47,189 bases of DNA from Lachnospiraceae bacterium (GTDB lineage: Bacteria; Bacillota; Clostridia; Lachnospirales; Lachnospiraceae): NCBI GenBank assembly GCA_017617395.1, contig JAFZWG010000039.1, positions 1 to 47,189 on the forward strand. The letters are read 5' to 3'. Made by a program: the position numbers and the translations under genes. Shown in pieces: positions 1-47,189 of this stretch. The notes beneath the pieces are model-generated. The model was not told where the DNA came from. It made no database searches and worked only from the letters and a program-made list of their open reading frames with translations. How positions within the stretch are numbered: position 1 is the stretch's first letter; every line of letters begins with the position of its first letter.

Positions 1-333
1 CTCCGGAACATGCTCGATCGCCATGTTAGCGTAGAAAGCAGCCTCCGGATAAATGATCACGATCGGACCGAGAGCGCAGAGACCGTGGCAGCCGGTGCGT
101 ACGACGCAAACGTCGTTCTCGATTCCGTTCTTCTTGATTTCCTCGTTGAATGCAACGATAATGTCTTCACTGTGGGAGGAAGTACAGCCGGTACCGCCGC
201 ACACAAGGACATGATGCTTGTAGTTCTTGCCCTGTGCGTTCAACTCGGCGATCTTGGCTTCGCCCTCGCGGCGCATCGAAATGATGCCTTCCTGCTCCGC
301 CTTAATCTTGTTCAGTTCCGTAATGGATATCAT
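1..333 (-). CDS. NuoF/HndC-type NADH-binding hydrogenase subunit, N-terminal part
   Basis: First 111 residues of a NuoF-like flavoprotein subunit of an NADH dehydrogenase or electron-bifurcating [FeFe]-hydrogenase; the rest lies beyond the left edge. The visible part is the thioredoxin-like [2Fe-2S] domain that clostridial HndC/HydB proteins carry ahead of the FMN/NADH domain: a CGGTGC motif near residue 45 and CHGLC near residue 81 supply four cysteines (C-x4-C and C-x3-C). The ATG at 333 follows AGGAGG at a good distance. The NuoE-like gene ends 13 bases upstream, so the two are surely co-transcribed and their products form one complex passing electrons between NAD(H), ferredoxin and a partner enzyme. 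Which complex it is cannot be decided without the downstream genes. Confidence 0.85.
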   Translation of the reverse strand, partial: MISITELNKIKAEQEGIISMRREGEAKIAELNAQGKNYKHHVLVCGGTGCTSSHSEDIIVAFNEEIKKNGIENDVCVVRTGCHGLCALGPIVIIYPEAAFYANMAIEHVPE

Positions 334-346
334 TTGCTTCCTCCTG

Positions 347-841
347 TTACTCGTATTTTGCAAGGATCTCATCCAGCTTGTCGACGGTCAACTTGCCGTA
401 AACCTCGCCGTTGATCGTCATAACCGGTGCAAGACCGCAAGCGCCGATGCAGCGGCACGCGTCGAGCGAGAACTTTCCGTCGGGGGTGCACTCGCCGCCC
501 TCGATACCGAGCTTCTCACACAGTTTGTTGTAGATATCGCCGGATCCCTTGACGTAGCAAGCGGTACCCAGGCATACGGAGATCGCGTATTTTCCCTTCG
601 GATAAAGGGAGAACTGCGCGTAAAATGTAACAACGCCGTAGATCTTCTCCAGCGGAATGCCGGTTTCGTCCGAGATCATCGTCTGGACTTCAATCGGCAG
701 ATAGCCGTAAATGTCCTGAGCCTTCTGCAGGATCGGCATCAAAGCGCCCCGCTCATCCTTCAGCTCACGAATCACCTGCAGAAGCTTCTGCTTTTGCTCT
801 TCCGTCCCGTTAAACGGCACGGTACTCTTTTTTGTGGCCAT
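347..841 (-). CDS. NuoE/HndA-type [2Fe-2S] subunit
   Basis: 164-residue NuoE-family subunit of an NADH dehydrogenase or bifurcating hydrogenase. A helical N-terminal part is followed by a thioredoxin-like [2Fe-2S] domain; the four ligands are seen as CLGTAC (C-x4-C) and CIGAC (C-x3-C). The length fits the family. The frame stays open further upstream, but the ATG at 841 has a GGAGGA site directly before it and the protein begins there with MATKKS, so the longer version is rejected. It leads an operon with the NuoF-like gene. The 263 bases upstream hold an AT-rich stretch and an inverted repeat (GATTGGG/CCCAATC near 872-894) in the leader; I see no convincing promoter. Confidence 0.92.
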   Translation of the reverse strand: MATKKSTVPFNGTEEQKQKLLQVIRELKDERGALMPILQKAQDIYGYLPIEVQTMISDETGIPLEKIYGVVTFYAQFSLYPKGKYAISVCLGTACYVKGSGDIYNKLCEKLGIEGGECTPDGKFSLDACRCIGACGLAPVMTINGEVYGKLTVDKLDEILAKYE

Positions 842-1030
842 TAAAAATCCTCCTTCTAGGGTAATAACCGATTGGGCGTATGCTCCCCAATCCCCAAGTA
901 TATATTTTAACACGAAAGGTAAAAAATATCCAGTATTTTCCGCTTCCAAACATACTGTTTTTTTCTTTTCGGCACTTTAATGCGTGTATACACGTATTTA
1001 TACGTAAAATACGTTCATTTTCAACAAAAA

Positions 1031-1058
1031 ATCGGCGCCGGATTGTCCCGTCGCCGAT
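1031..1058 (-). terminator. Rho-independent terminator of the CarD-like gene
   Basis: Read on the minus strand, ATCGGCG and CGCCGAT pair around a 14-base loop and are followed by TTTTTTG. It lies 46 bases past the CarD-like stop codon and insulates the hydrogenase operon. Confidence 0.75.
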
Positions 1059-1104
1059 GTGTTTTGCCTAGTAAATCAATATGTTTTAAGTGCTTTTCAA
1101 CCGC

Positions 1105-1620
1105 TCAGTCGATGGTGTCCTTCTCGTTCTCGAACTTCTGCACGAAAATGTCCTTCGCCTCCTCACGGCTGATGCCGAACGAGATGGCCAGCTCACCGAA
1201 CAGACAATCCTCCGCCATGTGCATGTAGCGCTCGTCGCTCGCCGTCGCACGCTTGCCCTGCGAGGAGCGCAACTCGCCTCTCGCATGGATCGCCTTGAGC
1301 ATCCGCACAAGATTCTCGCATTTGCCCGAGTAAAATGCCTGTTTATACGCATCTTCGCGTTTCTTCTCGTCAATCACAGACAATTCATCGAGATCCTTCA
1401 AGCGGGACAAGAGCTCCTCCGCCTCCGCCTTCGTCAGGACAGGGCGCAGTACGATCCGGACGTTGTCGACCGGACTGAAAATCTTCCCGCCGTTGGAATA
1501 CACCGGCGTCAATGTGTAATAATCCTTATCCCCTGCGCCCATTCCGCGCAGCGGTCCGATGTCGTCCACCCGGCACACGCCGTTCGTGCCGTGGATTACA
1601 TACGCTCCTTTCCGAAACAT
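1105..1620 (-). CDS. CarD/CdnL-family transcription regulator
   Basis: 171-residue protein of the CarD/CdnL family, cytoplasmic proteins that bind the RNA polymerase beta subunit and modulate promoter opening. The N-terminal CarD-TRCF-like (Tudor) domain is recognisable from FRKGAYVIHGTNGVCRV through YYTLTP and the I-F-x-P-x-D-N element; a helical, basic C-terminal domain follows, as in the family. The ATG at 1620 is preceded by GGAGTG; an upstream in-frame start lacks a site. It is transcribed alone from the TATAAT promoter at 1668 and ends at the hairpin at 1031-1058. Clostridial members are poorly characterised and the targets cannot be inferred here. Confidence 0.85.
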   Translation of the reverse strand: MFRKGAYVIHGTNGVCRVDDIGPLRGMGAGDKDYYTLTPVYSNGGKIFSPVDNVRIVLRPVLTKAEAEELLSRLKDLDELSVIDEKKREDAYKQAFYSGKCENLVRMLKAIHARGELRSSQGKRATASDERYMHMAEDCLFGELAISFGISREEAKDIFVQKFENEKDTID

Positions 1621-1667
1621 GCTATCACTCCTGTTCTTCTTCAACAAGACCGTCAGACTACAGGACC

Positions 1668-1697
1668 ATTATAGCACATTTAGAAAGACAGATGCAA
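1668..1697 (-). promoter_or_regulatory. Sigma-A promoter of the CarD-like gene
   Basis: Minus strand: perfect -10 TATAAT at 1673-1668, weak -35 TTGCAT at 1697-1692, 18-base spacer. The start codon is about 48 bases below the -10. Confidence 0.55.
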
Positions 1698-1723
1698 ATG
1701 CAAAAGTGCACAAAAATAATGGA

Positions 1724-1748
1724 AAAAGCCCTTTTTTCAAGGGCTTTT
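1724..1748 (-). terminator. Terminator of the HAD phosphatase operon
   Basis: AAAAGCCCTT and AAGGGCTTTT form a 10-bp stem with a 5-base loop, followed on the minus strand by further T residues. It lies about 40 bases after the stop of the HAD gene. Confidence 0.85.
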
Positions 1749-1789
1749 CGTAAACTTTTTGTGAATTGCGTGACAGTTGTGTGAGCATA

Positions 1790-2602
1790 TCACGAAATCA
1801 ACCGGGACAGCGCGTACGCGACTCCGTCGTGCTCGTTATCCTTCGTGACAAAGTCCGCCATCGCCTTCACGGACTCGTCCGCATTGCCCATGACAACGCC
1901 CATCCCGGCCGCCTTTAACATCGGCAGATCGTTGTCCGCATCGCCGATGGCGATGGTCTCCTCCATCGGCACGCCGTACATCGAAGCGACCGCCTCCAGA
2001 GCCTTCGCCTTCGAGACGTCGCCGCGGAAAAACTCGGCGTACACCGGAAGTGATTTGCAAATTGTGACATTTTCCGGCATCTTGTCAAACAATATACCCT
2101 TTTGTGCCTCGGAAACCCACGCCGCGATGTGCTCCGGATCGTCGTACCACAGAATCTTCGAGACGCCGACGTCGAAGAGCGTCTCGATCGGCGGCATCGG
2201 CTTCGGCTCCATGAGACCGAACCGCTTTCCGTAGTCTGCCAGACGCTCGTCCAGGGGCAGGCCGTAGAGCCGGTTGGCGCTCCAGATGATCTGACTCGTC
2301 ATGCGCGCTCTTCCGCCCTCTAAAATAATCTTCGCCGCCTCCGGCGAGAGGTCCTTTTTGAACAGGATATCCTCGCTTCCGCTGTCGACGATCATCGCGC
2401 CGTTGCTGGTGATCACCGGCAGCGTAAGCCCGAGCATCCGGACGAACGGCTTCGCGCCCGGCCACGCCCGGCCGGTCGAGATGATGACATGAACGCCCTG
2501 TGCGATCACGCGGCGAAGCTCCGCGAGGTTGCCCTCGCTCACCCGCTTGTCGTCCGTCAAAAGCGTCCCGTCCAGATCGATTGCCACCATGCGGTACGGC
2601 AT
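1790..2602 (-). CDS. Cof-type HAD-superfamily phosphatase
   Basis: 270-residue HAD phosphatase of the Cof/YkrA type (class IIB cap), which dephosphorylates small sugar phosphates or cofactors such as flavin mononucleotide. Motif I is DLDGTLL near residue 9, motif II is the STGR segment near residue 42, and motifs III/IV are the lysine in SKAKALE and GDADNDLPML near residue 220. Length is typical. The ATG at 2602 lies one base past the TGA of the serine-hydrolase gene, with the Shine-Dalgarno inside that gene's last codons, so translation is coupled. The natural substrate cannot be told from sequence. Confidence 0.9.
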   Translation of the reverse strand: MPYRMVAIDLDGTLLTDDKRVSEGNLAELRRVIAQGVHVIISTGRAWPGAKPFVRMLGLTLPVITSNGAMIVDSGSEDILFKKDLSPEAAKIILEGGRARMTSQIIWSANRLYGLPLDERLADYGKRFGLMEPKPMPPIETLFDVGVSKILWYDDPEHIAAWVSEAQKGILFDKMPENVTICKSLPVYAEFFRGDVSKAKALEAVASMYGVPMEETIAIGDADNDLPMLKAAGMGVVMGNADESVKAMADFVTKDNEHDGVAYALSRLIS

Positions 2603-2603
2603 A

Positions 2604-3752
2604 TCACTCCTCCTCGTACAAAAGCTCGCGCAGCGACGGATGGATCACGCCGTACGCGTATCCGCAGTTGCGGACGTGCATCGTAAACACCAGCGAAAGA
2701 TGATTCTTCGCATCCATGATCGCAAGGCTTCCGGCAGCGCCGTCCCAGCCGAAGATCCCGGCCGGCGCCTTGCTTCCGATCTCCGCCGGATCCAGCAGCA
2801 CCTGCATGCCGATGCCGTAACCGTAGCCGTAGCGCCCCATGTTTTTTCGAATCTCCGCAAGCGAATCGCCGCTGAGAAAATTCTGCTGAAACTCCGCGAC
2901 GGTCTCCGGCTTTAAGATCCGCGCACCGTTCGCGCCGACACCGCCGCACGCGATCGCATCCGCAAGCTTCGCATAGTCGTCCGTACAGCTGTAAAGACCC
3001 GCACCGCCGCTTTGGTACGTCCTCGTGAGCTGATAGTCGCACGAAGACTCCATCGGGCGGATCTTCGCGATGTCGCCCTCCTCGCAGAAGAACTGCTCGC
3101 AAAGTCCCGGAAGATCGTCGTTCATCGGCTTCGCAAAGCCCGTGCTGTTCATGCCGAGCGGCTTCCAGATGTGCTCCGCAAGGTAATCGCCGAAGCGCTC
3201 ACCCGAGACGACCTCGACGACCGCTGCCGCCACGTCGTGACTTAAGCTGTACAGATAATGCTCGCCGGGATGGAACAAAAGAGGCGCCTCCGCCATCGCG
3301 TCCACGAGCTCGCGTGTGGTTGCGTTGTCTCCATTTTCCGACTTTACGCGGTCGATTCCGCCGCGGTGCAGATCGTAGTCAAGTCCCGACTGCATGGACA
3401 CGAGGTGCCGCATTGTAATCGGAGTGTGCGGCGCTGCGAGCGTCACGACGCCGTCGTGCTCCTCGCGCACCTTGATATTGCGAAATGCCGGCAGATACGT
3501 TCCGACCTCGTCGTCCAGCGAGAGCTTCCCCTGCTCGACGAGCTGCATCACCGCCGTCATCGTCTGAATCTTCGTCATCGAGAACATCAGGTACTTCTGA
3601 TCCTCCGCGACCGGCTTTGTCTTCGCCGCATCCGCATAGCCTCCGCGATGGCGGTAGATCACCTCATGGTCTCTGCGGACCTCGACATCGTACGACGGCA
3701 GCCCCGCTGCCAGCAGCGAATCGAGATACGCGGTCATCTTCTCCTGATTCAT
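2604..3752 (-). CDS. Serine beta-lactamase-fold hydrolase (class C / esterase type)
   Basis: 382-residue member of the beta-lactamase/transpeptidase-like family (PF00144). The nucleophile motif S-x-x-K is SMTK at residues 58-61; the YSL segment in LYSLSHDVAAAV matches the second, tyrosine-containing motif. There is no signal peptide, so the enzyme is probably a cytoplasmic esterase or peptidase; it should not be read as an antibiotic-resistance gene. The start at 3752 follows GGAGG; an open extension of 14 codons upstream has no site. The coupled HAD phosphatase follows one base after the stop. The mRNA begins at the 3817-3845 promoter and carries a stable hairpin before the ribosome site. 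Confidence 0.85.
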   Translation of the reverse strand: MNQEKMTAYLDSLLAAGLPSYDVEVRRDHEVIYRHRGGYADAAKTKPVAEDQKYLMFSMTKIQTMTAVMQLVEQGKLSLDDEVGTYLPAFRNIKVREEHDGVVTLAAPHTPITMRHLVSMQSGLDYDLHRGGIDRVKSENGDNATTRELVDAMAEAPLLFHPGEHYLYSLSHDVAAAVVEVVSGERFGDYLAEHIWKPLGMNSTGFAKPMNDDLPGLCEQFFCEEGDIAKIRPMESSCDYQLTRTYQSGGAGLYSCTDDYAKLADAIACGGVGANGARILKPETVAEFQQNFLSGDSLAEIRKNMGRYGYGYGIGMQVLLDPAEIGSKAPAGIFGWDGAAGSLAIMDAKNHLSLVFTMHVRNCGYAYGVIHPSLRELLYEEE

Positions 3753-3775
3753 TGTAAACCTCCGGCTATTCAACA

Positions 3776-3801
3776 AACGCCCGTGGCAATGCACGGGCGT
3801 T
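3776..3801 (-). promoter_or_regulatory. Hairpin in the leader of the serine-hydrolase mRNA
   Basis: AACGCCCGTG/CACGGGCGTT, a perfect 10-bp stem with a 6-base loop, lies between the promoter at 3817-3845 and the ribosome site near 3760. On the minus strand it is followed by TTTGTTG, too poor for a strong terminator. It may be an attenuator, an mRNA-stabilising element or a weak terminator for read-through from the SDR gene. Confidence 0.5.
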
Positions 3802-3816
3802 CATCATTGTGATTCT

Positions 3817-3845
3817 ATTGTAAACTTCTTTCCGCATCCGGTCAA
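3817..3845 (-). promoter_or_regulatory. Sigma-A promoter of the serine-hydrolase/HAD operon
   Basis: Minus strand -35 TTGACC (3845-3840), 17-base spacer, -10 TACAAT (3822-3817). It starts within 30 bases of the SDR stop codon. Confidence 0.8.
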
Positions 3846-3875
3846 TGTATAAAACGATGCGTAAAATGGTACAAA

Positions 3876-4646
3876 TCAGATGCAGGTGTAACCGCCGTCC
3901 ACAGCGATATTCTGTCCGTTTACATAAGCCGATGCCGGCGATGCAAGGAACAATGTGCAGGTGTCAAGCTCGCCCTCGTTGCCGTAGCGTCCGACCGGAA
4001 TCGCACCCTTCGCGTACTCCGAGAACCAGTCGGTCTCAAGCGTTGCCTGGGTAAGAGGCGTCCAGAAATATCCGGGGCAGATCGCGTTCACCGTGATTCC
4101 CTCCTTACCCCACTCTGCCGCAAGCGCACGCGTTAAGTTGACAACGCCGCCCTTTGCCGCATGATACGGTGCGCAGGTAGCTGCCATGTTTCCTACAAGA
4201 CCGTACATCGAAGCGATGTTGATGACGCGGCCGTAGTGAGCTTTAAGCATCTCCTTGCCGAACTCTCTCGCGCACACGAACGTGCCGAAGAGGTCAATCT
4301 GCAGCTCGTTGTTGAACTGCTCATCCGTGATTTCCGCTGCCGGTGCCACCGCGCCGGTACCCGCGTTGTTGATGAGAATGTCCACGCGCCCGAACTCAGC
4401 CATCGTAGCCGCAACCGCACCCCTCACTCTCTCGGTGTCGGTGATGTCGCACGCATAGGCGAGAACCTTCACGCCGAACTCCTTCTCAATCTCTGCCTTG
4501 TTCTCGTCCAGGAGATTCTGGCGACGTGCCATCAGCACGAGATTTGCCCCCTGGCTTGCGAGTGCCTTCGCCATCTGCACTCCGAGTCCTGTCGAGGCTC
4601 CGGTGACAACAGCAACCTGTCCGGTAAGATCAAATAAATTCTTCAT
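3876..4646 (-). CDS. SDR-family oxidoreductase (gluconate 5-dehydrogenase-like)
   Basis: 256-residue classical short-chain dehydrogenase. The Rossmann cofactor motif TGASTGLG is at about residues 16-23, NNAG follows, and the active site shows the catalytic serine in NIASMYG and YHAAKGG (Y-x3-K). Overall it resembles gluconate 5-dehydrogenase or 2-deoxygluconate 3-dehydrogenase, enzymes that oxidise or reduce sugar acids with NAD(P)H. The ATG at 4646 has AAAGGG upstream; the longer open frame is rejected because it would run over the promoter. It is transcribed alone from the 4696-4723 promoter inside a striking inverted repeat, next to sugar-type genes (kinase, epimerase), which suggests a role in carbohydrate use. 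Confidence 0.88.
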   Translation of the reverse strand: MKNLFDLTGQVAVVTGASTGLGVQMAKALASQGANLVLMARRQNLLDENKAEIEKEFGVKVLAYACDITDTERVRGAVAATMAEFGRVDILINNAGTGAVAPAAEITDEQFNNELQIDLFGTFVCAREFGKEMLKAHYGRVINIASMYGLVGNMAATCAPYHAAKGGVVNLTRALAAEWGKEGITVNAICPGYFWTPLTQATLETDWFSEYAKGAIPVGRYGNEGELDTCTLFLASPASAYVNGQNIAVDGGYTCI

Positions 4647-4656
4647 TTCATTTGCC

Positions 4657-4707
4657 CTTTCGTATACTGTTTTCCCCGTTACACATACCGAATCCATTAT
4701 ACGAAAG
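4657..4707. promoter_or_regulatory. Spaced inverted repeat around the SDR promoter (possible operator)
   Basis: CTTTCGTATA at 4657-4666 and its exact complement TATACGAAAG at 4698-4707 lie 31 bases apart. One arm overlaps the -10 box and the other the ribosome-site region. The upstream arm precedes the predicted transcription start, so the pair cannot form a hairpin in the mRNA and is better read as two DNA half-sites. Confidence 0.5.
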
Positions 4708-4723
4708 TTAAAGTTTTAGTCAA
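4696..4723 (-). promoter_or_regulatory. Sigma-A promoter of the SDR gene
   Basis: Minus strand -35 TTGACT (4723-4718), 16-base spacer, perfect -10 TATAAT (4701-4696). Confidence 0.8.
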
Positions 4724-4783
4724 TCGGCAAACTGTACGAAAAATGCGTCCGTTCCGCAACATTCCTTTACATATCCGCAAAAA

Positions 4784-5596
4784 CTACCGCTTCCACTGCT
4801 CCCGCACGAACGCGATCTGGCGGTTTAGCATGTCCGTGTCAACCACGCCGGTCTTGTCAAATGCAGTCGACTCGAGGGTGAATGTCCCGTCGTAGCCTGT
4901 GCCCTTCACAAACGCGATGAATTTTTCGAAATCGATGTGGCCCGCGCCGATCGGCAGCGTGCGAAGCGCCGTCCAGTCCTTATATCCGCCGGCGTAGTCG
5001 TTGATGTGGTAATGCTTCACCAGGCCTTCCTTCCACGCCCACGCATACTCGCCCTCGCAAAATGCATCGATCTGCCCGTGGAACCCTGCCATCTTCGTGT
5101 CGAAGATGAAATGCGGCGCATCGTAACGGTCCGACAGCTGTTTCCAGTGAAGCAGAGGGTCCTCGATGTTGCAGACGACATTCTCCACCAAAAGGTCAAC
5201 GCCGTGATCCGCAACGATCTTCCGAAGCTCGCCGTACGCCTTCAGGTTGTTTTCAAAGCACGAGTCCGAGACCTCGCCGTTCCAGAGGTGGAATACCATC
5301 TTCTCACAGCCGAGTTCGGCAGCCTGCTTCGCGTTGATCGCCATTTTGCGGTACGCCTCTTCAAAGTTGCCGACGGTCACGTCCTCGCCGACCGTCTTCT
5401 GGCAATGATACACCGGAATATGCAGCGAAAGCCCGTTTACAAGCGCGGTGATCTCCTCCACCGTGTCATACCACGTGCTGTACATCATAAACTCGAAACC
5501 GTCGCCGTCAAGCCGCTTCGAAAGGTCCGTAAGCAGCTGCGGATTGCGGCCGTTCGGGCGACCGATCAATGCTCCCGTCGAAACCAAAACCTCCAT
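4784..5596 (-). CDS. TIM-barrel sugar isomerase/epimerase (AP-endonuclease-2 family)
   Basis: 270-residue protein of the xylose-isomerase-like TIM-barrel family (PF01261), whose members are metal-dependent sugar or inosose epimerases and isomerases. Typical strand ends with metal-ligand candidates are visible: FEFMMYS, VFHLWNGE, LLVENV with the glutamate near residue 138, HFIFDTKMAGFH, KHYHINDY and FTLESTAF. The ATG at 5596 is one base past the TGA of the kinase gene and its Shine-Dalgarno lies in the kinase's last codons, so it is co-translated. With a kinase upstream and an SDR downstream, a role in catabolism of a sugar or sugar derivative is a fair inference; the substrate is unknown. Confidence 0.82.
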   Translation of the reverse strand: MEVLVSTGALIGRPNGRNPQLLTDLSKRLDGDGFEFMMYSTWYDTVEEITALVNGLSLHIPVYHCQKTVGEDVTVGNFEEAYRKMAINAKQAAELGCEKMVFHLWNGEVSDSCFENNLKAYGELRKIVADHGVDLLVENVVCNIEDPLLHWKQLSDRYDAPHFIFDTKMAGFHGQIDAFCEGEYAWAWKEGLVKHYHINDYAGGYKDWTALRTLPIGAGHIDFEKFIAFVKGTGYDGTFTLESTAFDKTGVVDTDMLNRQIAFVREQWKR

Positions 5597-5597
5597 G

Positions 5598-6875
5598 TCA
5601 TCTGTTCTCCTTTCGACAATTCTCTTCTACCCACTCCGACCAGCGCTCCAGCAGGTCGTAAAGCCCGTCCTCCGAGAGCACGCCGCGCTTTACGTCGGCG
5701 CCGAACGCCCCCGCCTCGTCGGCCGCAAAATCTTCCTTCCACTTCGGCCCGTCATAGTATGCCGAGAGCACCTTGATCGCACCGCTTAACTCCTCAACGT
5801 ACGCTCTCCGTATGCCCTGCCGCTCGAGCTTGTCAAGAAGCTCGGACGCACGGTCCGAAAGCGCCTCCATCGCGCGCACGCGCACCTCGCGAAGCGCCGC
5901 CGTGATCTCGCCCTCCGACTCGCCGATGGCGCGGATCCGGCCGATCGTGTTGCGGACCTCCGACTCGCCGAGCTCCGCTTCGTTCTCGCCCTCAAGTCCG
6001 AGCGCGCGGCGGATGTTGTACGCAAGCCACTCAATCCAGGTGTACGCAACTCCAAAAAGCGAATCGTAATCGACAAAACCGTTGTCGTAACTCTTTCGAT
6101 ATCCTTCGAAAAATGCAGCCAGGCTCTCTCTTCGGAACGCTCCGTTCGTCAGTCCCGACCACTGCAGCGCAAGGTCCAGACATGACCCGACCGGGTTGTC
6201 GTACGAAAGACACTCGAGGTCGATCACATACGGCTTTCCGCGGAACCACATCACATTTTTCGGGTCCATATCCCCGTCGCAAATGCTGAGAACCGGCGGA
6301 AGATTCTGTCTTGCCGCATTGAGCTTCTCCTGCGCATCCGCAAGCATCGGAACACTCTCCTGAAGAAGCTTCGCAACCGGGCTCTTCTTCTCCGCTGCAA
6401 GCTTCGCAAGCCCCGCGAAATCCACGTCGCTTACCTCGGGCTCCCCGCACTTCTTCGCGGGCAGGATCTTCGAGTCGATCGCGTGGATCCGGCCGAGCAG
6501 CTCGCCCGCCTTTTTGCACTGCGAAGGTGTCGCGCCGGACTCGTCCGTAATCGCGCCCTTCTGCCAGCGGTAGATGTAGAAGTACGCGCCGTCCACGGAA
6601 AGCATTTTCCTCTTGCCGAACGTTAGCGCCGGTACCATCGGGATGCCGGCCTCCTCGAGGCGCTTCTCGCAAGCCTCCGCGGTCCGGTAGTTGGCCTTCG
6701 CCTCGGGGCGCTTCATAATCTCGGGGTTTAAGCATTTGACGGCGTAGGTTCCGCTTTGGGTCGTAACCTTGAACATGCGGTGCATCAGTCCGCCGCTCAC
6801 CGGCTTAATCCTGCCGGTGACGCCGCCCAGACCGGCCTTTCGCATCAATTTGTCAATCGTTTTGTTCGTTTCCAT
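5598..6875 (-). CDS. APH/choline-kinase-fold phosphotransferase
   Basis: 425-residue kinase of the aminoglycoside-phosphotransferase/choline-kinase superfamily (PF01636). Visible are the glycine-containing loop SGGLMHRMFKV, the ATP-binding lysine in YAVKCLNPE, the catalytic loop GDMDPKN (catalytic Asp and Asn kept, but the usual histidine of HGD is replaced, reading CDGD) and VIDLECLSYDNP for the metal site. About 120 helical residues extend the C-terminus beyond the usual family length of about 300. It overlaps the YczE gene by 23 bases and is followed within one base by the epimerase gene. Context argues for a sugar or small-alcohol kinase, not a drug-resistance enzyme. GAGGGAG precedes the ATG. 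Confidence 0.82.
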   Translation of the reverse strand: METNKTIDKLMRKAGLGGVTGRIKPVSGGLMHRMFKVTTQSGTYAVKCLNPEIMKRPEAKANYRTAEACEKRLEEAGIPMVPALTFGKRKMLSVDGAYFYIYRWQKGAITDESGATPSQCKKAGELLGRIHAIDSKILPAKKCGEPEVSDVDFAGLAKLAAEKKSPVAKLLQESVPMLADAQEKLNAARQNLPPVLSICDGDMDPKNVMWFRGKPYVIDLECLSYDNPVGSCLDLALQWSGLTNGAFRRESLAAFFEGYRKSYDNGFVDYDSLFGVAYTWIEWLAYNIRRALGLEGENEAELGESEVRNTIGRIRAIGESEGEITAALREVRVRAMEALSDRASELLDKLERQGIRRAYVEELSGAIKVLSAYYDGPKWKEDFAADEAGAFGADVKRGVLSEDGLYDLLERWSEWVEENCRKENR

Positions 6876-7515
6876 GCAACTCCCTCACTACCGCGAAAAC
6901 GTCACGGTGCGTTAGCTTTCTCGGCTCAAAATGAACGAGCGAGTACACTACCTGCATCACCAGTCCTGCGCCGAACGTGCTGATCAATGTCCCGATTCCG
7001 ACGGGGCCTCCCAGCAAAAATCCGATCAGCAGCACGACCGCCCACAACAAAATCTCCACAATGCCGATCGGCACCTTCGGCATGCGCTTTCCGATTCCCA
7101 CCAACAGGGAGTCGCGCGGCCCGCAGCACTGCTGTGCTGCCATGTAGATCCACATTCCGACCGCCATGAAGACAAATCCGACCACCATGATCGGAATCCC
7201 GGTCCACACACTTTTGTTGAGTGCAAACGGATTCAGGGAATTGAACGCCTGCACAAAATTTCCGGTCAAAAGCGCGTCGATCACGGTGCCGAAACCGATG
7301 CGCTCGCGAAGCCCGATATCAATCAAAAGAATCGTCACGGCGATCAATGTCATCGCCACGCCGTAATTAAGCGGTGTGTGCTTCGCAACACCCATTCCGA
7401 GGCAGTCCCACGGAGCCAGTCCGATGTTCGCAAAGATCGTCAGATGAACGCCGAAGGCAAATACCAGCAACCCCGCGACGATCCGAATCCATTCCGTTAT
7501 CACTCTTTTGCGCAT
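6853..7515 (-). CDS. YczE/YyaS/YitT-family membrane protein
   Basis: 220-residue integral membrane protein with about five hydrophobic segments: residues 8-28, 49-66, 105-130, 147-168 and 176-197. The GLAPWD element after helix 1 and the glycine-rich GGPVGIGTL motif before the last helix mark the YczE group. B. subtilis YczE is needed for surfactin production by an unknown mechanism, and no transported substrate is known. It is the first gene of a three-gene unit, overlapping the kinase by 23 bases. The ATG at 7515 has GAGG seven bases upstream; its promoter is probably the extended -10 at 7571. The C-terminal tail is cytoplasmic-type and charged. Confidence 0.85.
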   Translation of the reverse strand: MRKRVITEWIRIVAGLLVFAFGVHLTIFANIGLAPWDCLGMGVAKHTPLNYGVAMTLIAVTILLIDIGLRERIGFGTVIDALLTGNFVQAFNSLNPFALNKSVWTGIPIMVVGFVFMAVGMWIYMAAQQCCGPRDSLLVGIGKRMPKVPIGIVEILLWAVVLLIGFLLGGPVGIGTLISTFGAGLVMQVVYSLVHFEPRKLTHRDVFAVVRELHGNEQND

Positions 7516-7570
7516 CCGACTGCCTCATTTTCCGCGCCCGCTCCAAAAGAAGGGCACAATACTTCGGCAC

Positions 7571-7581
7571 AGTATACCACA
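7571..7581 (-). promoter_or_regulatory. Extended -10 promoter for the YczE-kinase-epimerase unit
   Basis: Minus strand TGTGGTATACT, an extended -10 (TGn-TATACT); the -35 at correct spacing, TGTTCA, is poor. It sits between the MFS stop and the YczE start. Confidence 0.5.
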
Positions 7582-7584
7582 TTT

Positions 7585-8844
7585 TCAGCATTCTGAACAG
7601 TCCCCAATCGAATCGTTCCCGGCCGGTTCCAGCTCGCGGATCCGCGCGACTCTGCCAAGTCCGATGGCGATTGCGGCAAGGCACATTCCGGCCGCAAAGA
7701 TGGTTGCCGCCGAACCTCCGCCGACACCCTTTCCGGTCGCGCGTCCGACCGCATCCGCAACCACGCCGGAGAGGCCGTACGCGACCACGTAACCGGACTG
7801 CGACAAGAAACCGATCATGCCCCACGCGCGCCCCTGCAGCTCCTTCGGAATGTTCGTGCGCGCCAGATAATCGAGGCTGTTGTTGGCGACCGGGATTGCC
7901 AGAAAGAACAAAAAACCGAACGTCCCGATGACGAACAGATTATGGCTCACGCCGAACATCGCCATGGCCAGTCCGCTCGCAGCAAGCCCGAGGCTAAGCT
8001 TTCGCACAAAGTTTCGCTTAATCCCGCGGATTCCAAGAATTGCTCCGGAGACGAGCATGCCCGACGCCGCGACGGTCTCCACGATTCCAAGCGATTTCTC
8101 GTTGGAAAATGAAAGCACGAACGGCCCGGCCAGCACCTGGAACACGCCCATGAACAGCGTGACCAGCGACGTGATCAGGATCAGAGGCAATAGTCCCCGC
8201 TTTCCGGTGATGACCTTCCACCCTTCCTTCATGCTCGTAAAGAACGGCGTCCGGTTCTCCGCCTCCTTGTTCGGCAACCCTCTCCGCACAACCGCTGCCG
8301 CTGTGATCGTCACGAAAAATGTCGCAATATCGATCGCGAGGATCACCTTGATGTCGCTCACCGTCAACAAAAATCCCGCAATGATCGGCGAAAAGAGATA
8401 CCCCGCGCTGCCCGCCATCGACACGAGCCCGTTGGCCTTCGAGAACTGCTCCTTCGTCAACAGGTCCGTGATCGTCGCGGTAAATGCCGGCTCCAAAAGC
8501 GCAGAGAACACCGAGCTGATCACGACGCCGGTGTAAATCTGCCATGTCGCCGCATCGCCGCGCATCATGCAGAGCAGGATAAACAAAACGCCGAGGCCCG
8601 AAAAACCGTCCCCGATCATCATCAAAAGTCTTCGGTCGTACCGGTCCGCGAGCACTCCGGCCGGTACCTTCAAAAGCAGTCCCGGCAGAAACGCGAGAAG
8701 CGTCAAAAGTGCCGTGCCCGAGGCATTTCCCGTCTTTTGGAAGATGTAAATTCCGAGTCCGAAGCTCGTCAGACCGCCGCCGATCGAGGAGATGAGCTGC
8801 CCCGCCCACAGCAGTAAAAACTTGTTGTAATTGCCCTGATTCAT
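7585..8844 (-). CDS. MFS exporter (macrolide-efflux/MefA-like group)
   Basis: 419-residue major facilitator with about twelve transmembrane helices, closest in pattern to the MefA/EntS-type efflux group (MFS_3). The signature loop between helices 2 and 3 is GVLADRYDRRLLM; helix 1 contains LWAGQLISSIGGG, typical of this group. It would use the proton gradient to expel a drug, siderophore or metabolite. The ATG at 8844 follows GGAGG; that site forms the 3' arm of a stem at 8854-8896. The upstream methyltransferase ends 126 bases earlier with no clear terminator between, so it may extend the T-box-controlled transcript. The substrate cannot be told. Confidence 0.88.
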   Translation of the reverse strand: MNQGNYNKFLLLWAGQLISSIGGGLTSFGLGIYIFQKTGNASGTALLTLLAFLPGLLLKVPAGVLADRYDRRLLMMIGDGFSGLGVLFILLCMMRGDAATWQIYTGVVISSVFSALLEPAFTATITDLLTKEQFSKANGLVSMAGSAGYLFSPIIAGFLLTVSDIKVILAIDIATFFVTITAAAVVRRGLPNKEAENRTPFFTSMKEGWKVITGKRGLLPLILITSLVTLFMGVFQVLAGPFVLSFSNEKSLGIVETVAASGMLVSGAILGIRGIKRNFVRKLSLGLAASGLAMAMFGVSHNLFVIGTFGFLFFLAIPVANNSLDYLARTNIPKELQGRAWGMIGFLSQSGYVVAYGLSGVVADAVGRATGKGVGGGSAATIFAAGMCLAAIAIGLGRVARIRELEPAGNDSIGDCSEC

Positions 8845-8853
8845 ATAAAACCT

Positions 8854-8896
8854 CCGCCCGCATTTGATACTCCTATCGTATGCGAATTGCGGGCGG
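8854..8896 (-). promoter_or_regulatory. Stem that pairs with the MFS ribosome site
   Basis: On the minus strand CCGCCCGCA (8896-8888) pairs with TGCGGGCGG (8862-8854), with a second inner pairing (ATAC/GTAT). The 3' arm runs into GGAGG, the Shine-Dalgarno of the MFS gene, so the folded leader should limit its translation. It could also act as an intercistronic stabiliser; there is no T-run to make it a terminator. Confidence 0.5.
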
Positions 8897-8970
8897 AAGT
8901 CTTAATCCGTTCCTTTTCCGTTTCTTATCCGTTTATTAAACCGGCTGCATTTTCCGATGCCCGGGGAGGC

Positions 8971-9795
8971 TTATTTCTTGCGAAGAAGCCAGATCAGATT
9001 GCTGCGGTACATCGATGCCGTCGTGATGTCCCGAAGGTCCTCCCGGTCTCCCTTGTAACCGCGGTAAATGGTGCGCACCTCAAAGCCGCACAGCTCCGCC
9101 AAAAGAAACACTTCGGAGCGGTACGTCTCGCGCATCAGAAGCGGCCGGATGCGCTCCCCGATCACGTTGCCGGCATCGTCGTACGTCACGAACTTCCAAT
9201 TCCCGTACATCTGCTGGCTGTACGGATCGTATGTGATCGCATTGTAGATCTTCTCGCGGTTGCCCTCGCTGTTGACGTACTCCAGCCGGAACGTGTAATC
9301 CTTCTTCGGGTCCGTCTGCATCTGCTGCGCCTGCATCGGCGGCCACGGGTCAAACGTGTTGAACGTGAGATACCCTCCGTCCGTCAACTGCTCGCGGATG
9401 TTTTTTAGCGCCTCAATCTGCAGCTGCTGCGTCGGAAGATGCATAAAACCGCTCCGCGCAATTATCGCGAGCGAATACTTTCTTCTCGAGCTGAACTTCG
9501 TCATATTCGCAGGGTAAATGTTCAAGGACAGGCCCATTTTCCGCGCCTTTTCATCCGCGACGCGGCACATCTCCTCAGAAAGGTCCGTGCCGTCGATATC
9601 GATTCCGCGCTCCGCGAGATACAACAAAACCGCGCCGGTTCCGCAGGCGATGTCAACAACGCCGCCCTGGCCGTAGTGGCGCGCCAGACTCAGGTAAAAA
9701 TCCTGAAAGCCCGCATGGTTGTCTTCCTGAGCATACATCACATCCAGGTAGCGATCGTAATTATCCGCAACATCTTTGTAATCATGTAAATCCAT
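8971..9795 (-). CDS. Class I SAM-dependent methyltransferase
   Basis: 274-residue Rossmann-fold methyltransferase. Motif I is VVDIACGTGAVLLYL near residue 48, the acidic end of strand 2 is IDGTDLSEEM, and motif III-like IIARSGFMHLP follows; the C-terminal half is a beta-rich region (YTFRLEYVN to GERIRPLLMRETY). It resembles the broad Methyltransf_25/11 group acting on small molecules. The acceptor is unknown. AAGGAG precedes the ATG at 9795, and the 2H/GNAT fusion ends 13 bases upstream, so both belong to the T-box transcript. That pairing with an acetyltransferase and a following exporter recalls drug- or metabolite-modifying cassettes, which is inference. Confidence 0.85.
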   Translation of the reverse strand: MDLHDYKDVADNYDRYLDVMYAQEDNHAGFQDFYLSLARHYGQGGVVDIACGTGAVLLYLAERGIDIDGTDLSEEMCRVADEKARKMGLSLNIYPANMTKFSSRRKYSLAIIARSGFMHLPTQQLQIEALKNIREQLTDGGYLTFNTFDPWPPMQAQQMQTDPKKDYTFRLEYVNSEGNREKIYNAITYDPYSQQMYGNWKFVTYDDAGNVIGERIRPLLMRETYRSEVFLLAELCGFEVRTIYRGYKGDREDLRDITTASMYRSNLIWLLRKK

Positions 9796-9808
9796 TGCCG
9801 ATCTCCTT

Positions 9809-10801
9809 TCAAAACATCATTTTCTCCATGTATCCGCACGTAAACGGGAAGAAGTCAAACTTCTGTGTTCCGGTGTGGACGAAGCCATGCTTCTCGTACC
9901 ACTTTCGAAGCACCCGGTTCTCCTCCACGATACCGATCTTTAACTTCGCGCACCCGAGGATCCGTGTCCTCATAAAGCAATCATTAAGCAGCTTTGCGCC
10001 GATGCCGTTATGCCGAAACTCCGGCAGCACCGCCAGGTTGCTAAGCTCCGCGCTGCCGTCCTCCGAAATCCCGAGCGAGTAGTAACCGACGATCTTGCCG
10101 CTATGGGAGAACACATACATCGGGCGCTTCTCGATGAAGTACTGGTACTGAAGACGCCGCTCGTCGGTGGCAAATGCGGTAAAGCGCGGCGCATTTTCCG
10201 CGGTGAAGCCGAACTGTTCGGCAACGGTTGCGAACGACTCGCGAATGACCTGAACGCACTCGGGAATCTCCTCCTGCGCCATCTCACGCACCCTGCCCGT
10301 AAGGCGGGTGTCCCGGAGGTTCACGCTCATAATATGTCTGGTCGGGAAGAACTCGTAGAGATGCAGCGAGTTGACCCTTCCGACGAACGATTTGAACTCG
10401 TGAAGCACGTACGGGGCCGCGCGGAAGATCACGTCCGGCTCGTCGATCAGAAGCGTGGTGTGCGGGGTCCAGTGGAACGAGTCGCTGCAGCGCTCTTTCA
10501 GGGAAAGAAGCTCGTCGTTCATGTCCGGGGACACGAAAAGGACTTTCGCGCCGCCGAAGATGCCGATGTGATTGAAGGTCACATCGAAGGAATCGACCTC
10601 CTCGGACAGCCGCTGCATAAGCACTTTCAGCAGCTCCTCGCGGTCGGTCGAAAATGACCCTAAGGTGATGTGCATCGGAATGTTTTTGGTGTGGGTACCG
10701 ACGAACCCCTGCTCGTACAAAAGGTTCTGAAGATGACAAAGATGCGCCTCCGACGCCTCGTCATAGCCTGCCAGAATGTACAGTTGCTTGTTGTCTTCCA
10801 T
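9809..10801 (-). CDS. 2H-phosphoesterase/GNAT acetyltransferase fusion
   Basis: 330 residues in two domains. Residues 1-170 have the 2H (2'-5' RNA ligase-like/CPDase) pattern: two H-x-T motifs, HITLG near residue 44 and HTTLL near residue 118, which in this fold form the catalytic pair acting on 2',3'-cyclic or 2'-5' phosphodiester bonds. Residues about 185-330 are a GNAT N-acetyltransferase with LSNLAVLPEFRHNGIGAKLL, the acetyl-CoA pyrophosphate-binding loop, and the usual closing KWYEKHGFVHTG. The start at 10801 follows AGGAG; an upstream in-frame start lies inside the T-box terminator zone and is rejected. First gene after a T-box leader, co-transcribed with a methyltransferase. An RNA-end-processing or small-molecule-modifying role is possible; neither substrate is evident. 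Confidence 0.82.
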   Translation of the reverse strand: MEDNKQLYILAGYDEASEAHLCHLQNLLYEQGFVGTHTKNIPMHITLGSFSTDREELLKVLMQRLSEEVDSFDVTFNHIGIFGGAKVLFVSPDMNDELLSLKERCSDSFHWTPHTTLLIDEPDVIFRAAPYVLHEFKSFVGRVNSLHLYEFFPTRHIMSVNLRDTRLTGRVREMAQEEIPECVQVIRESFATVAEQFGFTAENAPRFTAFATDERRLQYQYFIEKRPMYVFSHSGKIVGYYSLGISEDGSAELSNLAVLPEFRHNGIGAKLLNDCFMRTRILGCAKLKIGIVEENRVLRKWYEKHGFVHTGTQKFDFFPFTCGYMEKMMF

Positions 10802-10852
10802 GTTGTTCTCCTGTTCCGCCGAAATATCGGCAAATGTAATGCAACAACACAA

Positions 10853-10896
10853 GAAAAGCACCCTCGGACCGCAGTAAATACAGTCGTAAGGGTGCT
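10853..10896 (-). terminator. Intrinsic terminator of the T-box leader
   Basis: Minus strand AGCACCCTTACG pairs with CGAGGGTGCT around a loop and is followed by TTTTCTTG. The same CACCCTT strand can instead pair with AAGG-TG of the T-box sequence, giving the alternative antiterminator. Confidence 0.85.
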
Positions 10897-11105
10897 ATCG
10901 CACGGTTCCACCTTAACTTTTCGCTTCAGATTCCAACAAATCCTAACCTTTAACGCAGGCATACGGTAACGCTTACTCGCTTCGGCGCCACAGCTTGGGA
11001 ATGGTTTTCGTTCATCGTCCTCATAAACGGCTTCCACCCTGCGCCGTTCTCTCTGGATGATTCGTGAGGAACTACTCTTTCCGTCGTCGCTTTTCTCGTG
11101 TTATT
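10854..11105 (-). promoter_or_regulatory. T-box riboswitch, probable tRNA-Thr specificity
   Basis: Transcribed leader with the standard T-box parts in order on the minus strand: AGAGTAG (specifier-loop 5' side), CCAGAGAG and GGTGGAAGCC (distal bulge and loop), a 3' specifier side reading GAAAACCA, a GCGTTACCG stem III region, then the T-box sequence AAGGTGGAACCGTGCG at 10914-10899 and a terminator. Pairing GUUC/GAAC and CUCA/UGAG for the upper helix and GGAA/UUCC for the lower one leaves GAA-A-ACC-A, so the specifier is most likely ACC (Thr). The bulge UGGA calls for a tRNA ending UCCA; discriminator U is found in tRNA-Thr, Gly and Cys of this group, consistent with Thr. Uncharged tRNA would switch on the 2H/GNAT gene and the genes behind it. 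Confidence 0.85.
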
Positions 11106-11111
11106 GGCGTT

Positions 11112-11140
11112 ACTATATCAGCCCGCCGACGGTTTGTCAA
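11112..11140 (-). promoter_or_regulatory. Strong sigma-A promoter of the T-box operon
   Basis: Minus strand perfect -35 TTGACA (11140-11135), 17-base spacer, -10 TATAGT (11117-11112). The predicted start is near 11105, just before stem I. Confidence 0.92.
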
Positions 11141-11160
11141 CACCTATTTTGCGCGGTTCG

Positions 11161-12012
11161 TCACTCCAGCGTGAGCACCTCGCCCGGCGCCACGATAATC
11201 CGCCCGGGCACGTCAAACTTCTCGGCCACCGTCCGGTCAAAGCCCGACTGTTGCGCCGGCACCATGTGGTACGGAATGCTGTGCTTCGCGCCGACCGTCT
11301 TCGCACAGGCAATCGCTTCCTCGATGCCCATGTTGTAAACGCCGTCGCAGCAGAAAAATGCATAGTCAAGCTTGCGGCTCGCAAGCTCGGGCATCTGCTT
11401 CGTCGTCGACGTGTCACCGGTAAGATACAGGCTCACGCCGTCGGAAAATGTAAGCACATACCCGACACAGTTCTTCACGTCGTGGTTTTTGTTGTAGCCG
11501 GCCTCGACCGCCTCAACCTTCACAAACCCGAATTCAAAACTCTGGTGCGTTCCGCCCGCGAGCGCCTCGGCCCACGTGATCGTCTTGCAGTCAGGATTTT
11601 TCGTCGTGATCAGCTGCGTCTGCGTGTGGTCATAGTGACTGTGCGTGATCAGGATCAGATCCGCAGGCACGTCGTAGCCGTCGCCCATGAACGGATCCAC
11701 GTAGATGGTCTTCCCCTCCGGCGTGGTGATCCGCACGCTTCCGTGTCCCTGGTACAACAGTTTCGCTCTCTCTCTCATGTCCTTACCTCCGTTCTCGTCC
11801 GGATCCTCCGTCGGTGTCGGTTCATTTGTCGGTTCGGGCGCCTTCGTCGGCTCCGCCGTAGGCGTAGCTTCCTTTGTCGGTTCCGCCGTAGGAGTACCCG
11901 TCGCGCTCTCCGTCGGCCTCGTCGTTTCGCCTTCGGCGTCCTTTCCGCAGGCGGCCAGCAAAAGCATCGCAAAAAGTGCCAATACCGCTCCGCACAGTCT
12001 CATTTTCCGCAT
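11161..12012 (-). CDS. Lipoprotein with metallo-beta-lactamase (UlaG-like) fold
   Basis: 283 residues. A lipoprotein signal peptide ends at the lipobox LLAAC (Cys22); a Thr/Pro/Glu-rich linker with repeated T-A-E-P-T-K units covers residues about 28-75; the rest is a metallo-beta-lactamase fold of the UlaG/YtnP kind with HSHYDH as metal motif near residue 123, TGDTS for the later metal ligand and the closing HMVPAQ. Such proteins hydrolyse lactones or phosphodiesters, but none with this surface anchor is known to me. GGAGG lies seven bases before the ATG at 12012. It ends only about 20 bases from the T-box promoter of the next operon. Confidence 0.85.
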   Translation of the reverse strand: MRKMRLCGAVLALFAMLLLAACGKDAEGETTRPTESATGTPTAEPTKEATPTAEPTKAPEPTNEPTPTEDPDENGGKDMRERAKLLYQGHGSVRITTPEGKTIYVDPFMGDGYDVPADLILITHSHYDHTQTQLITTKNPDCKTITWAEALAGGTHQSFEFGFVKVEAVEAGYNKNHDVKNCVGYVLTFSDGVSLYLTGDTSTTKQMPELASRKLDYAFFCCDGVYNMGIEEAIACAKTVGAKHSIPYHMVPAQQSGFDRTVAEKFDVPGRIIVAPGEVLTLE

Positions 12013-12061
12013 GTTTCATCCTCCGCTGCAGGTCGCGGCCCGCGCCCTGCGTCTTCGTCCG

Positions 12062-12901
12062 TTACGCCTTGACCAACGGAATCCAGATGTAGTTTACGTT
12101 GTCCTCCGGTTTCTCCGCCGGCGGGCTGTACACCTCCAGATTGTAGTTGCCGGCCAGCTTGTAGCCCTTAAGATTCGGCAGCCACTCCGACCAGATCTGC
12201 GTGTTCAGCTTCTGAAACTCCTCCGGGATCGGCCCTCTGCAGGCAAATACAGCCCACAATCCGCCCGGGATCACCAGCGTTTCGCATCCCTGCGGAACCT
12301 CTTCCCAGGGCATGTACAGATCCGCGATCCAGTAGTCAAAATCCTTGCCGTTCATGTCCCAGCAGACGCCGAACGCGCCCATGACGGTCCGCTTCTCGCC
12401 CTGCGCCATCCACTCGTCCCAGAACTTCGGAACCTCCTGATAGCTGGTTTCATCGTTAAACCGACGCTTGACTCCCATGACCGTAAACGGTGCCTTTTCC
12501 ACAATACAATAATCCAACATACTTCCGCCCTCCAATGTGATTTTGATATGCAGCGGAGCGATGGACCGAAGCGTCGCGCCGGCCTCCCGGGCCTTCGAGG
12601 GCGCGATGCCGTGAAAGCGCTGGAATGCCTTGGCAAAGCTGTCCGGCGAATCGTAGCCGTACTTTACGGCGACGTCGATCACCTTCGCGTCCTTGCCGGA
12701 GAGCTCCTGCGCGGCCAGCGTCATGCGTCTGCCGCGGATGTATTCTCCGACCGACATTCCGCACAGCGCTCCGAAAATCCGCTGGTAGTAAAACGGCGAC
12801 AGCGCTGCGAAGCCCGCGATCTCCTCGATCTCAGGCGTTCCGTCCAGATTGTTCTCGATGAAATCGATTGACTTTTGAAAACCGTCCACCCAGCTGTCCA
12901 T
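12062..12901 (-). CDS. AraC-family regulator with GyrI-like effector domain
   Basis: 279-residue regulator. Residues about 5-105 hold the two helix-turn-helix motifs of AraC/XylS proteins (IEEIAGFAALSPFYYQRIF and VAVKYGYDSPDSFAKAFQRF); residues about 125-279 are a GyrI-like/effector-binding domain that in relatives binds hydrophobic cations or drugs. This DNA-binding-first layout is that of Rob- or SoxS-like clostridial regulators. The ATG at 12901 is preferred over one four codons earlier, which is too close to AGAGG. A near-perfect inverted repeat overlaps its own promoter zone (12937-12961), suggesting autoregulation. Targets are unknown; no neighbour is an obvious drug pump. Confidence 0.88.
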   Translation of the reverse strand: MDSWVDGFQKSIDFIENNLDGTPEIEEIAGFAALSPFYYQRIFGALCGMSVGEYIRGRRMTLAAQELSGKDAKVIDVAVKYGYDSPDSFAKAFQRFHGIAPSKAREAGATLRSIAPLHIKITLEGGSMLDYCIVEKAPFTVMGVKRRFNDETSYQEVPKFWDEWMAQGEKRTVMGAFGVCWDMNGKDFDYWIADLYMPWEEVPQGCETLVIPGGLWAVFACRGPIPEEFQKLNTQIWSEWLPNLKGYKLAGNYNLEVYSPPAEKPEDNVNYIWIPLVKA

Positions 12902-12930
12902 TGCACCTACCATCCTCTCACTGCAACTTC

Positions 12931-12961
12931 AGTATATCGGCAGGGGGCGTGTCCTGCCCGA
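12931..12961 (-). promoter_or_regulatory. Promoter and possible operator of the AraC-type gene
   Basis: Minus strand -10 TATACT at 12936-12931 with no good -35. Just upstream TCGGCAGG (12937-12944) and CCTGCCCGA (12953-12961) form an inverted repeat covering the -35 region, as expected for an activator or autoregulatory site. Confidence 0.45.
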
Positions 12962-12985
12962 CATTTCGTGCACACATTTTCCGAG

Positions 12986-13414
12986 TCATTCCCGTGTCGT
13001 CCCCTCATTCGCTTCCGCGAGCTTCGTGAGCGTCTCGAACAATCCCGGCTGCTCCTTCTCCAGGCGGATCGGTCTGCCGTCCGTGTTCAAAAAAGCATGC
13101 GAAGAGGTTCCTAGGCACACCGTTTCGCCGGCTGCATTTTTCATCTCGTACGCAAGATGAAGCTTCACGCCGCGGAACTCCCGGACCGTGACTGTGATCG
13201 TGATCCGCTCCGGAAACGTCGTCGTGCGCTTGTAGTCGCAGGTGACGTTCAAGACGGGCGAGATGATCCCCGATGCCTCCAGCCTGTCGTAATCCCAGCC
13301 GATCTGCGAGAGGAAGTCAACGCGCGCCTCCTCCATCCAGCGGATGTAATTCGAATGGTGCGTGATCCCCATCTTATCGGTCTCGTAGTATTGAACGGTA
13401 TGAACGTAATCCAT
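12986..13414 (-). CDS. Acyl-CoA thioesterase, 4HBT hot-dog fold (YbgC/FadM-like)
   Basis: 142-residue single hot-dog-domain thioesterase. The catalytic region YYETDKMGITHHSNYIRWMEEAR matches the Y-x-D-T-D-x-x-G-x-x-H-x-x-x-Y pattern of the YbgC/4HBT family, with glutamate in place of the first aspartate and the general-acid Asp kept. It should hydrolyse acyl-CoA or acyl-ACP. A GTG start nine codons earlier directly abuts its AGG, so the ATG at 13414 after AGGGGG is chosen; this gives the normal family length. It follows the TrmH gene closely, presumably as part of a longer minus-strand unit. Confidence 0.88.
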   Translation of the reverse strand: MDYVHTVQYYETDKMGITHHSNYIRWMEEARVDFLSQIGWDYDRLEASGIISPVLNVTCDYKRTTTFPERITITVTVREFRGVKLHLAYEMKNAAGETVCLGTSSHAFLNTDGRPIRLEKEQPGLFETLTKLAEANEGTTRE

Positions 13415-13446
13415 CTCCGAAATCCCCCTCGTAAAATTCACCCTTC

Positions 13447-14292
13447 CTACTTCATCAGTTCCCAGAAGCTGATGGCGCTCGCGGCCGCAACATTCAGGGA
13501 GTCGACGCCGTGATGCATCGGAATTCTGACGCGGTAATCACAGGCGGCGATGACCTCCTTCGGAAGGCCGGGGCCCTCCGATCCGAGGAACACGGCAAGC
13601 TTCTCGTTCGAGCGGATCTCGTCGTTGTCGACGCTGGTCGAGTCGTCGGTCAACGCCATCGCTACGGTCTTAAACCCGTAGGACTGAAACGTCCGCACCA
13701 GCGCGGTTCCCTCGGTCTCCTCCCTCGTCGCGTACGTCCACGGAATCTGGAACACCGTGCCCATGCTGACTCTCGAGGCTCGTCTGGCAAGCGGATCGAC
13801 AGAGCCGTAGGAAAATAAAGCGCTGTCCATCCCAAGAGCCGCCGCAGAGCGAACGATCGCACCCGCATTTGCAGGGTTTACGACCTCGAACAAAACGACC
13901 ATGCGTTTTTTGTCCCGGCAGAATTCCTCCAAAGACGGCGCGGGGCGTCTTCTCATCGTCATCCAAAGCCCGCGCACCAAAGCGTACCCGGTGAGCCTCG
14001 TCACGATGTCGACACCCGCGGTGTACACCGGGATCGTGTCAAGCTTTTCTCTGCCCCAGAACCGCTCGATCGCCTCGAACACAGGCGCCGCCTCAGCCTC
14101 CATCCGGCCGGTCTCCACCAAGACCGAGAGCGGCTCGTAGCCGTCCTCCAGAGCGCGCAAAATCACGCTGGCGCTCTCCGCAACGAAGATCCCCAGCTCC
14201 GGCTCAAAATACCGGAACAGCTGCGGCTCGGAGCATTTGGTGAACACCTCAAGCTCCGGCGCCGTGATGTCAGTTATCTCAATCAGATTCAT
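13447..14292 (-). CDS. TrmH/SpoU-family RNA 2'-O-methyltransferase
   Basis: 281-residue SPOUT-class methyltransferase with an N-terminal substrate-binding domain (residues 1-110) and the C-terminal knotted domain carrying the three SpoU motifs: NPANAGAIVRSA near residue 137, FLGSEGPGLP near 235 and the VDSLNVAAASAI region near 262. These enzymes methylate the 2'-hydroxyl of rRNA or tRNA using S-adenosylmethionine; the target nucleotide cannot be assigned. The ATG at 14292 has only a distant GGAGA. It lies between a small membrane-protein gene (24-base gap) and the thioesterase. Confidence 0.88.
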   Translation of the reverse strand: MNLIEITDITAPELEVFTKCSEPQLFRYFEPELGIFVAESASVILRALEDGYEPLSVLVETGRMEAEAAPVFEAIERFWGREKLDTIPVYTAGVDIVTRLTGYALVRGLWMTMRRRPAPSLEEFCRDKKRMVVLFEVVNPANAGAIVRSAAALGMDSALFSYGSVDPLARRASRVSMGTVFQIPWTYATREETEGTALVRTFQSYGFKTVAMALTDDSTSVDNDEIRSNEKLAVFLGSEGPGLPKEVIAACDYRVRIPMHHGVDSLNVAAASAISFWELMK

Positions 14293-14316
14293 GCGGACAA
14301 TACTTCTCCGTTTCGG

Positions 14317-14634
14317 TTATTTCTCGTACTTCGACAGCACCAGATGATACGCGACCGCGATGCCGATCGAGGCAAATACAACCCCGAGAATCGACAGCAC
14401 GAAATACGGCGAATTCTGCTTTAAGAACAGAAGCGGCACGCCGCACAATCCCAACAAAGCCGCATACGCGAACCAGATCTTCGCGACCGCGTGATTGTAT
14501 TTTACGACATTTTTTACTTCGGGCGGTTTCACCCCCGCAAAGAACCCGACAGGCTTCTTCGCTTTCCACGCCCAAAGCCCGATTCCAAGCATAAGAACCG
14601 CAACAACACTCCAGATGATAAACCCGACTACCAT
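14317..14634 (-). CDS. Small three-helix membrane protein of unknown function
   Basis: 105 residues with hydrophobic segments at about 3-23, 52-70 and 78-98. Between helices 1 and 2 is a charged loop with KKPVGFFAGVKPPEV followed by KNVVKYNHAVAKIW. I recall comparable small proteins in Lachnospiraceae but know no function. A strong AGGAGG precedes the ATG at 14634. The HAD hydrolase gene ends 15 bases upstream, so it sits in the same minus-strand run. Confidence 0.8.
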   Translation of the reverse strand: MVVGFIIWSVVAVLMLGIGLWAWKAKKPVGFFAGVKPPEVKNVVKYNHAVAKIWFAYAALLGLCGVPLLFLKQNSPYFVLSILGVVFASIGIAVAYHLVLSKYEK

Positions 14635-14649
14635 ACTCCCCCTCCTTTT

Positions 14650-15345
14650 TTACATGCCTTCCCCGTCGACACTCTCCACGAACCGGATCAGGTCCGTTAA
14701 GCTCGAGATCGTCCACTCCCCGCCGGTCCCCTTCCGGTCGATCAGAAACGATGTGAACCCAAGCTCCCTCGCGCCGTCTGCCTCCGACGGATAATCGTCG
14801 ACATAGATGCTCTCCTCCGCCTTCACCCCGAGCGAGTCAAGCGCCGCATTGTAGATGATCGGAGACGGCTTCCCGGCCCCGACTAAAGAACTCGCCGTAA
14901 ACGACGAAAAATACTTCGCCACCCCGAGCTGCTGCATCGTGTACTCGAGTGACGGCGATGTATCACTGATCACGCCCATCCGGTAGCCGCGCTTATGAAA
15001 ATACTCAAGCACCTCCACCGTCTCCGGGAACAAAACCCGGTCGCCGTTGCACCAAAGCTCCCGGAACAACAGATCCGCGCGCGCATCGACATCCTCCGTG
15101 ACGCCCTCGCCGAGCAGCAGATACTTGTAGTATCTTCGGAAGAACTCCTGCTCGTCCGTAAGGTTTGTATACCACTGCGCCCTGCCCTCCGCGGCCTGCG
15201 CGAACAGCTCCATCATCTTCTCGTACGGCAGCTCGAGAGGCTTTCCGCTCCAGGCTTCTACCGTCTCTTTCTGCCAGCGGACTTTCTCTTCACTAAAGTA
15301 CGTGAGTGTATTGTCGCGGTCAAAAAAGATCGCCTTGTATTTCAT
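14650..15345 (-). CDS. HAD-superfamily hydrolase
   Basis: 231-residue HAD hydrolase of subfamily I with a small helical cap. Motif I is FFDRDNTLTYF near residue 8 (the second Asp has become Asn, DRDNT, which is common in this subfamily), motif II is GVISDTSPS near residue 120, motif III the lysine in GAGKPSP, and motif IV VDDYPSEADGARELG. It resembles phosphoglycolate-phosphatase-like or REG-2-like enzymes; the substrate is unknown. GGGGAGAAGG lies just before the ATG. The XRE regulator gene ends 26 bases upstream. Confidence 0.87.
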   Translation of the reverse strand: MKYKAIFFDRDNTLTYFSEEKVRWQKETVEAWSGKPLELPYEKMMELFAQAAEGRAQWYTNLTDEQEFFRRYYKYLLLGEGVTEDVDARADLLFRELWCNGDRVLFPETVEVLEYFHKRGYRMGVISDTSPSLEYTMQQLGVAKYFSSFTASSLVGAGKPSPIIYNAALDSLGVKAEESIYVDDYPSEADGARELGFTSFLIDRKGTGGEWTISSLTDLIRFVESVDGEGM

Positions 15346-15371
15346 CCTTCTCCCCCCGATTTTTGCTTTTG

Positions 15372-16001
15372 CTACCTTCGCCTCGACTGCTTCCCGCTGC
15401 GCCTCGTAAGCCGGATACCCTTTAAGTTCTGCTTGTAGTTAAAGAGATACCGGATGATCAGAAGGCCCTGCGCCGGCAACCCGAGGAAAAACACATACCA
15501 CGGGTTGGACTCGATCAGATGAAGATAGATGCACGTTGTGAACGACCAGACAAAGATCGTGGAATAAATAAACAAAAGAAGATTCGCGCGCTCCTTGCGG
15601 TTGTAGATCCACAACACAAGCATACAACACGGCACGGCCCACACAAACAGCTGCCAGATGGTGGTCTGCCGCGAGATTTTTAAGTACACAAACAAGGCCG
15701 TGAGGATGAACCAGATTTCACAGCACAAAAAGATCTGCGAGAGAATCTTCCGGCTGATCTCATGACCGCTTCCCTCGTCCGCCTCCTCCGAACGCGCTTC
15801 CGTGATCTGCGAGACCGGCACTCCGAACACCTCGCTGAGCGCATAGATCGTCTCAAGGTCCGGAACGACCTCGCCCGCCTCCCAGCGCGAGATGGCTTTG
15901 TCGGAATAATTGATTCGTCTGGCCAGTTCGGCCTGCGTAAAATTGTTTTCTTTTCGAAGCCTCAGCAAATTCTGCGAGACGATAGCTTTAACATTTTCCA
16001 T
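15372..16001 (-). CDS. XRE-family regulator with C-terminal membrane domain
   Basis: 209 residues. Residues about 1-60 are a Cro/C1-type helix-turn-helix (NLLRLRKENNFTQAELARRI, then AISRWEAGEVVPD); residues about 88-185 contain four hydrophobic segments, so the DNA-binding domain is tethered to the membrane; the C-terminus is very basic. Such membrane-bound XRE proteins are common in Firmicutes and probably sense membrane or envelope state. The ATG at 16001 has no ribosome site: the -10 box ends seven bases before it, so the mRNA is probably leaderless. An alternative GTG at 16046 would overlap the promoter and is rejected. Confidence 0.82.
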   Translation of the reverse strand: MENVKAIVSQNLLRLRKENNFTQAELARRINYSDKAISRWEAGEVVPDLETIYALSEVFGVPVSQITEARSEEADEGSGHEISRKILSQIFLCCEIWFILTALFVYLKISRQTTIWQLFVWAVPCCMLVLWIYNRKERANLLLFIYSTIFVWSFTTCIYLHLIESNPWYVFFLGLPAQGLLIIRYLFNYKQNLKGIRLTRRSGKQSRRR

Positions 16002-16018
16002 ACTGCCATCATAGCAGT
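16002..16018. promoter_or_regulatory. Inverted repeat over the -10 of the XRE gene
   Basis: ACTGC at 16002-16006 and GCAGT at 16014-16018 flank seven bases that contain the -10 box. The position suits an autorepressor operator of the Cro/C1 type. Confidence 0.5.
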
Positions 16019-16036
16019 CTTCCCCTTGTAAATCAA
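16008..16036 (-). promoter_or_regulatory. Sigma-A promoter giving a leaderless XRE mRNA
   Basis: Minus strand -35 TTGATT (16036-16031), 17-base spacer, -10 TATGAT (16013-16008). Transcription should start at or within a base or two of the ATG at 16001. Confidence 0.72.
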
Positions 16037-16129
16037 GCCTTTTCACACAAATTCCCGCTGTGGTGGAGTCCTCTCTCGCTACAGTTCGGAAGCGTTTTTA
16101 CACGCGAGAGCGCGCGAACCAACATTATC

Positions 16130-16158
16130 TTTACTTAAATAGCAGTTTACAGGACAAT
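16130..16158 (+). promoter_or_regulatory. Possible promoter of the GT8-acyltransferase operon
   Basis: -35 TTTACT (16130-16135), 17-base spacer, -10 GACAAT (16153-16158). Both boxes match only four of six bases; it is the best candidate in the gap. Confidence 0.35.
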
Positions 16159-16190
16159 GTACCTGATGATTTTTAAAGGGGGTCAACGCC

Positions 16191-17132
16191 ATGAACAAAC
16201 CGATTCCGATTTTCTTTGCCTGCAACGACCGCTACGTTCCATATCTGGACGTGGCGATCATCTCACTGATCGCACACGCGTCTCCGGAGAACGAGTATCG
16301 CATCACCGTTTTAAAGACCGATATCTCCGAGCAGAACCAGGCGATCATCAAAAAGCATGCGACGAAAAATGTGTCCATAGAATTTTACGATGTTCAGGAA
16401 ATGCTGAAGCCTGTGAAGCGCAAGCTTCCCGAGATGTTCTACTTCAGCCTCGCCGCGTATTACCGGCTCTTCATCGAGACAGCGTTTCCGCAGTACGACA
16501 AAGCCATCTATCTCGACTGCGACGTGATTCTTCTTAACGACATCGCAAAGCTGTACGAGACGGATGTCAACGGTTATCTGGTCGGCGCTGTGTACGAGCA
16601 GAACACGGATCGCAGTCCGGAGTTCACGAACTACGTGGAGGAGATCATCGGAATCCCGTACTACACGTACTTTAACTCCGGTGTGATGGTCATGAACCTT
16701 GCGGAATTCCGCAAGCAGAAAGTGCAGGAGCAGTTCCTTCACATGCTGACCGAATACCACTTTGACAGCCTGGCTCCCGATCAGGAATACCTCAACGTGA
16801 TCTGCCACGGCAAAGTCAAGTATCTTCCGACCGGCTGGAACAAGCACAGCTTCCCCGAACCGCCGCAGGGCGAGCTCAATCTGTGCCACTACGCTCTGTC
16901 CAGCAAGCCCTGGCATTATGCGGACACCATCAACGGCGAGTACTTCTGGGAGTACGCCAAGCACAGCGAGTTCTACTCTTCTTTGGTAGATTCGCTCAAC
17001 AGCTACTCCGACCTCGACCGTCAGCGCGACCGCGAGTCCTTTATGGAGTTGCTGGGCGCGATTGAGGGCATCAAGAGAAGCGACCGGACGTTCCGGAAGC
17101 TTTGGTTTAAGCGGGAGGTGTGCCATGGCTAG
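16191..17132 (+). CDS. GT8-family glycosyltransferase
   Basis: 313-residue glycosyltransferase family 8 enzyme, like lipopolysaccharide galactosyl- or glucosyltransferases and general-stress GspA. Residues 1-260 show the GT-A fold: PIPIFFACNDRYVPYL at the start, the D-x-D metal motif in AIYLDCDVILLN near residue 103, YFNSGVMVMNL near 163, DQEYLN near 200 and the late histidine in CHYALSSKPWHY. It transfers a sugar from a nucleotide donor to a cell-surface or lipid acceptor. GGGGG precedes the ATG. The acyltransferase gene overlaps the end by eight bases, suggesting that the two act on one glycolipid or surface polymer. Confidence 0.9.
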   Translation: MNKPIPIFFACNDRYVPYLDVAIISLIAHASPENEYRITVLKTDISEQNQAIIKKHATKNVSIEFYDVQEMLKPVKRKLPEMFYFSLAAYYRLFIETAFPQYDKAIYLDCDVILLNDIAKLYETDVNGYLVGAVYEQNTDRSPEFTNYVEEIIGIPYYTYFNSGVMVMNLAEFRKQKVQEQFLHMLTEYHFDSLAPDQEYLNVICHGKVKYLPTGWNKHSFPEPPQGELNLCHYALSSKPWHYADTINGEYFWEYAKHSEFYSSLVDSLNSYSDLDRQRDRESFMELLGAIEGIKRSDRTFRKLWFKREVCHG

Positions 17133-17946
17133 AGAAGACAGACTCCGGGTACTGGAGCGGATTAAAGAGTACGAGGCGCAGGGACGCTTCAACGACGACG
17201 TCGAGGAGGACGATCCCGCAATTCCGATCAAACCCGGTGAGGTGGACTATACGATCCGCAAGCTTTCGAGCAAGGCCAAGACGAAGGTTGCGAATTTCTT
17301 GGGAAAAGCATTTTTCGAGAATATGATCCGAAAGCGCAAGCTGATCATCAAAGAGGTGACCGGCTTGGAAAATGCTACCGCCGTCAAAGGCGGCGCGATC
17401 GTCACGAGCAACCATTTTCACTTAAGCGACAACTACGCCGTGTACCGCACGATTAAGCCCGCGCTTAAGAAACGGCACTACCTCTACAAGGTGATCAAGG
17501 AGAGCAATTACACCAATTTTAAAGGCCCTGTGCGTATTATGATGCGGCATGCCAACACCCTTCCCCTGAGTTCAAACCACGCGACGATGCGCGAGTTTTT
17601 CACAGGGATGAAGGTGTTGCTCGACCGCGGCGAAAAAATTCTGATCTACCCCGAGCAGGCAATGTGGTTTAACTATAAAAAGCCCCGGCCGCTCAAGTCC
17701 GGAGCTTTCAAGTTTGCCGCCAAATTCGGCGTTCCCGTGATTCCTGTCTTCATCTGCATGAAGGATTCCGACGTGATGGACGATGACGGATTCCCGGTTC
17801 AGGAACTCTACATCCACTATCTTCCGGCAATCTACCCGGACAGCGCTCTTTCCGTGAACGAGAATGCGCAGCGGATGATGGATCAAAACTACAAAATGTG
17901 GGTGGACGTCTACGAGACGTTCTATCAGGAAAAACTTGAGCGATGA
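17125..17946 (+). CDS. PlsC-type lysophospholipid acyltransferase
   Basis: 273-residue acyltransferase of the PlsC/1-acylglycerol-3-phosphate family. The H-x4-D catalytic motif is seen in NHFHLSDN near residue 97, the second block in KVIKES, the substrate-binding block as IYPEQAMWFN near residue 175 (E-G-T-R-S equivalent), and the fourth block in GVPVIPVFI. A charged N-terminal extension of about 55 residues precedes the domain. There is no clear transmembrane segment, so peripheral membrane attachment is likely. GGGAGG six bases before the ATG at 17125 decides the start; the eight-base overlap with the GT8 gene implies coupled translation and a shared glycolipid pathway. Confidence 0.87.
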   Translation: MAREDRLRVLERIKEYEAQGRFNDDVEEDDPAIPIKPGEVDYTIRKLSSKAKTKVANFLGKAFFENMIRKRKLIIKEVTGLENATAVKGGAIVTSNHFHLSDNYAVYRTIKPALKKRHYLYKVIKESNYTNFKGPVRIMMRHANTLPLSSNHATMREFFTGMKVLLDRGEKILIYPEQAMWFNYKKPRPLKSGAFKFAAKFGVPVIPVFICMKDSDVMDDDGFPVQELYIHYLPAIYPDSALSVNENAQRMMDQNYKMWVDVYETFYQEKLER

Positions 17947-17968
17947 CTTTGCGTCATCGCTCTTTTTT
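17938..17968 (+). terminator. Terminator after the acyltransferase, shared with the convergent gene
   Basis: GAGCGATGAC/GTCATCGCTC stem with a 5-base loop, followed by TTTTTT. It begins inside the acyltransferase stop region and ends in the stop of the convergent GNAT gene. Confidence 0.9.
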
Positions 17969-18728
17969 AATGTGTTCTCTTTGTGCGGTCCACCTCGTAC
18001 GCAAAATACTCGCGGTCGAACTCATACCCAAGCTTCTCCGCCAGATGCACGGAATTCATGTTGTGCGCATCCCAGCTCGGGTACAGCCCTTCCTCGAGAC
18101 AGCGCAGGATCAATGCCGAGCAGACAACCAGGGCGAGATGTTTTCTTCTCTCCGACTTCGTCGTAGATACTTCAATTTCGATTCCTTCCCGATACCGCGA
18201 GTACGAGGACGCTCCGGACACGATCTCACCGTCCTTGAGGATAACAATTCCTCTTCCGTCCCGTAAAAAATGCTCTTTATCCTCGAACGAGGACACATAA
18301 TCCGCCGTCTCCGGATTACTGAGGCAACGGTCATACAGATCCCCGTCAATCGCCTTCAGTTCATATCCTTCCGGCAGAAGCCGAAGGTTCTCGCGCAGTT
18401 TCACAGTGTCAAAGTGCGTATCCTTCCGGATTGCGTACCGGGTCACGCGATTCGAATCGGGATAGACCTCTTCGATCAGCTTCGCCCACCGCTCATCCTG
18501 CGGCACCATGATCACAAAGCCCTCGGGCTTGCCTGCGACCAGTTCCCTGTCGGGTTCCCCTCCATAAAAGCCGAAGCATCCGACCAGCGCAAACGCCGCT
18601 TTGGGGTCCTCCTGATCAGTCACATAGATTTTTCCCATCACCTGCTGAAGGCAGGACGTGATCAGCGTCTCGTTCCATCCTTCAAACAGTCTCCCCGCCT
18701 TCCGCGGATCACGGAGTATCGTTATCAT
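17967..18728 (-). CDS. GNAT-family acetyltransferase (ZmaR-like)
   Basis: 253-residue protein of the GNAT group that includes zwittermicin-resistance ZmaR (PF12746-like). The N-terminal half is a family-specific domain (VGCFGFYGGEPDRELV, then MVPQDERWAKLIEEVYP); the C-terminal half is the acetyltransferase core with GIEIEVSTTKSERRKHLALVV as acetyl-CoA loop and AHNMNSVHLAEKLGYEFDREY at the end. It would transfer an acetyl group to an amine; the substrate is unknown. The ATG at 18728 follows GAGGGAG inside the 3' end of the previous gene (20-base overlap). Confidence 0.82.
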   Translation of the reverse strand: MITILRDPRKAGRLFEGWNETLITSCLQQVMGKIYVTDQEDPKAAFALVGCFGFYGGEPDRELVAGKPEGFVIMVPQDERWAKLIEEVYPDSNRVTRYAIRKDTHFDTVKLRENLRLLPEGYELKAIDGDLYDRCLSNPETADYVSSFEDKEHFLRDGRGIVILKDGEIVSGASSYSRYREGIEIEVSTTKSERRKHLALVVCSALILRCLEEGLYPSWDAHNMNSVHLAEKLGYEFDREYFAYEVDRTKRTH

Positions 18729-19116
18729 TTTTATTCTCCCTCGCAGCTCGTTTTCTGCGTCTCTGCTCACGGTTGTTCCTCTCGGATTCAAAGATCTCAA
18801 CCGCCGCATCGGTCAGCTCATCGGGCCACACCTTTCCGCTTTTCACAACCCCCGCCCACGGGCACAGTTTCTCATAATCGTCATCGAAAACGATCGTATA
18901 CGGCGGCCCGCACCGGTCATCGACCGACATGTACAAATGCCTTCCGTCATACATAATATCCGACGCATCCCGCTCCGTCATGGACTCCTCGAGCCGGTCA
19001 AACATCTCTTTCGTAAGCTCAAACAGATGATATGATTGAATGCCGCCGTACTCCCCGTAATACCGTCCGTTTTCCTCATCAAAGCAGGCCTTCCAGCCCG
19101 AACCTTTCTTGAACAC
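18709..19116 (-). CDS. Uncharacterised 135-residue protein
   Basis: Soluble, acidic protein with a basic tail rich in Arg and Glu (ERNNREQRRRKRAARENK). No family recognised. It contains GRYYGEYGGIQSYHLFELT, then YMSVDDRCGPPYTIVFDDDYEKLCPWA. The GTG start at 19116 shares its G with the TAG of a 21-codon ORF directly upstream, so translation is probably coupled. It overlaps the following GNAT gene by 20 bases. Base composition here is more AT-rich than in neighbouring genes, which could reflect acquisition. Confidence 0.6.
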   Translation of the reverse strand: MFKKGSGWKACFDEENGRYYGEYGGIQSYHLFELTKEMFDRLEESMTERDASDIMYDGRHLYMSVDDRCGPPYTIVFDDDYEKLCPWAGVVKSGKVWPDELTDAAVEIFESERNNREQRRRKRAARENKNDNDTP

Positions 19117-19181
19117 TACGCATTTTCCTCTTTTCTCTGTTTCCGAAGAATGATTTTCTCTCCCCGGATTTCGTTCCCCAT
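19116..19181 (-). CDS. 21-codon ORF coupled to the downstream gene (possible GNAT relic)
   Basis: ATG at 19181 after AAGGGG, ending in TAG that overlaps the GTG of the next gene (TAGTG). The peptide begins GNEIRGEKIILRKQRKE, which looks like the N-terminus of RimJ/RimL-type acetyltransferases (I-R-G-E-K-I-I-L-R). It may be a leftover gene start now used as a translated leader, or the product of a frameshift. Too short to be sure that it is a gene. Confidence 0.4.
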   Translation of the reverse strand: MGNEIRGEKIILRKQRKEENA

Positions 19182-19230
19182 GCGATCACCCCTTTTCTTG
19201 AATGATCCGGATATCAATATTATTAGTCCT

Positions 19231-19656
19231 TCACATATTCAGGTATTCTTCCGCTTCCGTCAGTTCTCGCCTTGATTCTTCATACTGCAGGCTTTGCATC
19301 GCTTCATTGTAGTCCATAAGCACGATCTCCGAGACTTCTGATTCCTGAGCCTTGACTTCCTGATCACGGTATTCCGCCAAAAAATATACATTCGTCTTCT
19401 TGTCATTCGGACGGCCTTCTCTTGCCAGGAAATGCTCGTCCATCGTTCTAAAACCATCAAGAACAGTAACATCCAATCCGGTTTCTTCTTTCACTTCCCT
19501 GAGAGCCGTTTCGGTTTCTGTTTCTCCCGGCTCCATATGTCCTTTTGGAAATCCGCAGAATTCCTTATAAATTCCCGTCCCCCGGATTAACACATATTTC
19601 CTGACACCCTTTTCATATGTATATACGATCGCACCGCATGATTTTTCATCAGCCAT
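19231..19656 (-). CDS. Nudix hydrolase
   Basis: 141-residue Nudix pyrophosphohydrolase. The Nudix box is complete: GHMEPGETETETALREVKEE and the closing TGL match G-x5-E-x7-R-E-U-x-E-E-x-G-U. The family cleaves nucleoside diphosphates linked to other groups, for example oxidised nucleotides, dinucleoside polyphosphates or RNA caps; GFPKGH and the short length recall the diadenosine polyphosphate (bis-tetraphosphatase) group. ATG at 19656 is preferred (GGAG 13 bases upstream); another in-frame ATG lies eight codons earlier. Located 33 bases after the RNA methyltransferase gene. Confidence 0.87.
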   Translation of the reverse strand: MADEKSCGAIVYTYEKGVRKYVLIRGTGIYKEFCGFPKGHMEPGETETETALREVKEETGLDVTVLDGFRTMDEHFLAREGRPNDKKTNVYFLAEYRDQEVKAQESEVSEIVLMDYNEAMQSLQYEESRRELTEAEEYLNM

Positions 19657-19689
19657 AACTTTATTAATACTCCATAACATCTTTTTTTC

Positions 19690-21063
19690 TTAAGAACTAC
19701 TGCATAATTGAACAACAGTCTCCACGTGCGGCGTCTGCGGGAACATATCGACCGGCTGAACGCTGACTACGCGATAGCCGGCATCCTGGATTGCGACCAG
19801 ATCGTTCGCAAGCGACGTCGGCTTGCAGGAAATGTACACCATGTTGTCCACGCCGTACGCGAGAATCTTGGACAACGCCTTCGGGTTGACGCCCTCGCGA
19901 GGCGGGTCAAGGACGATAAAGTCCGGGCGCTCCGCGACTTCATCGAGTTTCTTCAACACGTCGCCCGCGATAAACTCACAATTCGACAGCCCGTTCAGTT
20001 CCGCGTTGGCGCGTGCGGCAACGACCGCCTCCTCGACGATCTCGATGCCGACGACCTTGCGTGCCACCGGTGCCAGAAGCTGGCCGATAGTGCCGGTGCC
20101 GCTGTAGAGGTCGAAGATGACGCCCCCGGACTCTCCCGTTACCTCCAGCACTCGGTCGCGGACCGCGCTGTACAACACCTCGGCCCCCTCCGAGTTCGTC
20201 TGGAAGAAGGAAAATGCACTGATTTTAAACCGAAGCCCGAGCAGCTCCTCCGCGATGCAGTCCGCTCCGTACAAAATGCTCGTCCCCTCGTTGACAATCG
20301 TGTCGGCCGCCGCATCGTTGACCGTGTGAAGCACGCCCTTGAGCGTCCCCGCAAACGGCAGCGTGGCAAGCTTTGCTGCCCAGTCGCCCCAGTCAAATTC
20401 CTGCGCGGTCGTGGTCACGATGTCGACCAGAATCTCACCGGAGATCTTCGCCTTGCGGACCAGCAGGTGGCGAAGATAGCCCTCGCGGCGCATCTTATGG
20501 TAAAACGAAAGCCCGGCCTCCGTCACATAGCGAAGCGTCTCGCGGACGATCATGCGAACGTCCTCGTCGATCAGGCAGCAGCACTCCGCGCTCACGAGGT
20601 CGTACATGCTTCCCTTCTTGTGCTGACCAAGCGTCAGCGGGCCGTCACGGTACTCATCGCCGAAGGTGAATTCCATCTTGTTCCGGTATTCGTACGACGA
20701 AGGGCTGCCGGCAATCGGGAGCCAGCGGCATTTTTCGTTTCGAATGACCGGCGCGAGGAGTTTGCGGATGTGCGACTCCTTCAGCGCAAGCTGCTCTTCG
20801 TACGGAAGGCTCTGCAGCGTGCAGCTTCCGCAGATTTCGAACTGCGGGCACTTCGGCGCTGCGGTCTCCAGCGGTGAAGGTGTCACAACGCGCATAAGAA
20901 TCCCCTCGGCCTTCTCCTGCGACGAGCGCTTGATCCGCGCCTCGACCTCCTGTCCCGGAAGTACTCCCTTGATCTTGATGCGGCGATCGTCTGCGACGAT
21001 GCTTCCGTGGTTGGGGAACGTCGTCTCGCCGACAACTCCCGTCACGATATCTCCCCGTTTCAT
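19690..21063 (-). CDS. rlmD: 23S rRNA (uracil-5-)-methyltransferase, RumA/TrmA family
   Basis: 457-residue RNA m5U methyltransferase. Order of parts: TRAM RNA-binding domain (residues 1-55), [4Fe-4S] cluster cysteines in CPQFEICGSC and the later Cys, a central RNA-binding domain, then the methyltransferase core with DLYSGTGTIG (motif I), VLDPPREG (motif IV) and the catalytic cysteine in YISCKP. Family members form 5-methyluridine in 23S rRNA; the Firmicutes type can modify two sites (RlmCD), so the exact target is open. AGGAG precedes the ATG at 21063. Followed after 33 bases by the Nudix gene. Confidence 0.92.
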   Translation of the reverse strand: MKRGDIVTGVVGETTFPNHGSIVADDRRIKIKGVLPGQEVEARIKRSSQEKAEGILMRVVTPSPLETAAPKCPQFEICGSCTLQSLPYEEQLALKESHIRKLLAPVIRNEKCRWLPIAGSPSSYEYRNKMEFTFGDEYRDGPLTLGQHKKGSMYDLVSAECCCLIDEDVRMIVRETLRYVTEAGLSFYHKMRREGYLRHLLVRKAKISGEILVDIVTTTAQEFDWGDWAAKLATLPFAGTLKGVLHTVNDAAADTIVNEGTSILYGADCIAEELLGLRFKISAFSFFQTNSEGAEVLYSAVRDRVLEVTGESGGVIFDLYSGTGTIGQLLAPVARKVVGIEIVEEAVVAARANAELNGLSNCEFIAGDVLKKLDEVAERPDFIVLDPPREGVNPKALSKILAYGVDNMVYISCKPTSLANDLVAIQDAGYRVVSVQPVDMFPQTPHVETVVQLCSSS

Positions 21064-21113
21064 TCGCGGTCTCTCCTATCTTCGGTTTCCGCAAGAGTTT
21101 TGCGAGAAACCTC

Positions 21114-21142
21114 TTTACTTTAGCTCTGTAAAGTGTTAATAT
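21114..21142 (+). promoter_or_regulatory. Sigma-A promoter of the YerC gene
   Basis: -35 TTTACT (21114-21119), 17-base spacer, -10 TAATAT (21137-21142). An inverted repeat CTTTAC/GTAAAG (21113-21133) overlaps the -35, and GTCAG/CTGAC pairs in the leader; a TrpR-like product makes autoregulation possible. Confidence 0.65.
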
Positions 21143-21211
21143 GCTAATGTCAGCAGTTGTACTGACGCCTATGTACGTCCCGTTCGGGCGTGTATATATG
21201 GAGGTATTGAT

Positions 21212-21541
21212 ATGGGCAAGGATATTCACACCCCCGCCGTCAACCGGCTTTTCGAAGCAATCCTCACGCTTCAGAACATTGAGGAGTGCTATCAGTTTTT
21301 CGAAGATGTCTGCACCATCCAGGAGCTCGTCGCCATCTCTCAGCGCTTCGAGGTTGCCTGCATGCTCACGCAGAAGAAGACATATCTCGACATCGCGGAG
21401 AAAACGGGCGCTTCCACGGCGACCATCAGCCGCGTGAATCGCTCTCTGACCTACGGCAACGACGGCTATGCGCTTGTCTTAAAGCGCCTGGCGAAACTTG
21501 CGGAGAGTTCCGCAGCGGGCGCCGCTTCCGATAAGGAATAA
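21212..21541 (+). CDS. yerC: YerC/YecD-family TrpR-related regulator
   Basis: 109 residues with the TrpR-like helical fold. The helix-turn-helix is ELVAISQRFEVACML followed by TYLDIAEKTGASTATISRVN; the start MGKDIHTPAVNRLFEAILTL is typical of YerC. The family is widespread in Firmicutes and has been linked to growth control; it lacks the classical tryptophan-repressor ligand role. A short Ala/Ser tail extends the C-terminus. GGAGG precedes the ATG; single-gene unit between its own promoter and the terminator at 21563-21590. Confidence 0.88.
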   Translation: MGKDIHTPAVNRLFEAILTLQNIEECYQFFEDVCTIQELVAISQRFEVACMLTQKKTYLDIAEKTGASTATISRVNRSLTYGNDGYALVLKRLAKLAESSAAGAASDKE

Positions 21542-21562
21542 CAAACATCTGTGACAGAGAAA

Positions 21563-21590
21563 GGGACATCGGCTCGGATGTCCCTTTTTT
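21563..21590 (+). terminator. Terminator of yerC, probably bidirectional
   Basis: GGGACATC/GATGTCCC stem, 6-base loop, then TTTTTT on the plus strand; on the minus strand it is followed by TTTCTC and would serve the convergent DUF1836 gene. Confidence 0.9.
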
Positions 21591-21602
21591 GTATCCGTAA
21601 CA

Positions 21603-22319
21603 TTATTTGTCTTCCGCTTCCGGCTGCGCTTTCTTCTTTTTGGACTTCGGAGTTTTCTCCTTTTCCTTGTCCTTCTCTTTCTTCTCCGACTCCTTCTCCT
21701 TCGTTCCGGACTTGCGCTCTTCCTGCGCGGGAACTAAAAGCTCGTCGATGATCTTCTCGATCATCGCCTTCTTCAAGTAGACATCGAACGAAAGCATTGC
21801 GATGAAGCTGAAGATACTTAAGTACTCTTTCTCCTCTTTCCCCTTCACCTCGTCGAAGACACCGCGGGAGATCAGGAACTTGTTCATGACGTCCTTGCCG
21901 AGTTCCGCTGCCGCGCGCTCCTCCGTCTCAACGATCCGGGAGTAGATATCCTCGAGCGAGATCTCCGGATTGCCGCCGTAGAACATCGCCTGCATCGGCT
22001 CGACGATGCGCTTCACGTCGCTGATGCTTAGGAAGTTCTTCAGGTAGTAAATGAAGACCAGCAGGTACATGTGCTCCTTGCTGTACTTCTTCTTATCGGG
22101 GTTCGGCAAAAGCTTATTCTTCGTGTAGTTGTTGATCATCGTCTTGGTCAACAGCTTGTCGTCCTCGAACCGCTTCGTCGTCTCCAGATGCTCATCCATG
22201 AAGGTGGTCACCTGATCCATATACAGATCGATATTCGGAATGTCATGAGGGCGAATGTAGTCCGGATTCTGAACACTGTCCAAAAGCTCTCTGAGATACT
22301 TTCTCCATTCCCTTTCCAT
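21603..22319 (-). CDS. DUF1836-domain protein with lysine-rich tail
   Basis: 238 residues. The DUF1836 domain covers residues about 10-175; its MerR-like part is seen in LLTKTMINNYTKNKLLPNP and SKEHMYLLVFIYYLKNFLSISDVKRI, so DNA binding is likely. The last 50 residues are almost only Lys, Glu and Ser/Pro (KEKESEKKEKDKEKEKTPK), an unusual highly charged tail. The function of DUF1836 is not known to me. AAAGAGG precedes the ATG at 22319. Convergent with yerC and divergent from pcrA. Confidence 0.82.
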   Translation of the reverse strand: MEREWRKYLRELLDSVQNPDYIRPHDIPNIDLYMDQVTTFMDEHLETTKRFEDDKLLTKTMINNYTKNKLLPNPDKKKYSKEHMYLLVFIYYLKNFLSISDVKRIVEPMQAMFYGGNPEISLEDIYSRIVETEERAAAELGKDVMNKFLISRGVFDEVKGKEEKEYLSIFSFIAMLSFDVYLKKAMIEKIIDELLVPAQEERKSGTKEKESEKKEKDKEKEKTPKSKKKKAQPEAEDK

Positions 22320-22436
22320 GGATGCCTCTTTCCGCACGCGTCCGTGCTTGAAACTGTAATGAATATTATACGCCGTATACATCGTAATGGCAAGCAAAAA
22401 CTCATTTTCCGACGTCCTTTTTCTTCATAAATCCGT

Positions 22437-22465
22437 TGTCATCCCCCAGGCGGTATGGTATACTT
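22437..22465 (+). promoter_or_regulatory. Sigma-A promoter of pcrA
   Basis: -35 TTGTCA (22437-22442), 17-base spacer, -10 TATACT (22460-22465) with an upstream TGG. The start codon is 50 bases downstream. Confidence 0.85.
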
Positions 22466-22514
22466 TTTAGCGTATCGGCAGCGGAAAATGCCGGTCTTTT
22501 GAAAGCAGGTTTTT

Positions 22515-25067
22515 ATGAGCATCGGGAACAACTTAAACGAGATACAGGAGATTGCCGTTTCGCACGGCACAGGTCCTCTTTTGATTCTTGCGGGCGCAGG
22601 CTCGGGCAAGACGCGCGTCATCACACACCGCATCGCCCACCTGATCCGCGACTGCGGCGTGAGCCCCTACCGGATTCTCGCCATCACCTTCACCAACAAG
22701 GCTGCGAAGGAGATGCAGGAGCGCGTGGCGGGCCTTCTTGACGTGACCCAGGGTGACGTCTGGATCAGCACGTTTCACAGCGCCTGTGTGCGCATTTTGC
22801 GCCGTTTCTGCACCTCCATCGGCTACGCCCAGAACTTCGTCATCTACGACACGGACGACCAGAAACGCGCGATGCGCGACGTCTTAAAGCGCCTCAATAT
22901 CGACACGAAGAAGCTTCCGCCCAAGACGGTGCTCTCGGTCATCTCCTCCGCGAAAAATGAGCTCGTCGGCCCCGACTCCTTCCGCGATGTCTACGGCCGC
23001 AGCGCCGACGCCGACGTGGCGCGCGCCTACGAGGCGTACCAGGAGGACCTGCGTAAGAACAATGCATTTGACTTCGACGATCTGTTGATGAAGACCGTCG
23101 AGCTTTTGGAGACGGACCATGACGCTCTTTCGTACTATCAGGACCGCTTCGAATACATCCTCGTCGACGAGTACCAGGACACCAACACGGCGCAGTTCCG
23201 CCTGATCCAGCTGCTCGCGACACACATCAACGACGCGGGCGAACCGGAGCACAACCTCTGCGTCGTCGGCGATGACGACCAGTCGATCTACCGCTTCCGC
23301 GGCGCCAACATCCGCAACATTCTCGACTTTGAGAAGAGTTACCCGGACGCCAAGGTCATCCGCCTGGAGCAGAACTACCGCTCCACGACCCGCATCCTCG
23401 ACTGCGCGAACGCGGTCATCTCGCATAACCGCGGCCGCAAGGTCAAGAAGCTCTGGTCGGAAAATGAACCCGGCGAGCTGATCCGCGTCACCGAGTACCC
23501 CACGGAGCTCGATGAGGCGAAGGCTGTCGTCAAGGAGATTGCGGGCGCTGTCCGCGAAGGTTCGAGCACCTACCGCGACCACGCCATCCTCTACCGCACA
23601 AACGCACAGTCGCGCGCCTTCGAGGAGCAGCTGGTAATCCGCGGAATTCCCTACAAGCTTGTCGGCGGCACCAACTTCTACGAGCGCATGGAAGTCCGTG
23701 ACATCCTCGCCTACCTGCGCACTGTCGACAGCGGCGACGCCATGTCGGTCAAGCGCATCATCAATGTGCCCCGCCGCGGCATCGGCGACACCACGATTGA
23801 CAAGGTCGATGAGTACGCCTACATCAAGGACATCTCATTTTTCGGCGCACTGCGCGCCGCGGACACGATTCCCGGGCTCTCCTCCCGCACTGCAGGTCTG
23901 ATTGCCAAGTTCGTTGCACTCGTGGACGAGCTCCGCGCTCTTCTGAATGACCCGGACTACCGCCTCACCAGACTGGTGGACGACATCCTCGAGGTGACCG
24001 GCTACGAGAACGACCTCAAGGAGCAGGACCCCGAGTCCTTCGACGACCGCATGGAAAATGTGCGCGAGTTAAAGAGCAAGATCGCGCAGTACGTAAGCTC
24101 TGCCGAGACGCCCGACCTCTCCGGTTTCCTCGCCGAGGTTGCGCTCGTCGCGGACATCGACTCGGTCGATGAAAATGAAGATTATGTTGTCCTCATGACG
24201 CTTCACAGCGCCAAGGGACTGGAATTTGACCACGTCTACATCGGCGGCATGGAGGAAGGTCTCTTCCCGAGCCGCATGGCTCTGGACGCCGACGGGGAAT
24301 CGCGCACGAACGAAAACCTCGAGGAGGAGCGTCGCCTGTGCTACGTGGGCATCACAAGAGCCCGCAAGACGTTGGCTCTCAGCTACGCCACGAAGCGTCT
24401 GGTGCGCGGTGAACTGCAGTTCAATCCTCCGTCCCGCTTCCTGGCTGAGCTTCCGCGCGAGCTGATCAAGAAGCGCACGGAGACCTTCTCCGACGACTCC
24501 GGCTGGGCCGGCCGCAACTCTATGCGCCGCGGCTCTCTGGACAGTTTCCGCTCCGGCGCGAAGTCCGGCTACGGCTCGGGCAGCTCCTACGGTTCGAAGT
24601 CGGGCTACGGTTCTAACTCTGACTATGGTTCCGGTTCCGGCTACGGCTCGGGAAGCTCCTACGGTTCGAAGTCCGGGAAGTCGTTCGGCGCAATGTCGGA
24701 CATCCTCGGTTACATGTCGGACTCCGGCTACGGAACGCCCCGCAAGAGTACTTCGGGATCGCCCTCTTCCTCTGCCTCCACGCAGGGAACGGGCCGCTAT
24801 GTAAGCCCGTACGGAACGTCACGCTCCAGCGGTGCGGGCAGCTCCGCGGGTGTATTCGGTTCCTCGGCAGGCTCCGCTGGAAAGGCCGCATCGAGCGGCG
24901 CGCCGGACTATAAGGTCGGCGACCGCGTGCGCCACGTCAAATTCGGCGTCGGCACGGTGACGGAGATCACGCCGGGGTCGACGGACTACCATGTGACGGT
25001 GAATTTTCCGGCGGGCGTGAAGCAGATGCTCGCGTCGTTTGCGAAGCTTGTGAAGGTCGATGAGTGA
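22515..25067 (+). CDS. pcrA: UvrD/PcrA-type superfamily 1 DNA helicase
   Basis: 850-residue 3'-5' helicase for repair, replication-transcription conflicts and plasmid replication. Motifs in order: Q-motif region LNEIQEIAV, Walker A AGAGSGKT near residue 27, Ia TFTNKAA, II VDEYQDTN near 220, III GDDDQSIYRFRGA, IV LEQNYRS, V LMTLHSAKGLEF near 563, VI RLCYVGITRA near 610. The C-terminal PcrA Tudor-like module, which in B. subtilis binds RNA polymerase, is VGDRVRHVKFGVGTVTEI at residues about 798-815. Between helicase core and this module lies a Gly/Ser/Tyr-rich linker of about 125 residues (nt 24540-24910) with a 72-bp internal duplication. Start set by GCAGG and ATG at 22515; own promoter at 22437. 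Confidence 0.93.
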   Translation: MSIGNNLNEIQEIAVSHGTGPLLILAGAGSGKTRVITHRIAHLIRDCGVSPYRILAITFTNKAAKEMQERVAGLLDVTQGDVWISTFHSACVRILRRFCTSIGYAQNFVIYDTDDQKRAMRDVLKRLNIDTKKLPPKTVLSVISSAKNELVGPDSFRDVYGRSADADVARAYEAYQEDLRKNNAFDFDDLLMKTVELLETDHDALSYYQDRFEYILVDEYQDTNTAQFRLIQLLATHINDAGEPEHNLCVVGDDDQSIYRFRGANIRNILDFEKSYPDAKVIRLEQNYRSTTRILDCANAVISHNRGRKVKKLWSENEPGELIRVTEYPTELDEAKAVVKEIAGAVREGSSTYRDHAILYRTNAQSRAFEEQLVIRGIPYKLVGGTNFYERMEVRDILAYLRTVDSGDAMSVKRIINVPRRGIGDTTIDKVDEYAYIKDISFFGALRAADTIPGLSSRTAGLIAKFVALVDELRALLNDPDYRLTRLVDDILEVTGYENDLKEQDPESFDDRMENVRELKSKIAQYVSSAETPDLSGFLAEVALVADIDSVDENEDYVVLMTLHSAKGLEFDHVYIGGMEEGLFPSRMALDADGESRTNENLEEERRLCYVGITRARKTLALSYATKRLVRGELQFNPPSRFLAELPRELIKKRTETFSDDSGWAGRNSMRRGSLDSFRSGAKSGYGSGSSYGSKSGYGSNSDYGSGSGYGSGSSYGSKSGKSFGAMSDILGYMSDSGYGTPRKSTSGSPSSSASTQGTGRYVSPYGTSRSSGAGSSAGVFGSSAGSAGKAASSGAPDYKVGDRVRHVKFGVGTVTEITPGSTDYHVTVNFPAGVKQMLASFAKLVKVDE
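24564..24678 (+). repeat. 72-bp-period duplication in the pcrA linker
   Basis: A segment of about 40 bases starting TCCGGCTACGGCTCGGG at 24564 recurs at 24636 with almost no change; it encodes SGYGSGSSYGSKSG twice, with YGSNSDYGSG between. In frame, so slippage or unequal exchange would alter linker length by 24 residues. Confidence 0.8.
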
Positions 25068-25104
25068 CGGACCCGAAATTTTCACTTTTCAAAGGTCCTG
25101 TTTC

Positions 25105-25114
25105 ATGGTATAAT
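25105..25114 (+). promoter_or_regulatory. Extended -10 promoter of the small membrane-protein gene
   Basis: TGGTATAAT, a perfect -10 with TGn extension (TATAAT at 25109-25114). A TTTTCA at 17-base spacing is a weak -35. Confidence 0.65.
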
Positions 25115-25168
25115 TGTAATGCCGCTGATAGACGGCGCACATTGTGATATATTCGGGAGGTAAGTACT

Positions 25169-25387
25169 ATGGATTGTAATTGCAAAGAATGCAAGCGTTG
25201 CAGCGTCATCGGCGTTATCCTTGCCATCATCGGAATCATCGTTGTAATTGCCGGAATCGCATATGCGGTATATCGCTTCTGCACGCCGGAATACATGGAA
25301 GACTTTGACGATCTGGACCTGGATCCGGAAGAGGAAGCTCTCGATGAAGAGAAGGATGAGGAAGAGGATATCTTCGAGGAGAAGTAA
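25169..25387 (+). CDS. Small membrane protein with Cys-rich head and acidic tail
   Basis: 72 residues. N-terminus DCNCKECKRC holds four cysteines (C-x-C-x2-C-x2-C), a possible metal site or lipid-modification region; one hydrophobic helix spans residues 13-37; the last 30 residues are nearly all Asp, Glu and a few hydrophobics (DFDDLDLDPEEEALDEEKDE). GGGAGG precedes the ATG. It is a single-gene unit with a strong extended -10 promoter and a terminator. I do not recognise a function; topology would be cysteines and acidic tail on opposite sides of the membrane. Confidence 0.75.
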   Translation: MDCNCKECKRCSVIGVILAIIGIIVVIAGIAYAVYRFCTPEYMEDFDDLDLDPEEEALDEEKDEEEDIFEEK

Positions 25388-25434
25388 TCATTTTCCGACG
25401 ATTGTTTTTGATACTAACGAATGAGCAACGTAAA

Positions 25435-25464
25435 GAGGACGCCCCGTGTGGAGCGTCCTCTTTT
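25435..25464 (+). terminator. Bidirectional terminator between convergent genes
   Basis: GAGGACGC/GCGTCCTC stem with a 10-base loop, followed by TTTTG on the plus strand and TTTACG on the minus strand. Serves the small membrane gene and the HtrA gene. Confidence 0.85.
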
Positions 25465-25502
25465 GTTATGTTCTGTTCTAAGGATTCATGTCCGTTGTCG
25501 TC

Positions 25503-27029
25503 TTAGTTTGCGTAGATGTCCTCTTCCTGTACCGGCTGAGGCTCATCCGGGTAATGGCCGAGCGTGATGTGAAGCTCGATCTCGTTGTACACTCCGTTTC
25601 GGGTTCTTCTTGCGACCGTCATCGTGATCTCCGTGCCGGCCTTTGTGTAGTTGAGGAACGAGCGGATGTCGTCCATCGAAGTGATGGTCTCCTTGTCGAT
25701 CTTGATGATCACATCGCCGGAGAGCAGGCCTCCCTCGACTGCCGGCGAACCGGCTGCCAGTTCCTGGACGTACACGCCCTTCGGAAGTCCGAGCATCTGC
25801 GAGTAGCCGTCGGTGATATCGCGGGAACCGACGATTCCGAGATAACCCTTCTCCTCGTCCGGCAGAATCTCGCGGGAGCTCAGCTCCTCGATGATGTCGC
25901 GGACGTTGGTGATCGGGATGGCAAATCCCATGCCCTCAACCGAGTAGTCGGAGTATTTGGCGGAGTTGATCGCGATCACTTCGCCGTTCATGTTCAAAAG
26001 TGCGCCGCCGCTGTTTCCGGGGTTGATCGCCGCATCGGTCTGGATGAGGCAGAGCGTCTTGCCGTCGACGTTGACGTCGCGGTTTAGGGCACTCACATAG
26101 CCGACGGTCACGGACTGTCCGTAGCCGAGGGCGTTTCCGATGGCGATGGCAATCTCGCCGACCTTCACAGAGTCGGAGTCGCCGATGCGCGCCACGCGGA
26201 TCTTCGATACCGTGCTCGCCGAAAGCTGCGAGAACGGAACCGCGACAACCGCCAGATCGGTGGACGATGCCGTGCCCTTGATCTTCGCGTCGGTCACCGT
26301 CTTATCGCAAAATTCAATGCTCAGCCGGGATGCTCCCGACACCACATGATAGTTGGTAACGATCAGAACTTCTTCCGCATTCTGCCCGATGATGATACCG
26401 GACCCGCTGCCCACAAGCTCCTCGGAGCTCACGTTCTTGCCGGACCAGATGTCGAAAGACGTCTCCGTCACGTAGTTGTTGATGGCAACTACCGCGGGCA
26501 TCACACTGGCCGCAACCGAGGTGACATCCATGGCCGAAACCGGCGAGAGATTCAGTTTGCTCAAATCGTCGGTCTGGGCAAGGGAGAACGGCTGATCTCC
26601 CGGCTTGGTAGGCTCTTTTCTGGGCTCCGTCCGCTCGTCGGTCTCGCGCGTCTGCGCAAGCTTCTCGGGGAAGAAGAAATGTTCCAGCGTAAAATACGTC
26701 CCGCCGGCAACCGTTCCCACAAGCATTGCCAAAAATACCCAGCCGATCAATCTCGGAAGTATCGAGGGTTTCTTTGCCTTGCGTTCCTCGCGCTCACGCG
26801 CCATCAGATCCAGACGGCGGATGTACTCATCCTCGCTCGGATACTGCGGCTGATACTGCGGAGCAGCCACAGGTCGCTGCACAGGTGCTTGTTCTACAGG
26901 AGTAGTCTTGTAATAATTCGCACCATTCACAGATGCTCCCGCGTTCGGGAACACCGTTTCGGGCTGCGGTGTCTGCGGTCCTGCGACCGGCACCTGCGGC
27001 GAATACTTTGACGAATCGTTCTCGTCCAT
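25503..27029 (-). CDS. htrA: HtrA/DegP-like membrane-anchored serine protease
   Basis: 508-residue S1C protease for envelope protein quality control. A cytoplasmic Pro/Gln-rich N-terminus (residues 1-85) precedes one membrane anchor at about 95-118 (LIGWVFLAMLVGTVAGGTYF). The trypsin-like domain has the catalytic triad in TNYHVVSG, SSTDLAVVAV and NPGNSGGALL (Ser near residue 340). One PDZ domain follows at residues about 395-490 (GYLGIVGS, AVEGGLLSGDVIIKIDKETI). The short acidic tail is unremarkable. GAGGTAG precedes the ATG at 27029. No convincing promoter was found in the 225 bases upstream, which hold two hairpins. Confidence 0.93.
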   Translation of the reverse strand: MDENDSSKYSPQVPVAGPQTPQPETVFPNAGASVNGANYYKTTPVEQAPVQRPVAAPQYQPQYPSEDEYIRRLDLMAREREERKAKKPSILPRLIGWVFLAMLVGTVAGGTYFTLEHFFFPEKLAQTRETDERTEPRKEPTKPGDQPFSLAQTDDLSKLNLSPVSAMDVTSVAASVMPAVVAINNYVTETSFDIWSGKNVSSEELVGSGSGIIIGQNAEEVLIVTNYHVVSGASRLSIEFCDKTVTDAKIKGTASSTDLAVVAVPFSQLSASTVSKIRVARIGDSDSVKVGEIAIAIGNALGYGQSVTVGYVSALNRDVNVDGKTLCLIQTDAAINPGNSGGALLNMNGEVIAINSAKYSDYSVEGMGFAIPITNVRDIIEELSSREILPDEEKGYLGIVGSRDITDGYSQMLGLPKGVYVQELAAGSPAVEGGLLSGDVIIKIDKETITSMDDIRSFLNYTKAGTEITMTVARRTRNGVYNEIELHITLGHYPDEPQPVQEEDIYAN

Positions 27030-27150
27030 ACAAACTACCTCGTGTTATTCTTCCTCTTTGCGGAGGGCACCACTTTCCCTCGATACCTCAAGCATAAAGG
27101 AAATGTTTGTACAAAGTGTGTAATGATATCAAGTTTTTCGTGAACAGCGA

Positions 27151-27172
27151 AGGTTTTTTCGCAAAAAAACCT
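27151..27172. other. Hairpin upstream of the HtrA gene
   Basis: AGGTTTTTT and AAAAAAACCT form an A/T-rich stem with a tiny loop about 125 bases before the HtrA start. Too weak for a sure call; it may be part of the promoter region. Confidence 0.3.
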
Positions 27173-27189
27173 CTTTGTCGTAAAATATT

Positions 27190-27230
27190 ACGGACCCGCT
27201 CCGGTTTGTGATAAAGCCTTGCGGGTCCGT
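27190..27230 (-). terminator. Terminator after the cellulase gene
   Basis: ACGGACCCGC/GCGGGTCCGT, a perfect 10-bp stem with a 21-base loop, followed on the minus strand by AATATTTTACG. Lies 25 bases past the cellulase stop. Confidence 0.75.
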
Positions 27231-27254
27231 CTGCATTTTCCGTTTAATTGATGC

Positions 27255-29252
27255 TTACTTAAGTCCCTGCGATTCGGACAGTTTCTTGCCGTTTACTCCG
27301 AGCGGGATCGCGTGGTCGAGGCCGACGAAACGGCCGCCCTCCTGCCACAACACTTCCTTGACGAAGTTGTACTTCGTCTGGTCCCAGCTCGTGAAATCAT
27401 CGAGCAAGAGTCCGCCCGTGTCGCCCGAGTTGGCGTTTAGGCACCAGAACGTGTGATTTAAGTGATACGTCTTGATCAGCTGGCGCATGTACGTCATCCA
27501 CGTGATGTTCGGCTCTGTCATGAAGCCGCCCCACTCGCCGATCAGAAGCGGCGCGATGTTCTTCTCGTAGATGTAGAACCAGTTGTCGTGCCAGCAGTCC
27601 TTCATGAGGCTGTTGTAGTCGTAGGAGCCCTCAAACCACGGCTGCCTGTAAACCGTCGGGCCGTAGTCGTGCGGCGAATACACAAGCTTGTTCTGGTATT
27701 TGCCGAGGTTGACCGGATATTTCTCAACGCCGCGGAGGTTACCGCCCCACCAGTTGAAATCATAGTCCTTGTCGTTCGTCGAGTGGAAGTCCGAATTGGT
27801 CGCGAGGTCCTTGGGGAAGATCTCGGTTCCCTCCACCAAGATCAGCACGTTCGGGTTGACCGCGAGGATTCTTGCCGCCGCCTTCTCGGCAGCGTATTTC
27901 CAGTTGTTCTTGCTCGTCGAGTCGTTCCAGATGGCCGCGCCGTCCTTCTCGTACGGCTTGCCGTGAGGCTCGTTCTTGAGGTCGAATGCGATGATCGTGT
28001 CGTTGTCCTTGTAGCGCTTTGCCATCCACTCGAGCGCCTTAAGCCACTCCTCCTCGCTCACCTTCTGCGTGTACCACAGGTTCACGTTGTGGCCCGAGGC
28101 ATCGGTCTCCGCGCTGTGGATGTCCGGCATTACCTTAAGGCCGTTGGCCTCCGCGAGAGCTAAGAAGTAATCGAAGATCTGCAGACTGTTCATCTGGTTG
28201 AGAACTTCGTTGTACGCGTGATTGTAGTTGGCCGTCGGATACTCTCCCGCCGCCCACTGGTTGATCAGCTGCGCCGAGATCGGCACGCGGATCAGGTTGA
28301 ATCCGTGGTCCGCAATCGCCTTCACGGTCGGCTCCAGTTTGGAGTTCCACAGGCCGTCGAAGGTATTTGTTCCGGTGTTGTAGCCGAACCAGTTCACGCC
28401 CGTGAGCCAGACTTCCCTGCCGTCCTTGTCGAGGATGCGGCGGCCGTCCGTGTGGAGCCAGTCGTCTCCCTGCACCGATCCCTTCGGGCGCTTCAACAGC
28501 TCGTCGATCTTGACATCCTCCTTGCCGCCCTGACCGTTGCCGTTGCCGTTTCCATTCTGCTTGTTCTGGTCGACCACGCCTGCGCGCACCGTGCATACCG
28601 TACCGTTTAACACGGCCTTCGTGATCACGAGCTTCTCCTGCGTCGTTCCCAGATTGCAGCCGGTGACTACCGTCGCACCGATTGCGATATCGCCGTTATA
28701 ATTTGCGTTTGTGATGGTGAGTGTCGTGCCCTTGACGACAAATGTGCCGTTCCAGCCGCTCGCCTTCGAAAGGCCCTCAATCGTAAGCTCAAGCTTCCAG
28801 CCGCCGCTGATCGCCGCCTTGCCGTTGTTGCGGATGCCGAACTCGATGTTGCGCATCGTCACGCCGCCGTCCGTCCACACATTTCCCGCGGAGTACTCGA
28901 CCAGATAGCCGTCGATCTCCTCGGGCTTCGGCGTCGGCGTTGCCGTCACCGTAGGCGTGCCCTCGGGCGTCACGCTTGCCCCTGCCGTAGGCGTGGGCTG
29001 CGCAGGCGTCGGAGTCCCGTCTGCGGGCGTAGGCGCCGCGCTCGGGGTTGCTGCGGACGTTGGTGTGGCCGTCGCATCGACCGCGGTTGTCGGTTTCGCT
29101 TCCTCCGTCACCGTGACGCCGTTCTCTCCTCCCTTGCCGCTGTCCTTGTTCTTATTTTTCGCCTGGATCAAAGCAATCGCCAGCCCGATGATCGTAATGA
29201 GCATCAGCGCGATCGCCACGATCAGAATTCTGCTTTTCTTGTCCTGTTCCAT
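27255..29252 (-). CDS. Membrane-anchored GH5 cellulase with CBM2-like domain
   Basis: 665 residues. Short basic N-terminus, signal anchor at about 9-31 (no obvious cleavage site), a Thr/Pro/Ala linker (about 45-110), a carbohydrate-binding domain resembling CBM2 (about 112-215, GVTMRNIEFGIRNNGKAAISGGWKLEL), a Gly/Asn spacer, then a glycoside hydrolase family 5 domain from about 245. The latter opens with the GH5 subfamily-1-like VWLTGVNWFGYNTGTNTFDG, has the acid/base Glu in DLKNEPHGK and the nucleophile Glu in LLIGEWGGFM. It should hydrolyse beta-1,4-glucan at the cell surface. GGAGG precedes the ATG at 29252; about 50 further open codons upstream run through promoter and hairpin sequence and are rejected. 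Confidence 0.9.
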   Translation of the reverse strand: MEQDKKSRILIVAIALMLITIIGLAIALIQAKNKNKDSGKGGENGVTVTEEAKPTTAVDATATPTSAATPSAAPTPADGTPTPAQPTPTAGASVTPEGTPTVTATPTPKPEEIDGYLVEYSAGNVWTDGGVTMRNIEFGIRNNGKAAISGGWKLELTIEGLSKASGWNGTFVVKGTTLTITNANYNGDIAIGATVVTGCNLGTTQEKLVITKAVLNGTVCTVRAGVVDQNKQNGNGNGNGQGGKEDVKIDELLKRPKGSVQGDDWLHTDGRRILDKDGREVWLTGVNWFGYNTGTNTFDGLWNSKLEPTVKAIADHGFNLIRVPISAQLINQWAAGEYPTANYNHAYNEVLNQMNSLQIFDYFLALAEANGLKVMPDIHSAETDASGHNVNLWYTQKVSEEEWLKALEWMAKRYKDNDTIIAFDLKNEPHGKPYEKDGAAIWNDSTSKNNWKYAAEKAAARILAVNPNVLILVEGTEIFPKDLATNSDFHSTNDKDYDFNWWGGNLRGVEKYPVNLGKYQNKLVYSPHDYGPTVYRQPWFEGSYDYNSLMKDCWHDNWFYIYEKNIAPLLIGEWGGFMTEPNITWMTYMRQLIKTYHLNHTFWCLNANSGDTGGLLLDDFTSWDQTKYNFVKEVLWQEGGRFVGLDHAIPLGVNGKKLSESQGLK

Positions 29253-29286
29253 AGTGTGCCTCCGGGGCTGCATTTTTCCACTGATC

Positions 29287-29295
29287 AGTATACCA
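29287..29295 (-). promoter_or_regulatory. Extended -10 promoter of the cellulase gene
   Basis: Minus strand TGGTATACT directly after the hairpin at 29298-29328; the -35 region is poor. About 35 bases before the start codon. Confidence 0.5.
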
Positions 29296-29297
29296 CA

Positions 29298-29328
29298 AAG
29301 CGCCCGCGGTTCATAGCCGCAGGCGCTT
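29298..29328 (-). terminator. Hairpin after the NlpC/P60 gene
   Basis: AAGCGCC-GCGG pairs with CCGC-GGCGCTT with one bulge on each side. On the minus strand only three T residues follow, so termination may be partial; the plus orientation has TTTTGTTTT. Confidence 0.55.
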
Positions 29329-29364
29329 TTGTTTTCGTATAATTCTCTCTGACGAAATCGTCTC

Positions 29365-31503
29365 CTAGTAGTGGTAGTGCGTAACACCGTGCTCGAGCAG
29401 GTAATCAAAGATCTCCTGCGCCGACTTCGACGACTGGAGGTTGGTCACGCGGTACGGCGAATAGCGATCCTGATAGTACGCTCCGTTCCAGTGGCCTTCC
29501 ATGTAATTCAGGTGAATGTGGTTTCCGGCCTGGGAGAGATAGTAGTAACGCATCTGTCCCGTGCAGGGATCCTTCACCTTGCCGATGTACAGACCGGAGT
29601 GATCGCCGCCGGCGTACGGATCGCGCAGCGTACAAACAATATCGCCGGGTCTTGCCTCATCCCACGAAATCTTCTTGCCCTTGTTCATCTGCGAAGCCGT
29701 CGTACGTCCGAGGTCAATTCCCAGAACTTCCTTGTACAGGATGTATACATATCCGCAGCAGTCCGTTCCTGCCCAGGACGCGCCGTGCGTGTACGGAAGA
29801 TCCTTGTGCTCCACCGATACGGTGAAGAGCTTGAAGATCAGGTCCTCTGCGCCCGAAGGTGCCTTGTCGGAAAGGAACTGTGCACTGATGAATGCCATCG
29901 AATCACCGTAGTTGATCTGATACCACTTCATCTTGTCGTTGGTGACAACACCGGTAACGTGGAACTTCTTACCGGATTTCTCCTCCTTCGCGATGACGTT
30001 GCCGTCAACAAGCTCGGGAGCGGAACGGACATTGACATTGCCCGTCGTCAGATACATTTCCGCATCCATCGACTCGATCTGGTAGCCGGAAGGAGCCTTC
30101 GTAGGCGTAGGAGTCGGGATCGGAGTCGGATCCGTCGAACCCTCGCCGGAACCGTTATCGTCCTTCGGAGCCTCGGTAGGCGTTGCCGTAGGAACCGGAG
30201 TTGCGGTCGGATCGGCCTTAACCTTTAAGTACTGATCGCAAACATATGCTGTCTTGGTCGAGCCGTCCTTCTTGAACTCGATGCGATACCAGTTGTTGTC
30301 GGTGCACTGTCCGGTAACCTTCACAACGGTGCCAAGAGCAAGCGTTCCCAAAAGTTCGCCGTCCGTGCTCGGAAGCGAACGGACATTGACCGAATCGTTC
30401 GTGTTGTATACCACGTACTCTCCGCTCAGATCCTTGTAGGAGTACGAAGGAGTGGGCGTAGGCGTAGGCGTCGACGTAGGTGTCGGCGTAGCTGCCGGCT
30501 TGTCGGTCAGATAATCGTTGCATACATACGCCGTCACGGTACCGTTGTTGGTCTTGTACATGATGCGGTACCACTTCGTCTCACGGCACTGTCCGGTAAC
30601 GTGAACGATCGTGTTCTCCTTGAGGGAACCGATGATCTCGCCGTCAAGACCCGGAAGCGAACGAACATTGACATTATGTGCATTGTATACACGGAGATCC
30701 GTGTTCAAATCCTTATACGTGTACGTGATCGGCGTAGGCGTCGGGGTAGCCGTAGGCTCCGGAGTTGCCGTAGGAGTCAGCGTCGCCGTAGGTTCGGGCG
30801 TCGCAGTAGGCTCGGGCTCTTCCGTAGGAGTCGGCGTTGCCGCAGGGTCATCGCCCTGAGCATTGGGATCTTCGCCGTTGCCTTCTACCGGATCGTCATT
30901 ATCGATATTCGCGGTGTCATCCTCTTTGTTCTGTCCCGGAAGATTCTTCTTGCCGGTCACCGGCTTCTCCTCTTCCTTCTCAACCTTGACAAGTTCCTTC
31001 GCACCCTCGCTACCGGAGATCAGTCTCACACGAGGGATGATCATCTCCGTAAGCTCCGTAACGGAAGCCAGCGAATCCCTGTTCTGAAGTTTCGGCAAAT
31101 CCTGCTTGCCGACAATCTTCTTAGCCGTCGCACCTGTGCCGGCGTCCTTCGTCAGGGTCGGCAGATTGGCCTTGCCGGATACAACCTCATCGCGGCTGAT
31201 CGGAAGACGCACCATGGCGTTCTCCTGCTCGTCCGTGAGGCGGGCCGTTGCGATTGTCTCGGGAACCTTAACAATCGTCTCAACATTTGAGCTCGTCGCC
31301 GAATCCTTGATCTGCTCATCGGAAACGTTAACCGGTGTCGAACGGTCAATGATTTCCTCGGGCGCGGGCGCAGAAGCAACCACCGTATCATCGATGTCTG
31401 CCGAAACCGAATGCTGCAGTCGCGGAAGCATCGAGGCGGTGATCGCCAGCGTGAACGCCAAAAGGATTGACGTTGATCTGATTATAACCTTCGATAAATT
31501 CAT
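29365..31503 (-). CDS. Secreted SH3/NlpC-P60-type peptidoglycan hydrolase
   Basis: 712 residues. Signal peptide or anchor at about 5-30, a long low-complexity region (35-240, rich in Asp/Glu/Lys), then three bacterial SH3 domains (around 265, 350 and 475; each with NVNVRSLP- or NVNVRSAP-type cores) separated by Thr/Pro linkers, and a C-terminal NlpC/P60-like domain with the catalytic Cys in GTDCCGYVYILY, His in GDHSGLYIG and the third residue in NHIHL. It should cleave peptide cross-links or stems in peptidoglycan while SH3 domains hold the wall. AGAGG precedes ATG 31503. A WalR-type box at 31627-31643 upstream fits control by the cell-wall regulator WalRK. Confidence 0.9.
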   Translation of the reverse strand: MNLSKVIIRSTSILLAFTLAITASMLPRLQHSVSADIDDTVVASAPAPEEIIDRSTPVNVSDEQIKDSATSSNVETIVKVPETIATARLTDEQENAMVRLPISRDEVVSGKANLPTLTKDAGTGATAKKIVGKQDLPKLQNRDSLASVTELTEMIIPRVRLISGSEGAKELVKVEKEEEKPVTGKKNLPGQNKEDDTANIDNDDPVEGNGEDPNAQGDDPAATPTPTEEPEPTATPEPTATLTPTATPEPTATPTPTPITYTYKDLNTDLRVYNAHNVNVRSLPGLDGEIIGSLKENTIVHVTGQCRETKWYRIMYKTNNGTVTAYVCNDYLTDKPAATPTPTSTPTPTPTPSYSYKDLSGEYVVYNTNDSVNVRSLPSTDGELLGTLALGTVVKVTGQCTDNNWYRIEFKKDGSTKTAYVCDQYLKVKADPTATPVPTATPTEAPKDDNGSGEGSTDPTPIPTPTPTKAPSGYQIESMDAEMYLTTGNVNVRSAPELVDGNVIAKEEKSGKKFHVTGVVTNDKMKWYQINYGDSMAFISAQFLSDKAPSGAEDLIFKLFTVSVEHKDLPYTHGASWAGTDCCGYVYILYKEVLGIDLGRTTASQMNKGKKISWDEARPGDIVCTLRDPYAGGDHSGLYIGKVKDPCTGQMRYYYLSQAGNHIHLNYMEGHWNGAYYQDRYSPYRVTNLQSSKSAQEIFDYLLEHGVTHYHY

Positions 31504-31562
31504 TCTGTGTCCTCTGCGTGTCTTAGGGTTGTGCCAAAAAGGCACCCGAATTCTCCCCGATT

Positions 31563-31591
31563 ATCATAGAGCCGAGCGCTCTTATTCACAA
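31563..31591 (-). promoter_or_regulatory. Sigma-A promoter of the NlpC/P60 gene
   Basis: Minus strand -35 TTGTGA (31591-31586), 17-base spacer, -10 TATGAT (31568-31563). The WalR-type box lies 36 bases above the -35. Confidence 0.7.
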
Positions 31592-31626
31592 ATTGTTACA
31601 TGTCGAAACGTGCGAAAATGTTAAAT

Positions 31627-31643
31627 GTTACATAATTGTTACA
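31627..31643 (-). promoter_or_regulatory. WalR (YycF)-type binding box
   Basis: Minus strand TGTAAC-AATTA-TGTAAC, a perfect match to the published WalR consensus TGTWAH-N5-TGTWAH. A further single TGTAAC half-site is at 31600-31595. The 358-base gap 31504-31861 otherwise holds the promoter, the hairpin at 31819 and AT-rich sequence; no gene is seen. Confidence 0.72.
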
Positions 31644-31818
31644 CGACGCATCATACCATACCCTCACAAAAAAATCAACCCCAAAAGTGCTAAAACACGT
31701 AAAATACAAGGATTTTACACAGTTTTTCTCGTAAAATGCGTCATTTTTCAGTTGCGATTTTGACGCGAAATTGTTAAATTTGTTTTCTACTACTGTAGAA
31801 TAAATATGTAACAATTTT

Positions 31819-31842
31819 GCCCGTGGTATAGCACCCACGGGC
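31819..31842 (-). other. Hairpin after the RlmI-like gene, terminator-like without T-run
   Basis: GCCCGTGG/CCACGGGC, 8-bp stem with an 8-base loop, 20 bases past the RlmI-like stop. On the minus strand AAAATTGTT follows, so it is not a textbook terminator. Confidence 0.4.
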
Positions 31843-31861
31843 AACTGTACAAGATGTTGTG

Positions 31862-33082
31862 TTATTGCTCTTCGCACACCTGAAAGATGAAAAATTTCAG
31901 ATAATACGACTCATCGGCCGCCCAGAGGATCGGATGATCGGGCGCCTGCGTGCGATATTCAACCTGGCGAAGTCTCCGATGCACGCTTCCGGCCGCCTGC
32001 GCGATTGTTTCCGAGAACAATTCGGGCGTCATAAAATGCGAGCACGAACAGGTTGCGAGGTATCCTCCGTCCTTCACAAGGCGAAGTCCGCGCATGTTGA
32101 TCTCGCGGTAACCCTTGATCGCCTGCTTCGTCGCCGTGCGCGATTTCGTAAAAGCGGGCGGGTCCAAAATGACGACGTCGAACTTCCGCCCCTCGGCCTC
32201 GAGCTTCGGCAGCAGATCAAACACATCGGCCGCCGTAAAATGCACCCGCTCCGAGAGTCCGTTCAGGGCTGCATTTTTCTCCGCCTGCGCGACCGCAAGC
32301 TCCGACGCGTCGACGCCGAGCACCTCCGAAGCGCCGGCGATTCCCGCATTCAAAGCGAACGACCCCGTGTGCGTGAAGCAGTCGAGCACCGTCTTTCCCT
32401 TGCAAAGCTTCTGGATCGCAAGGCGGTTGTATTTCTGATCCAGGAAAAATCCTGTCTTCTGCCCGTTCTCGACATCCACCTCGTAGCGGACGCCGTTCTC
32501 GACGATCTCCACCTTCGTGTCAAACGGCTCGGATAAAAAGCCCTTCGTGCGCTCCATGCCCTCGAGCTCTCGAACCTTCGCGTCACTGCGCTCGTAGATT
32601 CCGCGGACGGTGATGCCGTCCGCGGCCATCGCCTCGCGAAGCGCCGAGAGAATGATGTCCTTGAAGCGGTCCATGCCGAGCGACAGGGACTGAATCACCA
32701 GTATGTCGGAGAATTTGTCGACCACGATGCCCGGAATCCAGTCTGCCTCGCCGAAGATGACGCGGCACGAGGACGTGTCCACGGTCGTCTTCCGGTATTC
32801 CCAGGCCGCACGCACACGCGCGCGCAGAAAATCCTCGTTCACCTCGGTCCCGGGGCGTCTCGCCAGCATTCTCACGCGGATCGTCGAATTCTGATTGTAG
32901 ACACCGATACCCATCGGATAGCCGTCAAAATCCTTCACCGCGCAGAGTGCGCCGTTCTCACCGCCGCCGATGACCTGCGCGATCTCGTTGTCGTACACCC
33001 ACAATCCGCCGGCCTTCAGGCTTCTGCCCTCGCCCTTCTTAAGCGTGACCGTGCGGGTTACCGCAAAGCGCTCCTCACTCAT
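31862..33082 (-). CDS. RlmI-like rRNA cytosine/SAM methyltransferase with PUA domain
   Basis: 406-residue class I rRNA methyltransferase (RlmI/YccW family, SAM-dependent m5C formation in 23S rRNA in E. coli). N-terminal PUA RNA-binding domain (residues 1-80: LKKGEGRSLKAGGLWVYDNEI), central EEHEE-type domain (PGIVVDKFSDILVIQ), then the methyltransferase core: GFFLDQKYNR, VLDCFTHTGSFALNA (motif I), VVILDPPAFTKS (motif IV) and ATCSCSHFM with the conserved Cys pair. GGAGG nine bases before the ATG at 33082; the ATG overlaps the TGA of the GtrA gene by eight bases, implying coupled translation. Confidence 0.88.
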   Translation of the reverse strand: MSEERFAVTRTVTLKKGEGRSLKAGGLWVYDNEIAQVIGGGENGALCAVKDFDGYPMGIGVYNQNSTIRVRMLARRPGTEVNEDFLRARVRAAWEYRKTTVDTSSCRVIFGEADWIPGIVVDKFSDILVIQSLSLGMDRFKDIILSALREAMAADGITVRGIYERSDAKVRELEGMERTKGFLSEPFDTKVEIVENGVRYEVDVENGQKTGFFLDQKYNRLAIQKLCKGKTVLDCFTHTGSFALNAGIAGASEVLGVDASELAVAQAEKNAALNGLSERVHFTAADVFDLLPKLEAEGRKFDVVILDPPAFTKSRTATKQAIKGYREINMRGLRLVKDGGYLATCSCSHFMTPELFSETIAQAAGSVHRRLRQVEYRTQAPDHPILWAADESYYLKFFIFQVCEEQ

Positions 33083-33665
33083 CGTCCGAATCCTCCGAAG
33101 CGCTCTTTGCGCCGGTTCCCTCCGAAAGGCTCTCCTCCTCGGTTCCCTCAAGCACCGCTTCCTCCTTCTTGCGGAAGACAAAAAGCTTGCTGAATACATA
33201 GTTTAAGATGATTACGAACACCGCCGTGATTGCCTTCGCCCAGAATCCCTCAAACGTGAACGTTCTGGAGGCAACCGCAACGGACAGCGACTGCTTGAGG
33301 CCGATTGCCATCAGAATGGACGGAAGCACATTTTCCACAACGCCGGTGGCAACGCGGGCGCTGAAGAACTTTCCCATCTCCGTAAAATACGCTTTAGCTC
33401 CCTCCGTGCGGCTCTCAAAGACGTATTTCTTGTTCGTGACGAACGCAAACAGCACCGCGATGAACCATGCGATAATGTTGGCGATCAGATACAGGACCTT
33501 ATACTTGCTCGAGTCCTTGCCGAGCTCCTCCGCAATCTTGCTGAGCCCGAACAGACTCTGCAGTCCGAACGTCGCGATGAAGTTCACCAGCGTCGTCGCG
33601 ACGCCGAAGATGAGGTACATGATGACCTCGTGATATTGTTTGTAAAGTTTTTTGAGCTTGTCCAT
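33075..33665 (-). CDS. GtrA-family membrane protein
   Basis: 196 residues with four predicted helices at about 14-34, 60-80, 105-122 and 140-160. The pattern LIFGVATTLVNF near the start and KKYVFES after helix 2, with NYVFSKLFVFRKK at the end of helix 4, is typical of GtrA, proteins thought to help move undecaprenyl-linked sugars across the membrane for surface glycosylation. The C-terminus adds a Glu/Ser-rich tail of 35 residues. GGAAC sites precede ATG 33665. Coupled by overlap with the RlmI-like gene, which has no evident functional link. Confidence 0.87.
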   Translation of the reverse strand: MDKLKKLYKQYHEVIMYLIFGVATTLVNFIATFGLQSLFGLSKIAEELGKDSSKYKVLYLIANIIAWFIAVLFAFVTNKKYVFESRTEGAKAYFTEMGKFFSARVATGVVENVLPSILMAIGLKQSLSVAVASRTFTFEGFWAKAITAVFVIILNYVFSKLFVFRKKEEAVLEGTEEESLSEGTGAKSASEDSDDE

Positions 33666-33698
33666 GTTCCGTCGTTCCTTTTTACGTAAAAGATGTGC

Positions 33699-33727
33699 AA
33701 AACGGGCCGTTTCGCGCGGCCCGTTTT
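33699..33727 (-). terminator. Terminator of the 33732-34184 Nudix gene
   Basis: AAAACGGGCCG/CGGCCCGTTTT, a perfect 11-bp stem with a 7-base loop; on the minus strand it ends in TTTTGC. Lies five bases past the stop. Confidence 0.85.
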
Positions 33728-33731
33728 CCTT

Positions 33732-34184
33732 TCAGGAATACTTTCGATTGCCCCAAAGATTGTTCTTCTTGAGTTCCAGATACTCACTGTAGGCCTTCTC
33801 CAGAATCTGCTTCTCGTTCGAGAATTTCAACAGGTGATAAGCCTCATGATACTTGTAGAATCCGGAATCCGCAAAATACTCCTCGGTCTGTGGTTTGCTG
33901 TAATAGCTGTCCGCCATCATCAGGTACCAGTGTACTTCCTTCTGAACCGTGTTCTGCGACGTGTTGAAGGTGTACCGACTCTTGCCGACATACTTGACTA
34001 TCCGGGCGTCGGAGCCGCTCTCCTCCTTCACTTCTCGAATGGCGGTCTGCGGAAACTCCTCGCCTTCCTCTACCGTTCCCTTGGGAAGCACCCATCCTTC
34101 GTACTTGCGCTTGTAATTCTTATACAGCAGCAGGATCTTCCCTCTGAATATCACAACACCACCACAGCTAGTTGCCTCAACCAT
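33732..34184 (-). CDS. Nudix hydrolase
   Basis: 150-residue Nudix protein. The box reads GTVEEGEEFPQTAIREVKEE followed by SGS, matching G-x5-E-x7-R-E-U-x-E-E-x-G. Residues 1-12 (VEATSCGGVVIF) and LPKGTVEEGE are typical of the diadenosine-polyphosphate group; the substrate is not certain. The C-terminal 45 residues are helical and extend the domain. GGGGG precedes the ATG. Single-gene unit with a promoter at 34227-34255 and the terminator at 33699-33727. Confidence 0.88.
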   Translation of the reverse strand: MVEATSCGGVVIFRGKILLLYKNYKRKYEGWVLPKGTVEEGEEFPQTAIREVKEESGSDARIVKYVGKSRYTFNTSQNTVQKEVHWYLMMADSYYSKPQTEEYFADSGFYKYHEAYHLLKFSNEKQILEKAYSEYLELKKNNLWGNRKYS

Positions 34185-34226
34185 TGTAAGGACCCCCTGT
34201 CTATTGGTGTTTGAAAGATTGATTCA

Positions 34227-34255
34227 AGTATACCCCTGTTGCGTCTGTTTTGCAA
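34227..34255 (-). promoter_or_regulatory. Sigma-A promoter of the Nudix gene
   Basis: Minus strand -35 TTGCAA (34255-34250), 17-base spacer, -10 TATACT (34232-34227). Confidence 0.75.
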
Positions 34256-34299
34256 GTCTTTTGTCACCACAGGACGCCTCATCCTGCGAAAAATGCTCC

Positions 34300-34803
34300 C
34301 TATGCCTCCGCCTCGCGCGTCCCCTCGTCCATCTCGCGCAGATGCTCGGTCAGAAGCCGGAACGCCGGCAGGTAACACGTCTGCACCTTCTCGTTTCTCT
34401 TGCGGTAAAACTGCTCTCTCTCCTCGGGGTCAGCAATCGTGATGCCGCGGGAGACGTCCATATTGTGCCGAAGGTCCGCGATCTTCACGCGGATGGCCAG
34501 GCGGTTGTCGGAGCAGCGGATCTTATCGATGTATTCGGCATAGGAGTCGTCACGGTCATGCCGCAGCAGTAACAGAGCGTCCGTGACCGGATCGCCGAAC
34601 CGCTCGCGAAATGCAGCGACCGACATGTAGTCCGGGTGGTCCTCCATCACGTCGTGGAGGTACGCAACGATCTTCTCCTGCTCGGTGTCGACGAAGGAAG
34701 CAACCGCCTCCGGGTGCAGAAAGTAAGGCCGGTTCGCCTTGTCCGTCTGCCCCGCGTGCGCTTCCCTTGCCATCGCAATCGCCTGTTCCAAAAGCTCGCT
34801 CAT
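34300..34803 (-). CDS. HD-domain phosphohydrolase (SpoT/MESH1-like)
   Basis: 167 residues forming a single HD hydrolase domain like the small alarmone or nucleotide hydrolases. Metal motif residues are visible as HAGQTDKANRPYFLHP near residue 16, AYLHDVMEDHP near residue 48 (the HD pair) and VKIADLRHNM near residue 106, the SpoT-type signature K-x-A-D-R-x-x-N. It could hydrolyse (p)ppGpp or a related nucleotide; only the hydrolase half is present. AAGGAG precedes the ATG. It is the last gene of the ruvAB-zapA-U32 run, 22 bases after the U32 gene. Confidence 0.85.
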   Translation of the reverse strand: MSELLEQAIAMAREAHAGQTDKANRPYFLHPEAVASFVDTEQEKIVAYLHDVMEDHPDYMSVAAFRERFGDPVTDALLLLRHDRDDSYAEYIDKIRCSDNRLAIRVKIADLRHNMDVSRGITIADPEEREQFYRKRNEKVQTCYLPAFRLLTEHLREMDEGTREAEA

Positions 34804-34825
34804 GTCCGCTCCTTTCCCACGCAGT

Positions 34826-37339
34826 TTACATCACTCCCCGCTTCCAGTGTCCCTTCGTGTACCGTCCCTCTGCCGACGGCTCCGCCACGGTCTCGCCCTG
34901 CATCGCCTGTGCTAGCGTACGCAGCACGCGGTCCGCCTCGCGGCGCGTCTCCGCGGAAAATGCAACCCTCACTCCGAGCGGTCTCTTCTCCGCCACCTCG
35001 TCGAAAACGGTCAAAAGCGACGTCACCGCCGCGTTGTAGATCAAGGAATGACAATACCGGCACACGCTCACCACCGGCATCTCGTTGCCCTCCATGTCCG
35101 TGAGGATTCCGCCCGGGTTGCTTCCCGGCGAATCGCACGAAAACACGGTGCGGTGCGGGCATTGTTCGGACACCATCACGACGGTCCGCTCGTACACCGG
35201 AATCCAGTTTCCGGCCGCCATCTCGTAGGAGACCTCGCTTCGCTTAAGCTCCGGTGATACGGTCATCGCGTCGGCCCCTGCCGCCGCAAACCACTCTTTG
35301 GCCGCGTCGTTCGCCAGATACAGCGTGCTGTCCGTGACGACTTGCAGGTCCTCGCGGATTATGCGCCATCCGGGCACCTCCGCCAGCTGATCGGGAGTGC
35401 GCACCAAAACCGCATCGATCGGCATTTCCCGAAGAAGTCTTCCGACTTCGCGCACAACCGTGTCATGTACCGCGCCCTTGCTCACCCGAGGCAGCGCGAC
35501 ACCGATCCGCACGTCGTTGACCGTGCCGTGCCCCCGCTCCGCGCGGATGATGGAGAGGCACGCATCGCAGGCGCCCTCCATATCGACGTAAAGATCCGTC
35601 ACAACCGTGTGCCGCAGCGCCGCCATCGCCTGCTCCGCGGTCTGCACGATCACCATGCAGCCAAGGGGCTTCGCAGCATCCGTACTCGCGGCAGCACCGC
35701 CTGCACTCGCGGCAGCACCGGTTCCTCCCGCCGCGCTCTCCGCAGCAAATGCGAGTCTGCTCCGGTGGAACGTCCGGATCGCGGCCTGCTCATATGCTTC
35801 CAGCGCCTCGCGGCGCAACTCGTTTAATTTCGACACGGGCAGGAAAATCCCGTCCGCCACATCGACGGTCAGCTCCTCCCATGCATAGCCCGAACCGCCG
35901 GTCCGGCGCATCTTCGAGAGTATCTGCGCGGCGTCGGTCGGCAGCTGCTTCGCCGGCTCCGGCGCATCCCCCGTCACGGTGATGCAGGCCCGCTCCTTCG
36001 CGTCGGTCACCGTAAGGCGAAGCGGTTCTCCCGCTGCCGCGCGGAGCGTCCCGATCACGGGAAGGTCCTTCCGGTTTGCGATGAACTGCTCGCGGATCTC
36101 CGTGAGGAGGGTTTCATTTTTCGTCCGGAAGACGTAGACAAATTCCGGCACGCCGTCGTCGAACGCTTCCCGGCGCAGCGCTACCGGCTTCGCCGGGTCA
36201 AAGCGCGTCATGTCCTTCGGTGTCGTGATCTCGCCGCAGATAAAGCCGCCCGCCGTGCGAAGTTCGATCACTTCCTCGGGGCCGAGTTCCTCGCGAAGTT
36301 GCATCACGGCCGTCGGCTTCACGCCGTCCGTCACAACCGCACGCCCCAAAAGCACGCCCGTGTGGTTCGGGCGGTTCGTACACATCATCCCGCGGCCCTT
36401 CTCATCGAAGACGTAGCCCTCGCAAAAGCCGCCGCGGTTGTAAAGCTCCGCCAGCGCGGCCACGTCGTCCGCCATCTCCTTGGCGTGCGTGCGAAGGTAT
36501 TCCTCGTACGCCTTGTGGCCCATCTCCTCGTAGCGGTCAAGCCACCGGCGGTAGATTGCCGTCACGCCTGCGGCGTACTCGGGCTTCTTCATGCGGCCCT
36601 CGATCTTCAGGGAATCGATGCCGGTCGCCAGAAGCTCGTGAAGGCGAGGCAGAAGGCACTGGTCCTTCGGGCTTAAGAGAAAACCGTAGGCACCGTTCTT
36701 GCCGTTTGATTTAGAATTTTCCGTGTAGTAGTAACGCTTGCGGCAGGGCTGCGCGCACCGGCCGCGGTTGCCGCTTCGCCCGCCCGCGAGGGAAGACAAA
36801 AGGCACTGGCCGGAGTAACAGTAGCACAGCGCGCCGTGCACAAAAATCTCGAGTTCCCGGTCCGTCCCCTTCGCCAGCTTCGCGATCTCCGAGAGCTTCA
36901 ATTCTCTCGCCGGAACGATGCGCGTCACCTGCGGAGGCAACAGCAAAGCGGCGCTTTCCTGCGTGATCGTCATCTGCGTGCTCGCGTGGATTGGAAGGTC
37001 GGGAAACCATTCCGAAATCCGCTTCATCACGCCGAAATCCTGCACGATCACAGCATCCAGCCCCGCCTCATAGTACGGCAGCAGATACTCCCTGAGCTCT
37101 GCCATCTCATTGTTCTTCAAAACCGTGTTGACCGTGAGATACACCTTGACCCCGCGCAGATGAGCCTCGTCGATTCCGCGGATCAGCTGCTCCTCGGGCG
37201 GATTGTCGGCATAGGCGCGGGCGCCGAAACGCGCGCCGCCGATGTAGATTGCGTCACAGCCGGCCTCAATCACGGCGCAGAGCGCTTCGTAGGATCCTGC
37301 CGGTGCAAGCAATTCGATTTTCCCAGGGTGTCTCGTCAT
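34826..37339 (-). CDS. Peptidase U32-family protein with DUF3656-type C-terminus
   Basis: 837 residues. Residues 5-290 are the U32 barrel (KIELLAPAGSYEAL, VYLTVNTVLKN, IHASTQMTIT, ELEIFVHGALCYCYSGQC, RGRCAQPCRKRY); its cysteines are those proposed to hold an Fe-S cluster in RlhA-type tRNA/rRNA hydroxylases. Residues about 390-560 and 580-835 match the accessory collagenase-like (DUF3656) part. Members hydroxylate RNA or act as proteases; RNA hydroxylation is the better guess. An Ala-rich insert near residue 550 contains a 21-bp tandem repeat (35684-35720). The start is 5 bases past the zapA stop, with only a weak site. Confidence 0.87.
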   Translation of the reverse strand: MTRHPGKIELLAPAGSYEALCAVIEAGCDAIYIGGARFGARAYADNPPEEQLIRGIDEAHLRGVKVYLTVNTVLKNNEMAELREYLLPYYEAGLDAVIVQDFGVMKRISEWFPDLPIHASTQMTITQESAALLLPPQVTRIVPARELKLSEIAKLAKGTDRELEIFVHGALCYCYSGQCLLSSLAGGRSGNRGRCAQPCRKRYYYTENSKSNGKNGAYGFLLSPKDQCLLPRLHELLATGIDSLKIEGRMKKPEYAAGVTAIYRRWLDRYEEMGHKAYEEYLRTHAKEMADDVAALAELYNRGGFCEGYVFDEKGRGMMCTNRPNHTGVLLGRAVVTDGVKPTAVMQLREELGPEEVIELRTAGGFICGEITTPKDMTRFDPAKPVALRREAFDDGVPEFVYVFRTKNETLLTEIREQFIANRKDLPVIGTLRAAAGEPLRLTVTDAKERACITVTGDAPEPAKQLPTDAAQILSKMRRTGGSGYAWEELTVDVADGIFLPVSKLNELRREALEAYEQAAIRTFHRSRLAFAAESAAGGTGAAASAGGAAASTDAAKPLGCMVIVQTAEQAMAALRHTVVTDLYVDMEGACDACLSIIRAERGHGTVNDVRIGVALPRVSKGAVHDTVVREVGRLLREMPIDAVLVRTPDQLAEVPGWRIIREDLQVVTDSTLYLANDAAKEWFAAAGADAMTVSPELKRSEVSYEMAAGNWIPVYERTVVMVSEQCPHRTVFSCDSPGSNPGGILTDMEGNEMPVVSVCRYCHSLIYNAAVTSLLTVFDEVAEKRPLGVRVAFSAETRREADRVLRTLAQAMQGETVAEPSAEGRYTKGHWKRGVM

Positions 37340-37344
37340 GTCTC

Positions 37345-37761
37345 TCAATTCCGGTTCTTGCGATAGTTGGACAGTTCGGTCTCCAGGCGGACGATCTTCT
37401 TCTGATCCTCCATCCGGGCTTCCTTCATCTGCTCAATCCGTTCCTCCAGCTCCTTGATCCGCGAACGATCCGCAAGCATGTCATGCTTCATGTTGAAGAT
37501 GTCGGTCTCGCGCTGCTCGACCTCGGACTGCTTGTTCGCACAATCCTGGCGGCTCTTTAAGTAGTCGTCCGCGACATTGATCAACACGAGCGCCTGCTTC
37601 ATATCGAGGTCCATGGTCTTGTAGCCCTTGACCTCCTTCATGGAAGCGTATTTGCTGTTTAGATACGTCGCAATCTTCTGGAGATATTCCTCCTCCTCGA
37701 TTCCGGCGATGCAATACCGCTTGCCGTTGATGATAACTTCCGCCTCCGTCCGCTTCTGCAT
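37345..37761 (-). CDS. zapA: Cell-division protein ZapA
   Basis: 138-residue FtsZ-ring-associated protein. N-terminal ZapA domain: EAEVIINGKRYCIAGIEEEEYLQKIATYLN, then LVLINVADDYLKSR; the C-terminal 75 residues are a coiled coil (IKELEERIEQMKEARMEDQKK). It promotes bundling of FtsZ filaments at mid-cell. AGAGGAC precedes the ATG. Between ruvB (82 bases upstream) and the U32 gene, which follows within a few bases. Confidence 0.9.
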   Translation of the reverse strand: MQKRTEAEVIINGKRYCIAGIEEEEYLQKIATYLNSKYASMKEVKGYKTMDLDMKQALVLINVADDYLKSRQDCANKQSEVEQRETDIFNMKHDMLADRSRIKELEERIEQMKEARMEDQKKIVRLETELSNYRKNRN

Positions 37762-37843
37762 GGTACTGTCCTCTCTTTCTCCTCTGTTTCTATCGTGTCA
37801 CAGGCCTTCCTTCGGAAAATGCAGCCTGCTTTTTTCTCTTTCT

Positions 37844-38848
37844 CTACTTGCCCTCCGGCATCGGAATGCCGAGGTGTTCGTACGCCTCCGCGGTCACCAT
37901 ACGTCCGCGCGGCGTCCGCACGATCAAACCGGTCTGCACCAGGTACGGCTCGTAGACCTCCTCGACCGTCTCCTGCTCCTCGCCGATGGTCGTCGCCACC
38001 GCTGCCGTGCCCACCGGGCCGCCGCGGAATTTCGTGATCATCGTCGTAAGAATCGCGCGGTCGATTGGATCAAGACCGAGCCGGTCAACCTCCAGCGTAT
38101 CGAGCGCCTTCTTCGCGATGTCCGCGCGGATGACGCCGTCGCCGAGCACCTGCGCGTAGTCACGAACGCGCTTTAAGAGCCGGTTCGCGAGTCGCGGCGT
38201 CCCTCTCGCTCTTCTTGCGATCTCGGTCGCGCCCTCTTCGTCAATCTCCACCTTCAAAACTCTCGCCGAGTGCCGCACGATGAGCGCCAAATCCTCGACC
38301 GAGTAAAATTCCAAACGGTCCACAACGCCGAAACGGTCGCGGAGCGGTGCCGTCAACATGCCCGCGCGTGTCGTCGCACCGACCAGCGTAAACTTCGGCA
38401 GTTTCAGCCGAACCGGCTTGGCCGCAGGGCCGGAGCCGATGATGATATCGACGCCGAAGTCCTCCATCGCCGAGTACAACAGCTCCTCCACCTGACGGTT
38501 CAACCGGTGGATCTCATCGATGAAGAGGATGTCGTTGGGCTGGAGTTTACTAAGAATCGCCGCCATGTCGCCCGGCTTATCGATGGCCGGTCCCGATGTC
38601 TGACGCACATTGACGCCCATCTCGTTGGCGATGATGTTGGCAAGTGTCGTCTTGCCGAGTCCGGGCGGTCCGAACAAAAGAACATGGTCGAGTGCCTCCC
38701 CGCGCGCCTTCGCCGCGTCGATGTACACCTTCATCGTGTTCTTCACCTTCGACTGCCCGATGTATTCGGACAGATACTGCGGCCGCAGCGAGCCCTCAAG
38801 CCGCACGTCCTCCGCAGTCTCTTCGGTTGTCGTGATTCGTTTTGCCAT
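37844..38848 (-). CDS. ruvB: Holliday-junction branch-migration ATPase RuvB
   Basis: 334-residue AAA+ motor of branch migration. Walker [10 protein letters not shown] near residue 60, Walker [10 protein letters not shown] near 110, sensor 1 [10 protein letters not shown] near 155, the arginine finger region APLRDRFG and sensor 2 [15 protein letters not shown] near 217; the C-terminal winged helix is [15 protein letters not shown] onward. The opening [11 protein letters not shown] is typical. GAGGATAG precedes the ATG. Directly behind ruvA (22-base gap) as in most bacteria; together they process recombination intermediates. Confidence 0.97.
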
Positions 38849-38870
38849 GCAAATCTATCCTCGCAAAATG

Positions 38871-39485
38871 TTACAAATACCGCAAAGCGCGCGACAATAT
38901 GTCGTCCGCGTCCAGGTCTTTTGCATTCTCCACCTTGGAGACGGCCTTCGAAGCCTCCGTGCGCGAGTACCCGAGCGCCATCAACGCCTCGGTTGCCTCC
39001 GCCGCCGCGGTCCCGCCTCCTGCCGGAGCGGAAACGGTTCCGCTCACTGCGGCCGCTGCCTCCGATCCCGCAAGGGACTGCCAGTCCATCTTGTCCTTAA
39101 GATCAAGCACGATCTTCGCCGCCGTCTTCTTGCCGATGCCGGGCGCCTTCGCGATCGTCGCCTCGTCGCCGCTCATGATCGCCACCGACAGATCCGACGG
39201 ATCCATCGTCGAGAGAATCCCGAGAGCCGCCTTCGGGCCGACACCGCTCACGGTGATCAGCAGGCGGAACATCTGCAGCTCGTCCCTCGTCATAAAGCCC
39301 ATCAGATTGACGCCCGTGTTCTCGTTGACCGAGAGATGCGTATACACGCGAACCGCCGTACCGACCGGCGGCATCGTCGCCAGTTCCGACGCCGGCATCT
39401 GCACCTCAAAGCCGATGCCTCCCGCCAGAATCACAGCCACGGACGCGTCCTTATATTCCAACGTACCGTCCAACATTCCAATCAT
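38871..39485 (-). CDS. ruvA: Holliday-junction DNA-binding protein RuvA
   Basis: 204-residue tetrameric junction-binding protein. Domain I starts MIGMLDGTLEY; the two helix-hairpin-helix motifs are LLITVSGVGPKAALGIL and IAKAPGIGKKTAAKIVLDLKDK; domain III, the RuvB-binding part, is EATEALMALGYSRTEASKAV after an Ala/Gly-rich linker. Length is normal. GAGGTGACG precedes the ATG at 39485. Transcription starts from the extended -10 at 39525 and continues through ruvB and probably zapA, U32 and the HD gene. Confidence 0.96.
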   Translation of the reverse strand: MIGMLDGTLEYKDASVAVILAGGIGFEVQMPASELATMPPVGTAVRVYTHLSVNENTGVNLMGFMTRDELQMFRLLITVSGVGPKAALGILSTMDPSDLSVAIMSGDEATIAKAPGIGKKTAAKIVLDLKDKMDWQSLAGSEAAAAVSGTVSAPAGGGTAAAEATEALMALGYSRTEASKAVSKVENAKDLDADDILSRALRYL

Positions 39486-39524
39486 TTTGCGTCACCTCGT
39501 CCGCAATAGTATTACCCAGTAAAA

Positions 39525-39533
39525 AGTATACCA
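39525..39533 (-). promoter_or_regulatory. Extended -10 promoter of ruvAB
   Basis: Minus strand TGGTATACT; no good -35. Divergent to the YprB promoter 41 bases away. Confidence 0.6.
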
Positions 39534-39573
39534 TAAACTGCCCCGAAAAGCACCTGTATTTTCCCGAAAATAT

Positions 39574-39602
39574 TTGAATTTCGGCAAATTCTCTGCTACT
39601 AT
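39574..39602 (+). promoter_or_regulatory. Sigma-A promoter of the YprB-like gene
   Basis: -35 TTGAAT (39574-39579), 17-base spacer, -10 TACTAT (39597-39602), 22 bases before the start codon. Confidence 0.72.
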
Positions 39603-39624
39603 TACAGGTGATGAGGAGGCCAAC

Positions 39625-40797
39625 ATGCGATACACCGAATTACCGCTTGCCGAACTGCTTCCCGAGTCGACTCTCGCGAGCCTTTCGGCCTTTTTGAAAG
39701 ACCCCGGATACTGTCCCGACGACGGGGCCGAACCGTGCTTTTTCGACATCGAAACCTGCGGGCTGAGTGCGCGTTCCGCGCCCGTCTACATGATTGGTGC
39801 CGTTGCGCCCGACGCGCTCGGACGCTTCGTCTTCCGGCAGTGGTTTGCCGAGACTCCCTCGGAGGAGTCCGCCCTTCTCAGAGCATTTTTCGACTCTCTG
39901 CCGACGCGCGTGCGCCTGCTGCACTATAACGGAACGACGTTCGACATTCCGTTTCTTCGCGACCGAAGCCGCATTCTCGGACTTCCGCCGTTTTTAGGCT
40001 CCCTCTCCCTCGATCTCTACACACCGCTCCGGCGCTTAAAAACGCTCGCCGGTCTTCCGTCCTGCCGCCAGCGCGACTTAGAGCCGCTCGCCGGCTACGA
40101 CCGCGAGGACCCCTACGACGGAGGCACCCTGATCCGCTTTTACTCCGAGTTCGTCGGTCTTTCGAAGTTCAACAAGGAGGCCGCCGAGGCCCGCTACCGC
40201 GATCTTGCGCGCCACAACCGCGAGGACCTTCTGGGGCTCGTCACCCTGTGCCGCCTTCTTCCGTGCGTGGACATCGCCTCTTCCACAGTGGAAAATGCAG
40301 AGCTCGCCCGCTTCGATTCCGACTCCGTGACGCTCCGCCTTCGGATGTCCGCCGACTGGCCCGCAGGACTTACGCTCGGCAAGCCCCTCGACAAGCTTCT
40401 CTCGACGAAAAATGCTCCCGCAGTTTCCTCGCTGACTCTCTCGGGTGAGGACGACGGAAGCCTTCTTCTGACGATCCCGATTCTGACCGAACCGGCGAAA
40501 CATTACTACGCAAACTACAAGGATTACTACTATCTCCCGCTCGAAAACCGCGTGATCCACAAGAGCATCGCCTCCCACATGGACAAAGCGTACCGCCGGG
40601 CGGCCAAGCGCGACGAGGCGTTCGAGTGGTCCCGCGGGACACTCCTCCCGCAGGTCGGTGATCTCTTCTCGCCTGGCTTCGTCTACAAGAGCAAGGATCT
40701 GTGCCGCCTCTTCCCCGTGCGGGAGCTGGAAAAGCACCCCGAGCTGCTCATCGATTACGCGACCGGGCTTCTGCAGCTCTTCGGGAAGAGAAACTGA
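39625..40797 (+). CDS. YprB-like DEDD exonuclease-fold (RNase H-like) protein
   Basis: 390-residue protein with a YprB ribonuclease-H-like domain (PF13482). DEDD-type motifs: CFFDIETCGLS near residue 37, HYNGTTFDIPFLRDR near residue 97 and ARHNREDLLGLV near residue 193. The C-terminal half (about 225-390) has no named domain that I can see; YYANYKDYYYLPLENRVIHKS and the end RLFPVRELEKHPELLIDYATGLL are notable. It probably acts on RNA or DNA 3' ends. GAGGAGG precedes ATG 39625; 17 upstream open codons overlap the promoter and are rejected. Confidence 0.85.
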   Translation: MRYTELPLAELLPESTLASLSAFLKDPGYCPDDGAEPCFFDIETCGLSARSAPVYMIGAVAPDALGRFVFRQWFAETPSEESALLRAFFDSLPTRVRLLHYNGTTFDIPFLRDRSRILGLPPFLGSLSLDLYTPLRRLKTLAGLPSCRQRDLEPLAGYDREDPYDGGTLIRFYSEFVGLSKFNKEAAEARYRDLARHNREDLLGLVTLCRLLPCVDIASSTVENAELARFDSDSVTLRLRMSADWPAGLTLGKPLDKLLSTKNAPAVSSLTLSGEDDGSLLLTIPILTEPAKHYYANYKDYYYLPLENRVIHKSIASHMDKAYRRAAKRDEAFEWSRGTLLPQVGDLFSPGFVYKSKDLCRLFPVRELEKHPELLIDYATGLLQLFGKRN

Positions 40798-40815
40798 AAA
40801 TCATACATCGACAAA

Positions 40816-40847
40816 AATGCCGGAGACAGTAACCCGTCTCCGGCATT
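40816..40847 (-). terminator. Terminator between convergent YprB-like and lipoprotein genes
   Basis: AATGCCGGAGAC/GTCTCCGGCATT, a 12-bp perfect stem; the minus strand continues TTTTTG, a strong terminator for the lipoprotein gene. The plus strand continues ATCATTT. Confidence 0.9.
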
Positions 40848-40852
40848 ATCAT

Positions 40853-41950
40853 TTACTCTTCCTCCAAAGACCAGAGCAAAACGTTAAGTTCTTCCTCTCT
40901 GGCATTTACCTCCGCTTCTGTCCCGTAAAGGTCCAGAAGCCAGCAGCTTCCTGTTTTGTCTGAAGTGAGGCAGAGAATCTCTTTCATCTTCCGATCACCC
41001 TCCGCATAGGTCATGGTAACCTTCTGATATTCCACTCTGCCCTGTACCGTCACAACTTCGCCGAACGCGGTGTCGGGATCCTTCAGGGAATCCATCAGAT
41101 TGTTTAACAAATCCAGCGCCGTCCGATTCGTGCTGTTCTGACTGTGGCGGATCAATATTCCGGTGCTCGCATCCTTGTTGAAGGGCAACAGCAGATCATC
41201 TCCGTCCGTCCGAACCTCCAAAACGCCGCCGTTTTTATAGGCGAACCGGACTTCCGTCTCGTCCGGCATGGCATTTTCCCATACGACATACGCAGGCGCC
41301 GCCTCTTTCGGAATCAGACCGAGGGCGGTATTGATCGCCGCTTTGCCGCTCTCGGACTCCAGTGATCCGTTGCCTCCGTCAGCCTTAAGAATTCCAAGCA
41401 CAACGTATACTCCAACATCATTCGGTTTACCGTAGATCATGACAAATCCGGCGCCTTCCGTCTTGCTGCCTGCCGCATCCTCGTACGTCATCTGCGACAT
41501 CGGAACAAGGTATCCGCTCATTCCGTTGATGTTGTCGTAAGCCTTCACACTGATGTCGGTTGCTACGGAAAAATCCTTCAGCCGGAGAAGTTCTTTTGCC
41601 AGCGAAGCATTTTCCTTCGAGTTGATCAGCGCCATCACATCGTTCTCATCGAAGACCGCACCGTTTTGAAACGTATCCTCATCAAAAACACACAGAAAAT
41701 AATCCGCTGTATCCGCGAAGAGGGCTTCTTTCTCCTCCCGCACGGTTGCACCTTCCGGCAGATCGATCTCAACAGGAAGAGAGAATGCTCCCTTCTCATC
41801 GGTCACCCCGGGACTTACGCTCAGCCCGGGAGTGACGGAAATCTCCGTCGAATCGGAGTCATTCTCCTTCTTCTTTCCACATGCGGGAAGTGCGAAAAGC
41901 ATGGTGCTTACTATCATGAAAAGCAAAAGCTTTTTGACTGTCCGTCTCAC
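40853..41950 (-). CDS. Lipoprotein of unknown function
   Basis: 365 residues. The signal peptide (KKLLLFMIVSTMLFALPAC) ends in the lipobox LPAC (Cys24); a short Ser/Thr/Asp linker (27-50) follows, then a mixed alpha/beta region with ADTADYFLCVFDEDTF, GMSGYLVPMSQMTY and the C-terminal YGTEAEVNAREEELNVL. No family recognised; the pattern recalls extracellular substrate-binding or sensor-type lipoproteins. The start is GTG at 41950 after AGGAG. It follows the giant repeat-protein gene by 34 bases, so the two are probably made together and may interact at the cell surface. Confidence 0.78.
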   Translation of the reverse strand: MRRTVKKLLLFMIVSTMLFALPACGKKKENDSDSTEISVTPGLSVSPGVTDEKGAFSLPVEIDLPEGATVREEKEALFADTADYFLCVFDEDTFQNGAVFDENDVMALINSKENASLAKELLRLKDFSVATDISVKAYDNINGMSGYLVPMSQMTYEDAAGSKTEGAGFVMIYGKPNDVGVYVVLGILKADGGNGSLESESGKAAINTALGLIPKEAAPAYVVWENAMPDETEVRFAYKNGGVLEVRTDGDDLLLPFNKDASTGILIRHSQNSTNRTALDLLNNLMDSLKDPDTAFGEVVTVQGRVEYQKVTMTYAEGDRKMKEILCLTSDKTGSCWLLDLYGTEAEVNAREEELNVLLWSLEEE

Positions 41951-41984
41951 GTCCTCTCTCCTTCCGAATTCGTCCCCGGATTAT

Positions 41985-44900
41985 TTAGAACCCGGATATA
42001 TTGCTGAAGACATACTCGTAGATCTTTTGAATCGGTTGATAGGTATGGTCCACAATCGTCCGATCGAACCCTTGACCTGCCACACGTTCCTTAAAAATAC
42101 CGAACGCATAGTCGAAGCTGCCGTAAGGATCGAGTTCCTCTGTTTCCTTTCCGATCTGTTCGTCTGTCTCGCGGAGCAGAGCCAACGTCAACTCCTTATA
42201 CTGTCCCAGTTTTTCTGCCGACAGTTTCTCCGATCCCAGAAGCTCCTCCAGTGCGGGGAAGAGCACTTCCGACTCCGCCTTGCCTTTCATGTATCCGGTG
42301 GCAATATTCCACGTTTCTTCCATTACGGCATCAAACAATTCTTTATATTCGTTTTTGCGGATCAGGACCCACGCAGTATTCGCATAGTGCAATCCTGCGA
42401 CAAATCTACCGCCGGCCGGACAATAGAAGGAAATACCGAGCTCTACTGCCGTGTTGACAACATCAAACGTGATATCCAAAGCTCTGGCGGAAGTGTTGGG
42501 CAGAGACGTCAGAATGTCAAACCGGATGGCTGACCAAATGCCTTCAATTGCGCCGTAAGCATCCAGATTCCACGTTCCGTTCCGATACTGAATCACCATG
42601 ATTGTGCTTTCGTAATTCTTCACCTTACTCTTCCGATCGGTGCGAATGACATAGTATGTAGTATCGTTAAGCTTCTCCCAATCACTTGAAGTATAGGTTT
42701 TGAGCAGCTTGTCGTCTCCGAACGCTCCGACCCCGTACACGCCTTCCAGTGCCTCTTTAAGATCGTTGACACTGATTTCGTCAATCCGTTCCCAGACCGC
42801 GTATAACACAATGCGTTGCCCGGATTTGCCCTCAATCTTATGGTCCCCGTCGACCGGATAGTCCGGGTACAGGGGATCCAGTTTCAAGCCGATATCCTGG
42901 ATATTGTGTCTGGACCAGCCACGGAAATAATAACCTTCGCGGGTTGGCACCTTCGAGGAAATGTAACACTCGCCGGGATCCATTGTTTCCGGCGCCGGAA
43001 CATCTTTTCCACCATTGGCAAGATAGTGGATCACCACTTTTCCGGGCACTCCCGGCACCAGCTCATAATCGGCGTAAAAAGTCAGATTTTTAGTTACCTT
43101 AATCTTCTCATTGATGTCATAATACTTCGAGGTGTCTCCGGCTTCTTTGGTCCAACCGGCGAAGCGATAGCCGGACAGTTCCGTCTGAACAATCGGAAGA
43201 TCGAGTTCGGACAGAGTCACCGTTGTATCATATTTCAGAGTTCTTCTTGCAATCTCGCGACCGAAGCCATCGTAGAATGTAAAATCATACTCTTTGGAAC
43301 TCCAGATTGCGTAAAGAGTCACCTCTCGTTCCGGGACGGTAAACTCTCCGTCCACACCGATGGTCACAGTATCCGGGGTAGTTCCCCAACCGAGAAGAGT
43401 GTATCCATCAGGCTCTCCGAAAGATTTTTTATATTTCTTCATCTGGATAACCTGTCCCGGCACAACATCCTCAAGTTCAATGGAATCAACCTTGGCATCC
43501 GGGCAACCATTTTTGTCAAGAGACAGTTTGTACTTGGATTGCCAGCATGCATAGAAAGTGTATTCGGTAGGCGGTGCCACTCTTCCGCTGGGATCTCCAT
43601 GAATTACATAGGTTTCTCCGGCTGTCGTATACTTTCTTCCGTTTATGGAAGTCGTCCATCCGAGGAATACCCGGTGAGGATCCGTCGGCTTCTCGGCGCT
43701 GGTTACAATCGAAATATCGCCGACCTTACTTTCTGCAGTCGTCGGGCCTTTCGGTCCACCGGTAGCAGTCGATGAATTCAGATGATAATACACCATGACT
43801 TTTCCGGCCTCTTGCTCGCCCTTGTAATGGCTATACAGTCTGTACACCTTTTCATCCTGCTTCAGGATGGTCTCGGCAAGCACATGAGACTTCATATCAA
43901 CAAAATCCGACACAGACGCATTTTTCGTATAGACCCTTGAGCCGTAAACCCATCCATCAAAGGTCTTTCCCTTGAGAGGAATCTCCTCCGGTTCAAAAGC
44001 AAGGCTTTCGGTGGACAGATACCGTCCGGACTTCAACACTTTATTGGAATAACTGTCAATAAACTCAATTTGATAGGTGCGCTGATCCCACAAAGCAGTC
44101 AGTACCAAATCCTTCGGAAGATCTGAAATCTCCTCTTCGGCCTGATAGATCTCGCCGTCATAATCGCTCTGCCAGCCAAGGAAAATGTAATCATCTCTCT
44201 TGGCATTCGGAAGCATAAATGTTCCTGTTCCGAGAGGATTCAGGCTTTCCCGGCGCTTATCGCCATAGCCGTAATCGAGCGTGACTTTCGCACCGTTCGG
44301 GCTCCAGATTGCGAACAAATGCACCACAGTCGTTCCCCGCGCAATCGGCACAGAGGAAACAGCTTCCGAACGTTCCGCATCCGAAGTAAGGCCCCATCCC
44401 TGGAAGACGTAGCCCTTCTTATGCGGGCGCTCCGCTTCATGCTCCTCCGAGTCATAATAGTAAACCGACGGCACCTGATAAGTACTGGTATTCCAATGAA
44501 TATACTCTACCCTCGACGGGATATCTCCACCGTTATCGTGATAGATTACCGGAATATAATCCTTCTGCGTCACTTCGTAAACACAGAAGAGCTGAATATT
44601 GGAACTTTCCAAAATGCTGGGATCATCAAAAACGACAGCCTCTCCGGGATGATAGAGTTTGGAGCGATCTGCTCCCTCCGGCATCAGTCCCTTGAGCTTA
44701 TAGTCGGTCGTGTAGCCTAAGAAGCGAAGCCCCTCAATTTTCGGTGCACAAGCCTCGACATAGTAAATATGCTTATTATTCCACTTTTCATCCTTATGGA
44801 TAGTCTTTCCATGGAACGGGTCAATGTATTCCACGGAGTAGTGATGTTCTTTCCATATCGCATACAAGGTAATGCTTTCAACGGAAGTATCCTGGATCAG

Positions 44901-47189
44901 CGGATACTCCGTATAGATGTCTTCCTTGAAATTCATAGCATAAAGTCCGGTTCCGGTACGTGTTGTACTCCAGACGTCGAATCCATCTCCGTCGTCAAAT
45001 GCACATTTCGGAAGATGAACTCCTTCGCCGTACGTACAGGTCATTTCTTTCATGACACCGAAAAGACTTCCGTTACCATCGAAAATGATCTTGTAGGTGT
45101 TATCTCTCCAAACGGCATACAGGACATGATCCGCGGCATCTTCCACATCCGATTGCGCGGTCACGCGGACATGGTCTTTCGTCTCCCAACCGGCAAAAAC
45201 CTTTCCCTCAGGAGCTGTTACACCGCTCGGAAGCTCCGGCAGATCACCGTAGGGCTCTTTGTATACTACGGTTCTTGTTTCTTTTGCAAGTCTGTTGCTC
45301 GGATCGGATCCGCCGTTTACGTTGAAGCTCACCGTAACCTTTGCTATCTCCACCCAATGAGCGTACAGAGTTATCACAGTACCGTTTTCGGCATCGGCAG
45401 GGACCAGATTTCTGACGGTCGCCCCTTCGGAATACTCCACTCCCTTTCCGTCTCGTCTGGTGTTCCAGCCCGCAAGCACATAACCGGTTTTGACGAATTT
45501 ATTCTTCGCCAGAGTGACATCCTGATTGCAGAATGCAGGGGTCTTGTCCATCTCGCCCGTTTCGTAATTGTTGCCGTCATAGGCGATGAAGTACTTGGTA
45601 TCAGTCCAGTGTGCGTACAGAGTTACTCCCTGAGTGCTGGGAACAGGAGTAAACTCCGTCCATTTTGCTCCGCCGACCTTCTGGGAATACCAGCCGTCAA
45701 ACGTCTTGTAACCGGGAGCACGCGGAGGTTCCGGATATGTTCCGCCCATGACGTCTCCCAAGACCGCTGTACGGATGACCGGCTCACTCCACCCGATTCC
45801 TCCGTTCGGATCAAACAAAATCTTGCATCCGCCGCGGCTGCTCTGCGATACTTCTACGGAAACAGACCGGTTATACTCGGGATCTTTGAACGTGATCACG
45901 CCCTTGCGGTCACTTCCTTCGGTGTTCTTGGGAACCTCAACCTTATAGGTAGTTGCTCCCGTTCTCGTCACCCTTACCCAACCGACTGCGTTCGGATCTA
46001 CGGACACAACAACGGAGCCCGCATTGGAAATGTTCAGCAGGCTTATATCACGACTGTCAGCATTTTCCGAAAAGCTGAGGCGCGAAGAATTGACCTTCAG
46101 TTCACCGACCTTCGGCAAAACGGTCTTCTGCGTCAGTCCGCAGACGGGGCAATACTGCAAAATATAGCCGTCCGACTCCTTTGTCTCCTTAACCGTCTCC
46201 TTGACTTCCCACGAATGCTTCTGGTTCGGCGCCGTATTCTCGCCGCGTGTCTCCGAGCATCTGCTGCACTTGTATTCCTTGACGCCGGCTTCACCGCAAG
46301 TGGGCGCAACATCCCGAAGCAACACCGAGAAATCATGCCCCTTGGCCTTTTCTCCGGTAGTGCCGCAGTTTATGCACTTCTGCGCTTCGGTACAGGTTGC
46401 CTCTGCCTTATCCCACTTATGATCCAACTTCTTTTCAAGGACGATCCCGCAGGTTGTGCAGATGTTATCCTCTCTACAGGAAGCGGAAGGATTTTTCGCA
46501 TGGTGACCCAAAGCCTTCTGGCCGATTGTCCCGCAGTTTATACACTTTTGATCTTCCGTGCAGGAAAATGAACTCCAGACATGGCCTATTGCTTTCTCGG
46601 TTTTGCCGCATCTGCTGCACATTCTGTCTTCGGTACAGCCCGGCGTAGAGCGATTCCAGTTATGACCTGTTGCCTTCTCCAGGATAAGGCCGCAGGTTGA
46701 GCAGACTTTATCCTCCGTACAAGTAGCGGTAGGCATATCGGAATGGTGACCGAAGGCCTTCTGATCGACCGTTCCGCAGTTTACACACTTCCGGTCTTCC
46801 GTGCAGGAAGCCGTCACACGATCCCAGGTATGGCCGGTCGCCTTCTCGACTTTACCGCATCTGCTGCACTTCTTATCTTCGGTACAGGTAGCGGCCGATA
46901 TATTCCATTTATGGCCCGTTGCCTTCTCTAAGACGATGCCGCAGGTTGAGCAGACTTTATCCTCCGTACAAGTGGCGGTAGGCATATCGGAATGGTGCCC
47001 GAAAGCCTTCTGATCAACCGTTCCGCAAACCGTACATTTCTTATCTTCTGTGCAGGTAGCCGTCGTTCGATTCCAGGTATGACCGGTCGCCTTCTCGACT
47101 TTGCCGCATTTGCTGCACTTCTTATCTTCGGTACAGGTAGCGGCCGATATATTCCATTTATGGCCCGTTGCCTTCTCTAAAACGATGCC
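41985..47189 (-). CDS. Giant surface protein: Cys3His repeats, BACON-like and InlB-like repeats (5' end missing)
   Basis: The frame is open to the window edge, so the gene is partial: at least 1734 codons. From the N-terminal side: repeated 25-28-residue units with C-T-E-D-x2-C-x2-C-G ... G-H (C-x5-C-x2-C-x8-9-H), ten seen, plus a divergent unit and CPVCG (nt 47189-46130); a BACON/Ig-like domain (46115-45845; NAVGWVRVTRTG, GVITFKD, SVSVEVSQ); about twelve InlB/Listeria-Bacteroides repeats (45830-42780) recognised from G-x-x-F-x-G-W and L-Y-A-x-W; and a C-terminal domain of about 265 residues of unknown type. No LPXTG or transmembrane end is seen. Role unknown; adhesion or glycan binding is plausible. 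Internal Met residues such as that at 46985 are not the start. Confidence 0.85.
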   Translation of the reverse strand, partial: GIVLEKATGHKWNISAATCTEDKKCSKCGKVEKATGHTWNRTTATCTEDKKCTVCGTVDQKAFGHHSDMPTATCTEDKVCSTCGIVLEKATGHKWNISAATCTEDKKCSRCGKVEKATGHTWDRVTASCTEDRKCVNCGTVDQKAFGHHSDMPTATCTEDKVCSTCGLILEKATGHNWNRSTPGCTEDRMCSRCGKTEKAIGHVWSSFSCTEDQKCINCGTIGQKALGHHAKNPSASCREDNICTTCGIVLEKKLDHKWDKAEATCTEAQKCINCGTTGEKAKGHDFSVLLRDVAPTCGEAGVKEYKCSRCSETRGENTAPNQKHSWEVKETVKETKESDGYILQYCPVCGLTQKTVLPKVGELKVNSSRLSFSENADSRDISLLNISNAGSVVVSVDPNAVGWVRVTRTGATTYKVEVPKNTEGSDRKGVITFKDPEYNRSVSVEVSQSSRGGCKILFDPNGGIGWSEPVIRTAVLGDVMGGTYPEPPRAPGYKTFDGWYSQKVGGAKWTEFTPVPSTQGVTLYAHWTDTKYFIAYDGNNYETGEMDKTPAFCNQDVTLAKNKFVKTGYVLAGWNTRRDGKGVEYSEGATVRNLVPADAENGTVITLYAHWVEIAKVTVSFNVNGGSDPSNRLAKETRTVVYKEPYGDLPELPSGVTAPEGKVFAGWETKDHVRVTAQSDVEDAADHVLYAVWRDNTYKIIFDGNGSLFGVMKEMTCTYGEGVHLPKCAFDDGDGFDVWSTTRTGTGLYAMNFKEDIYTEYPLIQDTSVESITLYAIWKEHHYSVEYIDPFHGKTIHKDEKWNNKHIYYVEACAPKIEGLRFLGYTTDYKLKGLMPEGADRSKLYHPGEAVVFDDPSILESSNIQLFCVYEVTQKDYIPVIYHDNGGDIPSRVEYIHWNTSTYQVPSVYYYDSEEHEAERPHKKGYVFQGWGLTSDAERSEAVSSVPIARGTTVVHLFAIWSPNGAKVTLDYGYGDKRRESLNPLGTGTFMLPNAKRDDYIFLGWQSDYDGEIYQAEEEISDLPKDLVLTALWDQRTYQIEFIDSYSNKVLKSGRYLSTESLAFEPEEIPLKGKTFDGWVYGSRVYTKNASVSDFVDMKSHVLAETILKQDEKVYRLYSHYKGEQEAGKVMVYYHLNSSTATGGPKGPTTAESKVGDISIVTSAEKPTDPHRVFLGWTTSINGRKYTTAGETYVIHGDPSGRVAPPTEYTFYACWQSKYKLSLDKNGCPDAKVDSIELEDVVPGQVIQMKKYKKSFGEPDGYTLLGWGTTPDTVTIGVDGEFTVPEREVTLYAIWSSKEYDFTFYDGFGREIARRTLKYDTTVTLSELDLPIVQTELSGYRFAGWTKEAGDTSKYYDINEKIKVTKNLTFYADYELVPGVPGKVVIHYLANGGKDVPAPETMDPGECYISSKVPTREGYYFRGWSRHNIQDIGLKLDPLYPDYPVDGDHKIEGKSGQRIVLYAVWERIDEISVNDLKEALEGVYGVGAFGDDKLLKTYTSSDWEKLNDTTYYVIRTDRKSKVKNYESTIMVIQYRNGTWNLDAYGAIEGIWSAIRFDILTSLPNTSARALDITFDVVNTAVELGISFYCPAGGRFVAGLHYANTAWVLIRKNEYKELFDAVMEETWNIATGYMKGKAESEVLFPALEELLGSEKLSAEKLGQYKELTLALLRETDEQIGKETEELDPYGSFDYAFGIFKERVAGQGFDRTIVDHTYQPIQKIYEYVFSNISGF
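46487..47189 (-). repeat. 249-bp higher-order tandem repeat in the Cys3His region
   Basis: Three Cys3His units form an 83-codon block repeated at exactly 249 bp; for example AGGCATATCGGAATGG recurs at 46731 and 46980. The outer copies are almost identical at DNA level, the one near 46487 has diverged. The array runs beyond the window, so copy number may vary between strains. Confidence 0.85.

Follow-up and report, generated by a model that had tools for sequence, protein, structure and literature searches.

The question raised by the window, the whole stretch of 47,189 nt analysed here, is why one short word, CGRAAAATG, recurs along it. The host is an uncultured Lachnospiraceae bacterium whose nearest named match comes from the rumen. 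The initial annotation had claimed about 31 copies of the word (about 12 plus, 19 minus), about 79 of AAAATG and about two of CGRAAAATC as a control; an exact search returned 31 (12 plus and 19 minus, at sites within a few bases of those listed; Table 1), 80 and 2, respectively. CGRAAAATA and CGRAAAATT occur three times each, and 100 dinucleotide-preserving shuffles of the window gave a mean of 1.47 copies of CGRAAAATG and a largest value of 6. Both yardsticks proposed at the outset, shuffles and related A-tract words, are thus rarer than the word itself.

Abundance, shape and placement of the word

The host assembly (2.34 Mb in 97 contigs, 85% complete) contains 1218 copies (583 + 635), or about one per two thousand nucleotides, and 22 copies of the pattern read backwards. 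This reversed control is weak and inflates the effect, because the backwards pattern contains a TAA stop. CGRAAAATC is found 250 times genome-wide, giving a ratio of CGRAAAATG to CGRAAAATC of 4.9, and the window, at 31 to 2, is more extreme than the genome. In 381 kb of host genome sequence used for Markov, codon and occupancy tests (the own sample), CGGAAAATG was counted 138 times against 7.7 expected from an order-2 Markov model (18-fold), and CGAAAAATG 85 times against 6.1.

The optimum of the word is approximately CGGAAAATGC. Its core is sharp in the own sample, where a change at position 2 or at positions 5–8 leaves at most twice the expected count, and positions 1, 3, 4 and 9 accept some other letters. 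The last letter is loose: the clade III genomes described below carry 205–480 copies of CGRAAAATC, with ratios of 2.4–4.9. The flanks carry little information, and the motif is therefore not a piece of a longer repeat, a candidate that was ruled out on this ground. Spacing between copies is near exponential.

The enrichment had been claimed to act at the DNA level, in genes and gaps and in varied codon frames, and the own sample upholds this. Its coding sequence holds 132 copies, whereas synonymous shuffling, the codon-preserving null, leaves 13.5 (sd 3.7, largest 23, 30 shuffles), about a tenth of the coding count. The 131 of 218 fully classified copies that lie inside genes fall into all six frame/orientation classes, and the motif fills 129 of the 215 protein positions that permit it. 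Density is about four-fold higher between genes than within them (1.75 versus 0.40 per kb in the own sample); the intergenic excess is smaller in relative G002 (0.53 versus 0.37). In the window, 20 of the 31 copies are coding and 11 intergenic by crude gene calls.

The two orientations are alike once protein permissiveness is considered (80/159 and 49/101, raw). Against the majority coding strand, all copies show an excess of 131 to 92 that is carried by coding copies (80 to 51, p 0.014) and agrees with what the proteins permit; copies not fully inside genes show no polarity against the local majority strand (51 to 41, p 0.35). The proposed check for strand bias gave a negative answer, with no replication-strand polarity over 21 stretches (chi-square 22.5). 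Inverted pairs make up 15 of the 17 neighbours closer than 120 bp.

Table 1. Copies of CGRAAAATG in the window, with strand and gene context.
Word	Position	Strand	Context
CGGAAAATG	2068..2076	-	coding
CGGAAAATG	3332..3340	-	coding
CGAAAAATG	4737..4745	+	intergenic
CGAAAAATG	6107..6115	+	coding, antisense to gene
CGAAAAATG	6254..6262	-	coding
CGGAAAATG	7526..7534	-	intergenic
CGAAAAATG	8313..8321	+	coding, antisense to gene
CGGAAAATG	8948..8956	-	intergenic
CGGAAAATG	9535..9543	-	coding
CGGAAAATG	10192..10200	-	coding
CGGAAAATG	11442..11450	+	coding, antisense to gene
CGGAAAATG	12001..12009	-	coding
CGGAAAATG	12975..12983	-	intergenic
CGAAAAATG	16363..16371	+	coding
CGAAAAATG	17309..17317	-	intergenic, convergent
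CGAAAAATG	20729..20737	-	coding
CGGAAAATG	22403..22411	-	intergenic, divergent; inverted pair with 22482
CGGAAAATG	22482..22490	+	intergenic, divergent; inverted pair with 22403
CGAAAAATG	22951..22959	+	coding, pcrA/uvrD-like helicase
CGGAAAATG	23458..23466	+	coding, pcrA/uvrD-like helicase
CGAAAAATG	23836..23844	-	coding, pcrA/uvrD-like helicase, antisense
CGGAAAATG	25389..25397	-	intergenic, convergent
CGGAAAATG	27234..27242	-	intergenic
CGAAAAATG	34287..34295	+	intergenic
CGGAAAATG	34954..34962	+	coding, U32 peptidase gene, antisense
CGAAAAATG	36115..36123	-	coding, U32 peptidase gene
CGGAAAATG	37813..37821	+	intergenic
CGAAAAATG	39884..39892	-	coding, antisense to called gene
CGAAAAATG	40406..40414	+	coding
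CGAAAAATG	43919..43927	-	coding
CGGAAAATG	46061..46069	-	coding

Versions of the word and competence genes among relatives

Clades within the genus were taken from ComEC and PilB trees; rows G002, G005, G009 and G010 were left out of the PilB tree (wrong frame), and G020 and G021, which are in neither tree, were placed by their words alone. Masking to N covered 22,704 bases in some small contigs. The favoured word varies with phylogeny: one clade uses mostly CGGAAAATG, and a second mixes GGCAAATG with CGGAAAATG. GGCAAATG outnumbers its reversed form in G012 (614/117), G016 (611/185) and G008 (584/146), and also in clade III (host 437/105), and clade II is likewise enriched in CGRAAAATG (265–525 copies). 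Because the versions are not exclusive, clades II and III differ in degree, by a shift of weight. In G011, AAATGCGG reaches 1015 copies versus 76 reversed. All versions centre on a common AAATG core. Two clade I genomes, G006 and G017, are enriched in neither GGCAAATG nor AAATGCGG and have no version of the motif, a clear absence.

Permitting protein positions are filled to 54–63% in five clade III genomes (host included) and to 31% in a sixth, G007, and the values in clade I are 15% (G006), 0% (G017) and 12% (G015). In alignments that were not deduplicated, clade III relatives retain the motif at 28 of 47 host sites (AT-rich control 9-mers, 2334 of 11646 kept exactly); for the other clades the figures are 2 of 14 sites and 385 of 3449 controls. 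Support for the initial idea of a DNA-level iterated sequence particular to this lineage comes from its counts across the genome, from the codon controls, from the altered versions that relatives carry and from the existence of a clade that lacks the motif. Strict confinement to the genus does not quite hold. Among 299 genomes drawn, 297 of them from other genera, the best counts of CGRAAAATG against the reversed pattern were in G253 (445/18), G134 (409/37), G118 (442/49), G337 (294/33) and G339 (169/21), with ratios to CGRAAAATC of 3.3, 5.2, 5.1, 1.4 and 3.4, respectively. PilB is present in G118, G134 and G337; no PilB-like ATPase was found in G253 or G339.

Genes for DNA uptake are widespread in the genus: ComEA occurs in 22 of 22 genomes (21 over the cut-off), ComEC and DprA each in 20 of 22, and full-length PilB in 17 of 22. 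N-methylated pilins are found in all 13 high-quality genomes, and a pilin that we name FimT-like, Pfam having matched its N-methylation motif only, was aligned from 14 genomes (pI 6.7 to 9.9). The 85%-complete host assembly itself yielded no pilin match and PilB only as a fragment at a contig end. Presence of this machinery failed as a predictor of the motif, because motif-less clade I (G006, G017) keeps the pilus, ComEC, ComEA and the FimT-like pilin.

Charge and Pfam searches of the pilins yield leads to a receptor only. In a scan of some pilins of some genomes against the Pfam family ComP_DUS (PF16732), two of six PilA-like pilins of clade III scored, G009 at 21.7 and G010 at 18.0 bits, below the cut-off of 27.3 that none exceeded, and none of three clade I pilins scored; these matches are a weak lead to a putative receptor.

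A possible self-tag for natural transformation

These sequences have several traits of an uptake signal: over-representation, both orientations, accumulation where constraint is weak, versions that follow phylogeny and machinery genes in the genus. CGRAAAATG may therefore be an uptake-signal-like self-tag of this uncultured genus, kept by biased natural transformation, a reading that we hold tentatively, at close to even weight. We hold slightly more tentatively that a signal with clade-specific versions could have arisen independently in the Gram-positive Lachnospiraceae, with a pilus tip protein reading the AAATG-centred word. The type IV pilus would bind motif-bearing DNA best through one of its tip or minor pilins, for which a PilA-like protein and a minor pilin resembling FimT/GspH are candidates; retraction would hand the DNA to ComEA and ComEC, and DprA-assisted recombination would integrate it into the chromosome. 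Favoured uptake of motif-bearing alleles would then act as a molecular drive, filling most of the places that proteins permit, and changes in the binding protein would shift the favoured word around the common core. Of the four roles offered initially, uptake fits best; polar recombination of the Chi type loses weight because the copies show no strand polarity. Among the matches listed in openly licensed literature, no uptake-type or iterated motif is reported for Lachnospiraceae.

The DNA uptake sequences (DUS) of Neisseriaceae are read by the minor pilin ComP, and inverted pairs of uptake sequences serve in Neisseria as terminators. DUS dialects combine a fixed CTG core and variable flanks with versions that follow phylogeny (PMC3630211). 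The likeness is close: a short non-palindromic word with a thousand or more copies, on both strands, in genes and gaps, with versions that follow phylogeny around a fixed core (AAATG here), in a genus with type IV pili and a ComEC-type channel. The differences are another sequence, a Gram-positive host, greater overlap of versions between clades, pilins of which none tested exceeds the ComP cut-off, and fused inverted copies in divergent gaps instead of terminators. Terminator hairpins were accordingly rejected: inverted pairs exist, but the four fused ones of the own sample all lie between divergent genes.

The uptake signal sequence (USS) of Pasteurellaceae has a 9 bp core with subclade-specific versions, and uptake signals are described from Gram-negative families only (both in PMC1626085), two of them to date, a point against the present reading. 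The 9 bp core with clade-dependent versions is shared; the host here is Gram-positive, and AT-rich flanking segments are not seen around the motif. The partial likeness of the G011 word to the USS core, AAGTGCGGT, is probably coincidental.

If the uptake reading is true, it would add a third, independent origin of uptake signals, in a Gram-positive gut lineage; self-specific uptake would need neither an outer membrane nor an outer-membrane pore; and the uncultured bacteria of this genus would be frequent transformers. The genus offers a natural experiment, and the receptor might emerge by covariation, because shifting words, a motif-less clade and alignable pilin genes occur together in it. 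A practical handle would also follow, since the bacteria's own tag could be put on DNA meant for them.

Alternative readings

Readings modelled on HIP1, on Chi or on composition fit worse than uptake. HIP1 is a very dense iterated word of cyanobacteria whose function is open. By analogy, the motif could be a genome-wide site that is bound or modified by a protein of the nucleoid, of replication and repair or of DNA methylation; selection on chromosome biology, rather than uptake, would then maintain it. Density, symmetry, occupancy and lineage turnover would fit this too, and two observations that count against uptake favour it: motif-less clade I keeps the competence machinery, and G253 has 445 copies and no PilB found. 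HIP1, however, is palindromic and includes a site recognised by a methyltransferase (PMC1939737), whereas CGRAAAATG is not self-complementary. If the uptake receptor changed over time, the word would be predicted to shift about a single core, as it does here, although another changing binding protein would do likewise. We regard this explanation as unlikely.

Chi sites of RecBCD and AddAB are, like this motif, short, non-palindromic and over-represented on the chromosome, and they show an orientation bias along replichores or transcription, which is not universal. The copies described here lack polarity, both over the 21 stretches and outside genes, are denser between genes than within, and turn over within one genus. 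Replication-polar sites (Chi or FtsK-type) were ruled out in their polar form, and the missing polarity lowers the reading as a recombination hotspot for AddAB, or for another nuclease of its kind, to a possible but improbable one. Improbable to a similar degree is another biased process, such as gene conversion, or a mobile or defence system with a preference for the word or one that uses it as a label of self; the pattern indicates a directional DNA-level process without saying which, but no candidate system is in hand.

A regulatory or promoter-associated element that has spread, such as the operator of a global regulator, could explain why density is highest in divergent gaps (3.1 per kb, versus 2.1 in convergent and 1.9 in tandem gaps) and why the fused palindromic copies are divergent (4 of 4), but the copies inside genes occupy every frame and orientation and distances to gene starts are widely spread, which makes this reading very improbable. 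An artefact of composition, codon pairs or assembly is scarcely credible: the reversed control exaggerates the effect and the assembly is fragmented and incomplete, but neither dinucleotide shuffles nor Markov models nor synonymous shuffling can reproduce the count, ruling out composition and codon use, and the motif is common to other genomes of the genus while clade I is without it.

An uptake signal would be expected to be rare in foreign or mobile DNA, and undiminished density there would count against uptake. CRISPR arrays were sought as a route to phages; no convincing array was found, and no phage of these hosts was identified. A scan of 937 kb for motif deserts, with a slightly wider pattern, returned a single motif-free interval longer than 7.5 kb (7,634), which extends to the end of its stretch. 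In the one low-GC, island-like stretch considered, the motif is not depleted.

Abundance, codon usage and strand use

Exact search of the window found 31 copies of CGRAAAATG (R, purine), 12 on the plus and 19 on the minus strand, matching the count of about 31 in the initial annotation, whose word controls were also borne out (80 AAAATG, two CGRAAAATC). Dinucleotide shuffles of the window (100) gave a mean of 1.47 copies and a maximum of 6. The window is contig 93 of an assembly of 97 contigs (2.34 Mb, 85% complete) containing 1218 copies, 583 and 635 by strand. The reversed pattern occurs 22 times in this assembly, a control that exaggerates the enrichment because it holds a stop codon, and CGRAAAATC, with the last letter alone altered, occurs 250 times. 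In a 381 kb sample of the assembly (21 stretches), CGGAAAATG and CGAAAAATG exceed order-2 Markov expectation 18-fold and 14-fold. Among genomes of clade III, the host's group within its genus, CGRAAAATC occurs 205 to 480 times per genome and CGRAAAATG is 2.4 to 4.9 times commoner; clade I genomes show CGRAAAATG-to-CGRAAAATC ratios between 0.5 and 1.0.

Codon usage, which the initial annotation had proposed to check, was excluded as the source, since 30 synonymous shuffles within genes left on average 13.5 of the 132 coding copies in the sample (sd 3.7, largest 23). Coding copies occur in all six frame and orientation classes. CGRAAAATG fills 129 of the 215 positions at which the protein permits it, similarly in the two orientations (80/159 and 49/101, raw counts that include some positions twice, corrected in the total). 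Occupancy is 54 to 63% in G002, G010, G014 and G019 and 31% in G007; clade I values are 15% (G006), 0% (G017) and 12% (G015). In clade II it is 18 to 38% for GGCAAATG and 12 to 29% for CGRAAAATG, from small numbers in several genomes, and in G011 it is 20/53 for AAATGCGG and 6/13 for CGRAAAATG. High occupancy therefore means that a strong directional process acts on the DNA, most so in clade III.

Counted stretch by stretch over the 21 stretches, strand use is no more uneven than expected by chance (chi-square 22.5). When scored against the coding strand that predominates locally, sites in the sample divide 131 to 92 overall, 51 to 41 if not wholly within genes (p 0.35) and 80 to 51 if coding (p 0.014), the last being an excess that protein permissiveness itself predicts. 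Once this is counted no strand polarity is left, and such even strand use argues against a Chi-type or segregation signal.

Anatomy and placement of the copies

Alignment of 223 sites shows a sharp CGRAAAATG core with a slight C/A preference just 3' and little information elsewhere; the motif is therefore a bare word. Single-letter variants of CGGAAAATG fall to background level if position 2 or 5 to 8 is altered, and some changes are tolerated at positions 1, 3, 4 and 9. Density in the sample is 0.40 per kb in genes and 1.75 per kb in gaps, as assigned by simple-script gene calls; other genomes have a smaller gap excess, such as G002 (0.53 in gaps versus 0.37 in genes). Spacing between neighbors is approximately exponential, and 15 of the 17 pairs less than 120 bp apart are inverted. 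All four fused palindromes lie between divergent genes. With a slightly wider pattern, the clade III samples (937 kb) contain a single gap above 7.5 kb, of 7,634 bases and truncated by a stretch end, which is about the chance expectation at that density.

Fused palindromic copies in the sampled stretches of the host assembly
Stretch	Position	Sequence	Context
L018	17866	CATTTTTCGAAAAATG	between divergent genes
L022	5170	CATTTTTCGAAAAATG	between divergent genes
L024	5551	CATTTTTCGAAAAATG	between divergent genes
L025	5020	CATTTTTCGAAAAATG	between divergent genes

Other repeats were also encountered. In the 381 kb sample, ACAGTCCCCA (10 versus 0.2 expected) and ACTGGGGACT (8 versus 0.1) are likely a small dispersed repeat. 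CCTCAGCCT / AGGCTGAGG occurs 27 times in the clade III samples versus 2.1 expected, above expectation in five of ten genomes, possibly reflecting a protein repeat. A repeat with CCCCTAACCCCGTCCCCAAGAG in G004 (L147:13062-18436) has 9-letter words found 11 to 16 times in the 100 kb sample.

Versions of the word across the genus

The 22 genomes of the genus, host included, carry 96 to 1411 copies of CGRAAAATG; outside it, 15 genomes of the same family and 24 of the same order show 0.2 to 3.5 times the reversed control. Three genomes from other genera of the family, G253, G118 and G134, hold 445, 442 and 409 copies. Samples of 22 to 381 kb from all 22 genus genomes gave different leading words: CGGAAAATG in clade III (208 versus 17.5 expected; ten genomes, host left out), GGCAAATG in clade II (99 versus 16.6; seven genomes), followed there by GGAAAATG (99 versus 25.5), and AAATGCGG in G011. 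AAATG is common to all versions. Whole-genome counts of GGCAAATG (control in parentheses) are 614 (117) in G012, 611 (185) in G016 and 584 (146) in G008, and AAATGCGG occurs 1015 times in G011 versus 76 for its control. The versions overlap between clades and are not exclusive: GGCAAATG also exceeds its control in clade III (437/105 in the host), CGRAAAATG occurs 265 to 525 times in clade II genomes, and the two are about equal in G007 (660 and 622). Whole-genome counts revealed no enrichment of the motif words in G006 and G017, and weak enrichment in G015 (GGCAAATG 337/150, AAATGCGG 276/70).

ComEC and PilB trees, built without G020 and G021, group G006 with G017 and separate clades II and III; G015 joins G006/G017 by PilB, and G011 lies beside them by ComEC. 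In aligned clade III orthologues the motif is kept at 28 of 47 host sites and AT-rich control 9-mers are identical at 20%, versus 2 of 14 and 11% in other clades, a comparison leaning slightly toward the motif, for which either purine was accepted and the control had to be exact.

The best matches of the window PcrA are from uncultured Lachnospiraceae (best segments 75% to RUG13295 and 65% to UBA1175), and the UBA1175 stretch is also motif-dense (10 in 22 kb). The window also encodes a GH5 cellulase with a CBM2 domain (27255-29408), which fits a fiber-degrading gut bacterium, and an open frame of 1666 residues (41985-46985) with repeated CSxCGx segments within its first 60 residues.

Competence machinery and a possible uptake signal

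Among the 22 genus genomes, ComEA is present in all (21 above cut-off), ComEC in 20 (not found in G020 and G021; split in G015 and G016), DprA in 20 (not found in G009 and G015) and full-length PilB in 17, with fragments in G000 and G003. The type IV pilus locus of G010 comprises pilB, pilT, pilC, two PilA-like pilins, a prepilin peptidase and PilM. N-methylated pilins occur in all 13 high-quality genomes and in 18 of 22 overall (17 above cut-off); the host assembly, 85% complete, gave no match. For G011 (stretch L241), whose leading word is AAATGCGG, the N-methylation search gave 16 matches (E up to 1), and two pilB-type loci are present. A minor pilin that we label FimT/GspH-like, mostly basic (pI 6.7 to 9.9), is alignable across clades I to III, with 14 genomes represented. 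FimT is described as a DNA binder in Gram-negative competence pili, and residues of other minor pilins as mattering more in pneumococcus (PMC12040237). Against the ComP receptor family, two of the six PilA-like pilins of clade III gave weak scores that fell short of its cut-off; the three clade I pilins gave no such score. Clade I has the pilus and ComEC as the motif-bearing clades do; the machinery therefore permits the motif without predicting it.

CGRAAAATG may serve as an uptake-signal-like self-tag, a reading with about an even chance of being correct. The Neisseriaceae DUS is described as having eight phylogeny-concordant dialects with an invariant CTG core (PMC3630211), and uptake sequences have been argued to build up by molecular drive (PMC1939737). 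The motif matches much of this pattern, but differs in host, sequence, version overlap and receptor. A 2006 article states that uptake sequences were unknown beyond two Gram-negative families (PMC1626085), and among DNA-importing bacteria, which accept DNA of any origin, a 2025 review singles out Neisseria as the exception (PMC12236230). No report of an uptake-type or iterated motif in Lachnospiraceae was found among the matches listed from the open-access literature. An iterated self-tag here would extend the known kind to a new phylum.

The main doubts about the self-tag reading are that clade I has the machinery without the motif, that G253 has 445 copies yet a search for a PilB-like ATPase found none there, and that no depletion is seen in L134, an island-like stretch of G010 (20 kb, 44.5% GC), where nine copies in this one stretch give about normal density. 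Genes on L134 include LysR, metallo-hydrolase, GNAT and SAP-domain genes.
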